Assembly (NCBI RefSeq): GCF_900185015.1
Contig: NZ_FXYD01000002.1
Span: forward strand, 124,001-188,000
Length of the DNA stretch: 64,000 nucleotides
Source of the DNA: Octadecabacter ascidiaceicola
GTDB lineage: Bacteria; Pseudomonadota; Alphaproteobacteria; Rhodobacterales; Rhodobacteraceae
Reading direction: 5' to 3'
A model generated the notes under the pieces. That model saw only the letters and a list, made by a program, of their open reading frames with translations. It was not told the origin of the DNA and ran no database searches. Made by a program: the position numbers and the translations under genes. Positions 1 through 64,000 of the stretch are shown piece after piece (the stretch's first letter is position 1; each line of letters begins with the position of its first letter).

Positions 1-642
1 AACCGCGAGCATATCAGCGCGGTCGCGCAGGCTTTCACCCATCCCGATGATACCGCCACAACAAATCGTGATCCCTGCGGCACGTACATGATCAAGAGTT
101 TCAAGCCGGTCACGATACGTCCGTGTTCCAATGATTTCAGCGTAATAATCCGGCCCGGTATCAAGATTATGATTGTAAGCGGTCAGCCCGGCATCAGCGA
201 GTGCCTGCGCCTGGTGTGGCTGAAGCATTCCAAGGGTAACGCAGGCCTCCATCCCGAGATCACGAACGCCGCGCACCATGTCTAAGACGGCGTCGAATTC
301 TGCCCCATCGCGGACTTTGCGCCAAGCGGCTCCCATGCAGAACCTTTCAGCCCCGGCTGATTGGGCTTGTTTGGCTATGTCGATGACGGCCTGGGGATCC
401 ATGAAGTGTTCTTTTTGCAGCCCAACTTCTTTATGGTGTGCGGATTGCGGGCAATATGCGCAGTCTTCAGGGCAGCCGCCTGTCTTTATGCTGAGAAGGC
501 TCGCCTTTTGGATATCTTCCACGTCATGGTGTGCCCGGTGCACCGCAGCGGCTTCATGTACAAGCGTCAGCAAGGGCGCACGGAGCAGCGCCTCTGCTTT
601 GTTAGCCAACTGACTATCGACTGTATTCATCCTATCCAGCAT
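1..642 (-). CDS. bioB: Biotin synthase, 3' part beyond left edge
   Basis: Biotin synthase, the radical-SAM enzyme that inserts sulfur into dethiobiotin. The window holds the first 214 codons or so and the gene runs off the left edge. The reading frame on the minus strand starts [17 protein letters not shown] and contains the radical-SAM cluster motif CPEDCAYC (CxxxCxxC), then the family stretches YNHNLDT and [12 protein letters not shown]. The ATG at 640-642 overlaps the bioY stop in a TGATG arrangement, so translation is probably coupled. An in-frame ATG at 630 is a second possible start. No frameshift is visible. Identity is certain; the missing part cannot be judged. Confidence 0.95.
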
Positions 643-1205
643 CAGTCGCGACCTCGTACCCAGCGGGTAAGAGTCGCAGGAGCCGCTATGACCAAAAATG
701 CAGCCAAGGCAACTTTGCATAGGTCACCAAAGAGGAAGGGCGCTATACCAAATGCGAATAACTTATCGTTTGGTACAAATTGCGCCAACCAAGCTACGCC
801 CAAAGCATAGATCAGGGCAAGGCCAAGGGGCATTGAAAGCGATCCTAGGCGGCGACCAAATCGATCAGTTGCCCAACCAACCAAAATTGCTGCAACCAGG
901 AAGCCAAATAGATACCCACCTGTTGGGCCAAACATATAGACTAATCCGACGCCTTTTTCTGGCGTGCCAGCAAAAACCGGCAGCCCAGCAGCACCTGCAG
1001 CTAGATACGCGCCGACACTTGCAACTCCAAAGCGTAGCCCACCCAACCCCGCGACAAGCAAGATAGTCGCGACCTGCATCGTCATCGGAACGGGCCAAAA
1101 AGGAATAGAAATCTTTGCAGATAAGGTGATGAACCCAACGGCGAGCGCAACTGTGGCAACATTTCCAATGGCGCTCTGTTGCGGATTAGCGATTGCTTGA
1201 GACAT
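642..1205 (-). CDS. bioY: BioY biotin transporter (S component)
   Basis: Substrate-binding membrane component of a biotin uptake system, 187 residues, the usual size for BioY. The protein is almost wholly hydrophobic with about six membrane segments and carries the family stretches [13 protein letters not shown] and [12 protein letters not shown] chose the ATG at 1205 ([10 protein letters not shown]), which has an AAGGG ribosome site just upstream; the open frame extends 16 codons further but through the operator. No bioM or bioN energising genes are in the window, so it either works alone or with modules elsewhere. It forms a coupled operon with bioB. A BioR-type box abuts its ribosome-binding site. 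Confidence 0.93.
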
Positions 1206-1215
1206 ATTTGGCCCT

Positions 1216-1225
1216 TTATAGATAA
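1216..1225. promoter_or_regulatory. BioR-type operator, bioY-proximal
   Basis: TTATAGATAA, matching the palindromic site recognised by the GntR-type biotin repressor BioR of alphaproteobacteria. It lies 11 bases upstream of the bioY start and directly beside its Shine-Dalgarno sequence. Together with the site at 1256 it forms the ends of an inverted repeat (arms about 1217-1229 and 1252-1264). Confidence 0.8.
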
Positions 1226-1255
1226 TTTTTGATTCGACGCATAATTTCATCAAAA

Positions 1256-1265
1256 TTATCTATAG
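1256..1265. promoter_or_regulatory. BioR-type operator, bioY-distal
   Basis: TTATCTATAG, a one-mismatch version of the BioR palindrome, in the bioR-bioY gap. Its centre is 40 bp from the centre of the proximal box, so two repressor dimers could sit on one helix face and control bioY-bioB. Confidence 0.7.
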
Positions 1266-1286
1266 TAAAGTCGCTATCCCTCTTTA

Positions 1287-1889
1287 CTAGGCCCGCTTCA
1301 GATGCCGTTCCAAGACCGCACATGCCGCATCAGCGTCCCCAGCCCGCATTGCACGGACAATATTCGCATGGTCGCGATCAGAAGACTGAGCCCATTTTTG
1401 TTGCCACTTGGTATGAAACCGATTTGCAGATAAGCGTTGGAGTTCTTCGATCTGTTTGAGCAGCCGATGACGGCCACATGGCCTCAGAATGGCCATATGA
1501 AAAGCACGATTGGCTCTTTCCCATGAAATTGCATCCTTTGCGTCATCACATAACAGCCGATAATCTTCTATTTCTCTCAGGGTCTTACCCTGAACTTGAA
1601 TTACAGCTCGACGAAGCGCGAGTGGTTCAAGTGCCAATCGCATCTCCTGAATTTCGACATGATCGGATGAAGCGAGGGCGACAACTCTAACCCCCTTGCG
1701 TGGTTCCGATGTTGCAAGTTCCATCTGAACCAGTCGCTGCAGAGCTTCCCGAACGGGTACATGGCTACACTGAAAACGAGATGCGATTGCATCCTGGGCC
1801 AATCGCACGCCAGGCGGCTGCACTCCTCGGATGATTTCCTCAGCGATGGTGTCTGCAATCACTTCAGATATTATAGATAAATTTGTCAT
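1287..1889 (-). CDS. bioR: GntR-family biotin repressor BioR
   Basis: Transcription factor of the GntR/FadR type, 200 residues. The N-terminal winged helix spans roughly residues 8-75 (APGVRL-like turn, then VPVREALQRLVQ recognition helix) and an all-helical FCD-type ligand domain follows (residues about 85-200, ending AVLERHLKRA). It lies immediately upstream of bioY-bioB on the same strand, and three BioR-type palindromes occur in this locus and nowhere else that I noticed, which identifies it as BioR, the biotin-pathway repressor that replaces BirA-type control in many alphaproteobacteria. One of the boxes lies within its own first codons, pointing to autoregulation. The start at 1889 keeps the complete wing domain. 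Confidence 0.88.
   Translation of the reverse strand: MTNLSIISEVIADTIAEEIIRGVQPPGVRLAQDAIASRFQCSHVPVREALQRLVQMELATSEPRKGVRVVALASSDHVEIQEMRLALEPLALRRAVIQVQGKTLREIEDYRLLCDDAKDAISWERANRAFHMAILRPCGRHRLLKQIEELQRLSANRFHTKWQQKWAQSSDRDHANIVRAMRAGDADAACAVLERHLKRA
1871..1880. promoter_or_regulatory. BioR-type operator inside the bioR 5' end
   Basis: TTATAGATAA, identical to the bioY-proximal box, lying over codons 4-7 of bioR as annotated. Repressor bound here would block initiation or early elongation of its own gene. If the true bioR start is further downstream this box would be upstream of the gene instead, but that would cut into the N-terminal helix of the DNA-binding domain. Confidence 0.75.
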
Positions 1890-2077
1890 CGGTTCGGATT
1901 ACCTCACTTCGGTTTTTATGCGAAGTGAAAATTCACTCGCCTTGCGATTCAGGCAGTTCAGTTACGCGGAAAGATAGAAGCAGACATAGCGAAAGAAATG
2001 GCTAAGGTCTTATTTGTCCGCAAAGCGGCCATAGACGCGGGGTTTTCCATCAATTGTGAATGGCGTAACAAGGCGCC

Positions 2078-2704
2078 ATGATGAATGCCTCTGATATTGA
2101 ACCGCTTTTTACCCGTGCTGACGGCAGTTACCTGAGCGCCCGTTGGGGGCGCCCGATTGTGCCTGTGGTGTTTGGGGTTGAGGACGACACTGTAGCCTTG
2201 TTGAAGGGCGCGTTTGAGGTGGTTTGCTTGATGGCGGGTCACCGGATGGATGAGTTGGACGCCGAATTGGGCGTTAACGTCATGATGCTGTTTTGCCGCG
2301 ACTGGGATGAGCTGACGGGCGTGCCTGATCTGGACCGTTTGGTGCCGGAACTGGGCGACGTCGTGACGCGGCTGATCAAGGCGGATGCCAACCAGTACCG
2401 GATTTTCCGCTTTGACGAGGACGGCGCGATTAAGGCGTGTTTCATTTTCCTGCGCATGGACGCTGCGTTGGAGCAGGTGCCAGCCGAAGCATTGGCACTC
2501 GGGCAGGCGGTGCAGGCGATTGTCTTGTGGTCGGATGTTGCGTTCAATTCGACAACCCCGCTGGCCATGGCCGATGGCAAGACAGTTTTGCGCCCCGACA
2601 TCGCAGAGGTAATCCGCGCGGTCTATGATCCCGTAATGCCAGCCGTGGCGCAGGATGCCAGCCATGCGTTGCGTTTGGCGGCAAGATTACAGGTTCCGTC
2701 ATGA
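2078..2704 (+). CDS. Conserved hypothetical protein upstream of ybgC
   Basis: A 208-residue soluble, acidic protein that I do not recognise as a named family. It has no signal peptide or membrane segment; the sequence is regular and codon use matches its neighbours. Its stop overlaps the ybgC start (ATGA at 2701-2704), so it is probably the first gene of the ybgC-tol transcription unit and translationally coupled to ybgC. Two adjacent ATG codons (2078, 2081) could serve as start. Location suggests a link to envelope or lipid housekeeping, but nothing in the sequence itself shows a function. Confidence 0.75.
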   Translation: MMNASDIEPLFTRADGSYLSARWGRPIVPVVFGVEDDTVALLKGAFEVVCLMAGHRMDELDAELGVNVMMLFCRDWDELTGVPDLDRLVPELGDVVTRLIKADANQYRIFRFDEDGAIKACFIFLRMDAALEQVPAEALALGQAVQAIVLWSDVAFNSTTPLAMADGKTVLRPDIAEVIRAVYDPVMPAVAQDASHALRLAARLQVPS

Positions 2705-3090
2705 CCCATCGTTTTCCCGTTCGCGTCTATTATGAAGACACTGATTTTGGCGGCATCGTTTATTACGCCAACTATTTTAAGTTTATTGAGCGTGGCCGCA
2801 GCGAATGGGTGCGCGAGCTGGGAATAGATCAGGTCGCAATGAAAGAAGACGAAGGGATCGTGTTTGCGGTACGTCGTGTGGAGGCGGATTATCACGCGCC
2901 GGCGCGCTATGATGACGAGCTTGTCGTGACAACGGATGTTGAGGTCGTGACAGGCGCGCGTTTGATTGTGCGCCAAGTGGTTGAGCGGGATGGCGTGGCG
3001 TTGTTTAGCGCGCTTGTGACCATCGTTGCGATCAATGACGCAGGGGCACCAGCCCGACTTCCGGCGGCTTTTCGCCGAAATCTTCACTGA
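2701..3090 (+). CDS. ybgC: YbgC, Tol-Pal-associated acyl-CoA thioesterase
   Basis: Hot-dog-fold thioesterase of 129 residues, the usual length. The N-terminus carries the family signature VYYEDTDFGGIVYYANY, where the first Asp of DTD is the catalytic residue and the following Tyr/Asn line the active site. YbgC hydrolyses short or medium acyl-CoA or acyl-ACP thioesters and is nearly always the first gene of the tol-pal cluster, as here. It overlaps the upstream gene by four bases and is followed by a 114-bp gap before tolQ that contains two hairpins. Confidence 0.95.
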   Translation: MTHRFPVRVYYEDTDFGGIVYYANYFKFIERGRSEWVRELGIDQVAMKEDEGIVFAVRRVEADYHAPARYDDELVVTTDVEVVTGARLIVRQVVERDGVALFSALVTIVAINDAGAPARLPAAFRRNLH

Positions 3091-3122
3091 AAACGCGCCT
3101 TAGCGCCGGTTTGTGCGCGTTT
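3091..3122. other. Hairpin between ybgC and tolQ
   Basis: Perfect 8-bp arms AAACGCGC and GCGCGTTT separated by 16 bases, starting directly after the ybgC stop. A second smaller stem (GGCCG/CGGCC, about 3172-3186) lies closer to tolQ. Neither is followed by a U-run, so they are more likely processing or partial termination structures than true terminators. Confidence 0.4.
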
Positions 3123-3204
3123 GGTTGGCAATCCTGTGCAAGCTGCGCTACATCTGGTTTTAATCAGAGGCCGAAAACCGGCCCGATAGAGCAGAGCAGG
3201 CGTT

Positions 3205-3873
3205 ATGGAACCAGATTTCACTTTGTGGGGCATGTTTGCCCACGCGACTATTCCCGTACAATTTGTCATGATTATTCTCCTCGTCGCATCCGTGTGGTGC
3301 TGGGCGGTGATCGTCGACAAATGGGTGCAATACCGCAAAGCACGCGCCGAAGCGCGGGTGTTTGACGAGGCCTTTTGGTCTGGCAACCCACTGGATGAGC
3401 TGTTTGACAAGATTGGCGCGACGCCGAAGGGCCAGTCGGAAAAGATTTTCGCCTCCGGTATGTTGGAATGGCGCCGTTCGCACCGCCAAGACGGTGGGCT
3501 GATTGCGGGCGCGACGTCCCGTATTGATCGCAACATGGATGTGGCAATTGCCAAGGAAACCGAAAGCCTGCAACGCGGGCTGACTGTGCTGGCCACGGTT
3601 GGGTCGGCGGCTCCGTTCATTGGATTGTTCGGGACTGTCATCGGTATCATGAACGCGTTCATCGAGATTGCTGAACAACAGAACACCAACCTTGCCGTGG
3701 TTGCGCCCGGTATTGCCGAAGCGCTGCTTGCCACGGGCCTTGGCCTATTCGCGGCGATCCCAGCAGTTATTTATTACAACAAGCTCAGCAAGGATGCGGA
3801 CCGCATTGTTAGCGGCTATGAGGCCTTTGCCGATGAATTCGCGACGATCCTTAGCCGTCAGTTGGACAGCTAA
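3205..3873 (+). CDS. tolQ: TolQ, Tol-Pal proton-channel subunit
   Basis: Inner-membrane protein of the MotA/TolQ/ExbB family, 222 residues. It has three membrane segments: residues about 14-35, then after a cytoplasmic loop about 128-155 and 165-190, the last two containing the conserved LATVGSAAPFIGLFGTVIGI and APGIAEALLATGLGLFAAIPA regions. TolQ with TolR forms the proton-driven motor that energises TolA across the envelope during cell division. The stop codon is followed directly by the tolR ATG (TAAATG), so the two are coupled. Confidence 0.96.
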   Translation: MEPDFTLWGMFAHATIPVQFVMIILLVASVWCWAVIVDKWVQYRKARAEARVFDEAFWSGNPLDELFDKIGATPKGQSEKIFASGMLEWRRSHRQDGGLIAGATSRIDRNMDVAIAKETESLQRGLTVLATVGSAAPFIGLFGTVIGIMNAFIEIAEQQNTNLAVVAPGIAEALLATGLGLFAAIPAVIYYNKLSKDADRIVSGYEAFADEFATILSRQLDS

Positions 3874-4353
3874 ATGGGCGCGGGTGTTATGAAACAAGCG
3901 GACGGCGGGGGCGGTAGACGCGCGCGCCGTCGGGGTCGCCGCTCAATGCCGATGAGCGAGATCAACGTCACTCCGTTCGTGGACGTTATGTTGGTGTTGT
4001 TGATTATCTTTATGGTGGCGGCACCTTTGTCAGTCGTTGGGGTTCCTGTGCAAACGCCAGAAACCGCTGCCAGCGCATTGCCAACGCCGCAAGAAGAGCC
4101 ATTGACGATTACGCTGAACGCTGAGGGTGGCGTGTTCATTCAGGAGACCGAAGTTGATCGCGCCGAACTGGTTACGCGTTTACGCGGAATTGCTGCGGAG
4201 CGTGACAGTGATCAGATTTTCTTGCGCGCTGATGGCGTGAATGCGTGGAACGAAGTGGCGCAGATTATGGGCGCATTGAACGCAGCCGGATTTAACAACA
4301 TTGGTCTGGTGACAGACATTGGTGGTCCGACGTTGGACGGGCAAGACGGGTAA
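3874..4353 (+). CDS. tolR: TolR, Tol-Pal motor subunit
   Basis: ExbD/TolR family protein of 159 residues with one membrane segment (about residues 35-55) preceded by a very basic cytoplasmic N-terminus. The signature MSEINVTPFVDVMLVLLIIF is complete, including the Asp in PFVDVML that carries protons through the TolQ-TolR channel. The C-terminal part is the periplasmic domain. The ATG directly abuts the tolQ stop. A second in-frame ATG lies five codons on. Confidence 0.96.
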   Translation: MGAGVMKQADGGGGRRARRRGRRSMPMSEINVTPFVDVMLVLLIIFMVAAPLSVVGVPVQTPETAASALPTPQEEPLTITLNAEGGVFIQETEVDRAELVTRLRGIAAERDSDQIFLRADGVNAWNEVAQIMGALNAAGFNNIGLVTDIGGPTLDGQDG

Positions 4354-4359
4354 GCACAC

Positions 4360-5481
4360 ATGAGTGTCGGCACCTATCTTTCAGGCACGGGACACGCGGC
4401 TTTAGTCGTGTGGATGGTTGTCGGCTGGGGCATGTCCTCGGAGCCGTTGCCGTTTGAGGTGACGGAAGTGTCTGTGGTATCTGGTGAAGATTTCGCGGCG
4501 ATGACCCAAGGGGTGCAGCCGGATCAGCCGCCGAGCGAACCTGCCGAGATTGAGCCGCCCGTCGTTGAAGATGTCACGCCACCCGCGCCAGAGGTCGAAA
4601 CACCGCCAGAGGTTGCCGAAACGCCGGTTCCCGTTGAGCCACCTGCACCCGAAACACCGCCAGAGGCACCAGATTTGACGGTGCCGGAAACGGTCGTGAC
4701 AGACGTAGCGCCTGATGTTCCCGATACACCGCAGATTGTTGCGCCGCCGCCGTCGGCTGAAATTGGCATCAGTACGCGCCCCGTGCCACGCCCTGCGACG
4801 CGTGTCGCACCTGAGATTGTTGCACCACCTGAACCGGACGTGACGATTGCGCCCGAGGTGGCGCAAGCACCGACGGAATCGACTGATGCGCCTGTTGAAG
4901 AAGTTGTTGAACCTGACGAAGAAACCACAGCACTTGATGTGGCTGCGGATCAGATTGTGACGGAAGCAGAAGAGCCCGCGTTTGCGCCTGAGATTTCATC
5001 GCGCCCACAAACGCGGCCAAACCGCCCTGCGCCAGTTGCCGAAACACCGTCTGAGGATGCAATTGATCCGGTTGCCACGGCTTTGGCCGAAGCGGGCGCT
5101 GATGAAACAACCACGCCCGAGCCGTCATCCACGTCAACACCGGGTCTGTCTGGTGGGCAATTGTCGGATGGCAATAAATCGGGCTTCCTGCGCCAAGTTG
5201 GGAACTGCTGGAACACCGGCAGCCTGTCTACGGGTGCGCAAAACACCATCATCGAGATGTCCTTTGACATGACACCAGATGGCCGCCCCGTGAGCGGATC
5301 TGTGGCTCTGGAAGGCTATACCGGCGGCAGCGCGGCGGATGCGCAAACCGCCTTTGATACAGCGCGCCGCGCCTTGCTGCGCTGCACCGGTGACACGGGC
5401 TATGATTTGCCGCGTGACCAATACGAGCAATGGCAGCGAATCATTCTGACGGTCGATCCAACCGCAATGAGGCAACGATAA
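4360..5481 (+). CDS. tolA: TolA, energy-transducing envelope protein
   Basis: Periplasm-spanning protein of 373 residues. It has one N-terminal membrane anchor (about residues 8-25), a long Pro/Glu/Val/Ala-rich middle (about 60-275) in place of the Ala/Lys helix of enterics, and a compact C-terminal domain (about 280-370) with a Cys near 283 (NCWNTG) and a second in ALLRCTG, probably a disulfide. TolA connects the TolQR motor to TolB and Pal. The assignment rests on position between tolR and tolB and on the C-terminal domain, because the middle is low-complexity. The stop overlaps the next start in TAATG. Confidence 0.9.
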   Translation: MSVGTYLSGTGHAALVVWMVVGWGMSSEPLPFEVTEVSVVSGEDFAAMTQGVQPDQPPSEPAEIEPPVVEDVTPPAPEVETPPEVAETPVPVEPPAPETPPEAPDLTVPETVVTDVAPDVPDTPQIVAPPPSAEIGISTRPVPRPATRVAPEIVAPPEPDVTIAPEVAQAPTESTDAPVEEVVEPDEETTALDVAADQIVTEAEEPAFAPEISSRPQTRPNRPAPVAETPSEDAIDPVATALAEAGADETTTPEPSSTSTPGLSGGQLSDGNKSGFLRQVGNCWNTGSLSTGAQNTIIEMSFDMTPDGRPVSGSVALEGYTGGSAADAQTAFDTARRALLRCTGDTGYDLPRDQYEQWQRIILTVDPTAMRQR

Positions 5482-5879
5482 TGAGAGTTTTGGCAGCTGT
5501 TTTATCAGTCTGGGCTGCGGGCGTTGCTGCGGATCACGGCACCGAGGAGGTCATGGGTGACCCGAATGGCGCTAATATCGCCTGGGCCGAGAACTTTAAG
5601 GCGCAGATTGCGTCATGTCTGAATTTGGGTCAGCAAACGAACGGCGGAGTGGCATTTGTGTCCGTCTCGTTTGAAATGACACCGAACGCACGGCCCGCCG
5701 AGTATAGTATCCAGCTTTTGAACCCGACGGGCCGCGCGGGCGAGGCCGAAGGGTTTGAGGCCGCACGCCGCGCGATTTTACGCTGTGGGCAGCCAAGTTA
5801 CGCCTTGCCGCTCGATTTGTTTTCGCAGTGGCGCCACGTTGAGATCAGTTTTCCCTACTTTGTGCCTGTGAGTGAATAA
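5481..5879 (+). CDS. Secreted stand-alone TolA C-terminal-domain-like protein
   Basis: Small exported protein of 132 residues. The start at 5481 (TAATG overlap with tolA) gives a clean signal peptide, MRVLAAVLSVWAAGVAA; the longer open frame upstream lies inside tolA. The mature part copies the TolA C-terminal domain just before it: SCLNLG against NCWNTG, VSFEMTPNARP against MSFDMTPDGRP, AARRAILRCG against ARRALLRCTG, and a final QWRHVEISF against QWQRIILTV. Both conserved cysteines are kept. It therefore looks like a duplicated TolA domain released from the membrane anchor. It could bind TolB or Pal as a soluble partner or competitor; this is inference. Confidence 0.82.
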   Translation: MRVLAAVLSVWAAGVAADHGTEEVMGDPNGANIAWAENFKAQIASCLNLGQQTNGGVAFVSVSFEMTPNARPAEYSIQLLNPTGRAGEAEGFEAARRAILRCGQPSYALPLDLFSQWRHVEISFPYFVPVSE

Positions 5880-5964
5880 TGGTGAGCAAGCCGTTTAGAC
5901 CGACGTTGCGGTCTGCAGTGATCCGCCGAGCAAAAAACTCCCCGTTGAAAAGAGGGATAATAAA

Positions 5965-7317
5965 GTGAGTATACGCGCCATGATGACCAAACTTATGACC
6001 GCCTTCGCCGCGACGATGATCGCACTTGTTTCACTCGGGACTGTCGTAGCCCCAGCGCAGGCGCAAGAACCGCTGCGCCTGACGTTGCGCGATGGTGTGA
6101 TTGAGGCGCTTCCTTTTGCATTGCCGAGTTTTGAAGCCGAAGTTGCAGGGTCTGAACAGATGGCGGCCGATATCAGCCGCGTTATTGCGGAAGACTTGAA
6201 CGGCACGGGTCTGTTCCGGCAAATCCAGAGTTCGGCGTTTATTTCCACGCCAGCCGGTTTCGGTAGCCCGATTGAATTTTCCGACTGGCGTGCGATCAAT
6301 GCGCAGGCTTTGATTACCGGTGCAGTGGCAGTGAATGGCAGCCAAGTGACGGTAAAGTTCCGTTTGTATGATGTGTTTTCCGGCGCTGAAATGGGTGAGG
6401 GGCTGCAGTTTGCAGGGACCACCGATGGCTGGCGTCGCATGTCGCATAAAGTGGCCGATGCCGTGTATTCGCGTATAACCGGTGAGGCCGGGTATTTTGA
6501 CAGCCGCATTGTTTATGTCGCCGAAACAGGCCCTAAGGATGACCGCGCAAAACGTCTGGCAATCATGGATTACGACGGTGCAAATGTTCAGTATTTGACC
6601 GACAGCAGCGCGATTGTGCTGGCGCCGCGGTTCTCCGCGACGGGCGATCGGGTGCTATATACCAGTTACGAAAGCGGATTTCCGCGCATCAACGTGTTGG
6701 ATGTGGCGACGGTCGGACGTCAGCAATTGACGACGGCGCCGGGTGACATGGCGTTTTCGCCGCGCTTTAGCCTTGATGGGCGTCAGGTGATTTACAGCCT
6801 GATCAATGGCGGTAACACAGACATCTACCGCACGGATTTGGCAACGGGGCAGAATACCCGTTTGACCAACACGCCTGCAATCGAAACTGCACCAAGCTTT
6901 AGCCCTGATGGAAGCCAGATCGTGTTTGAAAGCGACCGATCCGGCACGCAGCAGTTGTATGTGATGAGCGCTAACGGGGGCGAGCCGCAGCGAATTTCCT
7001 TTGGAAATGGGCGTTATGGCACGCCTGTCTGGTCGCCGCGCGGTGATTTGATCGCTTTTACCAAGCAAGAAGCGGGCCGTTTCCATATTGGCGTGATGCG
7101 TACGGATGGCACCGAAGAACGCCTGCTGACGTCGTCCTTCCTTGATGAAGGTCCGACATGGGCGCCGAACGGTCGCGTCATCATGTTTGGCCGTGAAACC
7201 CAAGGGGCGGACGGCACAACGGCGCTATATTCTGTGGATATCACGGGCCGCAACCTGCGCCGCGTTAGCACGCCGCAAGGCGGGTCTGACCCGTCTTGGG
7301 GGCCTTTGCAGCGGTAA
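5965..7317 (+). CDS. tolB: TolB, periplasmic beta-propeller
   Basis: Periplasmic Tol-Pal component, 450 residues. The start is GTG at 5965, seven bases after an AGAGGGA ribosome site; ATG codons at 5980 and 5983 are alternatives. A signal peptide ends near APAQAQE. Residues about 40-165 form the N-terminal domain and about 170-450 the six-bladed WD40-like propeller, with repeated blade motifs such as [19 protein letters not shown] and [13 protein letters not shown]. TolB links TolA to Pal. It follows the TolA-domain copy after 85 bp. Confidence 0.96.
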
Positions 7318-7410
7318 TAGATGCGTTATCACGCATTCGCGATTCTCAATTGTGAAAAGCCGTGTTAAAGTCGGCGTAACGAGCAAACAAAAATATAACG
7401 GGACAGACCC

Positions 7411-7947
7411 ATGAAACATTTTATCAAAGCCGCACTGGTGATTGGCGCCTTGACGCTAAGCGCCTGTACAAACGCTGACAGATTTGACAACGCCGATGCG
7501 GTTGATCTGAGCGCGCAGAACGCCTTGAACACGCCGACCACGATTGACCAAACTGGTCTTGGCGGCGCAAACGACCCATCCAGCCCGCAGTTCTTTAGTC
7601 AGACAATTGGCGATCGTGTGTTGTTTGAAGTTGATACATCCACGCTGACAGCGGCTGGCCGCGCGACGTTGGACGGGCAGGCCGGATGGCTGGCGACAAA
7701 TTCTGATTATCTAGCGGTCATTGAAGGCCACGCAGATGAGCAAGGCACACGTGAATATAACCTCGCGTTGGGCGCACGCCGCGCCAATGCCGTGCGTGAG
7801 TACCTGATTTCCAAAGGGCTGGCCGCAAGCCGCATTCGCACCGTATCTTACGGCAAAGAACGCCCGCTTGAGGTTTGTTCCGCCGAAAGCTGTTATGCGC
7901 AAAACCGCCGCGCTGTGACCATCATTTCTATTGGTCAGAACAGCTAA
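7411..7947 (+). CDS. pal: Pal, peptidoglycan-associated lipoprotein
   Basis: Outer-membrane lipoprotein of 178 residues. The signal peptide ends in a lipobox LSAC with the acylated Cys at residue 19. The C-terminal OmpA-like domain (about residues 70-178) binds peptidoglycan and contains the usual EGHADEQGTREYNLALGARRA segment with the diaminopimelate-contacting Asp and Arg. Pal anchors the outer membrane to the cell wall and interacts with TolB. It lies 93 bp after tolB, a gap that could hold its own promoter, and 19 bp before cpoB. Confidence 0.97.
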   Translation: MKHFIKAALVIGALTLSACTNADRFDNADAVDLSAQNALNTPTTIDQTGLGGANDPSSPQFFSQTIGDRVLFEVDTSTLTAAGRATLDGQAGWLATNSDYLAVIEGHADEQGTREYNLALGARRANAVREYLISKGLAASRIRTVSYGKERPLEVCSAESCYAQNRRAVTIISIGQNS

Positions 7948-7966
7948 GTTCTTTCTGGGGGAAGAC

Positions 7967-8782
7967 ATGTTTCGAACGATTGCACTAATTATGGCGATAG
8001 CCGTCCCTGCAGGGGCGGCTTTTGCGCAAGATCAAACGCTTGCCGATATCCGCACAGAGCTAACGACTCTGTATTCCGATGTGACAGCATTGCGAAACGA
8101 GCTGGTTGCATCAGGTCAAGCAGGGCAAGGCGCGACAGGGTCGACGCCTCTGGATCGTTTGAATTCTATCGAAGCAGAATTGACCCGCCTGACGTCTAAG
8201 ACAGAAGAGCTGGAATTCCGTATCACACGGATCACGCGCGATGGCACCAACCGCATTGGCGATCTTGAATTCCGCCTGTGCGAACTTGAAGCGGGCTGCG
8301 ATATTGGCACCCTTGGCGACACGCCGTCCCTTGGCGGTGTTGATGTTGAACCCGTCGCCCCCGCGGTTGAGACGGTTCCGAATTCCGGCCCGTCCCTTGC
8401 AATTGGCGAGCAAGAAGATTTCACGCGGGCGCAGGAGGCGCTCGCCTCTGGTGACTTTCGCAGCGCCGCTGACCTCCTTGCGACCTTCAATGAGAGCTAT
8501 CCGGGCAGCCCAGTAGCCGCAGACGCGCATTTTCTGCGCGGCCAGGCGTTTGAGCAGTTGGGGGAGACAACCAATGCCGCGCGCGCTTATTTGGCGGCGT
8601 TTAGCGGTAACCCTGAAGGGTCGATTGCGCCTGCCGCATTGACCAAACTCGGCAAATCATTGGCGGCCTTGGGCCAACAACAGGACGCCTGCGTCACCTT
8701 GGGCGAAGTCGCAACGCGCTTCCCCGGAACGCCGGAAGTTGGCGAGGCCGCAAATGCGATGGCGACGCTCGGGTGCGGCTGA
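7967..8782 (+). CDS. cpoB: CpoB (YbgF), Tol-Pal-associated TPR protein
   Basis: Periplasmic protein of 271 residues from the ATG at 7967, which follows a GGGGGAAG ribosome site; the longer frame upstream overlaps pal. A signal peptide ends at AFAQ. Residues about 20-105 are predicted coiled coil (LADIRTELTTLYSDVTALRNEL and LNSIEAELTRL), which in this family trimerises. Residues about 145-270 hold tetratricopeptide repeats. CpoB coordinates the Tol machinery with peptidoglycan synthesis at the septum. The end overlaps tilS by ten bases. Confidence 0.93.
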   Translation: MFRTIALIMAIAVPAGAAFAQDQTLADIRTELTTLYSDVTALRNELVASGQAGQGATGSTPLDRLNSIEAELTRLTSKTEELEFRITRITRDGTNRIGDLEFRLCELEAGCDIGTLGDTPSLGGVDVEPVAPAVETVPNSGPSLAIGEQEDFTRAQEALASGDFRSAADLLATFNESYPGSPVAADAHFLRGQAFEQLGETTNAARAYLAAFSGNPEGSIAPAALTKLGKSLAALGQQQDACVTLGEVATRFPGTPEVGEAANAMATLGCG

Positions 8783-10059
8783 CCGTCGAGCAGCTCAAGA
8801 CCTTTGGGCCTGATTACCATTTGATCCACTTCGTCAGCACCGCGTTCTTCATGGATGAACCTGACCGGATCGGAGTCGCGGTTTCGGGCGGCGGAGATTC
8901 CATGGCGTTGCTTCATGCGGCTATAAGTTGTGCCGCGCTGTCAGGTACAAAGATTGAGGCCGTTACTGTAGATCATGGATTGCGTTCGGAGGCTGCCGAT
9001 GAGGCAGAGGGGGTGGCGCACTACTGTGAACAAGAAGGCATTCCCCATACGATCCTGAAATGGGATGGCCTTGCTGCAAAGGGGAATATCGCTGCTGCCG
9101 CCCGTGAAGCGCGCTTCAGGCTGATGGCCGATTGGGCCAAGGAACGCGACATTGGTGGCATTCTTTTGGGTCATACGGCAAATGACATTGCGGAAACATT
9201 CCTAATGCGCCTTGCCCGCAAGGCGGGTGTTGATGGTCTGGCCGCCATGGATGTCCGGTTCAACCGGCATGGTATCGTTTGGGCGCGACCATTCTGGCAG
9301 CAGACGCGTGACAGATTGCGAGACTATCTGCGCCGTCACGGTGTGGCCTGGGTTGAGGACCCGACTAATGTTGACGAGAATCATGACCGTCCGCGAATGC
9401 GCAGAATCCTGTCCTTGCTGGAAGATGAGGGCATCGGTGTCGAAGAGATTAAGTCGACTGCGCACCGATTGAAGATGGCGCGAACGGCGTTGGAAGACAC
9501 TACCGCCGAAGCTGCTAAACTCCTTGTGACCTCAGATTGTTGCGACCTGATCGTGACGCGGAACGCCGATCCTCCGGTCGCCGGTGAAATTGAACGCAGG
9601 CTGCTCAACGCTGCCCTGCGGTATGTCTCTGGAACAGGTTATCCGCCCCGCGAGAAGGCGTACAACGGTATGCTCCGGGCGCTGATTGAACAAGACACCT
9701 ACACCGTGGCTGGATGTCTTGTCACGATCGAGAGACCCGAAGGCATAGTGAACCAGAAGGTGCGCGTTGCGCGTGAATTCAACGCGGTGAAGGATCTGGT
9801 CGGACCGTCAGATGTGACTTGGGACAACCGCTGGGCCATAGACGGCCCGCATGCGCCCAACCTGACCATCCGCGCTCTTGGAGAATCTCTCAAGGACGTT
9901 CCCGATTGGCGCGACGTGGGCTTGCCGCGGGCCTCGCTTATGGCCTCACCAGCGGTGTTTGACGGTGAAACGCTCATTTCGGCGCCAATTGCGGGGCTAC
10001 AAAACGGATTTAGCGCGCGCATTGTCGCGGATTTCCAGTCTTTCTTGCTTTCCCGTTGA
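8773..10059 (+). CDS. tilS: TilS, tRNA(Ile)-lysidine synthase
   Basis: Converts the wobble cytidine of the CAU anticodon of tRNA-Ile to lysidine, which is essential for decoding AUA. The protein has 428 residues. The PP-loop ATP-binding motif SGGGDS is at residues 38-43, followed by the family segments VDHGLR and LGHTANDIAETFLMRLARKAGVDGLAAM. The start is GTG at 8773, inside the end of cpoB; an ATG further in (FFMDEPDRIG, codon 27) is possible and would still keep the PP loop. The position between cpoB and ftsH is typical of proteobacteria. Confidence 0.93.
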   Translation: MRLTVEQLKTFGPDYHLIHFVSTAFFMDEPDRIGVAVSGGGDSMALLHAAISCAALSGTKIEAVTVDHGLRSEAADEAEGVAHYCEQEGIPHTILKWDGLAAKGNIAAAAREARFRLMADWAKERDIGGILLGHTANDIAETFLMRLARKAGVDGLAAMDVRFNRHGIVWARPFWQQTRDRLRDYLRRHGVAWVEDPTNVDENHDRPRMRRILSLLEDEGIGVEEIKSTAHRLKMARTALEDTTAEAAKLLVTSDCCDLIVTRNADPPVAGEIERRLLNAALRYVSGTGYPPREKAYNGMLRALIEQDTYTVAGCLVTIERPEGIVNQKVRVAREFNAVKDLVGPSDVTWDNRWAIDGPHAPNLTIRALGESLKDVPDWRDVGLPRASLMASPAVFDGETLISAPIAGLQNGFSARIVADFQSFLLSR

Positions 10060-10145
10060 ACTCGGCTTTTTAGGCTCTATCTTATGGACGTGGTAACCAA
10101 ACCGTGGTTTGTGCACCAAATGATTTTCTAAAGGAGTGTCGCGCT

Positions 10146-12056
10146 TTGGGCAATGCACGCAATCTGGCCTTCTGGGTCGTTCTTTTCGTTCTTGTTATTT
10201 CGCTGTTCAACCTGTTCGGACAAGGGCAGAGCGCAACGGCCAACAACGAGAAGATGTATTCCGAGTTTGTGCAAGCTGTTGAGGCAGGCGCGGTTGCGGA
10301 AGCCAATATCGACGGCGAGACGATCCGGTATCGCGGGTCAGACAACCGCACCTATTTCGCGATCCTGCCGGAAGACGCCGAAGTGACGAACCTGTTGATC
10401 GCAAACGGTGTTCCACTGACTGCTGAATCCCAAGAGCAGTCGGGCCTGACGACATTCCTTGTCGGCCTATTGCCATTCCTGCTGCTGATCGGTGTGTGGA
10501 TTTACTTCATGAACCGCATGCAAGGCGGCGGTAAAGGTGGCGCGATGGGCTTTGGCAAATCCAAAGCCAAGATGCTGACCGAAAAAGAAGGCCGTGTGAC
10601 GTTTGACGATGTTGCGGGCATTGATGAAGCCAAGGAAGAGCTGGAAGAGATCGTAGAATTCCTGCGCAACCCACAGAAGTTCAGCCGCCTTGGTGGTAAA
10701 ATTCCAAAGGGTGCGCTGCTTGTTGGCCCTCCGGGTACGGGTAAGACGCTGCTGGCACGCGCGATTGCGGGTGAAGCGGGTGTTCCGTTCTTCACGATTT
10801 CCGGTTCCGACTTTGTTGAAATGTTCGTTGGTGTGGGTGCATCCCGTGTGCGCGACATGTTCGAGCAGGCCAAAAAGAACGCGCCGTGCATTATCTTCAT
10901 CGACGAAATCGACGCTGTGGGCCGTGCCCGTGGTGTTGGCATGGGCGGCGGCAACGACGAACGTGAGCAAACATTGAACCAATTGCTGGTTGAGATGGAC
11001 GGTTTTGAATCCAACGAAGGCGTGATCATTCTGGCCGCGACCAACCGTAAAGACGTGTTGGACCCAGCGTTGCTGCGCCCGGGTCGTTTTGACCGCAACG
11101 TCACTGTTGGCAACCCAGACATCAAAGGCCGCGAAAAGATCCTCGGCGTGCATGCGCGTAAGGTGCCACTTGGCCCTGACGTCGATCTGCGCATCATTGC
11201 ACGTGGCTCCCCTGGGTTTTCCGGTGCGGACCTTGCGAACCTTGTGAACGAGGCTGCGTTGACGGCGGCGCGTGTTGGGCGACGGTTTGTGGCGATGGCC
11301 GATTTCGAGGCCGCGAAAGACAAGATCATGATGGGGGCCGAGCGCCGTTCTATGATCATGACGGACGCGCAGAAAGAAATGACCGCCTATCACGAAGCGG
11401 GCCACGCGGTTGTCGGTATTACGCTTCCGAAGTGTGACCCCGTCTATAAGGCGACGATCATTCCACGTGGTGGTGCATTGGGCATGGTGATGAGCCTGCC
11501 GGAAATGGACCGTCTGAACATGTTCCGCGACGAGTGCCACCAGCGCCTTGCGATGACGATGGCGGGTAAGGCTGCTGAAGTTATCAAGTACGGCGAAGAC
11601 CAAGTGTCCAACGGCCCAGCCGGTGACATCCAGCAGGCCAGCCAGCTGGCGCGTGCGATGATCATGCGTTGGGGTATGTCCGATAAGGTCGGCAACATTG
11701 ACTACGCTGAGGCCCATGAAGGCTATCAGGGTAATACCGCTGGCTTCTCGGTTTCGGCTGACACCAAAGGGATCATCGAAGACGAAGTTAAGGCGTTTAT
11801 CGACCAAGGCTTCCAAAAGGCGATGGAAATCTTGACCGAGAAAAAGGACGAGTTCGAACGGCTTGCCCAAGGTCTGTTGGAATACGAAACGCTGACAGGT
11901 GCCGAGATTAAGCGCGTCATGGCGGGTGAGACCCTGAACCGTGATGACGAAGACGACGGGTTGGACATTCCACCGACGTCCGGCAGCTCGGTCACGGCGG
12001 TACCAAAGACCAAGCCACGCAAGCCAAAGGGCGATCTAAATCCGGAAACCACTTAA
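10146..12056 (+). CDS. ftsH: FtsH, membrane AAA+ zinc protease
   Basis: Membrane-anchored ATP-dependent protease that degrades misfolded membrane proteins and regulators. I place the start at TTG 10146 (LGNARNLAF), nine bases after an AAGGAG site at 10131-10136; this gives 636 residues and the family N-terminus, while the longer frame upstream has no ribosome site. Two membrane segments flank a periplasmic domain (about residues 8-25 and 100-120). Walker A GPPGTGKT is near residue 195, Walker B IIFIDEID near 255, and the zinc motif HEAGH near 417. The C-terminus is a charged, Pro-rich tail. Confidence 0.95.
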
Positions 12057-12058
12057 AA

Positions 12059-12814
12059 TTGGTAACGGAGCGCAATAACGACTGGGACCCCGAGAGCTAC
12101 GCCCGCTTTCGGGGTCTTCGTTTGCGCCCTGCCTTGGATCTGCTGGCACAGATCGGGGCGTTGCCCGACGGGGATGTCGTTGATCTTGGATGTGGGAATG
12201 GGGCCGTTGGGCCAGCGCTGCGACAATGTTTTGGATCGCGAAAGCTGATTGGTGTTGATACGTCAGAGGCAATGCTGGCGAAGGCGGAAGGGTATGACGC
12301 TCTTTTGCAGGCAGATGTAGCGACATGGACGCCAGACACGCCGCCGGCGTTGATCTTTTCCAATGCGTGTTTGAATTGGCTGCCGGATCATCCGGCGTTA
12401 ATCGCGCGACTGGTTGGGCTGTTGCCATCAGGGGGCGTTCTGGCCGTGCAAATGCCGCGACAGTATGCAGCGCCAAGCCATGCCTTGATACGCGAAGTGG
12501 CAGGGGAGAGTGATTTCACGGCCCCCGTGGCCGAGCCACAGGTTTACATGCGCCTGCTGCAGGGCGCAGGAGAGGCCAATGTTTGGGAAAGTGAATACCT
12601 GCAATCACTGCCAGCCGTTGATGAGGGGCACCCCGTGCGCCATTTCACGCAAAGCACGGTGATGCGTCCCTATGTCGAAAATCTAACACAGAACGCCGAG
12701 GCTGCGTTTCTTGCCGCGTATGACGAGGCCTTGGACGTTGCTTATCCAAAGGAACGTGATGGCAGCGTGTTGTTTGCTTTTAATCGGTTGTTTTTCGTCC
12801 TGCGCAAAAGCTGA
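12059..12814 (+). CDS. tam: Class I SAM-dependent methyltransferase, trans-aconitate type
   Basis: A 251-residue methyltransferase resembling trans-aconitate 2-methyltransferase, which methylates aconitate or related acids. The SAM-binding motif VVDLGCGNGAVGPAL is near residues 40-54, followed by GVDTSEAMLAKA and LIFSNACLNWLPDH, the last typical of Tam. It begins at a TTG three bases after the ftsH stop; no clear ribosome site is visible, so translation may be coupled to ftsH and the precise start is uncertain. Substrate cannot be deduced from sequence alone. Confidence 0.8.
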   Translation: MVTERNNDWDPESYARFRGLRLRPALDLLAQIGALPDGDVVDLGCGNGAVGPALRQCFGSRKLIGVDTSEAMLAKAEGYDALLQADVATWTPDTPPALIFSNACLNWLPDHPALIARLVGLLPSGGVLAVQMPRQYAAPSHALIREVAGESDFTAPVAEPQVYMRLLQGAGEANVWESEYLQSLPAVDEGHPVRHFTQSTVMRPYVENLTQNAEAAFLAAYDEALDVAYPKERDGSVLFAFNRLFFVLRKS

Positions 12815-12903
12815 CATATCCGATCCCGTGAAGCTTCACGTCACAAGAATTGTGTTGAGGGTGGCGCGTTCCTGCGTCAGTTTCCCCAACAAAGGAGACC
12901 GCC

Positions 12904-13485
12904 ATGCCTGCACTGAAGCCCACTCATTACACTGCTGAAATCGTCTGGCTGGGATCGGTTATGACCGATGATCGAAATGAGCTGCTGTCGCCGGAACGCG
13001 CAATGCTCGATCTGACATTTGGTGGGGTGGCCGGCGCGTTTCACGCGGGGCTTACACGGGAATCTTGTAGCCGCGTGAAGTCACAATACCCTAAGGGCAC
13101 GCAGATCAAGAACGAACGCCAGTTAAGCATTGTAAGCCAAGAAGAGATCGATCTGATTGCCGCAGAGTTGGGCGTTGAAACGCTGGACCCGCGGCGGCTT
13201 GGTGCGACAATGGTGGTGAAAGGCATTCCCGATTTCACGCATATTCCGCCGTCCTCGCGTTTGCAGGCGCCAAGCGGGGCCACCTTGACGGTCGATATGG
13301 AAAACCGTCCCTGTCAGTTTCCTGCGAAATCATTGGTCGTGGATCACGGCGATGCGGCCAAGGCGTTCAAGCCAGCCGCCAAGAACCTGCGCGGTGTTTG
13401 TGCGTGGGTTGCAGCGGAAGGGCGCATGGCGGTTGGCGACACGTTGACGTTGCACATACCGGACCAGCCTGCTTGGGCGCCATAA
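12904..13485 (+). CDS. MOSC domain-containing protein
   Basis: A 193-residue protein of the MOSC family (molybdenum cofactor sulfurase C-terminal domain), a beta-rich fold that carries sulfur on a conserved Cys and acts on metal-sulfur or oxime substrates. The MOSC pattern is visible as FGGVAGAFHAGLTR, then RQLSIVSQEEIDLIAAELG, RLGATMVVKG, and NRPC near residue 137, whose Cys would be the sulfur carrier. The start is ATG 12904 after an AAAGGAG site. It is a stand-alone form without the N-terminal beta barrel or a ferredoxin domain. Its specific partner is unknown. Confidence 0.85.
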   Translation: MPALKPTHYTAEIVWLGSVMTDDRNELLSPERAMLDLTFGGVAGAFHAGLTRESCSRVKSQYPKGTQIKNERQLSIVSQEEIDLIAAELGVETLDPRRLGATMVVKGIPDFTHIPPSSRLQAPSGATLTVDMENRPCQFPAKSLVVDHGDAAKAFKPAAKNLRGVCAWVAAEGRMAVGDTLTLHIPDQPAWAP

Positions 13486-13499
13486 GCAGCGAGCGGTTT

Positions 13500-13552
13500 C
13501 GACAATCGTTGTCGTGAAAAAAAGTCAAAAAATTTCACGACAGCAATTGTCG
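13500..13552. promoter_or_regulatory. Nested inverted repeat downstream of MOSC gene, upstream of fhs
   Basis: Two 20-base arms (13500-13519 and 13533-13552) are inverted copies with two mismatches, separated by an A-rich 13-base spacer. Each arm is itself a small palindrome (CGACAA...TTGTCG and CGACA...TGTCG) and carries GTGAAA or TTTCAC at its inner end. It may be an operator for a dimeric regulator, or a stem-loop at the end of the MOSC transcript; there is no U-run after it on the plus strand. Confidence 0.55.
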
Positions 13553-13590
13553 GATCGAAAAAATTCATTGATACATTTGAGTGTGACGGT

Positions 13591-13651
13591 TTCACCGACG
13601 ATTCTGGCGGTGAAAATGTCGCAATCGCGGCCTGAGTTCCGACAGGGCCGT
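13591..13651 (+). promoter_or_regulatory. Paired hairpins in the fhs leader
   Basis: Two stem-loops lie in the leader of fhs. The first has perfect 8-bp arms TTTCACCG (13591-13598) and CGGTGAAA (13609-13616) with a 10-base loop. The second has arms CGGCC (13629-13633) and GGCCG (13647-13651), extended by two pairs past a bulge. They suggest a structured leader that could be regulatory, but I match it to no known riboswitch class. Confidence 0.4.
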
Positions 13652-13707
13652 GATTAGTGTGGACCACAATTGATTCAGTCGCAGCCGCGCCTAACTTGGA
13701 GAAGACA

Positions 13708-15384
13708 ATGGGTTACAAAACCGACATCGAGATCGCACGCGAAGCGAACAAGAAACCGATCCAGGAGATTGGCGCGAAACTGGGCATCAGCAGCGATGAC
13801 CTGCTGCCTTATGGCCACGACAAAGCAAAGGTGAGCCAAGCGTTCATCAATGGCGTTCAGAAAAATAAGAACGGCAAGCTAATTCTGGTGACAGCAATCA
13901 ACCCGACACCTGCGGGTGAAGGTAAGACAACAACAACCGTTGGCTTGGGTGACGGTCTGAACCGCATCGGCAAGAAGGCCGCTGTTTGTATCCGCGAAGC
14001 ATCCCTTGGGCCGAACTTCGGCATGAAGGGCGGCGCTGCGGGTGGTGGCTACGCTCAGGTCGTTCCGATGGAAGACATGAACCTGCACTTTACAGGTGAT
14101 TTCCACGCGATCACATCAGCGCACAGCCTGCTGTCTGCGATGATCGACAACCATATTTACTGGGGTAACGAGCTAGAAATCGACGTGCGCCGCGTTGTGT
14201 GGCGCCGTGTCGTTGACATGAACGACCGCGCGTTGCGCCAGATCACGGCGTCCCTTGGTGGTGTGGCCAACGGCTTCCCACGCGAAGCTGGGTTTGACAT
14301 TACAGTGGCGTCCGAAGTTATGGCGATCCTGTGCTTGGCCAAGGACCTGAAAGACCTTGAAAAGCGACTTGGCGACATGATCGTGGCGTATCGTCGTGAC
14401 CGCTCACCTGTATTTGCGCGCGACATTAAAGCAGACGGTGCGATGACTGTTCTGCTGAAAGACGCGATGCAGCCGAACCTTGTGCAGACATTGGAAAACA
14501 ACCCTGCGTTCGTTCACGGCGGCCCGTTTGCGAACATCGCGCACGGTTGTAACTCTGTTATTGCGACGACGACGGCGTTGAAGATTGCGGACTACGTTGT
14601 GACAGAAGCCGGTTTCGGTGCTGACTTGGGCGCTGAGAAATTCCTGAACATCAAGTGCCGCAAAGCGGGCCTGAGCCCTGATTGTGTGGTTCTGGTTGCG
14701 ACCGTGCGCGCGATGAAGATGAACGGTGGTGTTGCCAAGGCTGACCTTGGCGCGGAAAACGTGGATGCGGTGAATGAAGGCTGTGCAAACCTTGGCCGCC
14801 ACATTGGCAACCTGAAGTCCTTTGGCGTTCCGGTGGTTGTTGCGATCAACCACTTCGTCACAGATACCGACGCAGAAGTGCAAGCGGTTAAGGATTATGT
14901 GGAAACACAAGGGTCCGAAGCCATCTTGTCCCAGCACTGGGAGCACGGTTCCAAAGGTTCCGAAGAGTTGGCGACCCGCGTGGCAGAAATTGCTGACAGT
15001 GGCGTCAGCCAGTTTGCACCACTTTACCGTGACGAAATGCCTTTGGCGGAAAAGATCCAGACGATTGCAAAGCGTATCTACCGCGCTGATGAAGCACTGA
15101 TGGATCAGAAGATCCGCGATCAGCTGAAGCTGTGGGAAGATCAAGGCTATGGCAGCCTGCCGGTTTGTATGGCGAAAACGCAGTATTCGTTCTCGACTGA
15201 TCCGACATTGCGCGGTGCGCCAACAGGCCATTCTGTCCCAGTGCGTGAGGTGCGTTTGTCTGCCGGTGCAGGGTTCGTTGTGGTGGTGTGTGGTGAGATC
15301 ATGACCATGCCAGGCCTGCCGCGGGTACCGTCCGCTGAAAACATTCATTTGAATGAAGATGGACAAATCGAAGGCTTGTTCTAA
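13708..15384 (+). CDS. fhs: Formate--tetrahydrofolate ligase
   Basis: Makes 10-formyltetrahydrofolate from formate, THF and ATP. The protein has 558 residues from the ATG at 13708, which follows GGAGAAG; the 17-codon upstream extension lacks conservation of the family N-terminus. The nucleotide-binding loop [14 protein letters not shown] is near residues 68-81, followed by [20 protein letters not shown] and FTGDFHAI, all highly conserved in the family. It is followed after 102 bp by folD, which interconverts the product, so the pair forms a one-carbon module feeding purine, formate oxidation or serine synthesis. Confidence 0.97.
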
Positions 15385-15391
15385 GTACACG

Positions 15392-15442
15392 GGGAGGGCG
15401 CCGCTATTTGGCATTCGCCAAAGGCGCCCCGCCCACCCTCCC
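15392..15442. other. Strong stem-loop between fhs and folD
   Basis: Outer arms GGGCGCC (15396-15402) and GGCGCCC (15423-15429), inner arms TTTGGC and GCCAAA with tetraloop ATTC, and an alternative outer pairing GGGAGGG (15392-15398) with CCCTCCC (15436-15442). No U-run follows, so it may stabilise or process the fhs-folD message or act as a partial terminator. Confidence 0.5.
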
Positions 15443-15486
15443 GTTTCGGGAATTGGAATTTAAGATCAGAGTTTGGGGATTAAGCG

Positions 15487-16380
15487 ATGACAGCGACAGT
15501 GATTGACGGGAAAGCCTTTGCGGCCAAGGTGCGCGGCCAAGTGGCTGAGCATGTGGCGAAGCTAAAGGAAGAGCACGGCATCACGCCTGGTCTTGCTGTT
15601 GTGCTGGTCGGCGAAGACCCCGCGAGCCAAGTCTATGTCAAATCCAAGGGTAAAATGACGGTCGAAGTCGGCATGAAGTCGGTTGAGCATCGTATGGATG
15701 AAAATGTGTCCGAAGCTGAGTTGCTGGCGATGGTGCAAAAGCTGAATGACGACCCGACGATCCACGGTATTCTTGTGCAGCTTCCGCTTCCGGGGCACCT
15801 CAACAGTGATTTGGTGATCAATTCTATCGATCCAGCGAAGGATGTTGACGGGTTCCATATTTCGAATGTGGGGCTTTTGGGGACGGGGCAGAAGTCGATG
15901 GTGCCGTGTACACCGCTCGGGTCATTGATGATGTTGCGCGACCATCATGGCAGCCTGTCTGGGTTGAATGCTGTGGTTATCGGGCGGTCAAACATTGTTG
16001 GTAAGCCGATGGCGCAGCTTTTGCTGGGTGATAGCTGCACTGTGACGATTGCGCATTCGCGCACCAAGGATTTGCCGAGCGTTGTGCGTCAGGCTGATAT
16101 TGTTGTGGCGGCCGTTGGTCGGCCTCAGATGGTTCTTGGGGATTGGATCAAGCCCGGGGCGACGGTGATCGACGTAGGTATCAACCGGATCGACAAGCCG
16201 GAAGGCGGAACACGTCTTGTAGGGGATGCGGATTATGACAGCTGTGCGGCCGTTGCAGGGGCTATTACGCCTGTACCGGGTGGCGTAGGCCCCATGACGA
16301 TTGCGTGCCTTTTGGCGAACACCTTGACCGCCTGTTGCCGTGCAAACGGACTGACCGAACCTGAAGGCTTGACGGCCTAA
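15487..16380 (+). CDS. folD: FolD, methylene-THF dehydrogenase/cyclohydrolase
   Basis: Bifunctional enzyme that interconverts 5,10-methylene-THF, methenyl-THF and 10-formyl-THF using NADP. It has 297 residues, standard length. The catalytic Lys lies in YVKSKGK near residue 55, and the family signatures [30 protein letters not shown] and [13 protein letters not shown] are all intact. It lies just downstream of fhs in the same direction, so the two probably act on the same folate pool. Confidence 0.97.
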
Positions 16381-16471
16381 CCCATCTTTCTACATTCTTT
16401 TCAAAAGCGTAAGTAAGAACGGATGCGAGAGCATTGATTCTTGTGTGTGGGTTGAGTGGAAGGTGGGTGTT

Positions 16472-17233
16472 TTGAAGGACGTGATTGAGGGCATCAATGC
16501 CATCAGAAAAGAAGTCGTGACACGGGTTCATCTCGTCGTCTGGGTTGCGACGACGTTTATTGTTTCAATTGCTGGGCCATTTGGCACTTATGAAGAGCTG
16601 ACATTGCCAATACGCATCTCGTATTGGGGCGGTGTCATCCTACTTTCGATGGTACTTGCGTTGTTTTTGCGTGTTCTTTGGCGCATCGTCATCAAAGGAG
16701 ATCCGGCCTGGTTGGAAGATCTAATGGTGATTAGCTCGCTTGCGATCATCTTCGGCCCAATGGTGGCGACCCTAAATTCCACCTTTTGGCCGACCGAAAC
16801 TGACCTTGTTGGGTGGGCGGCCATCAGTGTGGTGACATTTGCAATCGGTGTCGTGACCGTTGGATCGCGAAGATTGATCCAACGAGATGTCGCAAATATG
16901 GATAAATCGCGACGTGACCGCTTATTGGACCGGGTTGAGGCGCCATCTGGGGCGAGGTTGGCGCGGGTATACTCAGATAATCATCACATTCGCGTTATCA
17001 CTTCGGATGGGTCCGAGCACCGATTGCTGATGAGACTGCGCGATGCGGTGGCTGAAATCGACGTAGAACCGGGGCTCTGTGTTCACCGGTCGCACTGGGT
17101 TGCCACGGCATCAATTGTCGGAGTTAAGCAAGCCGAGGGGAGGGAGGTTGTTGAATTGCCTTGTGGCACGACAGTTCCAATTGGCCCCAAGTATCGCCCT
17201 AATCTTATCAAAGCAGGAATGCTAACCGCTTGA
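16472..17233 (+). CDS. Membrane-anchored LytTR-type DNA-binding protein
   Basis: Regulator-like protein with about four membrane segments in its first 145 residues and a C-terminal LytTR DNA-binding domain (roughly the last 100 residues: ARVYSDNHHIRVITSDG, MRLRDAVAEI, CVHRSHWVA). The LytTR signature RxHRSHWV is clear. No receiver domain or kinase is present, so it probably senses a signal directly in the membrane and binds DNA from there. The start is uncertain: a TTG at 16472 has a GGAAGG site about 7 bases upstream; the frame is open back to a GTG at 16445. Its target genes are unknown. Confidence 0.8.
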   Translation: MKDVIEGINAIRKEVVTRVHLVVWVATTFIVSIAGPFGTYEELTLPIRISYWGGVILLSMVLALFLRVLWRIVIKGDPAWLEDLMVISSLAIIFGPMVATLNSTFWPTETDLVGWAAISVVTFAIGVVTVGSRRLIQRDVANMDKSRRDRLLDRVEAPSGARLARVYSDNHHIRVITSDGSEHRLLMRLRDAVAEIDVEPGLCVHRSHWVATASIVGVKQAEGREVVELPCGTTVPIGPKYRPNLIKAGMLTA

Positions 17234-17334
17234 GGCATACCGCCTACGGAACGAGAGACGCAACTCGCCCCGTTAAAATGGCGAGCGCGTTTGGGCACAT
17301 TCCGCCAAAACGGGCCTCTAACAGAGTAAGTCGC

Positions 17335-17360
17335 CGCCTCCCGCGTTAACGAGGGAGGCG
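17335..17360. terminator. Hairpin between convergent genes
   Basis: Perfect 8-bp arms CGCCTCCC (17335-17342) and GGGAGGCG (17353-17360) with a 10-base loop, located between the end of the LytTR gene on the plus strand and the end of the AAA+ ATPase gene on the minus strand. It probably serves as a shared terminator, although neither side has a strong U-run. Confidence 0.5.
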
Positions 17361-17366
17361 AAAGTC

Positions 17367-18677
17367 CTAGTGGACGATCTTACTCTCCTTAACGAACATG
17401 TTCGCCCAAGCACGATCAATCAGATCAGGGGTCATCTGGTAAGGAATACCTTCAAATTCACAGATCGAGATCATCTGATCAATCAGGAAGATCGGCTGAT
17501 AGTTCGCGTAGATATTATCAATCGTTGGATATTTCTTCTGCAAAAGATGCACCAAGGCCTTTTCATCCAACGGCATTTTCTTTTTGCGGGCCATCATCGC
17601 GAAAATCTTTAAGAACCCTTCTTGGTCGGGGCCGTCGATCTTGATTTTAAAGAAGATACGACGCAGGGCCGCTTTATCGAAAATCTCGTTCGGGTGGAAG
17701 TTGGTGGAAAAGATCACGAGCGTATCGAACGGAACTTCGAACTTTTCACCGGATTGCAGCGCCAGAATATCGCGGTTTTCTTCCAGTGGAACAATCCAAC
17801 GGTTCACGATGGCCTGTGGCGGTTCGGCTTGGCGTCCAAGGTCATCGATGATGAAGATGCCGCCGGAGGATTTCAGCTGCAACGGTGCCTGATAGGTCCG
17901 CGCAGTTGGGTTGTAGACAAGGTCCAACATGGATGTGGTTAATTCACCACCGGTCACAACAGTCGGGCGTTCGCATTTCACGTAGCGGGTGTCATAGCGG
18001 CCAGATGTACGACGCAGTGAATTCGGATCGTCTACGTCTTCTTCGGCGGCGGAATGCACGATCGGGTCATAAACGGTGATAACCTGACCGGAGTATTCAA
18101 TGGCGCGCGGGATATAGATCTTGTCGCCAAGGGCGTCGCGAATACCGTTTGAAATCGCGGACTTACCGTTACCCGGAGGGCCGTACATCAGGATAGAGCG
18201 ACCCGCACCAACGGCTGGTCCAAGCTGGTCCAGCAGGTCAGGTGGCAAAATTAAGTGGCCCATCGCGTTGATCAGCTGGTCACGGGTGACTTGGATGTTG
18301 CGGATCGATTGGCGTTGAACCTGCTCGCGGTAGACTTCAAGCGGCACGGGCATTGAGCCGAAATATTCGGATTGCGCCAATGCGTCCAGCGCACGTGCTT
18401 TGCCCGCATCGGTCAGCTGGTAGCCCATTTCGTTACCGTTATTGGCGTTCAGCGTACCTGTGGCTTCGCACATGTTTTGCTCGCGGATGCCATCGACCAA
18501 TTGCTGGGTCACGTTGATGGGCAAGCAGATGACCTTTGCAATTGCACTGACGTTTTCAAGGTTGGTGCGAAACATCGTTTTGATCAGGATGTCGCGCATC
18601 ATCACTGGTGAAAGCGACATTCCTTCAAGGGTCTTGGGTGCTGGCGGCGCCATGACGTTTGAGGTTTGCATATTCAT
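17367..18677 (-). CDS. AAA+ ATPase linked to the Tad pilus locus
   Basis: A 436-residue ATPase with a single AAA+ domain of the MoxR-like kind. Residues about 10-120 form an N-terminal, possibly winged-helix, domain rich in helices. Walker A GPPGNGKS is near residue 165, Walker B GIFIIDDLG near 270, sensor-1 IFSTNFHP near 325, and an Arg-finger-like LRRIFFKI follows. I chose the ATG at 18677; the frame is open further to 18785 but without a ribosome site. It lies at the end of the Tad gene run on the same strand, separated from cpaA by an inserted opposite-strand gene. Its role in pilus assembly or gliding is not known; it is not TadA or TadZ. Confidence 0.82.
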   Translation of the reverse strand: MNMQTSNVMAPPAPKTLEGMSLSPVMMRDILIKTMFRTNLENVSAIAKVICLPINVTQQLVDGIREQNMCEATGTLNANNGNEMGYQLTDAGKARALDALAQSEYFGSMPVPLEVYREQVQRQSIRNIQVTRDQLINAMGHLILPPDLLDQLGPAVGAGRSILMYGPPGNGKSAISNGIRDALGDKIYIPRAIEYSGQVITVYDPIVHSAAEEDVDDPNSLRRTSGRYDTRYVKCERPTVVTGGELTTSMLDLVYNPTARTYQAPLQLKSSGGIFIIDDLGRQAEPPQAIVNRWIVPLEENRDILALQSGEKFEVPFDTLVIFSTNFHPNEIFDKAALRRIFFKIKIDGPDQEGFLKIFAMMARKKKMPLDEKALVHLLQKKYPTIDNIYANYQPIFLIDQMISICEFEGIPYQMTPDLIDRAWANMFVKESKIVH

Positions 18678-18845
18678 GTCTGTCTGCCCGTAATTTATGC
18701 CCCGATTGATGAGGGGCGCGTTGTTTCTGTGGCCTTTTCGCCCCTTTACGCAGCAAGACAGCCGCACAAAGGGAAAGGTTTGCAATGACGGTGTGCCTGA
18801 CTATTGTGTCGAAAAAAGGGACAAAACCGTTCCAGAGGCAGGCAA

Positions 18846-20462
18846 ATGACAAAATCTAATACAATTGTGGTGACAAGTTTCCTTTTCGCCGTCCTTGCGG
18901 CGATGGGTGGGGCGGCTGTTCTGAAGGGTGGACTTTATATTGGGCGTCACGAAGGCGATACGATGCATTTAATGCAGATCGTGTTCCGCATGGCCGACGG
19001 GCAGGTTCCACATCTGGATTTCATGACCCCCATTGGCGCGTTGGCGTTCTGGCCGATTGCGGTTTTGGTCAAGGCGGGTATGGGCATCGGAATGGCGGTG
19101 CTTTGGTCGCAAGTCATTATGGCGGTTCTGTTTTCCCCTGCGATCATATGGTTGGCGCGCACGCGCCTGTCCCCTGTTCTTGGCGCGATGTTTGGGTTGT
19201 TTGTGTTGGTACTTCTGCTGGCGCTGGTCCACGGGGAATCCCAACGCTCCATTTCCATGTCGATGCACTATAACCGCTTGGCGTGGGCGGCGGCGTTCAT
19301 CGCGATTGTGACCGCCCTTATCCCGCCCAAAACGGGGCGTGGCACGGTCGATGGAGTGATTGTTGGCGCAATGATTTGCGTGATGGTCATGATCAAAATG
19401 ACCTATTTCGTTTCTTTTGCGGCCCCGATTTTGCTGGCGTTGTTCCTGACGGGTCAAAAGCGGGCGATTGTCGTTGGCCTGATTACCGGCCTTGTTATTG
19501 CGGGCGCGATTACGCTGTTTACGGGGCTCGAGTTCTGGTTCGCCTATGCGCAAGACCTGCTGACTGTGGCAGGGTCCGAGGTGCGTTCCGCGCCGGGTGA
19601 AAAGCTGTCTGCGGTGATGGGTGCGCCAGCCTATATTGGTGGATCACTGGCGGTGGTTGCAGGTGTTATTTTCCTGCGCCAAGCGGGGGTTGAAACCGGT
19701 GGTTTGGTGCTTTTGCTGCTAATCCCTGGGTTCTTTTACGTCACCTACCAGAATTTCGGCAATGACCCGCAATGGTTGTTGTTGCTGGCCGTTCTGTTGC
19801 TGGCACTGCGCGAAGACGTGGGCGAGATTGTGAATGGCTGGGGGTGGAACATGCGCGACGCGCTTGGGGCTGTGGCGGTGGCGGCGCTCGCGCTGACGGC
19901 GCCGTCGTTCTTTAACCTCGCCTATAGCCCGTTTCGTCATATGAATGTGGTTGAGGCTGACTATGCGCCGATCATGTCGCGGGGTGGCATTCACCGTGAC
20001 CTACAGGGCCTTGATCTGCGGGTGAACCGCGTGGATGCGCGGGTTGCGTTGGACGGTGTCGTGGCAGGGCTGGAACCCTACGAAAACCGCGACGAACAGC
20101 CGACATTCATGGGCGAAACGATCCCTAATTGTACGGTTGAACTCGGCTTGCCGATCATCTTTGAAGCGATGGTGCGCGATCTGGAAGATGCAGGTCTTGC
20201 CGATGGGCGTTCCTTGTTCGCGGCCGACTTGTTCTCTAGCCACTGGCTGTTTGGCGATCTGGAACCAATGGAAAACGGCGCGCCTTGGTACTACGGCGGT
20301 CTTCCGGGGATTGAGGACGCGGATTACCTGTTGGTGCCGCTGTGCCCTGTGGCGCAAGACTTGCAGGCATTGATCCTGACGGCGTTTGAAGAACGTGAGG
20401 TACCGATCGAGGCGACGGAAATCCGCCGGACCGAGCTTTATATCTTGTACGAATTGGGCTGA
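18846..20462 (+). CDS. Multi-pass membrane protein, possible GT-C glycosyltransferase
   Basis: A 538-residue integral membrane protein with about ten hydrophobic segments (first at residues 8-28, last near 345-365) and a soluble C-terminal domain of about 170 residues. The first outside loop reads RHEGDTMHLM near residues 34-42, with acidic residues E36 and D38 where GT-C glycosyltransferases carry their catalytic acid, and DFMTPIGALAFWP follows as in dolichyl or polyprenyl-phosphate sugar transferases. The start ATG 18846 follows AGAGGCAGG. It lies alone on the plus strand inside the Tad locus, tail to tail with cpaA (stops adjacent). A polyprenyl-phosphate-sugar glycosyltransferase is a reasonable guess, not proven. 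Confidence 0.6.
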   Translation: MTKSNTIVVTSFLFAVLAAMGGAAVLKGGLYIGRHEGDTMHLMQIVFRMADGQVPHLDFMTPIGALAFWPIAVLVKAGMGIGMAVLWSQVIMAVLFSPAIIWLARTRLSPVLGAMFGLFVLVLLLALVHGESQRSISMSMHYNRLAWAAAFIAIVTALIPPKTGRGTVDGVIVGAMICVMVMIKMTYFVSFAAPILLALFLTGQKRAIVVGLITGLVIAGAITLFTGLEFWFAYAQDLLTVAGSEVRSAPGEKLSAVMGAPAYIGGSLAVVAGVIFLRQAGVETGGLVLLLLIPGFFYVTYQNFGNDPQWLLLLAVLLLALREDVGEIVNGWGWNMRDALGAVAVAALALTAPSFFNLAYSPFRHMNVVEADYAPIMSRGGIHRDLQGLDLRVNRVDARVALDGVVAGLEPYENRDEQPTFMGETIPNCTVELGLPIIFEAMVRDLEDAGLADGRSLFAADLFSSHWLFGDLEPMENGAPWYYGGLPGIEDADYLLVPLCPVAQDLQALILTAFEEREVPIEATEIRRTELYILYELG

Positions 20463-20969
20463 TCAGAACAGCGGGATCGCGAGGTAAACGATCAGGACCG
20501 CACCCATTGGAAAGCCCATTGGGAAGCGCTTCTTTTGTGCCCAGCTTTCCCAATCTGGAACCATATTGCGCACCGCTGGGATCGATCTGGCGATGCGATG
20601 GATCGCAAGACCCGCCGCCATACCGGCCCCAAGTAGCATAAGGACAAATCCAGCGTCGTCTAAGGCCACAAAAGGTGCCGCCGATGCCAGAAATTTACTA
20701 TCGCCTGCACCCATCGCACCAATCGTGTTCAAAAGGATCGCCACTATAAGAACAACCCCGAAGTGTGCGTAACGCCACAAATAATCGCTAAACGGCATCA
20801 CAAAAATGCCCACGACCACAAATATGATTGCAAGGGCGTCGGTGGACCATGTGGGGATCTTCATTGCACGTAGATCGTTCCACGCAACATAGATGCACAA
20901 GGGTGCCACGAAAATCAGGAACGCAATGGATTGCGTGACTGTGACCGAGACTTCAGGAAAGGCGAACAC
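20463..20969 (-). CDS. cpaA: CpaA/TadV type prepilin peptidase
   Basis: Type IV prepilin peptidase (peptidase A24 family), 168 residues with about four to five membrane segments, the short single-domain form found in Tad loci. The two catalytic aspartates are visible: YVAWNDLRAMKIP near residue 31, and GAGDSK (the GxGD motif) near residue 90. It cleaves the leader of Flp prepilins after a Gly. It is the last of the minus-strand run from tadZ and sits two bases after the TPR lipoprotein gene. Its stop lies next to the stop of the opposite-strand membrane protein. Confidence 0.92.
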   Translation of the reverse strand: MFAFPEVSVTVTQSIAFLIFVAPLCIYVAWNDLRAMKIPTWSTDALAIIFVVVGIFVMPFSDYLWRYAHFGVVLIVAILLNTIGAMGAGDSKFLASAAPFVALDDAGFVLMLLGAGMAAGLAIHRIARSIPAVRNMVPDWESWAQKKRFPMGFPMGAVLIVYLAIPLF

Positions 20970-20971
20970 GT

Positions 20972-21829
20972 TTAGTTCGTCACATTGTCTTCAAGCGCGC
21001 GAAGCGACCGTACCGCGGCTTCAAAGTGCTGCGGATGCGTGTCGATAGCTTCACGAAGTAGACCGCGACCGATGGTCAAATCGTTCTGCTTGATCGCTGT
21101 GAGTGCCAGTGTGTGCAGCAACTGTGCGCGTTCGATCTGGGTCATCTGGATAACCGGAAGGTCGTAGTTGCGTTGCGCACCGCGTGCCAAAACGAGGTTG
21201 TTCTTGGCGGTAAACAGGTCTGGGTCATTGCGCAGGGCGTCGGTGAACAAACGCTGCGCACCGGAATAGTCACCGCGTGTCAGCTTAGAAAAGCCCCAGT
21301 TATTGAGGACGCCAGCAGGGGATGTTGTGAGGCCCACAGCCGTTTCATAGAAACTATCCGCGTTTTCCCATTCTTCGTTGCTGTCTGCGACCATCGCCTC
21401 AAGGCGATACCGCTTAAATGTTTCATGGGTCGGTGGAATTGCATCGAGGGCGGCTTCTGCAGCGGTCCAATCATTGGTGCGGATCAAGGCATCTGCGTAG
21501 TTGATCTGGTCATTCAGAGTTGAATCTTCGTGATCAACAACGTCCTTCCAAGCAGCGGCTGCTTCAGCAGGGCGGCGGGCGCGGATCAGGGATTTCGCGA
21601 GGCCACGCATCAGGTCAATACGGCCCGGGTCATTGGTCGACGCGCGGAAGAAGTAATTCACGGCCTCATTTGGGTCCGCGACGGTCAACATCACATCATT
21701 GAGGTTGGTTTCATCGACAACGTTCACGTCTTGCAACGCGCGTTCGACTTGTGCTTCGCCAGACTGATCGCACGCGGCTAATGCCAACGTACCCATCAGG
21801 GCTGCGGAAATAACGATAGGATGGCGCAT
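20972..21829 (-). CDS. tadD: TPR lipoprotein of the Tad locus (TadD-like)
   Basis: Lipoprotein of 285 residues with lipobox ALAAC (Cys at residue 20) and a chain of tetratricopeptide-type helical repeats through the rest, including VLNNWGFSKLTRGDYSGAQRLFTDAL. TadD is the outer-membrane pilotin-like lipoprotein that helps the secretin assemble in Tad systems. A second TPR lipoprotein is encoded directly upstream; I cannot tell which of the two fulfils the TadD role. The gene is part of the tadZ-to-cpaA run. Confidence 0.82.
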   Translation of the reverse strand: MRHPIVISAALMGTLALAACDQSGEAQVERALQDVNVVDETNLNDVMLTVADPNEAVNYFFRASTNDPGRIDLMRGLAKSLIRARRPAEAAAAWKDVVDHEDSTLNDQINYADALIRTNDWTAAEAALDAIPPTHETFKRYRLEAMVADSNEEWENADSFYETAVGLTTSPAGVLNNWGFSKLTRGDYSGAQRLFTDALRNDPDLFTAKNNLVLARGAQRNYDLPVIQMTQIERAQLLHTLALTAIKQNDLTIGRGLLREAIDTHPQHFEAAVRSLRALEDNVTN

Positions 21830-21858
21830 GTTTGTTGCGTCCTTTTACTGCTCTACCT

Positions 21859-22419
21859 CTACAGTGTCGACAGGAGCAGCACGTCGCCGGTGCCCCGCCG
21901 CACCAATTGGAACGGTTCGTTCTCTTGCTGAGTAGTATTAAACGGATTTTCTAAATTTGCGAGCGCCAAGCGCAGGTTGTCCCGAATTTCGTCGGAATTG
22001 CCGTTATCCGTGGCAAATGCGCGACGAAAAACCTGTGCCGCTTCGCTGGTTTTGCCGCGTTCCATCAAAATAACACCCAAATTGTTCCACGCAGCGGGGA
22101 AGGCTGGGTCTTGTTCTACGGCGCGGCGCAATAGGCTTTCGGCTTGGTTAAGGCGCCCGAGCTTAAGGTTGGCGGACCCAAGTGCCGACAATGTATCAAC
22201 ATTCAGTCCTTGTTGGCCAGCGGCACGGGTGTAGGCGCGCAGGGCTAAGTCGTATTCACCCGCAGCCATCAGGCGATGCCCGACCTCAAGACCATCAATG
22301 CTGGAATTACCAGAAACGCCTGGGGCGAAGACGCGCTCGCCTTCAGTTGGCGCAAAAGCGCCCTCACCACAGCCGGTGAGGACGCTTATCGCGGTTAGTA
22401 TAGCTACAAGTCTTCGCAT
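21859..22419 (-). CDS. Second TPR lipoprotein of the Tad locus
   Basis: Lipoprotein of 186 residues with lipobox LTGC (Cys at residue 17) and about three tetratricopeptide repeats, such as ALGSANLKLGRLNQAESLL and AWNNLGVILMERGKTSEAAQVF. It lies eight bases after tadC and 29 bases before the larger TPR lipoprotein. Tandem TPR genes at this position are common in alphaproteobacterial Tad clusters. It probably helps secretin or machine assembly at the outer membrane. Confidence 0.82.
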   Translation of the reverse strand: MRRLVAILTAISVLTGCGEGAFAPTEGERVFAPGVSGNSSIDGLEVGHRLMAAGEYDLALRAYTRAAGQQGLNVDTLSALGSANLKLGRLNQAESLLRRAVEQDPAFPAAWNNLGVILMERGKTSEAAQVFRRAFATDNGNSDEIRDNLRLALANLENPFNTTQQENEPFQLVRRGTGDVLLLSTL

Positions 22420-22427
22420 GTGGGCCT

Positions 22428-23405
22428 TTAGAAGTTGGCGGCTTGAAGTGTCTCGTAGATATTATAGATGGACGGCCCGATGAGGATGATAAGAAGCGGA
22501 GGAACCGTAAACATCATCGTTGCGAGTGTCATTTTTGTCGGTAGCGTGTTGGCCTTTTCCTCGGCGCGCATTACCCGTTTATCCCGCATTTCCGCAGAGA
22601 ACACGCGCAGCGCTTCGGCAATGGATGTACCGAACTGGGTCGACTGGATCAAAACAGTCACGAAGGACGCAATGTCGGACACGCCTGTACGTTCGGAAAA
22701 ATCGCGCAGAACTTGGGTTTTGTCCTTACCGGCTTTCATTTCGTTGCTGACGGTTTCGTATTCTTCAGCCAGTGCAGGGAAGCCTGACTTTAGTTCGTGT
22801 GAAACGCGAATGATGGCTTGGTCGAGGGACTGACCCGCTTCAACACAGACCAGCATCATATCCAGAGAGTCAGGAAAGCCGTTAACCATTTCTTCCTGAC
22901 GTTCCTTCTGGCGCTTACCAACCCACCATTTCGGGAGGTAGTAACCAGCCATACCTGGCCCAAGGATCGCCATGATCGTGTCCTTGGTTGACGGATCACC
23001 CGTGGAAGATTTGTAAACCGCATAGGCAACGCCCAGCAAAAGCAGCGTGATACCAAGGGCGAACTGCGCGAAGTGGTAGGTTTTCACGGCAGACTTCGTG
23101 CGGTAACCCGCTTGGATCAGTTTGAGGCGGATCGCAGAGTATTCTTCCTCGTCCTGTGGTTCCAGAAAGCTGGAGTATTTATCCAGTTTGTCTGTACCCT
23201 GACTGGCGCGCAGCTTTTCAGGGCTGTTGCGCGAACCGGAATTCGCAGAGGCTTTCAGCCTGTCCAGCGGGTCGTCCTGCTTTTGCAACATTGCCGGAAG
23301 CACCAGCAAGATCAGCAGCACACCCAACATCAGGATGGCGATAAGGGGGCCGAATGGACCAAGAAGCTCGGTCAGTTTGGCGTTGATGGTGTCTAAGAAA
23401 GCCAT
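22428..23405 (-). CDS. tadC: TadC, inner-membrane platform protein
   Basis: Type II secretion F-domain protein of 325 residues, one of the two platform proteins of the Tad machine. It has one N-terminal membrane segment (about residues 18-38), two more around 105-155, the F domain with MVNGFPDSLDMMLVCVEAGQSLDQAI near 175-200, and a C-terminal segment near 290-315. It follows tadB by five bases, as in most Tad operons, and is expected to form a hetero-complex with TadB above the TadA ATPase. Confidence 0.94.
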   Translation of the reverse strand: MAFLDTINAKLTELLGPFGPLIAILMLGVLLILLVLPAMLQKQDDPLDRLKASANSGSRNSPEKLRASQGTDKLDKYSSFLEPQDEEEYSAIRLKLIQAGYRTKSAVKTYHFAQFALGITLLLLGVAYAVYKSSTGDPSTKDTIMAILGPGMAGYYLPKWWVGKRQKERQEEMVNGFPDSLDMMLVCVEAGQSLDQAIIRVSHELKSGFPALAEEYETVSNEMKAGKDKTQVLRDFSERTGVSDIASFVTVLIQSTQFGTSIAEALRVFSAEMRDKRVMRAEEKANTLPTKMTLATMMFTVPPLLIILIGPSIYNIYETLQAANF

Positions 23406-23410
23406 ATCAA

Positions 23411-24379
23411 TTACACCTTAATGTTCACGAGACGACGCATGACGAATACGTTCGTTGCCAAGAAACCAGCGACAACCAAACAGGCAGGGATAAACGCGGA
23501 AGTTTCTTTAACGGCGTCGTAGTAGTTTGGCTGAAGCAGGTTGATCATGACAAGTGCGCCCAGCGGGAACACGGACAAGAACATACCAGACCATTTGGCT
23601 TCAGCGGTGATCGCTTTCACACGGCGGAACAGTTTGAAACGTGCGCGAATAACCTGCGCCAAGCCGTGCAGAATTTCAGCCAAGTTACCACCAGCGGTTT
23701 GCTGAATGGTCACGGCCACCGCCAAAAAGCGCATATCCTGCATGTCGATACGTTCGGCCATTTGTTTAAGGGTCTCGCCCATGTCACGACCATAAGCCGC
23801 CTCATCAGAGATCACGCCCATTTCAGTGCCAAGTGGATCGGGTACTTCGCGGGCCACGATCGCCACAGCAGAGCTGAACGGGTGACCGACACGCAAAGAG
23901 CGCACCATCAATTCAACCGCGTCAGGCAGTTGTTCTTCGATCATGGAAATGCGCTTTTTGGCTTTGCCGTTGACCCAAAAGAAAATACCACCAACGCCCA
24001 TCGCAACGGAAACGGCTGCGCGGATTGGCAGGGACGTCGCCGTGCCGACAGTGAGACCCATGAAAGCAACACCACACAACACCACCATCAGCATCATCAG
24101 CTGGGCAGGGGTAAAGGCAATGTTGGCTTTCTGGGCTTTGGAGGCCAGCAGCGAGTACAAAGGAATGTTCTTTGAACTCATATGCTGGCTCATCTCCTTG
24201 CGGAGTTGGTCCAGAACTTCCTCGCGGTTGCCACCTTTCTCCAACAAATCAAGGCGACGGTTCACCTTGTTGTTGAAGTTAATGCTTTTGCCGAAGGCAA
24301 CGAGGTAGATGCCGTTTACCAATACGATACAGGCCACAAAGATCAGGCCGTAGATAATTGGTTCTGCTGAAATAGTCAT
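23411..24379 (-). CDS. tadB: TadB, inner-membrane platform protein
   Basis: Type II secretion F-domain protein of 322 residues. Membrane segments are near residues 7-27, 93-135 and 265-315, with the F domain between (LPDAVELMVRSLRVGHPFSSAVAIVA, and TIQQTAGGNLAEIL). It pairs with TadC to form the platform that couples TadA ATP hydrolysis to pilin insertion. It starts 12 bases after tadA, in the same run. Confidence 0.94.
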   Translation of the reverse strand: MTISAEPIIYGLIFVACIVLVNGIYLVAFGKSINFNNKVNRRLDLLEKGGNREEVLDQLRKEMSQHMSSKNIPLYSLLASKAQKANIAFTPAQLMMLMVVLCGVAFMGLTVGTATSLPIRAAVSVAMGVGGIFFWVNGKAKKRISMIEEQLPDAVELMVRSLRVGHPFSSAVAIVAREVPDPLGTEMGVISDEAAYGRDMGETLKQMAERIDMQDMRFLAVAVTIQQTAGGNLAEILHGLAQVIRARFKLFRRVKAITAEAKWSGMFLSVFPLGALVMINLLQPNYYDAVKETSAFIPACLVVAGFLATNVFVMRRLVNIKV

Positions 24380-24391
24380 TTTTTCAGTACC

Positions 24392-25849
<1,458 letters not shown>

Positions 25850-25861
25850 TCATTCTCTCCT

Positions 25862-27130
25862 TTATGCGGTTGCTACAACGTCGGTCGAATTGACCTCGTG
25901 CACGGATTTAGCAAGCTTCGCGATCTCTTTGCGCAGCGGGTTTTTTGCGATGCCTTCTGCCATTGGAACACCGTGATCGGCGTTCTGGGCGATTGCCTTA
26001 CCGCCGTCAGGCAGTTGCACCTCGATGTTGATCCCGAGGCTTTCAGCAAGACGCTTAATGCGGCTTTTACCATTCAGATCTGTGAATTTCGGGGCGCGGT
26101 TCAAAACAAAACGAAGTTTCTCGAACGGCAGCTGCTCACTCTGGAGGGCGCGTTTGATGCGAAGCGTGTTCTGTGCCGACCGCATGTCCAACTCAAGCGT
26201 CGCGAAGTAAACGTGCGCCTTTTGCAGAACGGTTTCGGACCATTCGACCATTGTCTTTGGCATGTCGATGATCACGTAGTCGAAATTCGTACGTGCCATT
26301 TCGATAACACGGTCAATGTCTTCTGGTGAGAGCAGGTCCAGCGGGATCAAATCTGTTGGGGCTGTCAAAACCTGCAACTTCTGCTCAAACGACAGAAGGG
26401 AATGCATGAAGCTTTCGCTGTCCATGCTTTCAGTGTCTTGCAGCATCTCGAAAACCGACTCGCGGCGAGGCAGGTCCAGATAGGTGGACACCGAACCGAA
26501 CTGGAAATCGAGATCAAGTATACAAACCCGTGGGCTTGGTGGCGCATCAACGCCTTTGATCTTTGGTGGTTCCATATTGGCGAGTTCCCACGCGAGGTTC
26601 ACGGCCAAAGTCGTGGCACCTGTGCCGCCGGACATGCCTTGAACCGGGATCACCACACCGTTGTGGTCGCCCGTTGCTTTGAGTTTATTCTGGATCTCAG
26701 GCGCAACGGCCGCAGGTTCTGGCGGTGTCAAAACACGATCAATTGCTTGGGCAAGTTCACCTTCAGGAAGCGGGTAGGGGACGAATTCATCGCCACCTTC
26801 GCGCAGCAACCCGTGCAGAGATGCCGGGGATACGTCCTCAGCGATCAGTAATACTTTGATATTGCGTTGTTTTGCGGCGCGGACGATCTCGGAGATGACG
26901 GACAAATCACCTTCATCTTCCTCATCCAGCGCGATTGCGATGAACTCGAGATCAGCGGCTTCAGGCTGCTCAAGGAACGGCAAGGCATCACCGAAACCCA
27001 AATCACCCCAGCTCTCGCCAAGGCACGTTTCCATGTCTTCGATCAAAAGATCGAAGTTCTGTACATCGCGACTCACTGTGCATGCAGTGATCGGCTGTGG
27101 TTCAGGCTGTAACATATGCGTACTACTCAT
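25862..27130 (-). CDS. tadZ: TadZ (CpaE), pilus-localising ParA/MinD-like ATPase
   Basis: A 422-residue protein with an N-terminal receiver-like domain (about 20-130) lacking a clear phosphoacceptor, and a C-terminal MinD/ParA ATPase domain with a deviant Walker A, GMSGGTGATTLAVNLA near 164-179. CpaE/TadZ proteins mark the pole or site of Tad pilus assembly and recruit TadA. It is the first gene of the tadZ-A-B-C run; the terminator of the upstream operon lies 220 bp before it, so the 27131-27349 gap should hold its promoter. Confidence 0.93.
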   Translation of the reverse strand: MSSTHMLQPEPQPITACTVSRDVQNFDLLIEDMETCLGESWGDLGFGDALPFLEQPEAADLEFIAIALDEEDEGDLSVISEIVRAAKQRNIKVLLIAEDVSPASLHGLLREGGDEFVPYPLPEGELAQAIDRVLTPPEPAAVAPEIQNKLKATGDHNGVVIPVQGMSGGTGATTLAVNLAWELANMEPPKIKGVDAPPSPRVCILDLDFQFGSVSTYLDLPRRESVFEMLQDTESMDSESFMHSLLSFEQKLQVLTAPTDLIPLDLLSPEDIDRVIEMARTNFDYVIIDMPKTMVEWSETVLQKAHVYFATLELDMRSAQNTLRIKRALQSEQLPFEKLRFVLNRAPKFTDLNGKSRIKRLAESLGINIEVQLPDGGKAIAQNADHGVPMAEGIAKNPLRKEIAKLAKSVHEVNSTDVVATA

Positions 27131-27349
27131 TGCCTTTTGGTCCTCTTACCCAATTAAACGCCGCGTTTGTTTTGCGTCCGCTTCCGTCTTTTGCCCTCAG
27201 AATCAAATCGCACTTAGGGCTTTGTCAGGTGTGTTTATGTTGAGGAAAGGGGGCAGGAATGGGGCCACATCTGCCCATTTGTGCGGTAATTAGCGACGGT
27301 AGCGAAATAACCGGAGGGTTGTTTCCAGATCCGTGCACCCGCAAAAATG

Positions 27350-27373
27350 AAAAAGGGGCCCCGAAAGGCCCCT
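27350..27373 (-). terminator. Intrinsic terminator after the secretin-lipoprotein operon
   Basis: On the minus strand, AGGGGCC and GGCCCCT form a perfect stem with a short loop and are followed by a run of T (the plus strand shows AAAAA before the stem). It lies 38 bases after the OmpA-type lipoprotein gene and separates that unit from tadZ. Confidence 0.88.
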
Positions 27374-27411
27374 GAACTCTTAGATTAGTATCGCCGCAAC
27401 TGTCAGAAGGG

Positions 27412-28089
27412 TTAAGCTGGTGGGCCAGGTTGCAATCCTCCGCCACCACCGCCACTGCCAACCGTGGAGCTTGCCGTTGCGCTATCAACGTACTCACGGA
27501 AAATGATTGCGCCGTATTGCCCGTCCATAACTGTTTGGTGCGACTGCACAAAGCCAGAAACCTCTGTTATGGTGCGACGGTTCCGGCGTTCTTGGCCTTC
27601 AGTTACGATAAGTGGCTGAGTTTCACCAAAGGAAACAACAGCCTCAAGACGGCTGCGGTCAATCCCGTGACTTGTCAGGTAAAGAACGGCGGCTTCTGCG
27701 CGGCGTAGGCCAAGACCGCGGTTATAGGACGTTGAGCCGACCAAATCGGTGTGGCCGAAAACCTTGAAGCGCACTTCTGGGAATTGACGGATCCAGGAGG
27801 CTTGCTGCTGGAGGGTTGCACGTGCTTGTGCGTCTAGAACCGTGGAATTAAACGGGAAAGTCACCATTGTATTCACTTCAGAAGCGAAGCGACGGTTCAG
27901 GTTGATCGTAAAGCTCGATTGACCCGAGTGGACTTGAGTGTTGTTCATGGTCGCGTTGCCAAAGTAGCCCGTATCAATTTCAGACCCAGCTTCGCGGGTG
28001 TTGAAATTGCGCCACTGTGCCTGACCGCTGGTATTGCTACAGCCCGTTAGGACAAGCACCGTTGCAGTTATTGCTGCTGTCGTTTTCAT
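27412..28089 (-). CDS. OmpA-family lipoprotein of the Tad locus
   Basis: Lipoprotein with signal peptide MKTTAAITATVLVLTGC (lipobox LTGC, Cys at residue 17 from the chosen start at 28089) and a C-terminal OmpA/MotB-like domain with the peptidoglycan-binding pattern FPFNSTVLDAQARATLQQQA and KVFGHTDLVGSTSYNRGLGLRRAEA. A Gly-rich tail ends the protein. The frame also opens at 28107, directly after the secretin stop. It takes the place that CpaD or RcpB has in other Tad clusters and may anchor the secretin to the cell wall. Terminator follows. Confidence 0.85.
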   Translation of the reverse strand: MKTTAAITATVLVLTGCSNTSGQAQWRNFNTREAGSEIDTGYFGNATMNNTQVHSGQSSFTINLNRRFASEVNTMVTFPFNSTVLDAQARATLQQQASWIRQFPEVRFKVFGHTDLVGSTSYNRGLGLRRAEAAVLYLTSHGIDRSRLEAVVSFGETQPLIVTEGQERRNRRTITEVSGFVQSHQTVMDGQYGAIIFREYVDSATASSTVGSGGGGGGLQPGPPA

Positions 28090-28107
28090 TGCCCCGATTC
28101 CCATCAT

Positions 28108-29532
28108 TTAGTCCAATACGTAGCCATATGAGCCGCTGAAATCCTGTCGTGCAACCTCACCGGCGCCGCCTTGTTGTGGTGCGTTCTCTGCCGCGACGCG
28201 ACCAAAGAGGAACAAATCACGTTCGGTCGGAGGGCGCACACGGTCCGTTGGAAGCGCAAGGGCTTCGCCACGGGTCGGTGTTACAAGATGCGGCGTTACG
28301 ATGATAACCAGCTCTGTTTGTCGGCGGCTATATTGAGCTGACCGGAACAATGCGCCGAGAACAGGGATATCACCCGCCCACGGAACCTGACCAGACAGAT
28401 CAACGAAGTCGTCGGACAAAAGCCCAGCGATTGCAAAGCTTTCGCCATCACGCATTTCAACAGTTGTTGATGTTTCGCGTGTTTTGAACGCTGCAATGCT
28501 AAAGCCGTTCTGCGAGAAACCGTTGGTTGGATCAAGCGAGCTTACGGAAGCCTTAAGTTCGAGATTGATTATGTCGCCATCAATCACACGCGGAATAAAG
28601 TCCAATTCGATACCGAATGGCTTATATTCAACAGTAACTGAGCCCGAGTCCTGTGAAATTGGTACGGGATACTCGCCGCCAGCGAGGAAACTTGCTTCTT
28701 GGCCGGAAAGGGCTGTCAAATTCGGTTCCGCAAGGGTGCGAACAACACCGCGGCTTTCGAGGGCTTCCAAAAGGATGCCAACTTCCACGCCACCTGCGTT
28801 GAAACCAAACAGGAATGCACCAGAGTTGCTGTTGCTTGCGGGTGTTGTCCCGTTAAGCGCCAATGTTTGCGCTGTAGAGCCAACAGTTGTCCCTGTTCCC
28901 GCAGATAGGCCAAGATCGCCGCCCAAAGTGTCGCCGCCCAAAGAAAGCGAGGAGCTGAGGGATTTTGATACCGAGCGCTGCATTTCTGCGAAACGGACGC
29001 GCAACATGACCTGCTGCGTTCCGCCAACACTCATGAGGTTGGAAACGCGGTCGGGTGCGTAGCGGTTGGCCAGCTGCAACGCGCGATCAAGGCGCGCAAC
29101 GGAAGAAACAGTGCCGGAAAGAACGATACCGTCGTTCGCGGTGCGAACTTCGATGTTTTCACCAGGCAGGATCTGCTCGAGGCGTTCTTTGAATTCTGCG
29201 ATATCTGGGGTCACGTGAACTTCGACGTTTGTAATAAGACGTCCGTCACCGCCCAAAAGGGTAAGTGTGGTACGACCCGGTTCCTTACCCAGAACATAAA
29301 TCGTGCGATCCGAAAGCGACGAGATGTCAGCAATCGTTGGGTTCGCGATCGAAAGTTCGGTAAATGGAACGTCGCTCTCTACAACGACCGCCCGGTTCAT
29401 TGGCACGTTGAGCGCGCTGGAAGGAGCGCCCCGCATAACTTGAAGGGTCTCAGCGGTAAGCTGAGCCGGTAGGTTCGTGAATGTAAGAGCCAACCCAGTT
29501 AGGGCTGCCTTGATAAATCTATTCTGTGTCAT
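28108..29532 (-). CDS. cpaC: CpaC (RcpA), Tad outer-membrane secretin
   Basis: Secretin of 474 residues that forms the outer-membrane pore for the Flp pilus. It has a signal peptide ending near QLTAE, a pilus-secretin N-terminal domain (about 45-105), a BON-like segment (about 108-170), and the C-terminal secretin domain (about 235-425) with VPWAGDIPVLGALFRS and ELVIIVTPHLV, the hallmark segments. It precedes the OmpA-type lipoprotein with no gap. The start ATG follows an AGAGGCAGG site. Confidence 0.95.
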   Translation of the reverse strand: MTQNRFIKAALTGLALTFTNLPAQLTAETLQVMRGAPSSALNVPMNRAVVVESDVPFTELSIANPTIADISSLSDRTIYVLGKEPGRTTLTLLGGDGRLITNVEVHVTPDIAEFKERLEQILPGENIEVRTANDGIVLSGTVSSVARLDRALQLANRYAPDRVSNLMSVGGTQQVMLRVRFAEMQRSVSKSLSSSLSLGGDTLGGDLGLSAGTGTTVGSTAQTLALNGTTPASNSNSGAFLFGFNAGGVEVGILLEALESRGVVRTLAEPNLTALSGQEASFLAGGEYPVPISQDSGSVTVEYKPFGIELDFIPRVIDGDIINLELKASVSSLDPTNGFSQNGFSIAAFKTRETSTTVEMRDGESFAIAGLLSDDFVDLSGQVPWAGDIPVLGALFRSAQYSRRQTELVIIVTPHLVTPTRGEALALPTDRVRPPTERDLFLFGRVAAENAPQQGGAGEVARQDFSGSYGYVLD

Positions 29533-29830
29533 TGTGACCTGCCTCTAATGTCACGCCCGAAGCGGGCTTTTGCCCGTCATTAGATTGAACCTGCGCCAAA
29601 TCCGCATTATTTGCAAGAATCAATGTGTTGGGGTGCATTGTTTATGTGGGTAACTGGCAACAGGTGGGTTTTGTAGGTTTCGATTTAAACTGAAACAGAC
29701 GCCAACGGCGGGGCCAGGGCGTCTGCTTCTGTTTAGGTTGGATTTGTGCAATTTATACATTCCTGCGGGCGGGACACGTACGAATTGAACGAAGCCAAAT
29801 CAGTTGGTTAGCTGTTGCGGTTGCGTCAGC
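29533..29830. other. cpaC-cpaB intergenic region
   Basis: About 300 bases without a gene. It holds the terminator of the cpaB unit at 29696-29735 and, nearer cpaC, a small hairpin (GGGC/GCCC stems around 29556-29572). The remaining AT-rich part upstream of cpaC probably contains the cpaC promoter. I see no small open frame in it. Confidence 0.5.
29696..29735 (-). terminator. Intrinsic terminator after cpaB
   Basis: Perfect 8-bp stem CAGACGCC/GGCGTCTG (29696-29703 and 29718-29725) followed on the minus strand by TTTCAGTTT. It lies about 105 bases after the cpaB stop and splits cpaB from cpaC transcription. Confidence 0.75.
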
Positions 29831-30688
29831 TTAGTTTGTGCAAGGGATCGGAATGTCGATCACTTCGGCACCGCGACGAGTACGGATGGAACACTCTTGT
29901 TCTGCTTCGATCTCTGGTGCGGGTGCTTGCTGCACAATTCCCAAAAGGCTAGCTTGGTCGACTTCGATCGCACCTGAAACGGTGTCATCGGAACGTCCGA
30001 CAAGTGACAATGATAGGTTGCCAGTTGCTTGAGCTTGGGCAAGTGCGGCTACTTGGTTCGGGGAAACCTGAACTGTAACAGTCCGCGCAATTGTTGCACC
30101 GGTACGACCGCTTTCGGACGTTTGGTCTACGGCGACCAATTGTACGCCTTCTTGGATTAGCTTCGTAACTTCGCTGCTGTGTCCGTTCCCGCCATTTTCA
30201 ATGCGGCCGGTCCAATAGACGTCAACACGGTCACCAGGGTTAAGGAAACCAGATACGCCGGAAGACACGTCAACTTCGATCGTAAAGGCACGCATACCAC
30301 GGGCGAGAAGGGCGCTAATACCGGCAACTTCACCTGGTTCCGTGACTTTCGCAGCCAGAATAACTTCATTCGGTTCCATTTGGCGCGTTACTACACGCAA
30401 TTCCTCTGGACCGTTTGAGAACAATTCCTCTTCGGTGCGAAATGCACCCTCTGGGAGGAATGGTTCTGCATATTTGATCAAAACAATATCTTCTGCCGTA
30501 ATCTGTTCGCCGTGCTCCATAACACGGTTAACTGCGAAGACATCCACTGTCGGGACGGCCTGCGCTAAAGCTGCGCGTTGCAGGTTTAGATTGTTGTTCT
30601 GTTCCTGAAAATATCCTTGCACCATATAGATGGCAAAGCCCGCGAGGCCCATGCCGACGATAAGGACAAGTCCGAATACTGCTCGCAT
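29831..30688 (-). CDS. cpaB: CpaB (RcpC), Tad secretin-associated protein
   Basis: Periplasmic, membrane-anchored protein of 285 residues. I chose the ATG at 30688 (MRAVFGLVLIVGMG) because AAAGGAAAG precedes it and it opens with the family's N-terminal membrane segment. A SAF domain (about 45-110; VFAVNRVMEHGEQITAEDIV) and the RcpC/CpaB core follow (MRAFTIEVDVSSGVSGFLNPGDRVDVY). A pair of Cys near the C-terminus (EQECSIRTRRG and IPIPCTN) may form a disulfide. CpaB assists secretin function and pilus stability. It follows the third flp gene. Confidence 0.92.
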   Translation of the reverse strand: MRAVFGLVLIVGMGLAGFAIYMVQGYFQEQNNNLNLQRAALAQAVPTVDVFAVNRVMEHGEQITAEDIVLIKYAEPFLPEGAFRTEEELFSNGPEELRVVTRQMEPNEVILAAKVTEPGEVAGISALLARGMRAFTIEVDVSSGVSGFLNPGDRVDVYWTGRIENGGNGHSSEVTKLIQEGVQLVAVDQTSESGRTGATIARTVTVQVSPNQVAALAQAQATGNLSLSLVGRSDDTVSGAIEVDQASLLGIVQQAPAPEIEAEQECSIRTRRGAEVIDIPIPCTN

Positions 30689-30821
30689 TGTCTTTCCTTT
30701 CGGAGTTTGTGCCAGTTCCTGCCGGCACGGTTTTACTAAATACAATAGTACAAAAAGAATGCGGCTACATTGTGCCGCACTCTTGTTCATGCTGGGGAAT
30801 TTTGAGTGCCGTCTTTACGCG

Positions 30822-31007
30822 TTAGTGCGTAACGATGTCCTGTGAACTCAAGCGTGCCCCGATGCTAGTAGATGTATCTGTCGCACCGGCGGCAATCATC
30901 GCGATCAAGGCGACGGCCAAACCAACGATTGCGGCAGTAAGAACAACCCAATCGACAGTGACAGCGCCATCTTCGCGCGCGCGGAATGATTTTAAGTACT
31001 TTAACAT
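30822..31007 (-). CDS. Flp-family type IVb pilin, divergent copy
   Basis: Prepilin of 61 residues. The basic leader ends in REDG, and the cleavage motif G|AVTVDW fits the Flp rule G|XXXXE/D-Y/W, so the mature pilin starts with AVTVDWVVLTAAIVGLA. The hydrophobic helix resembles the two upstream flp copies but the C-terminus differs (TDTSTSIGARLSSQDIVTH). It lies 133 bases before cpaB and after a strong terminator, so it may be transcribed separately from the other two, perhaps with cpaB. Confidence 0.93.
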   Translation of the reverse strand: MLKYLKSFRAREDGAVTVDWVVLTAAIVGLAVALIAMIAAGATDTSTSIGARLSSQDIVTH

Positions 31008-31124
31008 GGTGGCTCCACTTGTAGGGGCGTTTCTGACTTACCCTTAAGTAAACGAAGATTGTGGCGAAAAAGGGCTGGGGTTGTGTTGCTTTGTGGGCGC
31101 ATAAGCCCCTGTTACCAAATAAAA

Positions 31125-31152
31125 AAGGCCGCGCCCTCGGGCGCGACCTTTC
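31125..31152 (-). terminator. Intrinsic terminator after the flp pair
   Basis: Stem GGTCGCGCCC with GGGCGCGGCC around a GAG-type loop, followed on the minus strand by TTTTTT (seen as AAAAAA at 31130 or so on the plus strand). It is GC-rich with a U-run, 20 bases after the second flp gene; with pilins such a structure often also stabilises the abundant short message. Confidence 0.88.
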
Positions 31153-31171
31153 TTTCAGATCGAAACGTAGA

Positions 31172-31357
31172 TTAGTACGTTACGATTGACTGTGCGGACA
31201 GCTGGGAAGAAATCTTTTCACCCAGAGCAGTCGTACCTTGGCCAACAGACGACAGAACAGCGATGCCGAGACCAACGATGGCTGCAGTCAGTACGACCCA
31301 GTCAACAGTTACAGCGCCGTCTTCGTCGTTGCGGAAGTTTTTGATAAAGTTAAGCAT
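31172..31357 (-). CDS. flp: Flp-family type IVb pilin, twin copy 2
   Basis: Prepilin of 61 residues: leader MLNFIKNFRNDEDG, cleavage site G|AVTVDW, hydrophobic helix, and a short C-terminus. It differs from the copy 50 bases upstream by one amino acid (Glu for Asp in the GEKIS segment) and by about ten silent base changes clustered in the middle of the gene. These are the major pilin candidates because of their identity with each other and their terminator. Confidence 0.95.
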   Translation of the reverse strand: MLNFIKNFRNDEDGAVTVDWVVLTAAIVGLGIAVLSSVGQGTTALGEKISSQLSAQSIVTY

Positions 31358-31407
31358 GTGTAGTCTCCAAAAATGTAGATTTGTGTGTGTTTGTCGAAAT
31401 CGACGAA

Positions 31408-31593
31408 TTAGTACGTTACGATTGACTGTGCGGACAGCTGGGAAGAAATCTTGTCACCCAGAGCAGTCGTACCTTGGCCAACAGACGACAGAACAGCGAT
31501 GCCGAGGCCCACGATTGCGGCTGTCAGAACAACCCAGTCTACAGTCACAGCACCGTCTTCGTCGTTGCGGAAGTTTTTGATAAAGTTAAGCAT
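31408..31593 (-). CDS. flp: Flp-family type IVb pilin, twin copy 1
   Basis: Prepilin of 61 residues with the same leader and G|AVTVDW cleavage site as its twin downstream. A GAGGGAC ribosome site precedes the ATG. It is the first gene of the Tad pilin region; the 350-base gap upstream is shared with the divergent lytic transglycosylase and is AT-rich. Two nearly identical genes in tandem raise pilin dose or allow copy replacement. Confidence 0.95.
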   Translation of the reverse strand: MLNFIKNFRNDEDGAVTVDWVVLTAAIVGLGIAVLSSVGQGTTALGDKISSQLSAQSIVTY

Positions 31594-31944
31594 TGTAGTC
31601 CCTCCTCAGGGTTTTCTCAGTTTCAGTATCTAGCCGGAGGTTCGTTACACCGTCGTCTCGTTGGTGTGTCTCCGTCTTGGATGAGGAGTTTTTGCACTTC
31701 GATTGGGGCGAGAATTGGACAGCATTCGTGCAATTTTGCATCCAATTAACTTTTCGCCCATAAATCTACTAAAGTATTGAAATCAATCAATTTAACTTTT
31801 AAATTTAATTTGATACGTTGTTTGATCGTTGCAAATTCGTGTCTAGTGCTGCGTTGGTTATTCGATTGTTTACGAAATAGTAGATTACTGGCCAACAATC
31901 GGGTTAAGAATAGTCATAACAAGAAGCAGGCGGAGACCGCACAA
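31594..31944. promoter_or_regulatory. Divergent promoter region, flp and lytic transglycosylase
   Basis: About 350 bases between divergent genes, unusually AT-rich at 31740-31830 relative to the rest of the window. It must hold promoters for the flp pilins (minus) and the transglycosylase (plus). It contains a near-match to the FNR palindrome, TTGAAATCAATCAA at 31777-31790, one base off in the conserved positions, which may be chance in such AT-rich DNA. I see no real gene here; the open frame from 31777 is an extension of the transglycosylase without a ribosome site. Confidence 0.55.
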
Positions 31945-32805
31945 ATGCGGCGCAGCATTATAATGTCAGTTCTAGTTGCCCTTTGTGGGGCGACAACCGC
32001 CACATCTATTTTGGCGGAAAGTCATCGTTTGCAAAACGATTTCACCTTTCGACGTGTTGGCGTGCCACAAGCTGGCGCGACGAACCGTATTACGGTGCAG
32101 GTTGCGCCAAGCGCGCCATCGGGCCCATCCGCGCCCGCAGCCGCTGGAGCCGCGACAGCAACGCCCCGAACACCCGGACAGCCCGCAATTGCAGGGTTGG
32201 CCCCCGCACCAAGCGGGACGGACTGGTATTGGGAGGCAATTTCCCCATCGTTGGACGATGCCAGCAGCCTGAGCCTAGAGGCCGCAGTTGCCGCATTGGA
32301 CACTGCACCAAGCGGTGAGGCCATTCCTTCACCCCGTTTGCAGGGCATGACGGAGCTGGCGGATCGTTACGGTGTGGAAATCTTAACAGCCACTATTGGT
32401 ACAGACGTTTCCCCAGCGCTGGTTTTGGCTGTTATCTCTGTTGAAAGCGCTGGGCGCTCGGACGCCGTAAGCGGGGCCGGAGCACAAGGGTTAATGCAAT
32501 TGATGCCACCAACCGCTGCACGCTTTGGCGTGACTGACGCGTTTGACGTGCAGGAAAACATTAAAGGCGGCACAGCCTACCTCGACTGGTTGCTCAATGA
32601 ATTCGATAACGGCGTTATATTTGCATTGGCAGGGTATAATGCTGGCGAAGGTGCTGTGCGCAATAACAACGGTATCCCCCCGTATCCGGAGACGCGCGCC
32701 TATGTTCCTAAGGTTTTGGCCGCATGGGAAGTTGCGCGGGGCCTATGCATCACGCCGCCCGAACTGGTCACAGATGGATGCGTCTTTAACGTGAACAGGG
32801 ATTAA
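31945..32805 (+). CDS. Lytic transglycosylase (SLT domain)
   Basis: Exported peptidoglycan-cleaving enzyme of 286 residues from the ATG at 31945, which gives the signal peptide MRRSIIMSVLVALCGATTATS and has GGAG upstream. Residues about 50-110 are a Pro/Ala-rich linker. The C-terminal Slt domain (about 130-260) has the catalytic Glu in ISVESAGRSDAVS and the conserved GAQGLMQLMPPTAARFGV and ALAGYNAGEGAV. It lies divergent from the flp pilins and one base before the HAD-UbiA gene, so it may open the cell wall for the Tad machine, or belong to the next operon. Both are inference. Confidence 0.9.
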   Translation: MRRSIIMSVLVALCGATTATSILAESHRLQNDFTFRRVGVPQAGATNRITVQVAPSAPSGPSAPAAAGAATATPRTPGQPAIAGLAPAPSGTDWYWEAISPSLDDASSLSLEAAVAALDTAPSGEAIPSPRLQGMTELADRYGVEILTATIGTDVSPALVLAVISVESAGRSDAVSGAGAQGLMQLMPPTAARFGVTDAFDVQENIKGGTAYLDWLLNEFDNGVIFALAGYNAGEGAVRNNNGIPPYPETRAYVPKVLAAWEVARGLCITPPELVTDGCVFNVNRD

Positions 32806-32806
32806 C

Positions 32807-34231
32807 ATGTCCACCAAACCACTTGTTCTGGATGCCGACGGCACCCTTTTGCGTACCGATATGCTGCTTGAGGGTATCTGGAAAGGGCTTGGAACTGATC
32901 CTGCCGCGACACTAAAGGCGTTCTCGTTGATAGGGGATCGGGCCGCTTTCAAAGCCGAAATCGCACGGGTCGCGCCGCTGCGTGTCGACCTGTTGCCCGT
33001 AAACGGTGACATCGCTGCAATGGCAGTTGAGGCGAAAGACGCTGGGCGCGAAGTCGCGATTGCGTCGGCCTCTGACATCTCGCTGGTGCAGCCATTGGCA
33101 GACCACTACGGTATTGAGCGCGTTTTCGCGTCAGAGAATGGCGTTAACCTTAAAGGCACGGCTAAAGCCGGTGCTCTTGTGGCGGCCTACGGCGAAAAAG
33201 GCTTCGATTACGCAGGCAACGACAAGAGTGACCGAAAAATCTGGGACCATAGCGACTGCGCGATTGTTGTCGGCAATGCAGGGGGCGGGGCCAAAGGGCT
33301 TTCCAACGTCGTTAAGGTTAACGGCGGCTGGTCCCCGCGTGCAGTTCTGAAATCCATGCGCCCACATCAGTGGGTTAAGAATGTGCTGTTGTTCTTGCCG
33401 ATGATTGCAGCACATGCCTTCTTCTTGGAAACCTTCTTAGCCGTGTGTCTTGGCATCATCAGTTTCTCCGCTGCGGCGTCCTGTATATATATCGTCAACG
33501 ATTTACTCGATATCGAAGCAGATCGGCTGCATGTAAAGAAATGTAAGCGCCCATTTGCCGCCGGAACGGTGCCAATACCGATAGGAATGCTCACATGCGC
33601 CGCCCTTGGTTTGATCGCCCTAGGCGTCGCTGCAATGTTGTCGACACATATGTTTGGCGTTGTCGCTTTCTATATGTCGCTCTCACTCGCCTACTCATTA
33701 CGCCTGAAACGCATGCGTTGGATCGATATCATGGTTTTGGCATCACTTTATACCCTGCGCGTGGTCGCCGGAGCGGCGGCGAGTGGCGTTGATGCCTCAG
33801 TCTTCATGTTGATCTTCATTTTCCCAATATTCATTTCTTTGGGGTGCGTCAAACGAATGACCGAACTCGCGCTGGCAAAGGACGAAAACCCTTTGCCAGG
33901 CCGTGGCTATGCGCGCCGTGACATGGGGGATCTTCTTAACATGTCCGCTGTGGGTATGGTCGGGGCCTTGGTGATTTTCTTCCTATACTCCTATTCAGAC
34001 CAAGCACTCGCGCTCTATCCTGACCAGTGGTTGTTGTGGGTCGCCCTCCTGCCGATTGCAGCTTGGCTCTATCGGATGATCAAATTGGGCTACTTGGGAC
34101 GCATGGACTATGACCCCATCGTATTCGCAATGAGCGATGTTCGAGGGATTGGGTTCTTACTCATCACATTGTCCCTGCTCTTTTACGCGGCAGGACTGTG
34201 GTCCGAGTGGTACGGGCGTTTGTTTGGGTAG
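32807..34231 (+). CDS. HAD phosphatase-UbiA prenyltransferase fusion, DPPR-synthase-like
   Basis: A 474-residue fusion. Residues 1-175 are a HAD-type hydrolase (DADGTLLRTD at 8-17, then IASASD) and residues about 180-474 are a UbiA membrane prenyltransferase with SMRPHQWVKNVLLFLP and IVNDLLDIEADR near 229-240. The pattern RPxQWVKN, ND-x2-D-x3-D and KRPFAAG is that of decaprenyl-phosphate phosphoribosyltransferase (mycobacterial Rv3806c, Azorhizobium NoeC). That enzyme joins PRPP to polyprenyl phosphate; the product is then dephosphorylated. A fused phosphatase would supply that second step. It starts one base after the transglycosylase stop. Confidence 0.85.
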   Translation: MSTKPLVLDADGTLLRTDMLLEGIWKGLGTDPAATLKAFSLIGDRAAFKAEIARVAPLRVDLLPVNGDIAAMAVEAKDAGREVAIASASDISLVQPLADHYGIERVFASENGVNLKGTAKAGALVAAYGEKGFDYAGNDKSDRKIWDHSDCAIVVGNAGGGAKGLSNVVKVNGGWSPRAVLKSMRPHQWVKNVLLFLPMIAAHAFFLETFLAVCLGIISFSAAASCIYIVNDLLDIEADRLHVKKCKRPFAAGTVPIPIGMLTCAALGLIALGVAAMLSTHMFGVVAFYMSLSLAYSLRLKRMRWIDIMVLASLYTLRVVAGAAASGVDASVFMLIFIFPIFISLGCVKRMTELALAKDENPLPGRGYARRDMGDLLNMSAVGMVGALVIFFLYSYSDQALALYPDQWLLWVALLPIAAWLYRMIKLGYLGRMDYDPIVFAMSDVRGIGFLLITLSLLFYAAGLWSEWYGRLFG

Positions 34232-34270
34232 ATGTCCTCAGCTTAACAGCTTCACGCCTGCGGCGGGCGG

Positions 34271-34308
34271 GGGAGCCTCCGGCGGGGATATTTAGGAAAC
34301 AAAGGCAA
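34271..34308 (+). repeat. Intergenic repeat, copy 1 (GGAGCCTCC type)
   Basis: Contains the core GGATATTT then AAACAAAGGCAA. The 22 bases at 34272-34293 are identical to those at 37749-37770 in copy 3. It lies 40 bases after the UbiA-fusion stop. Confidence 0.8.
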
Positions 34309-34448
34309 CAGCAAGTAACTCTGCCTTAACCAAGCTTAGTTAGATGTCGCTATGCGGTACAGGCGGGGACGCCGATGGCCGTAAACGGAGGCAAGCTGAG
34401 CTTGTTCCCAAGCCCGATGTTACCTTTTTGGTTTCATCGGGCATTTCA

Positions 34449-34503
34449 TTGCCTTTGTTTCACAAATATCCTGGGGGAGTCCGAAGGACGGGGGCTAGCC
34501 CCC
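34449..34503 (-). repeat. Intergenic repeat, copy 2 (GGGGGCTAGCCCCC type)
   Basis: On the minus strand the order is palindrome GGGGGCTAGCCCCC, a small GTCC-TTC-GGAC hairpin, TCCCCCAGGATATTT, then AAACAAAGGCAA. The same order is seen in copy 4 at 53048. It lies 30 bases from the DprE2-like stop. Confidence 0.8.
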
Positions 34504-34533
34504 TTTACGCTTGCCGCAGGTGCTGATCGAAGA

Positions 34534-35286
34534 TCAGATCGACATCTTTTTGAAGATCGGCTCTGGAATAAGCTTGATGATTGTCATCACTGGCCACCAA
34601 ATCCACTTTGTGTACAGCGTATTGCGTTTCTTACTCAGCGCCTTGTGTATGTCTTGAACTACTGCGTCAGCAGTTGTCATAAAGGGCTGCTTGCCGAGGC
34701 CCTGTGTCATCGCAGTATCCACTGGGCCAGGTTTAACTGTTAGAATATGCACACCGTGGCGTCCCAAAGCATTACGAAGGCCGGACAGGTATGTCGCAAA
34801 GCCCGCTTTAGCCGCGCCATAGACATAGTTGCCGACACGCCCGCGATCACCTGCAACGGAACCGACTCCGACAACTGAACCTGTGCCGCGTTCAATTAGA
34901 ACAGGGGCTAGCATCTGCAAGAACCGAGCGGGTCCGGTGAAACTGTCGGCGATTGTACCGTCGACAAGGGTAGGGTCCGCATCAATTGTCTCTTGCGCAG
35001 GCATTGAACCAACGAACACGGCGCAGTTTATGGTTCCTGTTTGTGCGCTAGCCAGATCAATGATCGCTTGGAATGTATCCGCAACGCGGGCGTCAAAGAT
35101 CACCGGAGTTGCATCGCGCGCGCCGCGGGCTGTTGCGTCATCTGCCGTGGCTTTCAGGTCGTCCATACGGCGGCCCGCTAGGATTACATGCGCCCCTTGT
35201 TCCGCAACCGACCGTGTGAAGGCCTTTGCGATGGTCGAGCTGGCGCCGAGGATAATCCAGGTTTGGTTTGTATTCGTATCGGTCAT
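34534..35286 (-). CDS. Short-chain dehydrogenase, DprE2-like
   Basis: SDR-family oxidoreductase of 250 residues. The nucleotide motif is GASSTIAKA near 14-22 (the TGxxxGIG site in altered form), and the catalytic Tyr-Lys pair lies in YVYGAAKAG near 156-160. It is the third gene of an operon whose second gene is a clear DprE1 homolog (four-base overlap). DprE2 reduces the 2-keto intermediate made by DprE1 so that decaprenylphosphoryl-ribose becomes the arabinose epimer. SDR sequence alone would not fix the substrate; the context does most of the work. Confidence 0.82.
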   Translation of the reverse strand: MTDTNTNQTWIILGASSTIAKAFTRSVAEQGAHVILAGRRMDDLKATADDATARGARDATPVIFDARVADTFQAIIDLASAQTGTINCAVFVGSMPAQETIDADPTLVDGTIADSFTGPARFLQMLAPVLIERGTGSVVGVGSVAGDRGRVGNYVYGAAKAGFATYLSGLRNALGRHGVHILTVKPGPVDTAMTQGLGKQPFMTTADAVVQDIHKALSKKRNTLYTKWIWWPVMTIIKLIPEPIFKKMSI

Positions 35287-36578
35287 TGAGGTGTCCTTAG
35301 GTCTAGGCGACGCGTCATGTCGGTTTGCAGCTGGCCATCTGGGTCAGCCTTGGCGACTGCGCGCGCCCAATTGGAGTGATCTGGGTACATCGATTTAATC
35401 GCGGGCCCCGTGGAAAGCGCATCTTTTGCCAGATACAGTCGCCCACCAGCGTTCAGGGTCGCAGCTTCAAGGCGCTTGATAAGCGCGCGTGCGGCAGGGC
35501 GATTGGGGAAGTCCACAGCAAGCGTGTAGCCCTCCATCGGGAAAGACAAATAGCCTTCGCGCCCTTCACCCATACGTTTCAACACAGCAAGAGGGGAGGC
35601 GAGGCCGGAAGTGGCGATGGTTTGCATGATCGTGCGCAGCGCTTCGGATTGATCTAACGGTACGACGCATTGGAATTGGTGAAAGCCGCGTTTTCCGTAA
35701 AGCTTGTTCCAGTCGTGGATTTTATCTAGCGGGAAGAAAAAGTCCTGCACAGTGCGCACCACGGTGCGGCCCGTTTTCGGGACGCGGCGATAGTACGCCG
35801 CGTTGAACAGCTTCACGATTGCGCTGCTAAGCGCCCAGTGCGGCGCATTGAACGGAACTTTTTTGGTGCCGCGTGCGGTAGGGCGCAGGCCTTTGCAAGT
35901 TTCGCCTTCTTCAACGATGCCACGACCCAGATCTTCACCGGTTGCGGTCGCGTCGATCCATCCTACTGTGTACGGTGCCTGCGAGTTATCAAGCAAGTGT
36001 AGATGCTCGTCCCAATCGCTTGCGCGTTGTTCCGTCACCAACATCATATCGCCGCGCGTGCGGACAAGTTGCAGGGTCGCCTGCGCGATAAGACCTGTTT
36101 GCCCAAGACCGCCGCAGGTGGCGAGCCAGAGAGCTCCAGTCTTTGGTGTTATTTTGCGGGGCTTGTCTTGGATAAGCGTAATCGCTGTCACATGCTGGCA
36201 AAAGCTGCCTGCGAGATGGTGGTTTTTGCCGTGGACATCCATTGCGATTGCGCCACCAACTGTTGCGAAGCCCGTGCCGGGAACGACCGCGGGCATCCAG
36301 CCTTGCGGCGCGAAGACGCGGGTAAGTTCGCCTAGTGTGATACCGGACTGAACGGTTAGTAAGCCTGTTTCGCGATCAAACGCGATGATGCGGTCAAGCT
36401 TTGTCATATCGATGGCTTTGCCACCAGAGTTCAGCGGCGCATCACCGTAAGAACGGCGATTGCCGATGGCGGGGCCAACGTTGCTGAGTTTTTCGACGGC
36501 GTCAGGGGTGGCGATGTCGCCTTTCGCACGCAAGGCGCGACCCCAGCCGGAGTAGGTTTGGTCTTTGGCCCAGATCAT
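35283..36578 (-). CDS. DprE1-like FAD-dependent epimerase oxidase subunit
   Basis: FAD-binding oxidoreductase of 431 residues matching mycobacterial DprE1 (decaprenylphosphoryl-ribose 2'-oxidase) throughout: NRRSYGDAPLNSGG, VVPGTGFATVGGAIAMDVHGKNHH near 100-120, LPLDKIHDWNKLYGKRGFHQFQ-like region near 295-315, and GGRLYLAKDA near 380, which includes the catalytic Lys. The benzothiazinone-target Cys of the M. tuberculosis enzyme (C387, in ICVDFP) is Ala here (LAVDFP, residue 354). It overlaps its neighbours by four bases on each side, so expression is coupled. Confidence 0.9.
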   Translation of the reverse strand: MIWAKDQTYSGWGRALRAKGDIATPDAVEKLSNVGPAIGNRRSYGDAPLNSGGKAIDMTKLDRIIAFDRETGLLTVQSGITLGELTRVFAPQGWMPAVVPGTGFATVGGAIAMDVHGKNHHLAGSFCQHVTAITLIQDKPRKITPKTGALWLATCGGLGQTGLIAQATLQLVRTRGDMMLVTEQRASDWDEHLHLLDNSQAPYTVGWIDATATGEDLGRGIVEEGETCKGLRPTARGTKKVPFNAPHWALSSAIVKLFNAAYYRRVPKTGRTVVRTVQDFFFPLDKIHDWNKLYGKRGFHQFQCVVPLDQSEALRTIMQTIATSGLASPLAVLKRMGEGREGYLSFPMEGYTLAVDFPNRPAARALIKRLEAATLNAGGRLYLAKDALSTGPAIKSMYPDHSNWARAVAKADPDGQLQTDMTRRLDLRTPQ

Positions 36579-37591
36579 ACGGCGATGGCCTTTTTTGAGA
36601 TACGTTCGGCCATCGGGAACACCGCAACGCCGATCAGGATTGCGAACCAGAGGGTGGTGAGGCGAATAACGGCCGTGGCGGGAATGGAAACTTCGAGGGG
36701 GATGCCCTCAAGCGAGAGGAGCGCGACCATAGCGGCTTCGGCACCGCCAACACCGCCCGGTGCACCTGTTAAGCCACCCGCGAGGGTGGAGAAGGTGAAG
36801 ATTGCGATGGCTTTGGCAAAGCCGATGTCGGCGCCCATCCACATTAACAGCAGATGAAAGGCGTAGCCTTCAGCGATCCAACCGATCAGGCCAAGGGCGA
36901 GGGCGGCGGCCATAATGGGGCCGCTGGAAAAGACGGACAGGGAGCGTGCAGCCGTGCGTACGCGGGCCATCAGGCGTGGGAATTTGCCGACGGTGCGATA
37001 AAGAAGGGTGACGCAACCCGCGAGGAGTTTGGGGCGCGTGGCGATGAACGCTGCGACCAATGCGAGGAGCGCGACGGGCATTGCCATCGCGATGCCGCCA
37101 GCAGACAGCGCAATGCCACCTGCGAGGATTAGCGCCATCGCCGCAAGGTCCGATGCACGGTCCATCAGAACCAATGGAGCGGTGCGTTCAACGGCCCAAC
37201 CCGTTTCACGTTTGAGCCAACGCATGCGGATCAGCTCACCCACGCGACCGGGGGTGACGGACATGGCGAACCCGCCCAAGAAATGGCGCAAATCCTGAAT
37301 GAGGGTCGTGGGAAGGCCAAGACGATTGGAAAACAGGTGCCAACGGGCGCCACGAAACAGGTAATTCACAAGGCTGAGAGCAAGCAGGATCACGATTTGC
37401 AAAAGGGTCAGCTGCATCAGCTGATGTTTGGTTTCTTCCCAGCCTGTTGCTGCGGCCAGACCGACAAGGCCCGCAATCACAAACGCAAAGAGCACCCCAA
37501 GCAGGGCGATATCACGCCACCGTCTTGCGGGTCCTTTTGTCGGCTGTGCTGAGATTTCCTCAGTTGTGTTTATACTGCTCATCGTCATCAT
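36575..37591 (-). CDS. Multi-pass UPF0104/LPG-synthase-type membrane protein, putative lipid translocase
   Basis: A 338-residue membrane protein with about eight segments, from the lysylphosphatidylglycerol synthase transmembrane (UPF0104) family. Typical segments are RGARWHLFSNRLGLP, FAMSVTPGRVGELIRMRWLKRETG and GGLTGAPGGVGGAEAAMVALL. It lacks the soluble aminoacyl-transfer domain of MprF, so it is probably a translocase rather than a synthase. First gene of the operon with the DprE1- and DprE2-like genes, which suggests it flips the polyprenyl-phosphate sugar. ATG codons at 37591, 37588 and 37582 are possible starts. Confidence 0.78.
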   Translation of the reverse strand: MMTMSSINTTEEISAQPTKGPARRWRDIALLGVLFAFVIAGLVGLAAATGWEETKHQLMQLTLLQIVILLALSLVNYLFRGARWHLFSNRLGLPTTLIQDLRHFLGGFAMSVTPGRVGELIRMRWLKRETGWAVERTAPLVLMDRASDLAAMALILAGGIALSAGGIAMAMPVALLALVAAFIATRPKLLAGCVTLLYRTVGKFPRLMARVRTAARSLSVFSSGPIMAAALALGLIGWIAEGYAFHLLLMWMGADIGFAKAIAIFTFSTLAGGLTGAPGGVGGAEAAMVALLSLEGIPLEVSIPATAVIRLTTLWFAILIGVAVFPMAERISKKAIAV

Positions 37592-37748
37592 TTCGCGATT
37601 AGCGACAGAATAGGGCGAGACTATGACTTTGTCGTCATTTCGGAAACGGTTTTAGCGATGTTTGAGAAAAATGTGCGCTTCCGCGCGTTCCAGACACAGT
37701 TTGGGAAACGTGACGAGAACCGGAATGGTCCGCGCCGGGGCTGATGTA

Positions 37749-37785
37749 GGAGCCTCCGGCGGGGATATTTTTGAAACAAAAGCAA
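37749..37785 (+). repeat. Intergenic repeat, copy 3 (GGAGCCTCC type)
   Basis: Shares the 22 bases 37749-37770 with copy 1 and continues with AAACAAAAGCAA. It lies just downstream of the scoB stop (minus strand) and upstream of the UPF0104 gene. Confidence 0.8.
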
Positions 37786-37804
37786 GGGCAAGAGCCCTGT
37801 TTGT

Positions 37805-38425
37805 TTAGACGATCGTTGCTTCGGTCGCGGCACGCAGTTCGTCTTCGGATACGCCATCGGCGCATTCGACGATTTTAAGGCCACCTTCAACGACATCCAG
37901 CACACCAAGATTGGTGATGATGCGATCAACGACAGCTTTGCCTGTCAGCGGCAAGGTGCATTCCTTAAGGAGTTTGCTGTCGCCGTGTTTGTTGGTGTGA
38001 TCCATCACGACGATCACGCGGCCAACGCCAGCCACGAGGTCCATCGCACCGCCCATGCCTTTGACGAGCTTGCCCGGGATCATCCAGTTCGCGAGGTCAC
38101 CCTTTTCATCGACTTCCATCGCGCCAAGGATCGCGGCCGCGATCTTGCCGCCACGGATCATGCCGAAGGACTGCGCTGAGTCAAAATAGGCAGTGCGGTT
38201 GAGTTCTGTGATGGTCTGTTTGCCAGCGTTGATAAGGTCTGGGTCTTCGTCGCCCTCAAACGGGAAGGGGCCCATGCCGAGCATGCCGTTTTCGGACTGA
38301 AGCGTGATGTCCTTATCGCCGACGTAGTTCGCCACTAGTGTCGGAATGCCAATCCCGAGGTTCACATACCAGCCGTCTTCGAGTTCTTCTGCCGCGCGGG
38401 CGGCCATTTGGTTACGGTCCCACAT
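37805..38425 (-). CDS. scoB: 3-oxoacid CoA-transferase subunit B
   Basis: Beta subunit of succinyl-CoA:3-ketoacid CoA-transferase, 206 residues, used to activate acetoacetate. It contains the family's Glu-bearing motif QSENGMLGMGP, whose Glu forms the enzyme-CoA thioester, and GGAMDLVAGVGRVIVVMDH. It starts directly at the scoA stop and works only with that subunit. Length is typical. Confidence 0.95.
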   Translation of the reverse strand: MWDRNQMAARAAEELEDGWYVNLGIGIPTLVANYVGDKDITLQSENGMLGMGPFPFEGDEDPDLINAGKQTITELNRTAYFDSAQSFGMIRGGKIAAAILGAMEVDEKGDLANWMIPGKLVKGMGGAMDLVAGVGRVIVVMDHTNKHGDSKLLKECTLPLTGKAVVDRIITNLGVLDVVEGGLKIVECADGVSEDELRAATEATIV

Positions 38426-39141
38426 TATGCTTTCTCCCGAACGGTGCGCTGTTCGATGCGCTTTTCATGGTCGCCCTGAATGATCCGGTGCACATAGATG
38501 CCCGGCAGGTGGATGCTGTCAGGGTCAAGCGAGCCTGTTGGCACGATTTCTTCGACCTCGACCACGCAAGTCTTGCCGCACATGGCGGCGGGTGGGTTGA
38601 AGTTGCGGGCGGTTTTGCGGAATACGAGGTTGCCTGTTTCGTCTGCTTTCCAAGCTTTCACAATGGAGAGGTCGGCGAAGATGCCGTTTTCCATGATGTA
38701 GGTTTCTGGGGCGCCGTTTTCACCAGTCGGGAAGTCTTTGTGCTCTTTGCCGTCGGCGATCACCGTTCCAACACCGGTTTTGGTGTAGAAGCCTGGAATG
38801 CCGCAGCCACCGGAACGCATGCGTTCGGCCAATGTGCCTTGCGGGTTAAATTCCAGCTCTAGCTCACCTGACAGATACTGGCGCATGAACTCGGCGTTTT
38901 CACCGACGTATGAGCTGATCATCTTTTTTACCTGCCGCGTTTGCAGCAAGATGCCGATGCCGAAATCATCGACGCCCGCATTGTTGGATGCGAATGTCAG
39001 ATCTTTGGTGCCAGCGTCCTTGATCGCGCTGAGAAGCAGTTCAGGAATGCCGCACAGCCCGAAGCCGCCCGCTGCGATAAACATGCCGTCACGAAGCAGC
39101 CCGTCGAGAGCTGCGGCGGCGTTTGGATAGATTTTCTTCAT
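38425..39141 (-). CDS. scoA: 3-oxoacid CoA-transferase subunit A
   Basis: Alpha subunit, 238 residues, with the glycine-rich CoA-binding start GMFIAAGGFGLCGIPE and the conserved SNNAGVDDFGIGILL and GKEHKDFPTGE segments. It precedes scoB with one base shared, so the two are translated together. The pair links ketone-body or branched-chain catabolism to central metabolism. Confidence 0.95.
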   Translation of the reverse strand: MKKIYPNAAAALDGLLRDGMFIAAGGFGLCGIPELLLSAIKDAGTKDLTFASNNAGVDDFGIGILLQTRQVKKMISSYVGENAEFMRQYLSGELELEFNPQGTLAERMRSGGCGIPGFYTKTGVGTVIADGKEHKDFPTGENGAPETYIMENGIFADLSIVKAWKADETGNLVFRKTARNFNPPAAMCGKTCVVEVEEIVPTGSLDPDSIHLPGIYVHRIIQGDHEKRIEQRTVREKA

Positions 39142-39223
39142 GAAACCCCCGTTAAATTCACCCCATTGTTAGGGGGCGGGGCGGGGGTGTCAATGCCAAT
39201 GCTGCGCTGCGGCGGTCATCGTG

Positions 39224-39430
39224 TCAGGAGCGAAAGCCGCGCAGGATCAAAGTGACCAGTAGGCCGGCTGCCCCGCAGATCAGCGCGCCCTTGAAACCCC
39301 AGATCAAGCTCGCCTCCAGCCAACTGCTGTGGCTGGCCTCAAGCATGAGCTGATCGCTGGCATGCAAAATGCCTTTGACGCAAAACCCGGTTAGCCCTCC
39401 GGCCATTGCCCAGTTTGCGACGCGTAACAC
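39224..39430 (-). CDS. Small membrane protein downstream of topA
   Basis: A 68-residue open frame with two hydrophobic segments (about 8-22 and 43-63, GFKGALICGAAGLLVTLIL) and a basic C-terminus. It begins with GTG directly after the topA TAG, so it would be translated by reinitiation. Codon use and hydrophobic pattern look real, but there is no clear ribosome site and no family I recognise. Moderate confidence only. Confidence 0.45.
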   Translation of the reverse strand: MLRVANWAMAGGLTGFCVKGILHASDQLMLEASHSSWLEASLIWGFKGALICGAAGLLVTLILRGFRS

Positions 39431-42067
39431 CTACATCGCTTTCTTTTTTGGTGCGGCCTTCTTTTTGGCGGCCGGCTTTTTCGCAGCAGCTTTCTTTGCG
39501 GCAGGCTTTTTCTTTGCAGGTGCTTTGCGGGCGACCTTTTTACCGGCCTTTGCAGCGCGTTCCTCGATGAGGGTTACCGCTTGGGACAGTGTTAGGTCAG
39601 CGACTTCGATCGTGTCGGGGATCGTTGCGTTGATTTTGTCCCATTTAACGTAGGGGCCATATTTGCCGTCAAACACGTTAACAGGGCCGCCGACGTCTGG
39701 GTGTTCGCCCAATTCGCGGACCGGAACAGCGGCTTTGCCACGTTGGCCGCGGCTGGCAACCTTGGCGGCCAGAAGTTCAACCGCGTGGTTCATGCCGACC
39801 GTAAACACATCCTCAAGGCTTTCGAGGTTAGCGTTTGTGCCACCGCGATCCGACGTGGATTCAGCGTGTTTCAGGTAAGGGCCATAGCGCCCGATATTTG
39901 CGAAAACATTGACGCCATCTTCGGGGTGCTTGCCGATAAAACGGGGTAGGGACAGCAGTTTAACAGCTGTCTCAAGCGAGATTTCCTCAGGCGGCCATTC
40001 TTTGGGAATGGACTGGCGGTTCGGTTTTTTGTTTTCTTCCGTCACCTCACCACGCTGGGCATAGGGGCCGAAACGCCCTTTGTGGACCCAGATCTTGTCA
40101 CCATTGTCTTCACCAAGCATTTTGCCTTCGGGTGGGATGCCGGACGCGTCCTCAGCACCGGGAGGGCCGAACGCGCGGGTGTATTTACACTCAGGATAGT
40201 TGGAACAGCCGATGAATGCGCCACCAGAACGGGCAGTGCGCATGGAAAGTCGCCCATTGCCACAGTTGGGGCAAAGACGCGGGTCCGTGCCTTCCTCATT
40301 CGGTGGGAAGATGTGCGGCGCGAGAACTTCGTTAATCTTATCAAGAACTTCGGTGATGGAGTTGTCCATCGCTTCGTCGATCGTGACTTTGAAATCGCCC
40401 CAGAAGTCAGCCAATACCTTTTTATAGTCGGCATCACCAGCAGACACGTGGTCGAGGTCTTCTTCCAGCGATGCGGTGTAGTCATAGCCCACATATTTGC
40501 GGAAATAGTTGGTCAGGAACGCCGTGACGAGGCGGCCTTTATCCTCGGGGATAAGGCGGTTCTTGTCTTTACGGACGTATTCGCGATCCTGAATCGTGGT
40601 CACAATAGAGGCGTAGGTGGACGGGCGGCCGATGCCGAGTTCTTCCATCCGTTTGACCAACGTGGCCTCGGTGTAGCGGGGGGGCGGCTGCGTGAAATGC
40701 TGCTCGGGCGTGACGGAAGTTTTGGAAACCGCTTCGCCTTCAGCCATCTGCGCGAGGCGCTTGTCGTCGTCATCCGTGACTTTGTCGTCTTCAACGTCGT
40801 CGCGGCCTTCTTCATAAACGCGCAAGAAACCGTCAAACAATACAACCTGACCCGTCGCGCGCAGTTCCACCTGTCCATCGTCAGACCCGATATCAACCGT
40901 TGTGCGTTCCATCCGCGCCGCTTCCATCTGGCTTGAAATGGTGCGTTTGTAGATCAGATCGTAAAGTTTGCGCTGATCCGGATCAGCGATTTTTGCGGTT
41001 TCGGCATCCTTCATCAGGTCCGTCGGGCGTACACATTCGTGCGCTTCTTGGGCGTTTTTCGCTTTGTTTTTGTAGATGCGCGGGCTGGCAGGGACGTAAT
41101 CCTGGCCGTATTTCGCGGCAATCGCCTCGCGCGCTGCGGTTACGGCCTCGGGGGCCATGTCGATGCCGTCGGTACGCATATAGGTGATAAGGCCGGCTTC
41201 GTACAAACGCTGGGCTGCGTTCATTGTCATACGCGCACCGAAACCAAACTTTCGGCTGGCTTCTTGCTGCAACGTAGATGTCATGAACGGCGCGGACGGG
41301 TTGCGATTGGCGGGCTTTGCTTCGACCTTATTGACGGAAAGATCGCGGGATTCTACGGCTTGCTGTGCCAATTCCGCCTGCGTCGCGTTCTCGAGGTCAA
41401 ACTTGTCCAGCTTTTTTCCAGCCAGAACAGTCAGCCGGGCATCGACACTTTGGTTGCGCGGCGTCTGTAGTTTCGCCTTAACGGACCAGTATTCGCGGTT
41501 GTTGAACGCCTCGATTTCCATCTCACGCTCAACGATGATGCGCAACGTGACGGACTGCACGCGGCCGGCGGATTTTGCACCGGGCAGGCGGCGCCACAAA
41601 ACGGGGCTGAGCTTGAAACCAACGAGGTAGTCCAAGGCCCGCCGCGCGAGGTAGGCGTCAACCAAGGGTTGGTCAACAACGCGTGGGTTTTTCATGGCCT
41701 CGGTCACGGCCGCCTTGGTGATGGCGTTGAACACCACCCGCGAAACGGGCGTGTCTTTCTTAATCGACTTGCGTTTGCGCAAGGCCTCTTCAAGGTGCCA
41801 AGAAATAGCTTCCCCTTCGCGGTCGGGGTCGGTCGCGAGGATGAGTTCGTTGTCGTTCGCAAGCGCGTCTGCGATGGCCTTGATGTGCTTTTTCGAGTCG
41901 CTTGCGACCTCCCAAAGCATGTCGAAGTTGTTGTCCGGATCAACGGAGCCGTCTTTCGGTGGCAGGTCCCGAACGTGCCCGTATGAGGCTAAGACTGTGT
42001 AGTCAGGCCCCAAATACTTGTTGATTGTCTTGGCCTTAGCCGGAGACTCGACGACAACAACAGGCAT
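39431..42067 (-). CDS. topA: DNA topoisomerase I
   Basis: Type IA topoisomerase of 878 residues that relaxes negative supercoils. The ATG at 42067 (MPVVVVESPAKAK) follows AAAGGA; seven upstream codons are not part of the family. The Toprim domain has VESPAKAKTI and ATDPDREGEAI, the active-site Tyr lies in TYMRTDG near residue 296, and one Cys4 zinc motif (CPNCGNG...CSNYPEC) is near 600-627. The last 25 residues are a Lys/Ala repeat tail, which is common in alphaproteobacteria. Confidence 0.97.
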   Translation of the reverse strand: MPVVVVESPAKAKTINKYLGPDYTVLASYGHVRDLPPKDGSVDPDNNFDMLWEVASDSKKHIKAIADALANDNELILATDPDREGEAISWHLEEALRKRKSIKKDTPVSRVVFNAITKAAVTEAMKNPRVVDQPLVDAYLARRALDYLVGFKLSPVLWRRLPGAKSAGRVQSVTLRIIVEREMEIEAFNNREYWSVKAKLQTPRNQSVDARLTVLAGKKLDKFDLENATQAELAQQAVESRDLSVNKVEAKPANRNPSAPFMTSTLQQEASRKFGFGARMTMNAAQRLYEAGLITYMRTDGIDMAPEAVTAAREAIAAKYGQDYVPASPRIYKNKAKNAQEAHECVRPTDLMKDAETAKIADPDQRKLYDLIYKRTISSQMEAARMERTTVDIGSDDGQVELRATGQVVLFDGFLRVYEEGRDDVEDDKVTDDDDKRLAQMAEGEAVSKTSVTPEQHFTQPPPRYTEATLVKRMEELGIGRPSTYASIVTTIQDREYVRKDKNRLIPEDKGRLVTAFLTNYFRKYVGYDYTASLEEDLDHVSAGDADYKKVLADFWGDFKVTIDEAMDNSITEVLDKINEVLAPHIFPPNEEGTDPRLCPNCGNGRLSMRTARSGGAFIGCSNYPECKYTRAFGPPGAEDASGIPPEGKMLGEDNGDKIWVHKGRFGPYAQRGEVTEENKKPNRQSIPKEWPPEEISLETAVKLLSLPRFIGKHPEDGVNVFANIGRYGPYLKHAESTSDRGGTNANLESLEDVFTVGMNHAVELLAAKVASRGQRGKAAVPVRELGEHPDVGGPVNVFDGKYGPYVKWDKINATIPDTIEVADLTLSQAVTLIEERAAKAGKKVARKAPAKKKPAAKKAAAKKPAAKKKAAPKKKAM

Positions 42068-42183
42068 GGGAATCCTTTCAAAACACACTTCGGTAATGGT
42101 TGGGCAAAATGTGGGTGGGCTTGAGGGATTGTCAATGCAGCATCTTCGACCAACTGTAAATGAGTGCTTTTCGCTTTGCGAAA

Positions 42184-43314
42184 TTAGATGGCACGCGCCA
42201 GCATTCCGCCTGCTTGACGCACGACTTTTCCTTCAAGTTCGAGATCCACCAGAAGCGGCGCGACGGCCGTTGCGGGCGCGGACAGGCTGCGCATCAATTG
42301 GTCTTCGGCCATCGGCGCAGGGCTCAGGCGTTCGAGGATGTCGGTGTGCAGTAGCGCGGTTTCGCGCAGTGTACGCGGTTGTTCGGGGGTGTCGAGCGGG
42401 AGCTCGGGAGCCTGTGTTGTTGGGTCGCCGAGGTGGTCCAAAATGTCTTTCACGCCACGTACCAAAACGGCGCCATCACGGATCAGCATGTTGCAACCTG
42501 CGGCACGGGCGTCGAATGGATGGCCGGGTACAGCCAGCACATCGCGGCCTTGATCTAGGGCTGTCCGTGCTGTGATCATGCTGCCCGACTTAGCAGCGGC
42601 TTCGACAACGACTGTCGCTAGGGATATGCCCGAAATAATGCGGTTGCGAGCGACAAAATGGCGCGGGTGCGGATGCATTCCTATCGGTTGGTCCGAAATA
42701 CGTAACCCTTGCTTTCCAATTTTTTGCGCAAGATTTGCGTTTTCAGCCGGATAGATCACATCGACACCGCCAGCCACAACAGCAATGGTACCTGAACTAA
42801 GCGATCCGTCATGGGCCGCCGTATCAACGCCCCGTGCAAGTCCCGACACAACCGTAAAACCCGCAGCGCTGAGTTCCTGCGCGAGTTTGCGAGCCATCCG
42901 TGTTCCAAGGGACGAAGCATTACGCGCGCCAACGAGGGCAACCATTGGACGCTTTAAGATATCCGGATTGCCGATCATCCAAAGCATAACTGGCGCATCT
43001 TCAATTTCGGCCAATGCAGCGGGAAAACTATCCTCCCCCGCGAAGACAAGCCGCGCTTTGGCCGCGCGCCCGGCCTTGAGTTCAGCGTGTATGACCCCTT
43101 CGGGGCACACCCTATAGTCAGAAACACCAGCATCGCGCGCTATACTGGGCAATGCCTCAAGCGCGGCGGCGGCAGAGCCATGTTCAGCCAGCAATCGGCG
43201 GTATGTTACGGGGCCGACACGACGAGAGCGCAACAGACGGAGATGGTCAACGCGATCATCTTCCGTGGTGGGTGGGAGTGGGGGGTGAGTGGAAGAACTA
43301 TTGCTCCGAGTCAT
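42184..43314 (-). CDS. dprA: DprA, DNA-processing protein
   Basis: Loads RecA on incoming single-stranded DNA during natural transformation. It has 376 residues: an N-terminal helical (SAM-like) part, the Rossmann-fold DprA core (about 105-305) with VALVGARNASSLGTRMA, VSGLARGVDTAAHDG and GSMITARTALDQGRDVLAVPG, and a C-terminal winged-helix domain. It lies upstream of topA on the same strand, the usual dprA-topA order. It does not by itself show that the strain is competent. Confidence 0.95.
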   Translation of the reverse strand: MTRSNSSSTHPPLPPTTEDDRVDHLRLLRSRRVGPVTYRRLLAEHGSAAAALEALPSIARDAGVSDYRVCPEGVIHAELKAGRAAKARLVFAGEDSFPAALAEIEDAPVMLWMIGNPDILKRPMVALVGARNASSLGTRMARKLAQELSAAGFTVVSGLARGVDTAAHDGSLSSGTIAVVAGGVDVIYPAENANLAQKIGKQGLRISDQPIGMHPHPRHFVARNRIISGISLATVVVEAAAKSGSMITARTALDQGRDVLAVPGHPFDARAAGCNMLIRDGAVLVRGVKDILDHLGDPTTQAPELPLDTPEQPRTLRETALLHTDILERLSPAPMAEDQLMRSLSAPATAVAPLLVDLELEGKVVRQAGGMLARAI

Positions 43315-43371
43315 CCTGTTCTCCGCCTGTTGCTAGATCAGGTCTAGATGAGGCAGGTTAACGGAAGGTTA

Positions 43372-43857
43372 TTAAGGTGATGAATAGTTCAGGGATTTTC
43401 GGAAAATCAGACAAGGCAGCTCAAACGGACCATTTTGTGCGTCGAGATGCGCGACTTCGACACCTTGCTCGACCCAGCCGTTGCGCGTGTAAAAACGCTT
43501 GGCTGGTTCGTTTTCAATGAGGCAATCAAGGAAAGCGCTGGTTTCACCCGCAATTGTCATGCGGTGTTCTGCGTCCGAAAGAAGGGCGGCCGCCACGCCG
43601 GTGCCGCGACCAGCAGGGGCGACAAACAACTGATGCAGCTCGCACCCGCGGATAGCACACATTCCTATCGGGGCTCCAACGGGACCTGCGACACGCAAAA
43701 GGTCGCCCATTTTAATGAGGCGGCTTTCAAAGCTGGCCAAAGTGCGCTGTTCTATCAGTGTGTCTGGAACATGCGGCGCTTGAGTTTCGTGCCAAGCATC
43801 ATACCAAAGTTGCGCTGTTGGTTTGATGTCTTCGGGCAAAGCGCTGCGAGGGGTCAT
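43372..43857 (-). CDS. GNAT-family N-acetyltransferase
   Basis: A 161-residue acetyltransferase. The acetyl-CoA-binding segment is LFVAPAGRGTGVAAALLSDAEHR near 90-115 (Q/RxxGxG/A pattern), followed by FLDCLIENEPAKRFYTRNGWVEQG. The substrate is not evident. It lies between dprA and tldD, 52 bases from the latter's end. Confidence 0.85.
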   Translation of the reverse strand: MTPRSALPEDIKPTAQLWYDAWHETQAPHVPDTLIEQRTLASFESRLIKMGDLLRVAGPVGAPIGMCAIRGCELHQLFVAPAGRGTGVAAALLSDAEHRMTIAGETSAFLDCLIENEPAKRFYTRNGWVEQGVEVAHLDAQNGPFELPCLIFRKSLNYSSP

Positions 43858-43909
43858 GACGTTGGCGCCGAAAACTCAAGGTCGACTGTTTCTGCGTGAC
43901 GCAACGTGG

Positions 43910-45331
43910 TCATGTGGCAGCTCCGCCGACGGTTAGACCGCCGATCATCAGGCTTGGCTGGCCAACGCCAACGGGCACCCATTGCCCCGCCTTGCCGCAG
44001 TTGCCGATGCCGGGGTCGAGCGCCATGTCGTTGCCGATACCGCGGATTTGCTTCAGTGCTGTTGCGCCGTCGCCGATAAGGGTCGCCCCTTTGACCGGAG
44101 CGCCGACCTTGCCGTTTTTGACGCGGTAGGCCTCGGTGCAGCTGAATACGAACTTACCATTGGTGATGTCGACCTGACCGCCACCAAAGCCAACGGCGTA
44201 GATGCCGTCCTTCAGCCCAGCGAGCATGTCTTTCGGGTCAGCATCGCCGCCCAACATATATGTGTTGGTCATGCGCGGCATCGGAATGTGTGCAAAACTT
44301 TCGCGTCGTCCGTTGCCGGTTGGCGCAACGTCCATCAGACGTGCGTTTTGGCGGTCTTGCATGAACCCGACGAGCTTGCCGTCCTCAATCAGCACATTTT
44401 TGGCGCTGGGCGTGCCTTCATCATCCACGGTGATAGAACCGCGACGATCTGGGATCGTACCATCATCCAGAACTGTCACGCCCTTGGCGGCAACCTGTTC
44501 GCCCATTAGCCCTGCAAAGGCGGATGTGCCTTTACGGTTGAAATCCCCCTCAAGCCCGTGGCCCACGGCCTCGTGCAGCAAAATCCCAGGCCAGCCAGGC
44601 CCAAGGAGCACATCCATCACGCCTGCAGGCGCGGCTTCGGCTTCGAGGTTTACCAGCGCGATGCGCAGGGCTTCGCGGGCGACGGGTTGCCAATGGTCAG
44701 GGCCGATGAGGTTGATGAGGCTGGCCCGTCCGCCGCCACCCATGCCACCAGATTCGCGACGACCGTTTTCTTCCACGATGACTGAGATATTGAGGCGGCT
44801 CATCGGGCGGATGTCTGTAACCAGCGAGCCTTCGGGGCGCAGAATCACAACTTCTTGGTGGGACGCAGCTAAGGTCGCGCTGACTTGGACCACGCGTTTG
44901 TCGAGGTCGCGACAGAACGCGTCGATTTCTTTCAGTAGGTCGATTTTGGCGGGGAATGTCGCTTCTGCCATTGGGTCTTGGTCGGAATAAAGGACAGTGT
45001 TTGTGCGGGCAGGGGCGTCGGCGATCGTGCCGCCGCCATCCCCAACAGCGAGACGTGCGGTTGCAACAGTGCGGCGCAAGGCGTGCTCATCAATGGTGGT
45101 AGAATGTGCGTATCCAGCGACTTCGCCGCGCACGGCACGTAGGCCAAACCCTTCGGTGGCATCATAGCTGGCGGTGCGAATTCGGCTGTCATCAAAGGAC
45201 AAAACTTCGGAACGGCGACGCTCAAGGAACAATTCGCCGTCATCCGCCCCCGCTGTCGCATCACGAAGCATCGCCAAGGCACTTTCCTGATCTAGATTCG
45301 TCTCAAACGGGCGGAAAGGATCGTGCGACAT
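43910..45331 (-). CDS. tldD: TldD, metalloprotease of the TldD/TldE pair
   Basis: Zinc-dependent protease subunit of 473 residues from the ATG at 45331 (MSHDPFRPF), with AGGAATCCCCG upstream; the 18-codon longer frame is less likely. The metal motif HEAVGHGLEGD is near residue 257. TldD acts with TldE (PmbA) on short unstructured peptides, including microcin-type substrates. No tldE is in the window. It lies divergent to ctaC, with an FNR-type box between the two starts. Confidence 0.95.
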   Translation of the reverse strand: MSHDPFRPFETNLDQESALAMLRDATAGADDGELFLERRRSEVLSFDDSRIRTASYDATEGFGLRAVRGEVAGYAHSTTIDEHALRRTVATARLAVGDGGGTIADAPARTNTVLYSDQDPMAEATFPAKIDLLKEIDAFCRDLDKRVVQVSATLAASHQEVVILRPEGSLVTDIRPMSRLNISVIVEENGRRESGGMGGGGRASLINLIGPDHWQPVAREALRIALVNLEAEAAPAGVMDVLLGPGWPGILLHEAVGHGLEGDFNRKGTSAFAGLMGEQVAAKGVTVLDDGTIPDRRGSITVDDEGTPSAKNVLIEDGKLVGFMQDRQNARLMDVAPTGNGRRESFAHIPMPRMTNTYMLGGDADPKDMLAGLKDGIYAVGFGGGQVDITNGKFVFSCTEAYRVKNGKVGAPVKGATLIGDGATALKQIRGIGNDMALDPGIGNCGKAGQWVPVGVGQPSLMIGGLTVGGAAT

Positions 45332-45353
45332 TCGGGGATTCCTGTCTGTTTCT

Positions 45354-45367
45354 TTGATTTGGATCAA
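45354..45367. promoter_or_regulatory. Perfect FNR/FnrL-type box
   Basis: TTGATTTGGATCAA matches the full palindromic FNR consensus TTGAT-N4-ATCAA. It lies 23 bases upstream of the tldD start and 146 bases upstream of the ctaC start, in the divergent promoter region, with a TTGACA (possible -35 of ctaC) at 45379-45384. Which gene it controls is not visible from sequence. Confidence 0.7.
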
Positions 45368-45512
45368 AAAGCGACCCTTTGACACGTCTGGATCGCTTGA
45401 GTTGGTCTACAGGATATGGGATGACCCAAGACGAATACAACGGGATTCCGTCTGCGGAGTCGCGAAGGAATCGAAGATCGCGCACCGTTCGCGCTTACAT
45501 CACAGGGATCAC

Positions 45513-46370
45513 ATGCAGATGATGAACATCGCAAAACGTTTTGGACTTGCCGCAGCTGGCGCAGCACTTGCCGGATCAGTACATGCACAAACCGCAATCG
45601 AAGATCTTGAAATCATCGGTGCGCCAGAAGCTGGTGCCTTAGGCTTTCAGCCTGCTGCAACAGAACTCGCCCGCGATTTGCAGTGGCTTGATGGTTTGCT
45701 GTTGGTGATCATCACAGTTATTTCGCTGTTCGTGACTGGCCTGCTTGCTTGGGTCATCCTGCGCTACAACGCAAAGTCGAACCCGACACCAGCGACGTTC
45801 ACACACAACTCACCGCTCGAAGTTGCTTGGACAATCGTTCCTATCGTTATCCTCGTCTTTATCGGCGCGTTTTCCCTTCCGGTTCTGTTCAAGCAGCAGG
45901 AAATCCCTGAAGGTGACGTGCACATCACAGTGACAGGCAACAAATGGTTCTGGAGCTACGAGTACACAGATGACGCGATCTTCTTTGACAGCCGCATGAT
46001 CGGCTACGGTCAGAACATCAACGCTGACATCATCGCTGAGCTTGAAGAAGCTGGTTATTCCGAGGATGAATTCGGTCTGGCAACAGATACAGCTGTCGTT
46101 GTTCCTGTTGGCTCGACTGTTGTTATGACTGTTACCGGTTCTGACGTGATTCACTCTTGGACGATCCCATCCTTTGGTGTGAAGCAAGACGCCGTACCAG
46201 GCCGTTTCGCACAGCTGTGGTTCAATGCTGAGCAAGAAGGCATCTATTTTGGCCAGTGTTCCGAGCTTTGCGGTAAGGACCACGCCTACATGCCGATCAC
46301 TGTGAAAGTGGTTGACCCAGCCGTCTATGAAGAATGGCTTGCTGGTGCACAAGAAGAGTTCCCAGCTTAA
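45513..46370 (+). CDS. ctaC: Cytochrome c oxidase subunit II (aa3 type)
   Basis: Binds the CuA centre that accepts electrons from cytochrome c. 285 residues from the ATG at 45513 (signal peptide ending at SVHAQ); two further ATGs follow within four codons. Two membrane segments (about 48-70 and 90-113), then the cupredoxin domain with the CuA ligands in HSWTIPSFGVKQD and CSELCGKDHAYM near 249-260, all intact. A trailing WFNAEQEGIYFGQ is typical. The first gene of the cta run; ctaD (subunit I) is not in the window, as is usual in this order. Confidence 0.96.
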   Translation: MQMMNIAKRFGLAAAGAALAGSVHAQTAIEDLEIIGAPEAGALGFQPAATELARDLQWLDGLLLVIITVISLFVTGLLAWVILRYNAKSNPTPATFTHNSPLEVAWTIVPIVILVFIGAFSLPVLFKQQEIPEGDVHITVTGNKWFWSYEYTDDAIFFDSRMIGYGQNINADIIAELEEAGYSEDEFGLATDTAVVVPVGSTVVMTVTGSDVIHSWTIPSFGVKQDAVPGRFAQLWFNAEQEGIYFGQCSELCGKDHAYMPITVKVVDPAVYEEWLAGAQEEFPA

Positions 46371-46402
46371 GCGCTGGGGCTTTTCTTTGATCGAGGACTG
46401 AA

Positions 46403-47344
46403 ATGACTGACGTGACCAACCAAACGCAGACACAAGAGGCGCAGATGGGCGATTACTTCGCCCTTATGAAGCCGCGCGTCATGCAGTTGGTCGTGTTTAC
46501 GGCACTTGTTGGTCTGGTCGTTGCGCCTGTTGGCGTGAACCCGTTTGTCGGCTTCGTCGCTATCCTATGTATCGCCGTGGGTGCTGGTGCGTCTGGCGCA
46601 TTGAACATGTGGTGGGACGCCGACATTGACGCCATCATGAAACGCACAGTGAACCGACCGATCCCGTCGGGTGCTGTGCAACCAGGTGAAGCGCTGGCGA
46701 TTGGCCTGACATTGTCGGCCTTTGCTGTGGTGTTGTTGTTCTTGGCAACGAACGCGTTGGCCGCTGGTCTACTGGCGTTCACGATCTTCTTTTACGCCGT
46801 TGTCTATTCCATGTGGCTCAAACGCTCGACCCCGCAGAACATCGTGATCGGTGGCGCGGCGGGTGCCTTCCCTCCGATGATTGGGTGGGCTGTTGCAACT
46901 GGGTCCGTTTCTATTGAATCCATTCTGATGTTCGGGCTGATCTTCATGTGGACGCCGCCCCACTTCTGGGCGCTGGCGCTGTTCGTTAAGTCTGATTACG
47001 GCGATGCGGGTGTCCCAATGTTGACGGAAACCCATGGCCGCAAAGTAACGCGTAACCATATCCTCGCGTATTGCGTGCCTTTGGTTCTGGTTGCCTTCGC
47101 GCTGGGCTTTACCTCAATCGGTGGGCCATTCTACCTGCTTGTCGCTGTGGTGCTGAACGTTTGGTTCCTGACAGGCTGCGTTGCGATCTGGAAGCGCACC
47201 GATGAAGATAGCGAGGCTGACAAGCACGCTGTTGAACGCCGCACATTCATCGTCTCTATCTACTATCTATTCGGCCACTTCAGCGCGCTGATGGTCGAAG
47301 CGCTTCTGCGCAGCTATGGCCTCACGTCTTGGGCGGGGTGGTAA
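46403..47344 (+). CDS. ctaB: Protoheme IX farnesyltransferase (heme O synthase)
   Basis: UbiA-family membrane enzyme of 313 residues that adds the farnesyl tail to heme B, giving heme O for the oxidase. The prenyl-diphosphate motifs are [20 protein letters not shown] near 70-90 and, near 195-215, [19 protein letters not shown]. About nine membrane segments. It sits between ctaC and the small CtaB-linked protein in the expected order. Confidence 0.96.
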
Positions 47345-47345
47345 C

Positions 47346-47600
47346 ATGGCGATACGCGCAGAACATGAAATCCATTCGCGCCGCAAAGGGCGTAACTATG
47401 GCGTTGGCCTGCTGTTACTGGGCTTTATCGGCATTGTTTTCGGCCTGACGGTCGTGAAGGTCCTTGGCTTGACGGACATCCGCCAGTTGGAACGGTTTGA
47501 CCACGTCGCTCGCCCTCAGCTTGAGCCGGGCGCATTAGAAGCGGCAGAGCAGCGCGCTGCTGAACTGGAAGCAACTTCCAACGCGGAGGCCAGCGAATGA
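47346..47600 (+). CDS. Small single-span protein of the cta cluster (CoxF-like)
   Basis: An 84-residue protein with one membrane segment (about 19-41, YGVGLLLLGFIGIVFGLTVV) after the basic start HSRRKGRN, and an acidic Glu/Ala-rich C-terminus. Small proteins of this type between ctaB and ctaG are conserved in Rhodobacterales and Rhizobiales and are annotated as oxidase-assembly or CoxF-like; their exact role is not settled. The true start is ATG 47346, one base after the ctaB stop; it overlaps ctaG by four bases. Confidence 0.85.
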   Translation: MAIRAEHEIHSRRKGRNYGVGLLLLGFIGIVFGLTVVKVLGLTDIRQLERFDHVARPQLEPGALEAAEQRAAELEATSNAEASE

Positions 47601-48199
47601 GCCTCAACCCATTTAACCGTATCCCCGAAGGGCCAAATCGCACAGCGGCACAAGCGGCCTGCGTTGTCGTTATGATGGGCGCTCTGTCTTGGGCGTCTGT
47701 ACCGTTTTACGATTGGTTCTGCCGTGTAACAGGGTTTGGTGGTGTGACGAATATCGCCGCTAACGAGAACCAGACGATCCTTGATCAAACGATTACCGTT
47801 CGCTTCGCGAGTTCGGTTGCCGCTGACATGCCTTGGGATTTCAAGCCCGTTCAGCGCGAAATGGAAGTGCGCATCGGTGAAACTGTGCTGGCCTTTTATG
47901 AAGCCACCAATCCAACAAGCGAACCGATTGCAGGCACCGCGTCTTACAACGTCGCCCCCTACGAGGCTGGCGCGTTCTTCGACAAGATTGATTGCTTCTG
48001 CTTTGAGCAGCAAATCCTGCAGCCGGGTGAAACCATCAGCATGCCTGTGTCGTTCTTTGTAGACCCTGCCATCGTGGATGATCGCGAAGGGCAATATGTG
48101 CATACGATTACTTTGGGCTATACGTTCCACCTGAACGATTTGCCTGTAGACTACGAACAAGCCGCACTGGAAACAGTGCAACCAACAGACCTGAATTAA
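47597..48199 (+). CDS. ctaG: Cox11/CtaG copper chaperone for the CuB site
   Basis: Membrane-anchored periplasmic copper chaperone of 200 residues that delivers copper to subunit I. One N-terminal membrane segment (about 17-37) ends in WFCRVTGFGG; the copper-binding loop CFCFEQQ lies near residue 133. It overlaps the preceding small gene (ATGA) and is followed after 30 bases by ctaE. Confidence 0.95.
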   Translation: MSLNPFNRIPEGPNRTAAQAACVVVMMGALSWASVPFYDWFCRVTGFGGVTNIAANENQTILDQTITVRFASSVAADMPWDFKPVQREMEVRIGETVLAFYEATNPTSEPIAGTASYNVAPYEAGAFFDKIDCFCFEQQILQPGETISMPVSFFVDPAIVDDREGQYVHTITLGYTFHLNDLPVDYEQAALETVQPTDLN

Positions 48200-48229
48200 T
48201 AAGACCAACGCCGTAAAGGGACGAAACTC

Positions 48230-49033
48230 ATGGCCCATGAAAAGAACCACGACTACCACATCCTACCGCCTTCTGTTTGGCCACTTCTGACAGGTGTTGC
48301 TGTCTTTGTTATGCTGTTTGGCGCCGTTCTTTGGATGGATTCCCATGACAGCCCTTATGTCTTCCTGATGGGTTTTGCTGGCGTGTTGTATTGCATGTAC
48401 GCATGGTGGGCCGAGGTTATCGTTGAAGCGCACCAAGGCGACCACACCCCGGTTGTGACCATCGGCCTGCGCTATGGTTTCATCATGTTCATCATGTCCG
48501 AAGTCATGTTCTTTGCCGCATGGTTCTGGTCGTTCTTCAAGCACGCGATGTACCCGATGGGCCCACAGTCCCCTGCGATTGACGGTCAGTTCCCACCTGC
48601 GGGCATTGAAACATTTGACCCATGGCACCTGCCGCTGATCAACACACTGATCCTGCTGTGTTCGGGTGCTGCTGCAACTTGGGCACACCACGCCCTTGTG
48701 CACGAAGACAACCGTGAAGACGTTAAATCCGGCCTGATCCTCGCGGTCATCCTCGGCGTGATCTTCACTGTGTTCCAAGCCTACGAATATGGCCACGCGG
48801 CGTTCGGCCTTGCTGGCAACATTTATGGCGCGAACTTCTTCATGGCGACTGGCTTCCACGGATTTCACGTGATCATCGGTACGATCTTCCTGTTCATCTG
48901 CTACCTGCGCGTACGCCGCGGCCACTTCACAGCCAAACAGCACATCGGTTTTGAAGCTGCTGCATGGTACTGGCACTTCGTTGATGTTGTATGGTTGTTC
49001 CTGTTTGCAGCCGTCTACGTCTGGGGCCAGTAA
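48230..49033 (+). CDS. ctaE: Cytochrome c oxidase subunit III
   Basis: Membrane subunit of the aa3 oxidase, 267 residues with seven predicted membrane segments. Conserved stretches are [34 protein letters not shown], and [21 protein letters not shown] with [14 protein letters not shown] at the end. It ends the oxidase gene run, and a strong intrinsic terminator follows. Confidence 0.96.
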
Positions 49034-49063
49034 GCAGACTTGACCTAAGGCTTTTGACACGAC

Positions 49064-49100
49064 AAGACGCGCAAGGATAACTCCTTGCGCGTCTTTTTAT
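49064..49100 (+). terminator. Intrinsic terminator between ctaE and SURF1
   Basis: Perfect 14-bp stem (49064-49077 with 49082-49095), loop TAAC, followed by TTTAT. It ends the ctaE transcript and lies only 14 bases before the SURF1 start codon. Confidence 0.93.
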
Positions 49101-49114
49101 TTGGGACACCACTT

Positions 49115-49780
49115 ATGCGGAAATTTCTCTTTCCTCTTGTGATCGGCCTCGGCGGTCTTGCCGTGCTGCTTTACCTTGGGTTCTGGCAGATGGATCGGCT
49201 GGAATGGAAGCTGGGCGTGATCAGGGATATTGAAACCCGTCTTTCCACGGATGCTGTTCCACTTCCCGATGCACCAACAGTTGAGGCCGATAACTATCGT
49301 ACGGTGATCATGCAGGGCGCTGCGACAGGCGACGAGATCCGCTTTCTTGATAGCGGCACGGCGGCAGGCACTGGGCATCGCATTATCTCAGCCTTTGAAA
49401 CTGTTGACGGTCGCCGCGTCATGCTCGACCAAGGTTTGCTGCCGCTTTATGCGGATGACGCACAGCCCTTGCTGGATGAAGTGACGGTGCAGGGAAACCT
49501 GATTTGGCCGGATGACATTTCCGACCAAGCCCCTCAAGACGATGAATGGTATGCCCGCGACGTGCCAGCAATGGCCGAAGCACTGGGGACGGAACCGGTC
49601 TTGGTCGTTCTTTACGCCGCGAGCAAATATGACGAACGCTTAACGCCGCTGCCCGTGGACACGCGCAATATCAAGAATGACCATCTTGAATATGCGATCA
49701 CTTGGTTCTTGCTTGCGGCTGTTTGGCTTGCGATGACTTCCTTCTACACCGCGCGAACTTTGCGCCAGAAAGACGATTGA
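49115..49780 (+). CDS. SURF1-type cytochrome oxidase assembly protein
   Basis: Membrane protein of 221 residues that helps insert heme A into the oxidase. It starts at ATG 49115 (MRKFLFPLVIGLGGLAVLLYLGFWQMDRLEWK), since the ten codons before it lie in the terminator. Membrane segments are near residues 5-22 and 195-213, with the family's conserved periplasmic part between. No strong ribosome site is visible. It sits directly behind the cta terminator, so expression may depend on read-through. Confidence 0.9.
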   Translation: MRKFLFPLVIGLGGLAVLLYLGFWQMDRLEWKLGVIRDIETRLSTDAVPLPDAPTVEADNYRTVIMQGAATGDEIRFLDSGTAAGTGHRIISAFETVDGRRVMLDQGLLPLYADDAQPLLDEVTVQGNLIWPDDISDQAPQDDEWYARDVPAMAEALGTEPVLVVLYAASKYDERLTPLPVDTRNIKNDHLEYAITWFLLAAVWLAMTSFYTARTLRQKDD

Positions 49781-49781
49781 T

Positions 49782-51170
49782 ATGAAATACGTTTCGACCC
49801 GTGGCGCTGCACCTGAACTGACGTTCGAAGAAGCAATGATGACTGGCCTAGCACGCGACGGCGGGCTTTATGTGCCCGACGTTATCCCAACGCTGAGCCG
49901 TGATGCAATCGCAGCAATGGCGGGCCAGTCATACGAAGAAATCGCGTTCACAGTGATGCGCCCGTTCATTGGCGATACGTTCACAGACGACGAATTTCGC
50001 GACCTGATTGAAGCCGCCTATGCTGACTTCAACCACGCCGCTCGCGCCCCGTTGAAACAGCTCGATAGCAATCACTTCCTACTGGAACTGTTCCACGGCC
50101 CAACGCTGGCATTCAAAGATTTCGCGATGCAACTGATCGGGCAGATGTTCCAAGCGTCGCTGACACGGTCAGGCAAACGCATCACCATTGTTGGTGCCAC
50201 GTCTGGCGACACGGGTTCCGCCGCGATTGAGGCCTTTCGCGGCCTCGAAAACGTTGATGTCTTTATCCTGTTCCCGCATGGACGCGTGTCCGAGGTCCAG
50301 CGCCGTCAGATGACAACACCCGTTGAAAGCAATGTGCACGCCTTGGCGATGGACGGTGATTTCGACGATTGCCAAGCCGCGCTGAAAGACATGTTCAACG
50401 ATTTCGATTTCCGTGATGGGGTGAACCTTGCAGGCGTGAATTCGATCAACTGGGGCCGCGTTTTGGCGCAGGTTGTTTACTACTTCTCCTCTGCCGTCAG
50501 CCTTGGCGCGCCGCATCGCAAAGTCAGCTTTACAGTGCCTACTGGCAACTTCGGGGACATCTTCGCAGGCTACATCGCCAAACGCATGGGGTTGCCGATT
50601 GATCAGCTGGTGATTGCGACCAACCAAAACGACATTTTGCACCGCACGCTGGAGACGGGCGCACAGGTGAAAGAAGGCGTGACGCCATCTATTTCCCCAT
50701 CCATGGATATTCAGGTGTCGTCCAATTTCGAACGCGCCTTGTTCGAAGCCTACGGGCGCAACGGCGCAGTCGTGGCCGAGCAGATGGATGAGCTGAAAGA
50801 AAAAGGCGAATTCACTATTTCCCAAGGGGCGATCGACTTGCTGCGCGACACGTTCGCATCCGGTCGCGCGTCCGAGGATGAGACCTACGCCACGATCAAA
50901 ACCGAGCTGATGCTGTCAGGCGAATTGTTGTGCCCGCACTCTGCCGTTGCTGTGACCGTTGCGGGTGACCACCTTGGCGAAACACCGATGATCACATTGG
51001 CCACGGCGCACCCAGCAAAGTTCCCAGCCGCCGTAGAAAAAGCGACAGGTCAGCACCCCGAACTGCCACCACATATGGCCGACCTGTTTGAGCGCGACGA
51101 ACGTGTTACGCGTGTGCCCAACGATCTGGAAGCACTGCAAACCCTTATCAAAGAGCGGATCCAAAATTGA
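49782..51170 (+). CDS. thrC: Threonine synthase
   Basis: PLP-dependent enzyme of 462 residues that makes threonine from O-phosphohomoserine. The PLP-binding Lys lies in HGPTLAFKDFAMQ near residue 113, with ATSGDTGSAAIEAFRG and the phosphate-binding VPTGNFGDIFAGYIA further on. It begins one base after the SURF1 stop, so the two may be co-transcribed; linkage of thrC to oxidase assembly genes is a feature of this order. Confidence 0.96.
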   Translation: MKYVSTRGAAPELTFEEAMMTGLARDGGLYVPDVIPTLSRDAIAAMAGQSYEEIAFTVMRPFIGDTFTDDEFRDLIEAAYADFNHAARAPLKQLDSNHFLLELFHGPTLAFKDFAMQLIGQMFQASLTRSGKRITIVGATSGDTGSAAIEAFRGLENVDVFILFPHGRVSEVQRRQMTTPVESNVHALAMDGDFDDCQAALKDMFNDFDFRDGVNLAGVNSINWGRVLAQVVYYFSSAVSLGAPHRKVSFTVPTGNFGDIFAGYIAKRMGLPIDQLVIATNQNDILHRTLETGAQVKEGVTPSISPSMDIQVSSNFERALFEAYGRNGAVVAEQMDELKEKGEFTISQGAIDLLRDTFASGRASEDETYATIKTELMLSGELLCPHSAVAVTVAGDHLGETPMITLATAHPAKFPAAVEKATGQHPELPPHMADLFERDERVTRVPNDLEALQTLIKERIQN

Positions 51171-52432
51171 CCGTCCAACAGCACACCCTTTCCAACGGGT
51201 TTCGCATCGTCACTGAACACATGCCGGGTCTGCAATCCGCGTCTATCGGGATTTGGGTCACGGCAGGTGGTCGCCACGAACGCGCAGATCAGAACGGTGT
51301 GGCGCATTTTCTTGAGCACATGGCGTTCAAAGGAACCGAGCGACGCACGGCCCTGCAAATTGCGGAAACGATTGAAGACGTTGGCGGGTACATCAACGCC
51401 TATACCTCGCGCGAGATGACGGCCTATTACGCCCGTGTGTTGGAAAACGACGTGCCATTGGCGCTGGACGTTATTGCAGACATTTTGTTGAACCCTGTGT
51501 TCGACCAAAGCGAGATCGAAGTCGAACGCGGTGTGATTTTGCAAGAGATCGGCCAAGCGCTAGATACACCTGACGACATCATCTTTGACTGGCTTCAGGA
51601 AGAGGCCTTCCCGAACCAAGCTTTGGGCCGCACGATCTTGGGCCCGAGCGAACGGGTGAGTTCGTTTTCGCGTGGGGACTTGTCGGACTTCATCGGCGAA
51701 CACTACGGCCCAGATCAGATGATCCTGTCAGCGGCGGGTGCGGTGAACCCTGATGAGCTGTTGGCGCTTGCTGAAAAACTATTCGGCCATTTACCACCAC
51801 GATCCCAGCCGCATGCGGCTGAACCCGCGGCGTTTACGGGTGGTGAGAAGCGTGTGAAAAAGGGGCTGGAGCAAGCCCATTTTGCATTGGCATTTGAGGG
51901 GCCAGACTATCGCGACCCGGGCATTTATGCAGCCCAGATTCACGCAATCGCGATGGGTGGGGGTATGTCATCACGCCTGTTCCAAGAACTGCGTGAGAAC
52001 CGCGGTTTGTGTTATACGATTTTCGCCCAAGCTGGGGCCTATGCCGATACCGGAATGCTGACCGTTTATGCGGGTACATCGTCCGAGCAGTTGGGTGAAC
52101 TGGCGATGTTGACCGTGGATGAGCTGAAACGCGCAGCTGATGATATGTCCGCCCAAGAGGTCGCCCGCGCACGTGCACAGATGAAGGCGGGCATGTTGAT
52201 GGGGCTGGAAAGCCCGTCAAACCGCGCCGAGCGCCTTGCGCGGATGGTGGCGATTTGGGGGGACGTCCCGCGCATCGAGGACACGATTGAACGTATCGAT
52301 GCCGTAACAACCGGTGATGTGCGCGCCTTTGGTGGCAAGCTGATCACGGATGCGGGCAGCGCGATGGCGCTTTATGGGCCTATCAACAACGCACCCGCGT
52401 TTGAAGCTTTGAAGGCGAGGCTGGTGGCCTGA
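51167..52432 (+). CDS. M16-family metalloprotease (processing-peptidase-like)
   Basis: Zinc protease of 421 residues resembling the mitochondrial processing peptidase beta subunit. The inverted zinc motif HxxEH is AHFLEHMAF with His47, Glu50 and His51, with the distal Glu in EVERGVILQEI. The start is TTG at 51167, overlapping the thrC stop (TTGA), so it is translationally coupled. Function in bacteria is uncertain, probably peptide degradation. Confidence 0.92.
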   Translation: MTVQQHTLSNGFRIVTEHMPGLQSASIGIWVTAGGRHERADQNGVAHFLEHMAFKGTERRTALQIAETIEDVGGYINAYTSREMTAYYARVLENDVPLALDVIADILLNPVFDQSEIEVERGVILQEIGQALDTPDDIIFDWLQEEAFPNQALGRTILGPSERVSSFSRGDLSDFIGEHYGPDQMILSAAGAVNPDELLALAEKLFGHLPPRSQPHAAEPAAFTGGEKRVKKGLEQAHFALAFEGPDYRDPGIYAAQIHAIAMGGGMSSRLFQELRENRGLCYTIFAQAGAYADTGMLTVYAGTSSEQLGELAMLTVDELKRAADDMSAQEVARARAQMKAGMLMGLESPSNRAERLARMVAIWGDVPRIEDTIERIDAVTTGDVRAFGGKLITDAGSAMALYGPINNAPAFEALKARLVA

Positions 52433-53016
52433 TGCTTCGGGCGCGTAAAAAGGTTCGTCTTGAAACTGAACGGCTGACCCTGCGCCCGCCTATCCATTCA
52501 GATTTTCGTGCGTGGTCGGCATTGCGCCATGAGTCCGCAGATTTCCTAACGCCGTGGGAGCCGGTTTGGGCGCCCGATCATTTGACCCGCAAAAGTTTCA
52601 CCAATCGCGTCTACTGGGCGCAGCGGTCGATTTCCAATGAGACGGCGTTGCCGCTGTTTATCATTCGGCGCAGCGATGAGGTGTTGTTGGGGGCGATCAC
52701 ACTGGATCATATTCGGCGCGGGCCTGCGCAGGCTGGCACCACGGGTTATTGGATCGGCGAAAGGTTTGCGCGCGAAGGGTACATGCGCGAGGCGATTAAG
52801 GCCGTCGTGCATTATGCATTCACGACGCTAGACCTAAGCAGGATCGAAGCGGGGTGTCTGGAAGAGAACAAGCCATCGCGTGCGCTGTTGGAGAAATGCG
52901 GTTTTAAATACGAGGGCGTTGCGCAAGCGTATTTGCAGATCAACGGGCGCTGGCGCAATCATGTTTTATACGCCAATCTACGTCATGACCGGCGTGGAAA
53001 GACGAATGTGGGATGA
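52432..53016 (+). CDS. GNAT acetyltransferase, RimJ/RimL-like
   Basis: A 194-residue acetyltransferase with the N-terminal acetyltransferase layout of ribosomal-protein acetylases: LETERLTLRPPIHSDFRAW at the start and ALLEKCGFKYEGVAQAYLQINGRW at the end. It overlaps the M16 gene by one base (TGATG). The target is not evident from sequence. Confidence 0.85.
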   Translation: MLRARKKVRLETERLTLRPPIHSDFRAWSALRHESADFLTPWEPVWAPDHLTRKSFTNRVYWAQRSISNETALPLFIIRRSDEVLLGAITLDHIRRGPAQAGTTGYWIGERFAREGYMREAIKAVVHYAFTTLDLSRIEAGCLEENKPSRALLEKCGFKYEGVAQAYLQINGRWRNHVLYANLRHDRRGKTNVG

Positions 53017-53047
53017 GCTTACGCTCAGCGCGTGCCGCGGGCGTTGA

Positions 53048-53106
53048 GGGGGGCTAGCCCCCCGTCGCAAGCGACTCCCCCCAGGATATTTAGAAAACAG
53101 AGGCAA
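53048..53106 (+). repeat. Intergenic repeat, copy 4 (GGGGGCTAGCCCCC type)
   Basis: Palindrome GGGGGGCTAGCCCCCC (53048-53063), hairpin GTCG-CAA-GCGAC-like, then TCCCCCCAGGATATTT and AACAGAGGCAA. It directly precedes the FAD-oxidoreductase start at 53121, so the GAGG in its tail may also serve as ribosome site. Confidence 0.8.
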
Positions 53107-53120
53107 ACAGGGTTGCTGAT

Positions 53121-54530
53121 ATGGCGTTGAATTCTGCGGACAGTGCATTCGTTGAACGGTTGCGAGCGATCCTTCCGGATGCGGCGTTTGCAGCAGATCC
53201 GGCTGGGTTTTTGATTGAGCCGAGAGGGCGTTGGACTGGGCAGGGTGTTGTTGTGTCACCGTCTTCTGTTGAAGAGGTTTCGGCAATTTTGGCCGCCTGC
53301 TTTGAAGCTTCGGTGCCGGTTGTTCCCTATTCCGGCGGGACCGGATTGGTCGGGGGGCAAGTGGTCGAGGACGGGCCTGTACCTGTTGTGTTGTCGCTGG
53401 CGCGCATGAACAAAGTTCGGGCGGTCTATCCGGATGAAAATGTGATTGAGGTTGATGCCGGTGTGATCTTGCAGGACGTGCAGTTGGCCGCGGCGCAAGC
53501 AGGGCGGTTGTTCCCGTTGTCGCTGGCGTCCGAAGGGTCTGCACGGATTGGAGGATTGTTGGCGACCAATGCTGGCGGGTTGAATGTGATCCGGTATGGC
53601 AATGCACGCGCGCAGTGTTTGGGTGTTGAGGCCGTTCTAGCTGATGGCGCCATTTGGAACGGGATGAGCCGCCTTCGCAAGGATAACACAGGTTATGATT
53701 TGCGGGATTTGTTGATTGGGTCGGAAGGGTCACTTGGTGTCATCACCGGCGCGTCTCTTCGGCTGATGCCGCATCCGGCTGAAGAAGCAACGGCGATGTT
53801 TGTTGTGCCGTCGCCTGCCGCAGCGGTGTGGCTGCTGGGACTGGCGGGAGAGCGTCTTGGCGAGACGATTTCAGCGTTTGAGTTGATTCATCGTCAGGGT
53901 CTAGATTTTCTAGAAGAGGTGGAGATAGACCACAAGCGCCCCTTCAAGGACACGCCGGAATGGTCGGTGTTGATGAAGGTTGGTTTGCCTGCTGGACAAT
54001 CGCCGCAAGAGGCGTTGGAGGCGTTGTTTGAGGCAACGGATGGCTTGGTGACTGACGGGGTGATTGCACAGTCAGGTCAGCAGGCGGACGCGCTTTGGGA
54101 CATTCGCGAGTCGATCCCAGAGGCGAATAAGCAGGTCGGGTCCATTTCGTCGCATGATATTTCTGTGCCGATTTCCTGTGTGCCAGCGTTCATTGAACAG
54201 GCCCCCGCAATACTGGCCGAGATTGGCAATTTCCGGATCAACTGTTTCGGCCATTTGGGGGACGGGAACCTGCACTACAACGTGTTCCCGCCAATGGGGC
54301 GCGATCGCGCTGAATTCACGGATCAGCGTGACGCGATTAAGACGGCAGTGCATGACTTGGCGCATTCATTCGGTGGATCGGTCAGCGCGGAACATGGGAT
54401 TGGGCGGCTAAAGGTTAAGGACCTTGAAACCTATGGGGATCCGGCAAAGTTGGCGATGATGCGCGCCATAAAAGACGCACTGGACCCGCGTGGAATTATG
54501 AATCCCGGCGCTGTTTTACGGGCCAAATAA
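53121..54530 (+). CDS. FAD-linked 2-hydroxyacid dehydrogenase (GlcD/D2HGDH type)
   Basis: Flavoprotein of 469 residues with an N-terminal FAD-binding-4 domain (about 35-220; VVPYSGGTGLVGGQV and LVGSEGSLGVITGASLRLMPHP) and a C-terminal FAD-oxidase-C domain with CFGHLGDGNLHYNVFPP and EHGIGRLK. It probably oxidises a D-2-hydroxy acid such as D-2-hydroxyglutarate or D-lactate. Start ATG 53121 lies just after repeat copy 4. Confidence 0.88.
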   Translation: MALNSADSAFVERLRAILPDAAFAADPAGFLIEPRGRWTGQGVVVSPSSVEEVSAILAACFEASVPVVPYSGGTGLVGGQVVEDGPVPVVLSLARMNKVRAVYPDENVIEVDAGVILQDVQLAAAQAGRLFPLSLASEGSARIGGLLATNAGGLNVIRYGNARAQCLGVEAVLADGAIWNGMSRLRKDNTGYDLRDLLIGSEGSLGVITGASLRLMPHPAEEATAMFVVPSPAAAVWLLGLAGERLGETISAFELIHRQGLDFLEEVEIDHKRPFKDTPEWSVLMKVGLPAGQSPQEALEALFEATDGLVTDGVIAQSGQQADALWDIRESIPEANKQVGSISSHDISVPISCVPAFIEQAPAILAEIGNFRINCFGHLGDGNLHYNVFPPMGRDRAEFTDQRDAIKTAVHDLAHSFGGSVSAEHGIGRLKVKDLETYGDPAKLAMMRAIKDALDPRGIMNPGAVLRAK

Positions 54531-54557
54531 GGGCATGACCTTGCGTCGCTTGGCCGT

Positions 54558-54574
54558 GCGCCGTATGACGGCGC
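54558..54574 (+). other. Short perfect hairpin upstream of lysC
   Basis: GCGCCGT-ATG-ACGGCGC, a 7-bp stem with a 3-base loop, 24 bases upstream of the lysC start. It does not resemble the lysine riboswitch and has no U-run. Confidence 0.4.
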
Positions 54575-54598
54575 GGACTAAGAAACTAAGGACAGATT

Positions 54599-55837
54599 AT
54601 GCCAGTTCTGGTGATGAAATTCGGCGGCACGTCAGTGGCTACCGTGGACAAGATCAAGCGGGCGGCCAAGAAGGTCGGCGTTGAGGTCGCGAAGGGCTAC
54701 GACGTGATCGTGATCGTTTCGGCAATGTCCGGTGAGACGAACAAGCTCGTGGGTTTTGTGAACGACACATCACCGCTTTATGACGCGCGTGAGTACGATG
54801 CTATTGTGAGTTCAGGCGAGAACGTGACGGCAGGCCTGATGGCGCTGACGTTGCAGGAAATGGACGTGCCCGCACGCAGCTGGCAGGGCTGGCAAGTGCC
54901 TGTTCAAACAACGAGCGCCCACGCCAACGCGCGGATCGAAGAAATCCCAACCGACAATATCAACGCGAAGTTCGGCGAGGGCATGAAGGTTGCCGTGGTT
55001 GCGGGGTTCCAAGGCGTTAGCCCAGAGGGGCGCATCACAACGTTGGGACGTGGTGGCTCTGATACGACAGCTGTGGCGTTTGCAGCCGCGTTTGAAGCAG
55101 AACGCTGTGATATCTATACGGACGTTGACGGTGTTTACACGACGGACCCACGGGTCACGGATAAAGCACGCAAGCTCGACAAGATCGCGTTTGAGGAAAT
55201 GCTGGAATTGGCGTCACTGGGCGCGAAAGTATTGCAAACACGCTCTGTCGAATTGGCGATGCGCTACAAAGTGCGCCTTCGCGTGCTATCATCATTTGAA
55301 GAACAATCTGACGAAGCCGGAACGCTCGTCTGTGCGGAGGAAGAAATCATGGAATCCAATGTAGTAGCTGGCGTGGCGTTTAGCCGTGACGAAGCAAAGA
55401 TGACGCTAATTTCTGTGGCTGACCGTCCTGGAATTGCTGCCGCGATTTTTGGGCCATTGGCCGAAGCGGGTGTGAACGTCGACATGATCGTTCAGAACAT
55501 CTCTGAAGAGGGGCGCACGGATATGACGTTCTCTTGCCCGATCGATCAGGTGAAGCACGCGCAAAAGGCGATGGACGACGCCAAAGCACGCGACGACATC
55601 AATTTCCACGATTTGGTTGCTGACACGGATGTTGCAAAGGTTTCGATTGTAGGCATCGGCATGCGCTCACACGCAGGTGTTGCGGCAAAGATGTTTGCGA
55701 CGTTGCGCGATGAAGGAATCAACATCAAAGTTATCACAACATCCGAAATCAAGACGTCTGTTTTGGTCGACCGCAAGTACATGGAACTTGCCGTGCAAGC
55801 CCTCCACGACGCGTTTGAGTTGGAAAAAGCAGCATGA
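54599..55837 (+). CDS. lysC: Aspartate kinase
   Basis: First enzyme of the aspartate-derived amino acid pathway (Lys, Thr, Met), 412 residues. KFGGTSVATVDKIKRAA at the start binds ATP/aspartate, with TLGRGGSDTTAVAFAAAF and EIYTDVDGVYTTDPR-like segments in the kinase domain, and two ACT domains after about residue 265 that sense lysine or threonine. It overlaps the following acetyltransferase gene by four bases. Confidence 0.97.
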   Translation: MPVLVMKFGGTSVATVDKIKRAAKKVGVEVAKGYDVIVIVSAMSGETNKLVGFVNDTSPLYDAREYDAIVSSGENVTAGLMALTLQEMDVPARSWQGWQVPVQTTSAHANARIEEIPTDNINAKFGEGMKVAVVAGFQGVSPEGRITTLGRGGSDTTAVAFAAAFEAERCDIYTDVDGVYTTDPRVTDKARKLDKIAFEEMLELASLGAKVLQTRSVELAMRYKVRLRVLSSFEEQSDEAGTLVCAEEEIMESNVVAGVAFSRDEAKMTLISVADRPGIAAAIFGPLAEAGVNVDMIVQNISEEGRTDMTFSCPIDQVKHAQKAMDDAKARDDINFHDLVADTDVAKVSIVGIGMRSHAGVAAKMFATLRDEGINIKVITTSEIKTSVLVDRKYMELAVQALHDAFELEKAA

Positions 55838-56277
55838 GCCTGATTGTTCGCCCCATTGAACCAGCAGATCACGGTGCATGGGACGAACTCTATCAGGCCT
55901 ACGCCGAATTCTATGGGGTCGATCAATCCGCCGATATGCGTGAGCGCGTTTTCGGTTGGTTGACGACCCACGCCCATGAAGTGAACGGGTTGTGTGCAGA
56001 GCTTGACGGAAAGCTTGTTGGGATCACCCATTACCGCGTGTTTGCACGCCCCTTGGCGGCCGCGACCGGGCTGTTTTTGGATGACCTATACGTATCGCCA
56101 GACGCACGTGGCACTGGCGCTGCAGGCGCGCTGATTGATGCGGTGCGCGAGAAGGCAAAAGCGGACGGCCATAGCGTTGTTCGCTGGATTACCGCAAAGG
56201 ACAATGCACGTGCGCGGGGCCTATATGACAAGATTGCCAATGAAACCGCTTGGGTCACTTACGATCTAAACGTCTGA
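55834..56277 (+). CDS. GNAT-family acetyltransferase between lysC and ptsP
   Basis: A 147-residue acetyltransferase with the acetyl-CoA loop SPDARGTGAAGALIDAVREKA near 90-110. ATGA overlap with lysC indicates coupling. A GNAT gene at this position is seen in related genomes, but the substrate is unknown. Confidence 0.85.
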   Translation: MSLIVRPIEPADHGAWDELYQAYAEFYGVDQSADMRERVFGWLTTHAHEVNGLCAELDGKLVGITHYRVFARPLAAATGLFLDDLYVSPDARGTGAAGALIDAVREKAKADGHSVVRWITAKDNARARGLYDKIANETAWVTYDLNV

Positions 56278-56372
56278 TATTCGGGCAGTGTGCGCAACCT
56301 TCGCGTGTTTCACCCCATTGCGACCCCATGCGCGGGCCTATAGTCTCTGATCTGAAGGCGCTGGGGGACTGA

Positions 56373-58616
56373 ATGCCACAAGGTTTTGAGACTGAAAGCC
56401 GCAAGCTGCTCGTGCGTCTGCGTGACGTCATGGCCAGCGGTGAAGCTGGCCAAGCACGTTTGGACGAAATCGTGCGCCTTATTGCATCCTCGATGAACGC
56501 AGAGGTGTGTTCTATATACCTTTTCCGCGACGCGGAGACGTTGGAGTTATGCGCGACCGAAGGCTTGCAACAGGAAGCTGTTCACCAGACGCGGATGCGT
56601 TTGGGTGAGGGGCTGGTCGGGCGTGTCGCCAAGTCGCGCCAAGTTGTGAACACTGCCGATGCGCCATCCGAGCGCGGATTCCGGTACATGCCGGAAACAG
56701 GCGAAGAACGATATTCCAGTTTTTGCGGTATTCCGGTGCAGCGCGTGGGCGAAACTATGGGTGTTCTCGTCGTCCAAAGCCGCGATTCCCGCCAATACAC
56801 TGCCGATGAAGTCTACGCGTTAGAAGTCGTGGCAATGGTGCTGGCCGAGATGAACGAGCTTGGTGCCTTTACCGGTGAGGGTGCCGCAATGCGTGCGCGC
56901 CATCAAGAACCGATTATGTTCAAAGGGTTGGTCGGCCAAGAAGGTGTCGCAGGTGGGAATGTCTATCTGCACGAACCGCGCGTGGTGGTAACGAACGTTG
57001 TTGCAGATGATCCGGAAGTTGAACTGACGCGCCTGCGTGAAGCGGTCGATTCGCTGCGCATTTCCGTCGATGAGATGCTGACGCAGACGGCGACGGTGAA
57101 TAACGATCAGAAACAAGTGCTTGAAGCCTACCGCATGTTCGCCAATTCGCGCGGTTGGATGAAGCGGATGGAAGCCGATATTGGTCAGGGGCTTTCTGCC
57201 GAAGCCGCTGTTGAGAAAGAGCAATCCCTCGCGCGTACCCGAATGCAAACCGCTGACAGTTACTTGCGTGATCGTCTTCACGACCTTGACGATCTGTCCA
57301 ACAGGTTGCTGCGCATTTTGACGGGTCAAGGTGGGCATGCCACTGGTGCGGATATGCCGGAGAACCCCGTTCTTGTGGCCCGTAATATCGGCCCGGGTGA
57401 ACTGCTGGAATATGGTAAGAAAATCAAAGGTATCGTGCTAGAGGAAGGGTCCGTCGGGAGCCACGCTGCAATCGTTGCGCGGGCCTGGGCAATCCCTTTG
57501 GTGATCCGCGCAGCGGGCATTACGGCGCAGGCATTGAACGGCGATCAGATACTGGTGGACGGTGAACAAGGCATCGTGCATTTGCGCCCCGATGACACGG
57601 TCAAAGCCGCCTTTAACGACAAAATGGCGATGCAAACGGCCGCGCAAGAACGTTACGCCAGCATCCGCGATTTACCTGCGCAGACGCAGTGTGGGAAAGT
57701 GATTACCCTTAGCATGAACGCTGGGTTGATGGCCGATTTGCCATCACTTCCAAGTTCGGGGGCTGAAGGTGTCGGGCTATTTCGAACAGAGCTTCAGTTT
57801 TTGATTCGTAGTCAGATGCCGAAACGTGCTGAATTGTCAGCGCTTTATTCGCGGGTAATGGATGCTGCAAAGGGGCAGCGCGTGGCGTTTCGAACGCTCG
57901 ATATCGGGTCGGACAAAGTGTTGTCCTACATGAAGGCCAACGATGAGCCGAACCCCGCGATGGGGTGGCGCGCGATCCGTGTTGGTCTCGAAAAGCCGGG
58001 CGTTTTGCGGATGCAATTGCAGGCACTTATTCGCGCAGCAAACGGGCGGCCATTGACGGTGATGTTCCCGTTTGTCGCCCAACTTGAAGAATACCGTATG
58101 GCGCGCGCTGAGTTTGACAAGGCAATGGAACGGGAACGTATTCTCGGGCATCCATTGCCATCCGCAGTTGAAATAGGGGCGATGCTGGAAACACCAAGCC
58201 TCGCGTTTGCGCCGGATGTGTTTTTCCAAGAGGTCGATTTTATTTCGATCGGCGGCAATGATCTGAAACAATTTTTCTTTGCAGCAGACCGTGAAAACGA
58301 GCGCGTTCGTCGGCGCTATGACACCTTAAACGTCAGTTTCCTGACCTTTTTGGAACAGCTGATCGCACGTTGTAACGCACACAGCACACCAGCCAGTTTT
58401 TGTGGCGAAGACGCAGGTCGCCCTATTGAAGCGGTGGTTTTCGCAGCACTGGGGATGCGAAACCTGTCGATGCGTCCTGCCTCAATCGGGCCGGTTAAGC
58501 ACCTTTTACGGCGGTTGAATTTGGATGAGGTAAAGTCCGTCATCGACGCATCCCGTGCGCGTGGGGATCAATCTGTACGTGGTGCAGTAACGGACTATTT
58601 ACGCAAGCAGGTCTAA
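56373..58616 (+). CDS. ptsP: PtsP, GAF-containing enzyme I of the nitrogen PTS
   Basis: Phosphoenolpyruvate-protein phosphotransferase of 747 residues that starts the PTS-Ntr relay (PtsP to NPr to EIIA-Ntr). An N-terminal GAF domain (about 5-165) is followed by the swivelling domain, whose phospho-His is in GSVGSHAAIVAR near 364, and the PEP-binding barrel (about 420-735) with the catalytic Cys in SFCGEDAG near 676. It follows lysC and an acetyltransferase, a common order in alphaproteobacteria. Confidence 0.96.
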   Translation: MPQGFETESRKLLVRLRDVMASGEAGQARLDEIVRLIASSMNAEVCSIYLFRDAETLELCATEGLQQEAVHQTRMRLGEGLVGRVAKSRQVVNTADAPSERGFRYMPETGEERYSSFCGIPVQRVGETMGVLVVQSRDSRQYTADEVYALEVVAMVLAEMNELGAFTGEGAAMRARHQEPIMFKGLVGQEGVAGGNVYLHEPRVVVTNVVADDPEVELTRLREAVDSLRISVDEMLTQTATVNNDQKQVLEAYRMFANSRGWMKRMEADIGQGLSAEAAVEKEQSLARTRMQTADSYLRDRLHDLDDLSNRLLRILTGQGGHATGADMPENPVLVARNIGPGELLEYGKKIKGIVLEEGSVGSHAAIVARAWAIPLVIRAAGITAQALNGDQILVDGEQGIVHLRPDDTVKAAFNDKMAMQTAAQERYASIRDLPAQTQCGKVITLSMNAGLMADLPSLPSSGAEGVGLFRTELQFLIRSQMPKRAELSALYSRVMDAAKGQRVAFRTLDIGSDKVLSYMKANDEPNPAMGWRAIRVGLEKPGVLRMQLQALIRAANGRPLTVMFPFVAQLEEYRMARAEFDKAMERERILGHPLPSAVEIGAMLETPSLAFAPDVFFQEVDFISIGGNDLKQFFFAADRENERVRRRYDTLNVSFLTFLEQLIARCNAHSTPASFCGEDAGRPIEAVVFAALGMRNLSMRPASIGPVKHLLRRLNLDEVKSVIDASRARGDQSVRGAVTDYLRKQV

Positions 58617-58628
58617 CTTAACGGTGAT

Positions 58629-59438
58629 TTAAGCTTTGAAAAGCGGCGACTTCAGCTTAACGGCCTCTTGGGTGAACGCATCCGCAACTTGGTCTGCACC
58701 ATAGGTTCGCGCCAGTTTGCGAAGGCCGAAATGCACATGGGCGATTTCGGTGTAATAGGTGACGAACGTATAGTTGGTCCCAGCACCGGCAGCGGCCCCC
58801 AAGACTGGAACAGTCTGGGCCGCAAGTTTTTGGCCCAGCACAGCAGCAAACTGTGGCGCGACTTTGCTGATGAGCTTATTCACAGCCGCGCCGGATAGCC
58901 CGATGCGCGCCCCAACGAACGTTGTATCAACACCGTCGTCGTCATCACCGGGGCCACCTTTGCCGAATACTTGTAGGCACTGGGCGCGGGTCTCTACCGA
59001 GAGCGGGTCTTCCCCGTGTTTTGCGGCAATCCCTTGAACCGCGCGGAAGATCACCGTTGTCGCCAAAGGGAGTTCCACAAGGGCAGTTGGCAAGCCACCT
59101 AAGCCACCCAGCGCACCAGACACCGTGGCAAGCGCTTTATGGGCGCGGTCCGTGGCGACAAAGCGTCCGACACCGCCCTGGCTGCGTCCTGCGGCATCAT
59201 AACTGGCACGAAGGCCACGTGTGGCGGCCGCATCAAGACGCTTTCGGGTGCGTTCTGGCAGCAATTTCATGCCGTCCTCGACCTGCCCGCCAAGGAAGGA
59301 CACGACCTGCATCAATACGCCTGTGGCGTTGTCCTGACGGGCAGCAAGCGCTGCAATATGCGCGCGCGCGCCATCGTTTAGTTGGGCAGGGGGATCGTCA
59401 GGGTTGACGAGATGCATGGTCGTAGGTTCGGCTGTCAT
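58629..59438 (-). CDS. EcsC-family protein
   Basis: A protein of 269 residues of the EcsC family, known from the ecsABC locus of Bacillus but of unsettled function. The middle is hydrophobic, with alternating Ala/Gly segments (TVSGALGGLGGLPTALVELPLATTVIFRAV), suggesting membrane association. The best start is ATG 59438; a TTG lies three codons earlier. It is convergent with ptsP and downstream of a GNAT gene on the same strand. Confidence 0.8.
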   Translation of the reverse strand: MTAEPTTMHLVNPDDPPAQLNDGARAHIAALAARQDNATGVLMQVVSFLGGQVEDGMKLLPERTRKRLDAAATRGLRASYDAAGRSQGGVGRFVATDRAHKALATVSGALGGLGGLPTALVELPLATTVIFRAVQGIAAKHGEDPLSVETRAQCLQVFGKGGPGDDDDGVDTTFVGARIGLSGAAVNKLISKVAPQFAAVLGQKLAAQTVPVLGAAAGAGTNYTFVTYYTEIAHVHFGLRKLARTYGADQVADAFTQEAVKLKSPLFKA

Positions 59439-59468
59439 GTCTAACAAATGGGGTCTTATTGGTAGTTT

Positions 59469-59942
59469 TCAATCCAAACGCTTACGAACGCGCCCGCGAA
59501 CACCCGCCCAAGGGCCGTACCCCAGCACCCTTGCAGGGTTCGTTGGTGGCGGCATCACCACGCCATTCAGCCGCTTAAATCCAAAGCGTTCGTAATATGG
59601 CGCATCCCCCACAAGCAGAACACGCGGCCAACCAGCGGGCCCGGCGCGTTCCAGAACATCGCGGATCAAAAGCCCGCCGAGGCCTTCGCCTTGACGGGTG
59701 GGGTGCACGGCGACAGGGCCAAGCAACAAGGCACTATGGTCTTCAACGCGGATCGGCCAGCACCGGATCGCCCCGCCGATAATGCCATCGTCAGTCGCAA
59801 ACACGCGACAAAATTCGGGAACAGGGGACACGTCATCGCGCAAACGATAAGACGACAGGGCCTTTCGGCCCGGCGCGAACGTCAAGTCATAGAGACTTTC
59901 TACGCCCCACCAATCGTCAGCTGTTTCGTTCCGCAACTCCAT
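59469..59942 (-). CDS. GNAT acetyltransferase (YhbS-like)
   Basis: Acetyltransferase of 157 residues with the acetyl-CoA segment LLGPVAVHPTRQGEGLGGLLIRDVLERA near 78-105, then VLLVGDAPYYERFGFKRL, as in YhbS-type proteins. It is divergent to the flavin reductase, whose start is 77 bases away. Substrate unknown. Confidence 0.85.
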   Translation of the reverse strand: MELRNETADDWWGVESLYDLTFAPGRKALSSYRLRDDVSPVPEFCRVFATDDGIIGGAIRCWPIRVEDHSALLLGPVAVHPTRQGEGLGGLLIRDVLERAGPAGWPRVLLVGDAPYYERFGFKRLNGVVMPPPTNPARVLGYGPWAGVRGRVRKRLD

Positions 59943-60018
59943 AGGGTTAGATGAACCTGTGTTTTGCTTTCATTGCAAACAGGTTATGGCCGAAAATCAA
60001 TTGAACGAAGGATATCGC

Positions 60019-60621
60019 GTGTTTTACGAACCCAAAGACGGCCACGGGCTGCCACATAGCCCATTCAATGCGATCGTAACGCCGCGCCCGATTGGTTGGA
60101 TATCAAGTCGCGGGGCCGATGGGTCCGATAACCTTGCACCATATTCGTTCTTTAACGCAGTTGCCTATGAGCCACCTCAGGTCATGTTTTCGTCCACAAG
60201 CGCCAAGCCGGACCGTGGGGATACCAAAGACAGCGTCGCCAATATCCGTGAGACAGGTGTGTTTGCGGTCAATATCGTCGAATACGCCATGCGCGAGGCG
60301 ATGAATCAGACCAGTGGGGCATGGGGCCGTGAGGTTGATGAGTTCGTTGATGCTGGCATTGAAAAGGCCGCGTGCCGCACGATTGATTGTGCCTGTGTTG
60401 CGGGGCCCCCTGCGGTGCTTGAATGCCGCTTGACCCAAATCATCAAGATCGAAGGTGAAGCGAATTTCGCGGTGTTTGGGGAAGTTACGGGCGTGCAGAT
60501 GCGCGATGACTGTATTGTCGACGGGATGTTTGACGTTACCCGTTTCCAACCGCTCGCACGGGGTGGGTATCGCGATTATTCCGTTGTGCGGGACGTGTTC
60601 CAACTGAACCGCCCCGCATAA
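60019..60621 (+). CDS. Flavin reductase family protein (FMN-binding split barrel)
   Basis: An FMN-dependent protein of 200 residues of the DIM6/NTAB type. I chose the GTG at 60019 because GAAGGA lies six bases upstream and the protein then opens VFYEPKDGHGLPHSPFNAIVTPRPIGW, matching the family N-terminus; two earlier in-frame starts (59959, 59986) lack this. Segments PQVMFSS and ETGVFAVNIVE are typical. Partner oxygenase or role cannot be deduced. Confidence 0.87.
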   Translation: MFYEPKDGHGLPHSPFNAIVTPRPIGWISSRGADGSDNLAPYSFFNAVAYEPPQVMFSSTSAKPDRGDTKDSVANIRETGVFAVNIVEYAMREAMNQTSGAWGREVDEFVDAGIEKAACRTIDCACVAGPPAVLECRLTQIIKIEGEANFAVFGEVTGVQMRDDCIVDGMFDVTRFQPLARGGYRDYSVVRDVFQLNRPA

Positions 60622-60630
60622 CTTTTGCGT

Positions 60631-62244
60631 TTAGTGGCCGCCGATGATGCCCGTTTTGACGGAATAATCGACTGCGATTTCGTAGTCAGGGTCATCGTCA
60701 CTGTCGACGATCAAATGGCCCGCTTTTGACAGCAACGAATGGCAATCGTGGGTCAGGTGACGCAGTTGGATAGATTTGCCGTGCTCTTCGTACTTAGCCG
60801 CAACGTCTTCGATAGCCTGCAACGCGGAATGGTCCGCCACGCGCGACCCTGCGAAGTCGATAATCACTGATTTGGGGTCATCCTTCACGTCAAACAATTC
60901 AACGAAACCGTCCGAAGAGCCAAAGAACAGCGGGCCGTTGACCTTATAGATCTTTGCGCCGTCCTCTGTTGTTTCGGTTTCTGCGTGAATGCGGCGTGCG
61001 TTGGACCACGCATAGGCCAGCGCCGAGACGATAACCCCAACCACAACGGCAATCGCAAGGTTGGTCAGGACCGTGACAACAGTCACCAACACGATCACGA
61101 ATGCATCCATGCGCGGCACTTTCGTCATGATCTTAAAGCTGTTCCACGCGAAGGTGCCGATCACGACCATGAACATCACACCAACCAGCGCGGCGAGTGG
61201 GATTTTCTCGATCAGGCCAGAAGCAAACAGGATAAACGCCAGCAAGAACAGTGCAGCAACGGTGCCCGCGATACGCGTGCGGCCACCGGATTTCACGTTG
61301 ATCATGGATTGACCGATCATCGCACAGCCGCCCATACCACCAAAGAAACCAGTAACAGTGTTGGCAACGCCTTGTGCGATGCATTCTTGGCTCGCGCCAC
61401 CACGTTTGCCAACGATTTCACCAACAAGGTTCAGCGTCAGAAGACTTTCGATCAGGCCAATTGCAGCCAAGACAAGCGAGAACGGCAGAATTATCCACAG
61501 CGTTTCTAGCGTGAGCGGGACCATCGGGATATGGAAAGGTGGCAGGCTGCCCTCAATGCTGGCGAGGTCACCAACCAAAGGTACATCAAGCCCAAGACCG
61601 ATCACGATGATTGCAATGATACCAATGCCGGCAAGAGGGGCAGGGATCAGGTTCGTCACTTTTGGCCAAATCCAGATAATCGCCATCGTCAGTACTGTCA
61701 GTGCCAACATCAAGTATAGCTTCGTCCCTGTCAGCCAGTCACCATTCGGGATGCCGTGGCTACCCCCATGTGCGGTGCCCGGAACCTGGAACTGACCAAG
61801 TTGCGCAAGGAAAATAACGATCGCAAGGCCGTTCACAAAGCCCAGCATCACCGGATGCGGCACAAGGCGAATAAACTTCCCCCAATGCATAAAGCCCACG
61901 ACCAGTTGGATCAGGCCCATCAAAACGACCGCAGCGAAAAGATACTCAATGCCGTGCAATGCAACGAAGGCGACCATAACAACAGCCAGCGCACCTGTGG
62001 CCCCGGAAATCATTCCCGGACGGCCACCAATCAACGCGGTAATCAGGCCAACGATAAACGCCGCATAAAGGCCAACCAGCGGATCGACGCCCGCAACAAA
62101 GGCGAACGCCACGGCCTCGGGCACCAGCGCAAGCGCGACGGTCAAGCCTGACAGAATTTCGATCCGCAGACGATCCGGCGTCAGGTTTCGACCAGACGGT
62201 TTCAGATCGGCTTCTTCAAGACGGTTAACAAAGCTCGCAAGCAT
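60631..62244 (-). CDS. SulP-family anion transporter with STAS domain
   Basis: A 537-residue SLC26/SulP transporter. The start at 62244 (MLASFVNRLEEADL) fits the family; the longer frame reaches into the next gene. About twelve to fourteen membrane segments, with VPEAVAFAFVAGVDPLVGLYAAFI at the start of the transport domain, GFFGGMGGCAMIGQS in the middle, and a C-terminal cytoplasmic STAS domain (about 425-525) with VIIDFAGSRVADHSALQAIEDV. Substrate may be sulfate or bicarbonate and cannot be told from sequence. Confidence 0.93.
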   Translation of the reverse strand: MLASFVNRLEEADLKPSGRNLTPDRLRIEILSGLTVALALVPEAVAFAFVAGVDPLVGLYAAFIVGLITALIGGRPGMISGATGALAVVMVAFVALHGIEYLFAAVVLMGLIQLVVGFMHWGKFIRLVPHPVMLGFVNGLAIVIFLAQLGQFQVPGTAHGGSHGIPNGDWLTGTKLYLMLALTVLTMAIIWIWPKVTNLIPAPLAGIGIIAIIVIGLGLDVPLVGDLASIEGSLPPFHIPMVPLTLETLWIILPFSLVLAAIGLIESLLTLNLVGEIVGKRGGASQECIAQGVANTVTGFFGGMGGCAMIGQSMINVKSGGRTRIAGTVAALFLLAFILFASGLIEKIPLAALVGVMFMVVIGTFAWNSFKIMTKVPRMDAFVIVLVTVVTVLTNLAIAVVVGVIVSALAYAWSNARRIHAETETTEDGAKIYKVNGPLFFGSSDGFVELFDVKDDPKSVIIDFAGSRVADHSALQAIEDVAAKYEEHGKSIQLRHLTHDCHSLLSKAGHLIVDSDDDPDYEIAVDYSVKTGIIGGH

Positions 62245-62344
62245 GGATTGGCGCACAGGTTCACCTGAATAATTGGGGAGTGTTGCGCGCCGTGTAGCCC
62301 AAGGGGTTAGCGCTGTCACCCCCGCACAAGTGAGATGGCTTCGA

Positions 62345-63022
62345 TCATGCGTTTTCCTCGCCGTCCAACACGGTGAATTCAAAGACCCGCATTGCGTAGC
62401 CATTTCCTACACCATGAAGCAGGACAAGTTTTGGATTTGAAGGACCGCCACGGGCAGAGGGCCACAACCGCTCGCCTTGATTGTTTGCAACAGAAACCTG
62501 TTGGCGTCGCAAATAGGGGTCGAAGTAGTGGTCCAGATAGAGATCGAATATCTCGTTGTTTGGGTGTTCTGCATGCCAAGCCCAACGACGGTAAAACCGG
62601 CGACGGGTGCGCCTGTCCATTGCGCCGGATGATACCTTGTAAAGGGTATCCGGGACCGACATTTCAGCTTGGATCCAGAGCAGGCTTGCGCGGGGTAGCC
62701 CGCCATATGCCGCTGCTGCCCCGATTGTTGCGCAGGAAAGTACGACCGCAACGTATCCTGCGATCATTTTGCCAAAATGGGGCAGCTCGTGGGATTGATG
62801 CTCCCTCAGTGCCAAAGCAAAACCGCACACAGCAGTAACCATGGCTGACATGCGGCTCCAGAAAATCAGATGGTCAAGTTTACCTTCATGGACCATGACA
62901 TTGTCGACATCTATCAAGACAACCAAAGCGAGGGCTGCCATAGCACCAATCCACACCAGACAGAAACGGTGGAACCCAGACAGTGCTATTTTGCGAAGTT
63001 GGTCCTGTGTTTTGCTTGTCAT
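62345..63022 (-). CDS. Unrecognised membrane protein
   Basis: A 225-residue protein with about three membrane segments in its first 120 residues (WIGAMAALALVVLIDV and GYVAVVLSCATIGAAAAYGGL are clearest) and a soluble C-terminal half with many aromatic and charged residues. I recognise no family. Starts at 63022 (ATG) or 63031 (GTG) are both possible; neither has a strong ribosome site. It lies between SulP (same strand, 100 bases) and mtnP (divergent). Confidence 0.65.
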   Translation of the reverse strand: MTSKTQDQLRKIALSGFHRFCLVWIGAMAALALVVLIDVDNVMVHEGKLDHLIFWSRMSAMVTAVCGFALALREHQSHELPHFGKMIAGYVAVVLSCATIGAAAAYGGLPRASLLWIQAEMSVPDTLYKVSSGAMDRRTRRRFYRRWAWHAEHPNNEIFDLYLDHYFDPYLRRQQVSVANNQGERLWPSARGGPSNPKLVLLHGVGNGYAMRVFEFTVLDGEENA

Positions 63023-63078
63023 AGGTTGCACGCTCTGATTGTCTCATGTCGCGGCTATCTAGTATATGGGGCAAGCAT

Positions 63079-63945
63079 ATGACGAAATTGGGAATAATCG
63101 GCGGGTCTGGCTTGTATGACATTGATGGGCTGCAAGGCGCGGTTTGGGTGGATGTAGATAGCCCTTGGGGTGCGCCGTCTGATGCGATCCTTACGGGTGC
63201 TTTGGATGGCACAGAAATGGCATTCCTGCCGCGTCATGGGCGTGGGCATGTGCATTCGCCTAGCACCGTGCCCTATCGCGCCAACATTGATGCGCTCAAA
63301 CGGCTTGGCTGCACGGACGTGATTTCGGTATCCGCTTGTGGATCGTTCCGCGAAGATATGGCGCCGGGTGATTTTGTGATCGTCAGCGATTTCATTGACC
63401 GCACCTTCGCGCGTGAAAAGTCTTTCTTTGGAACGGGTTGCGTGGCGCACGTCAGCGTCGCCCATCCAGTTTGCGCGCGTCTTGGCGATGCCTGCGAGGC
63501 AGCCGGCAAGGCCGCGGGCGTGACAGTGCATCGCGGCGGCACCTATTTGGCAATGGAGGGGCCACAGTTTTCATCCCTTGCAGAAAGCAGGTTGTACCGC
63601 GATGTTTGGGGATGTGATGTGATCGGAATGACCAACATGCCCGAAGCGAAACTCGCCCGCGAAGCTGAGCTTTGTTATGCGTCCGTTGCGATGATAACCG
63701 ACTACGACAGCTGGCACCCTGATCACGGTAGCGTTGATATTTCTGACATTATCAAAACGTTAGGGGCTAACTCGGCGGCAGCCAAGGCAATGGTTGCGGG
63801 GCTTCCTGCGCTGCTTGGCGGCGTGCGCGAAGCCTGCCAACACGGCTGTGACCGAGCCTTGGAATATGCGATCATGACAGCACCAGAGGCACGTGATCCA
63901 GCACTTTTGGCAAAGCTTGATGCGGTTGCGGGGCGGGTTCTGTGA
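63079..63945 (+). CDS. mtnP: S-methyl-5'-thioadenosine phosphorylase
   Basis: Cleaves methylthioadenosine, a by-product of polyamine or homoserine-lactone synthesis, to adenine and methylthioribose-1-phosphate. 288 residues from ATG 63079; the eleven upstream codons are not family. Conserved phosphorylase motifs are GIIGGSGLYDI, RHGRGHVHSPSTVPYRANI, MEGPQFSSLAESRLYR and GMTNMPEAKLAREAEL. It overlaps the next gene by four bases. Confidence 0.95.
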   Translation: MTKLGIIGGSGLYDIDGLQGAVWVDVDSPWGAPSDAILTGALDGTEMAFLPRHGRGHVHSPSTVPYRANIDALKRLGCTDVISVSACGSFREDMAPGDFVIVSDFIDRTFAREKSFFGTGCVAHVSVAHPVCARLGDACEAAGKAAGVTVHRGGTYLAMEGPQFSSLAESRLYRDVWGCDVIGMTNMPEAKLAREAELCYASVAMITDYDSWHPDHGSVDISDIIKTLGANSAAAKAMVAGLPALLGGVREACQHGCDRALEYAIMTAPEARDPALLAKLDAVAGRVL

Positions 63946-64000
63946 TCCGTATTTTGGCGGCAACATTGTTCGCCACAACTGTCTCTGCACAGGAATACAT
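63942..64000 (+). CDS. Start of a secreted protein, cut by the right edge
   Basis: A GTG at 63942 overlaps the mtnP stop (GTGA) and opens a frame MIRILAATLFATTVSAQEY that looks like a signal peptide with an AQ cleavage site. Only about 19 codons are in the window, so no family can be assigned. Confidence 0.55.
   Translation, partial: MIRILAATLFATTVSAQEY

Follow-up and report, generated by a model that had tools for sequence, protein, structure and literature searches.

The C-terminal domain of TolA (TolA-III) is a docking site for several phages, for bacteriocins, and for the cell's own TolB. TolB, the phage protein g3p, and colicins bind it by strand addition (PMC7391070, PMC4339652), and a free copy of the domain can therefore compete for such ligands; the evolution of TolA and TonB is treated in PMC12204202. 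A signal peptide fused to TolAIII increases the release of periplasmic protein in E. coli, where the domain was described as a pore (PMC6195910), and that report cites an exported TolAIII construct of Wan and Baneyx (1998). We consider interference with Tol likelier than a pore as the cause of this release, and the leakage seen when exported TolA-III is made at high level in E. coli argues for a cost. For the tol genes of R. sphaeroides, essentiality is known or predicted, and their overexpression has been linked to mislocalisation of Pal (PMC10470753), so a strong competitor for TolB would be costly. No natural free TolA-III is described in the open-access literature that we searched, although absence there is not proof.

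Here we describe such a gene, which we call mini, in a window of 64,000 nucleotides from Octadecabacter ascidiaceicola. It has the same build of signal peptide plus TolA-III as the engineered constructs (Wan and Baneyx 1998, as cited; pTA3Y, PMC6195910). These are laboratory constructs of E. coli for periplasmic release, whereas mini is a natural gene with a diverged sequence of its own. The TolA-III domain itself is known; the novelty lies in its free, apparently exported, tolA-overlapping, and fast-turning form. The operon reads ybgC-tolQ-tolR-tolA-mini-tolB-pal-cpoB, where we take the outermost genes to be ybgC and cpoB by position. Its features in the window are as follows.

3205-3873, + strand: tolQ (TIGR02796)
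3874-4353, + strand: tolR (TIGR02801; 117.5 bits, just under the cut-off of 127.3)
4360-5481, + strand: tolA (stop codon TAA at 5479-5481; domain III at about 5155-5478)
5479-5483, + strand: TAATG, where the tolA stop and the mini start overlap, coupling likely
5481-5879, + strand: mini-TolA, predicted exported single TolA-III domain, 132 aa
5481-5531, + strand: predicted signal peptide of mini, 17 aa, cut between VAA and DHGT (home-made scoring, no SignalP)
5595-5840, + strand: TolA-III-like core of mini, residues 39-120
5616-5618 and 5784-5786, + strand: codons of Cys46 and Cys102 in this core
5841-5876, + strand: diverged C-terminus of mini, EISFPYFVPVSE, replacing the M-R-x-[RK] tail of TolA
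5913-5964, + strand: intergenic element 5' of tolB, from genus comparison
5965-7317, + strand: tolB (TIGR02800)
7411-7947, + strand: pal (TIGR02802)

The start codon of mini (ATG, 5481-5483) shares one base with the stop codon of tolA. The earlier note had called the two genes translationally coupled; the overlap is plain in the DNA, and coupling is its likely consequence. The protein begins with MRVLAAVLSVWAAGVAA, an Ala-rich signal peptide with a predicted cut after VAA at residue 17, followed by DHGT and a single TolA-III domain; the mature protein carries neither a hydrophobic stretch nor a lipobox by the same home-made scoring. The domain stands directly behind the signal peptide, and the inner-membrane anchor and periplasmic linker of full TolA are absent. 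Residues 39 to 120 share 40% identity with the operon's own TolA-III over 86 positions (two-sequence BLASTP, E 1e-16; E 8e-14 in a search of the one genome), and both TolA-III cysteines, C46 and C102, are retained. These results bear out the earlier note, which had described a signal peptide, a TolA C-terminal domain with both cysteines, and the lack of anchor and linker. The genome holds two copies of TolA-III, in tolA and mini, and no third. A single-sequence search with mini recovers TolA of most family genomes. Neither mini nor the window's TolA reached any Pfam or NCBIfam model, TolA included, so mini is identified by direct homology, operon context, and predicted fold; TolA of the family (here 4360-5481) is probably under-annotated. 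A sequence search of the PDB with mini returned chance-level matches only, to virus capsid proteins over 26 residues.

The AlphaFold2 model of mini, built on 32 aligned minis and TolA-III domains, had a mean pLDDT of 87.5. P. aeruginosa TolA-III came first in a structure search, with E-values of only 0.0035 to 0.009. By VIA-align, the model scored Z 8.2 to 10.3 against six crystal-structure TolA-III entries, while unrelated rows reached at most 3.5. TonB-type domains (TonB, HasB, FusB), which share the superfamily fold, gave Z of about 5 to 8; they thus score mostly below TolA-III and differ as anchored force transducers for transporters. Among the best matches are complexes of TolA-III with phage g3p and with a TolB peptide, and a model of the window's own TolA-III led to the same entries (Z 8.6 to 10.4). 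The predicted fold, a check that the earlier note had proposed, is accordingly that of TolA-III. Together, homology, predicted fold, both cysteines, and operon context place mini with TolA domain III, from which it differs in having no anchor or linker, in its predicted export alone, and in its diverged C-terminal tail.

Paired cysteines occur in 75 of 75 TolA-III domains and 26 of 26 minis compared, a count of residues rather than of disulfides. The minis keep the core of the domain, namely, both cysteines (100%), an AARRA motif, LP, and Trp (88%); the Trp beside the first Cys, found in 75 of 75 TolA-III, is Leu in the window's mini. They have lost TolA-specific flanks. These are the GPPL segment, the GG pair and, most markedly, the C-terminal tail, where both M and R fall in frequency from 0.92 in TolA to 0.15. 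The end [MLI]-[RQSH]-x-[RKQHL] is present in 177 of 204 TolA ORFs (drawn from all loci collected, with some duplicate genomes) versus 2 of 23 minis, and the window's mini ends in EISFPYFVPVSE instead of its group's M-R-x-[RK]. In the models, the end of the protein is a longer strand in mini (102-111, mature numbering) and a short helix, at low confidence, in TolA-III (107-111). In TolA-III of P. aeruginosa, TolB pushes the tail aside on binding, and loss of the tail may spare TolB; alternatively, it may leave the binding edge open, so that TolB would bind more easily with nothing to displace.

We infer from these features that mini is a soluble periplasmic mimic of TolA-III that would compete for its ligands, most likely as a decoy against phages or bacteriocins entering through TolA-III; we hold this reading tentatively, at somewhat less than even confidence. 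Co-translation with TolA would match the output of mini to that of TolA. Agents that add a beta-strand to the TolA-III sheet would then meet a free domain with no link to the TolQR motor; the relevant ones are most likely bacteriocins and phage adsorption proteins that use TolA-III for entry. Such a decoy would be retained under frequent attack and lost where attack is not frequent. We know of no attacker of Rhodobacteraceae that uses TolA-III.

The main rival, which we think rather unlikely, is that mini modulates Tol-Pal: the free domain would replace TolA on the N-terminus of TolB and engage TolB without force, by which the cell would tune Pal mobilisation, outer-membrane constriction, or vesicle release. 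For TolAIII and TolB, the Kd in the literature is about 40-200 uM. Its place in the operon, overlapping start, and shared fold speak for such a role, as do the periplasmic release caused by the engineered protein (PMC6195910) and the known or predicted essentiality and the Pal mislocalisation reported for R. sphaeroides (PMC10470753). However, most minis lack the tail involved in TolB binding, and a core regulator should neither evolve as fast as described below nor disappear between relatives whose TolB is 95 to 98% identical. Pal, named beside TolB in the earlier note as a possible ligand, was set aside as a target on published in vitro data.

The distribution of mini was surveyed in 395 family genomes with completeness of at least 90%. 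A second, short TolA-III gene lies between tolA and tolB in 18 of them (counted from tables), and with later searches included, short exported TolA-III genes occur at this position in at least 20 genus groups of Rhodobacteraceae. Intact minis span 113 to 236 aa, nearly all with a recognisable signal peptide (home-made scoring). When the start closest to the upstream stop is taken, 25 of 29 copies show an overlap of 1 or 4 nt, and the other four begin within 3 nt of that stop. Most relatives have no mini, and their tolA adjoins or touches tolB: the distance between the two genes is mostly -3 to about 130 nt without mini and about 400 to 700 nt, filled by mini, with it, or longer where other genes are inserted. 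Conservation outside close relatives had been raised in the earlier note as a point to check; mini does extend well beyond these, to the genus groups counted above, but it is patchy and not generally conserved. A first contig scan of genomes with the mini query found no relative, the query probably being too divergent. A class-wide domain profile search found TolA-type domains in most genomes and, among the matches listed, no short tandem copy outside the family (five two-match genomes excluded).

Within the window's genus, mini is intact in G000, G428 (129 aa; a seeming internal stop reflects an earlier end), and G421, carries an internal deletion and a frameshift in G419, and is absent from the close relatives G417 (TolB 98% identical) and G425 (95%). 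A TolB search yielded 80 named relatives, of which Yoonia maricola, two Sulfitobacter, Octadecabacter sp. B2R22, and Pseudoroseicyclus aestuarii have an intact mini and two further Sulfitobacter a degraded one; the two samples overlap, B2R22 being G421 and P. aestuarii being G294. Yoonia maricola and Sulfitobacter sp. F26169L (loci L157 and L194) are carriers that can be cultured. Another broken copy is found in G481. Mapped on a 93-row TolB tree, the trait requires 14 changes, at least 10 of them on well supported branches, and its clustering exceeds that in all 500 shuffles, which together indicate that mini is inherited for a time and often lost. About 50 nt directly upstream of tolB (5913-5964; GCAGTGATCCGCC...AAAAACTCCCCGTTGAA) are conserved genus-wide, whether mini is present or absent.

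Such a pattern could also arise if the 3' end of tolA were repeatedly duplicated and the copies drifted and were deleted without any selected role, an account that we judge improbable. The broken copies (G419, G481, and the two Sulfitobacter loci) and the clean absences among close relatives agree with it. Protein-level constraint, which decay would not leave, is nevertheless apparent in codon-position differences: first, second, and third positions differ at 40, 39, and 79 of 129 codons between G000 and G428, the third about twice as often as either other, and at 18, 17, and 68 between G452 and G459. This third-position bias indicates that the mini protein is under constraint, and dN/dS was 0.14 to 0.43 where estimable, with dS near saturation in some pairs. 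Strongly diverged copies, moreover, still hold the signal peptide, the overlap, and both cysteines.

Constraint is combined with speed. Between G000 and G428, protein identity is 57% for mini, 87% for TolA-III, and 96 to 97% for TolR, TolB, and Pal, and dN is 0.38 for mini versus 0.02 to 0.10 for neighbouring tol genes. Mini therefore evolves far faster than its neighbours, yet under protein-level constraint. Its DNA is only 59% identical in this pair, which may thus include allele replacement and not drift alone. A decoy accounts better than a core motor regulator for the rapid evolution, the frequent loss, and the relatives on a phage and on plasmids described below; the rapid evolution and loss are also compatible with a nearly dispensable duplicate.

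Minis are closer to the TolA-III of their own operon than chance would give (mean normalised rank 0.23 among 184 TolA-III; KS p 1e-5), the window's mini being an exception with its own TolA-III at only rank 82. Any one of lineage-specific duplication, gene conversion, and co-evolution would account for this. The last, with TolB as the shared partner, is what modulation of Tol-Pal would predict, while several origins or conversion would suit the drifting duplicate; only 1 of 28 copies exceeds 65% identity to its own TolA-III (Yoonia maricola, 73%; others at most 64%), so few look newborn, against the latter. A tree of TolA-III domains has too few columns to separate one origin of mini from several.

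Larger TolA-like genes were also seen in these operons. In G120 (L037, 4297-5655), a second full-length TolA of 452 aa, apparently anchored and with a charged helical linker, lies between tolA and tolB. One genus (L093, 3729-5567; L126, L127, L128) carries an extra Pro-rich TolA-like protein of roughly 500 to 600 aa with a degenerate domain III, placed between tolA and mini. The proteins of G133 (236 aa), G063 (189 aa), and G120 (452 aa) may represent intermediates of whole-gene duplication. TolA of G426 and G422 (L120, L121) is 84 to 86% identical to that of the window at the N-terminus and 43 to 47% in the C-terminal domain; judged by sequence, it looks as though members of the genus had exchanged domain III.

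It is quite improbable, in our estimate, that mini is an accessory subunit, pairing with TolA-III or another envelope protein in a modified Tol machine. The tolA overlap would supply matched amounts, and the second TolA of G120 and the TolA-like protein of about 600 aa show that extra TolA types can be kept in the operon, but high turnover and the single-domain build of mini speak against it.

Exported TolA-III proteins were also found outside the tol operon. Anchorless proteins with a C-terminal TolA-III, judged by eye, lie at other chromosomal loci in G256, G281, G298, G076, and G193. Their N-terminal regions vary, L097, L098, and L038 sharing a similar unnamed one, and two adjoin a YbjQ-family gene. 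In Phaeobacter piscinae, a mobilizable plasmid carries the gene for an exported protein of 223 aa whose C-terminal domain is TolA-III (L227, 4596-5267), and a search with a relative's TolA-III matched four Phaeobacter plasmids and no phage record. Two near-identical IMG/VR contigs of a tailed phage encode a third form of 285 aa, which resembles mini in its signal peptide, TolA-III, and lack of an anchor and differs in its extra C-terminal region and its location outside the tol operon.

L094, 2173-3015: dispersed exported TolA-III gene
L097, 2597-3505: dispersed exported TolA-III gene
L098, 1812-2738: dispersed exported TolA-III gene
L038, 3032-4021: dispersed exported TolA-III gene
L099, 2284-2970: dispersed exported TolA-III gene
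L225, 3893-4750 (L226, same gene): phage TolA-III gene
L229, 10001-10858: phage TolA-III gene

On the opposite strand, the phage gene is flanked by an ORF of 1823 aa, which is probably the tape measure, and by tail genes; a HicB-like gene is nearby. Such a spot in a tail module is typical for an accessory phage gene. In database screens, one phage type only carried an exported TolA-III gene. Plasmid and dispersed copies still end in a TolA-like tail, which limits the argument from tail loss to the tandem minis. High turnover, together with these phage and plasmid relatives, leads us to favour the decoy for mini, tentatively. With more reserve, we suggest that the exported, anchorless TolA-III proteins that recur in Rhodobacteraceae, whether encoded in the tol operon, by other loci, by plasmids, or by a phage, could form a family of periplasmic decoys.

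If mini is a decoy, it would defend the cell as a receptor mimic located within the envelope. A free TolA-III that occurs in nature, is probably produced alongside TolA, and turns over fast would act either in envelope defence or as a competitor of the Tol-Pal motor, which is probably essential in these bacteria. Under either reading, mini would offer a direct handle on how cells separate the job of TolA from its abuse.

What the first reader, a model, noticed from the sequence alone, without database searches (positions are those of the whole stretch)
18846..37591. DPA-type arabinofuranose pathway beside a Tad pilus locus that contains a GT-C-like membrane protein
Seen: a HAD-UbiA fusion with Rv3806c-like motifs, a DprE1 homolog with its HGKNHH and LYLAKD signatures, a DprE2-like SDR and a putative flippase lie within 6 kb of the flp pilin genes. 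A plus-strand membrane protein with a RHEGD motif in its first loop (18846-20462) sits inside the Tad run. Known: DprE1/E2 plus DPPR synthase make decaprenylphosphoryl-D-arabinose in mycobacteria, Azorhizobium uses noeCHOP for Nod factor arabinosylation, and some P. aeruginosa strains attach D-arabinofuranose to type IV pilin by TfpW using the same donor. Inference: this strain may arabinosylate Flp pilins or another envelope polymer, with 18846-20462 as the transferase. This would be a new Tad pilus modification.
Basis: partly seen in the sequence, partly recalled or inferred. Interest (0 to 1): 0.75.

Follow-up and report, generated by a model that had tools for sequence, protein, structure and literature searches.

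The report
Sugar-coating system for Tad pili
Many marine Rhodobacteraceae carry, at the two ends of their Tad pilus gene cluster, a membrane glycosyltransferase and the genes that make the arabinose donor it probably uses, which suggests that they decorate this pilus with the sugar known from the tuberculosis cell wall; the target itself is still unproven.

Summary
The window (Octadecabacter-like, Rhodobacteraceae) has a full Tad locus, with a HAD-UbiA (DPPR-synthase type), DprE2, DprE1 and a flippase-like protein next to three flp genes, and an unannotated 538-aa membrane protein at its other end. That protein matches no Pfam or NCBIfam model, but its AlphaFold model (pLDDT 93) has a GT-C fold; Foldseek's best hit is arabinosyltransferase AftA and its first 14 hits are all GT-C enzymes. 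Comparison of 198 family genomes gives the main result. The Tad locus is orthologous with and without the system. Where present, the GT-C sits between AAA and tadV, and the donor cassette between the SLT and CoA-transferase genes: two sites about 12-16 kb apart, occupied or empty together. DprE1 occurs in 58/61 GT-C-positive and 16/137 GT-C-negative genomes, and all 16 belong to a different, non-Tad DPA locus. A DPA-dependent GT-C serving the Tad pilus is therefore likely. The acceptor, Flp pilin or another Tad or envelope component, is not shown: a Ser/Thr-aromatic pilin tail associates with the GT-C but does not survive a tree control. Four GT-C-positive genomes lack a recognizable DPPR synthase. 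No held paper describes Tad arabinosylation.

The parts
18846..20462 (+). GT-C fold membrane glycosyltransferase, 538 aa; proposed polyprenyl-P-arabinose:Tad acceptor arabinosyltransferase
   Evidence: AF2 pLDDT 93; Foldseek top hit AftA, first 14 all GT-C; VIA Z 12.6 AftA; invariant E36, D38, H56, SM-YNR, QN..NDP.W; next to AAA in 78/80 and to tadV in 71/80 homologous loci
32807..34231 (+). HAD-UbiA fusion: proposed polyprenyl-phosphate phosphoribosyltransferase plus 5'-phosphatase
   Evidence: NF006088 482 bits; 8j8j E 1.5e-28; DxDGT and NDxxDxxxD
34534..35286 (-). DprE2-like SDR reductase
   Evidence: NF053786 154 bits, below cut-off; in the cassette of related loci
35283..36578 (-). DprE1 homologue, FAD oxidase
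   Evidence: PDB DprE1 4aut 5e-71; HGKNHH, LYLAKD
36575..37591 (-). LPG_synthase_TM/UPF0104-type membrane protein, proposed flippase of the lipid-linked arabinose
   Evidence: PF03706 151 bits, TIGR00374 84 bits; a relative accompanies HAD-UbiA, DprE1 and DprE2 in Indioceanicola L288
31945..32805 (+). lytic transglycosylase (SLT), 1 bp upstream of HAD-UbiA; Tad-locus gene also present without the system
   Evidence: PF01464 3.2e-26
31408..31593 (-). flp pilin 1, tail AQSIVTY, candidate acceptor
31172..31357 (-). flp pilin 2, tail AQSIVTY, candidate acceptor
30822..31007 (-). flp-like pilin 3
20463..30790 (-). Tad machine genes tadV-tadD-tadD-tadC-tadB-cpaF-cpaE-ompA-rcpA-cpaB
   Evidence: Pfam
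17367..18677 (-). AAA ATPase gene that flanks tadV in loci lacking the GT-C; divergent from the GT-C
37805..39141 (-). CoA-transferase subunit pair; follows SLT in loci lacking the cassette (right border)

Best explanation
The window encodes a dedicated three-component-type glycosylation system of the Tad pilus. HAD-UbiA moves phosphoribose from PRPP to polyprenyl phosphate and removes the 5'-phosphate. DprE1/DprE2 epimerise the ribose to D-arabinofuranose. The UPF0104-type protein flips the lipid to the periplasm. The GT-C enzyme 18846-20462 transfers the arabinose to a Tad pilus component, most likely Ser/Thr residues of the Flp pilins before assembly. Shown: gene identities, the predicted GT-C fold, and the paired presence or absence at two sites of one orthologous Tad locus. 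Inferred: the reactions, the flippase role, the donor used by the GT-C, and above all the acceptor.
For: GT-C fold with AftA as best Foldseek hit and high VIA Z to AftA, ArnT, Pmt4 and OSTs. Invariant acidic pair at the tip of the first juxtamembrane helix, where GT-CA enzymes hold their catalytic Asp (PMC12041299). DprE1 in 58/61 GT-C-positive and 16/137 GT-C-negative genomes, Fisher 3e-31. Two empty sites in GT-C-negative loci, both filled in positive ones. About 11 changes of GT-C state on the rcpA tree, at least 4 forced by supported branches, with the cassette going the same way in 3.9 of 4 supported pairs. Where the locus is split (G152, G140) flp and cassette genes stay together. Genomes that lack HAD-UbiA in the cassette often have another HAD-UbiA elsewhere (G007, G024, G063, G116, G185). 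Precedents: P. aeruginosa TfpW pilin arabinosylation (PMC11841053) and the Citrobacter PRP-PPPRS fusion with a GT-C (PMC11127046).
Against: No acceptor evidence: the pilin tail [ST][YF] (18/36 positive against 6/44 negative loci, p 6e-4) is a motif chosen after looking, and with tree control only 4 supported pairs remain. G079, G151, G158 and G160 have GT-C and DprE1 but no recognizable HAD-UbiA/DPPR synthase. G112 and G192 have the GT-C in Tad with only unlinked DPA genes. Many Tad loci lack the system. The GT-C has no sequence match to known arabinosyltransferases.
Confidence: 0.62

Rival explanations
1. The GT-C uses the arabinose donor but modifies something other than Flp: another Tad component (CpaB, secretin, OmpA-like protein) or a surface polysaccharide produced together with the pilus.
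For: Acceptor not tested; pilin-tail link not significant with tree control. Known pentofuranose GT-Cs mostly act on polysaccharides (PMC11127046).
Against: The GT-C adjoins the prepilin peptidase gene in 71/80 loci, the donor cassette lies beside flp, and both are absent together from otherwise similar Tad loci.
Confidence: 0.28
2. The DPA cassette serves a general envelope arabinan and lies in the Tad locus by chance; the GT-C is unrelated to it.
For: A second DPA locus type without Tad exists in other family genomes, and Indioceanicola has a similar cassette on a plasmid with no Tad genes detected in the 31 kb fetched.
Against: GT-C and DprE1 co-occur at 58/61 against 16/137, at two separate sites.
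Confidence: 0.06
3. The GT-C is a glycosyltransferase with another polyprenyl-linked donor.
For: Four GT-C-positive genomes lack a DPPR synthase; fold alone does not give the donor; Pmt4 and ArnT score as high as AftA.
Against: Co-occurrence with DprE1 and AftA as the top Foldseek hit.
Confidence: 0.04

Closest known systems
TfpW system of P. aeruginosa/P. paraeruginosa group IV type IVa pili
   Same: GT-C enzyme beside pilin genes; UbiA, DprE1/E2-type D-Araf donor; pilus as target
   Different: Here a Tad (type IVc) pilus and a HAD-UbiA fusion, with the donor genes inside the pilus locus. P. aeruginosa uses a separate phosphatase (PMC11127046). Sequence relation of the GT-Cs not tested.
Citrobacter youngae O1/O2 three-component pentofuranose system (GT136)
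   Same: N-terminal HAD phosphatase fused to a UbiA-type phosphoribosyltransferase, a flippase and a GT-C
   Different: Citrobacter uses a MATE flippase, no DprE1/E2, and LPS O antigen as acceptor; here a UPF0104-type protein and DprE1/E2 in a Tad locus
Mycobacterial DPA pathway with AftA/Emb
   Same: DprE1, DprE2, Rv3806c-type UbiA; AftA is the best Foldseek hit of the GT-C
   Different: No AG/LAM expected; phosphatase is a HAD fusion; flippase type differs; window DprE1 has Ala where the M. smegmatis enzyme has the Cys that benzothiazinones bind
Second ('Hi') DPA locus of Rhodobacteraceae and similar rhizobial clusters
   Same: HAD-UbiA, DprE1, DprE2
   Different: Not in Tad, GtrA flippase, proteins 36-45% identical to those here, own multi-TM protein
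RcpC-associated Flp modification in other Tad systems
   Same: Earlier hint, cited in PMC12307814, that Flp pilins can be glycosylated
   Different: The passage read names no sugar donor genes or GT-C

Membership tests
GT-C (GT-CA) glycosyltransferases | TM core with two juxtamembrane helices between TM1 and TM2 | tested here: met
   AF2 helices 2-26, 36-50, 69-76, 81-106; Foldseek first 14 all GT-C; VIA Z 8-12.7 to GT-Cs
GT-C (GT-CA) glycosyltransferases | Conserved acidic residue at the tip of juxtamembrane helix 1 | tested here: met
   E36 and D38 identical in 78/78; superposition on the catalytic Asp of AftB/ArnT not inspected
TfpW family | Sequence homology to TfpW | not tested
   No TfpW sequence obtainable; no Pfam or NCBIfam match
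TfpW-type pilin arabinosylation | D-Araf on pilin Ser/Thr | not testable with these tools
   Needs mass spectrometry
DPA biosynthesis (DprE1) | DprE1 homology and FAD/active-site motifs | tested here: met
   PDB 4aut 5e-71, HGKNHH, LYLAKD; below NCBIfam equivalog cut-off
DPA biosynthesis (DprE2) | DprE2 equivalog score | tested here: inconclusive
   NF053786 154 of 250 bits
DPPR synthase (Rv3806c) | UbiA-family protein with Rv3806c homology and motifs | tested here: met
   8j8j E 1.5e-28; the NCBIfam decaprenyl-phosphate phosphoribosyltransferase models are below cut-off, NF006088 above
GT136 | Sequence homology to Citrobacter ORF12 | not tested
   Sequence not available here
Tad pilus locus | cpaF, tadB/C, RcpC, secretin, Flp, prepilin peptidase | tested here: met
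   Pfam hits for all but Flp; Flp by motif and position

The most novel reading that the evidence does not exclude
A new GT-C family, confined to Rhodobacteraceae Tad loci, O-arabinosylates Flp pilins, perhaps at their exposed C-terminal tails, giving the first arabinosylated Tad pilus; the sugar may shield the pilus from Tad-binding phages or tune adhesion.
Probability: 0.5. Interest if true: 0.75.

Novelty: new variant of a known kind. Interest (0 to 1): 0.62.

Why it matters
Pilin arabinosylation is known from one kind of pilus in Pseudomonas. Here a different pilus class, in a major marine family, appears to carry its own arabinose pathway and a GT-C with no family name. It would explain an unannotated gene in about a quarter to a third of the family genomes sampled, and would make Tad pilus glycosylation, so far only hinted at, directly testable in culturable strains (Octadecabacter, Loktanella, Maritimibacter, Aliiroseovarius).

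Tried and rejected
Sequence-level identification of the GT-C by Pfam, NCBIfam and PDB phmmer gave nothing; GT87 hit 3 of 29 members at best E 0.023. Class-wide search outside the family gave only weak partial hits (G263, G477), and none on plasmids. C-terminal domain folded alone: no Foldseek hit at E<=0.001, and only weak VIA rows (Z<=4.3), the best to C-terminal domains of DPY19, AglB and PglB; not used as evidence. Pilin-tail motif: associated, but not with tree control. Ser/Thr density >=4 of the last 8 residues: no difference. Considered that G117 shows Tad-free use of the GT-C; rejected, because it looks like one deletion from mid-dprE2 to tadD1 that also removed HAD-UbiA. TfpW could not be fetched, and the TfpW papers PMC2576659 and PMC3151058 are not held.

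Full report
What is there. The window lies in a 3.2 Mb alphaproteobacterial genome (G000:C3:124001-188000) whose closest named relatives by this gene are Octadecabacter (93% identity). Between 17.4 and 37.6 kb lies a Tad locus in the order AAA, GT-C, tadV, tadD, tadD, tadC, tadB, cpaF, cpaE, ompA-like, rcpA, cpaB, three flp, SLT, HAD-UbiA, dprE2, dprE1, flippase. dprE2, dprE1 and the flippase gene overlap by 4 bp each, and HAD-UbiA starts 1 bp after the SLT stop, so two operons are likely (sequence).

Donor genes. The HAD-UbiA protein holds a HAD DxDGT motif and a UbiA NDxxDxxxD motif, and aligns with the solved Rv3806c-type DPPR synthase (E 1.5e-28). DprE1 is clear (E 5e-71 to 4aut). The SDR is DprE2-like but under the equivalog cut-off. 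The same fused arrangement, phosphatase plus polyprenyl phosphoribose synthase, was shown in Citrobacter (PMC11127046). The flippase role rests on family and position only; a relative accompanies the other three genes in Indioceanicola (L288).

The transferase. 18846-20462 has no match in Pfam, NCBIfam or PDB sequence space. From an alignment of 78 sequences built on loci fetched (alignment A2) AlphaFold2 gave pLDDT 93 and pTM 0.92. Foldseek against the PDB returned AftA first (E 1.6e-3, probability 1.00), and ranks 1-14 are all GT-C enzymes. VIA-align gave Z 12.7 Pmt4, 12.6 AftA (421 residues, 6.0 A), 12.4 ArnT and 12.3 AglB. For a helical model Z near 13 is not decisive alone; the point is that the top rows are one functional class. 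E36 and D38, invariant in 78 sequences, lie at the start of the first juxtamembrane helix, where GT-CA enzymes carry the catalytic Asp (PMC12041299).

Comparative genomics. In 198 genomes of the family (tabulated) the GT-C is in 61, RcpC in 169, and a true DprE1 in 74. DprE1 is in 58 of 61 GT-C-positive genomes. The exceptions are a contig edge (G019) and two genomes with remote homologues only (G102, G113). Among 137 GT-C-negative genomes 16 have DprE1, each next to a high-scoring HAD-UbiA of another class. Fisher p is 3e-31; genomes share ancestry, so the p-value overstates the independent evidence. The examples of that second class that were read lie outside Tad loci; in L235 it has a GtrA flippase and its own multi-TM protein.

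Two-site insertion. I fetched 40 GT-C-positive and 60 negative Tad regions. None of the 60 negative regions shows any cassette gene; in those with an orthologous locus (43 rows in the rcpA tree) flp-SLT is usually followed directly by the CoA-transferase pair where the contig reaches. In the positive loci not cut by a contig end, 32 of 35 show cassette genes at that place. Of the other three, two have the cassette elsewhere together with flp (G152, G140) and one lacks it (G112). At the other end, 20 negative junctions hold no GT-C, and in 17 AAA and tadV are 57-289 bp apart. In 80 positive loci the GT-C is next to AAA in 78 and next to tadV in 71, the rest being contig ends or rearrangements. 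So two sites of one locus are filled or empty together.

Tree control. On an rcpA tree of 82 rows the GT-C state changes 11 times, at least 4 on supported branches. The cassette follows in 3.9 of 4 supported pairs, too few for significance by sign test. The association is therefore strong in counts and in position, but the number of securely independent events is small.

Acceptor. Flp C-termini in GT-C-positive loci often end in Ser/Thr plus Tyr/Phe (18/36 loci against 6/44). The Caulobacter Tad pilin structure has its C-terminal end pointing outward and contacting a phage (PMC11067988), so such a tail would be a reachable site. But the motif was chosen after looking, one clade holds most negatives, and the tree test is not significant. 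I treat Flp as the most likely acceptor by position, not as shown.

Problems. G079, G151, G158 and G160 keep the GT-C, DprE1 and Tad but have no HAD-UbiA or Rv3806c-like protein that was recognized; G151 (98% complete) has only two ordinary UbiA proteins. G117 lost the Tad core by what looks like one deletion that truncated dprE2 and left the GT-C. These are unexplained or neutral.

Literature. Pilin arabinosylation by TfpW in Pseudomonas is known (PMC11841053, PMC12369383). Flp glycosylation was suggested in connection with RcpC (PMC12307814). A study of Tad genes in Rhodobacterales (PMC8383342) does not mention glycosylation. No held paper found joins DPA genes with Tad pili. The library is partial, so absence is weak.

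Noticed in passing
35283-36578: Window DprE1 has Ala where M. smegmatis DprE1 has the Cys of ..GWNVCVDFP.. (the benzothiazinone target, from memory), so covalent inhibitors should not act on it.
   Followed up: no
L235:7511-13377: Second, Tad-independent DPA locus type (dprE2, dprE1, GtrA, HAD-UbiA, 578-aa 10-TM protein without Pfam match), likely with its own GT-C.
   Followed up: partly
G004, G044, G066, G086, G087, G088, G098, G110, G118, G135, G138: UbiA/HAD-UbiA hits without a true DprE1 in the genome; possible ribofuranose donor systems.
   Followed up: no
L228:8122-12151: HAD-UbiA next to a 29% identical relative of the GT-C, without Tad genes nearby and with a TMEM260-like GT-C close by.
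   Followed up: partly
G079, G151, G158, G160: GT-C and DprE1 in Tad genomes without any recognizable DPPR synthase.
   Followed up: partly
17367-18677: AAA ATPase next to tadV in Tad loci with and without the GT-C; sub-cut-off similarity to IteA (32.6 of 510 bits). Role in the Tad locus unknown.
   Followed up: no
30822-31593: Flp pilins carry DW instead of the usual EY of the Flp motif and match no Pfam model.
   Followed up: no
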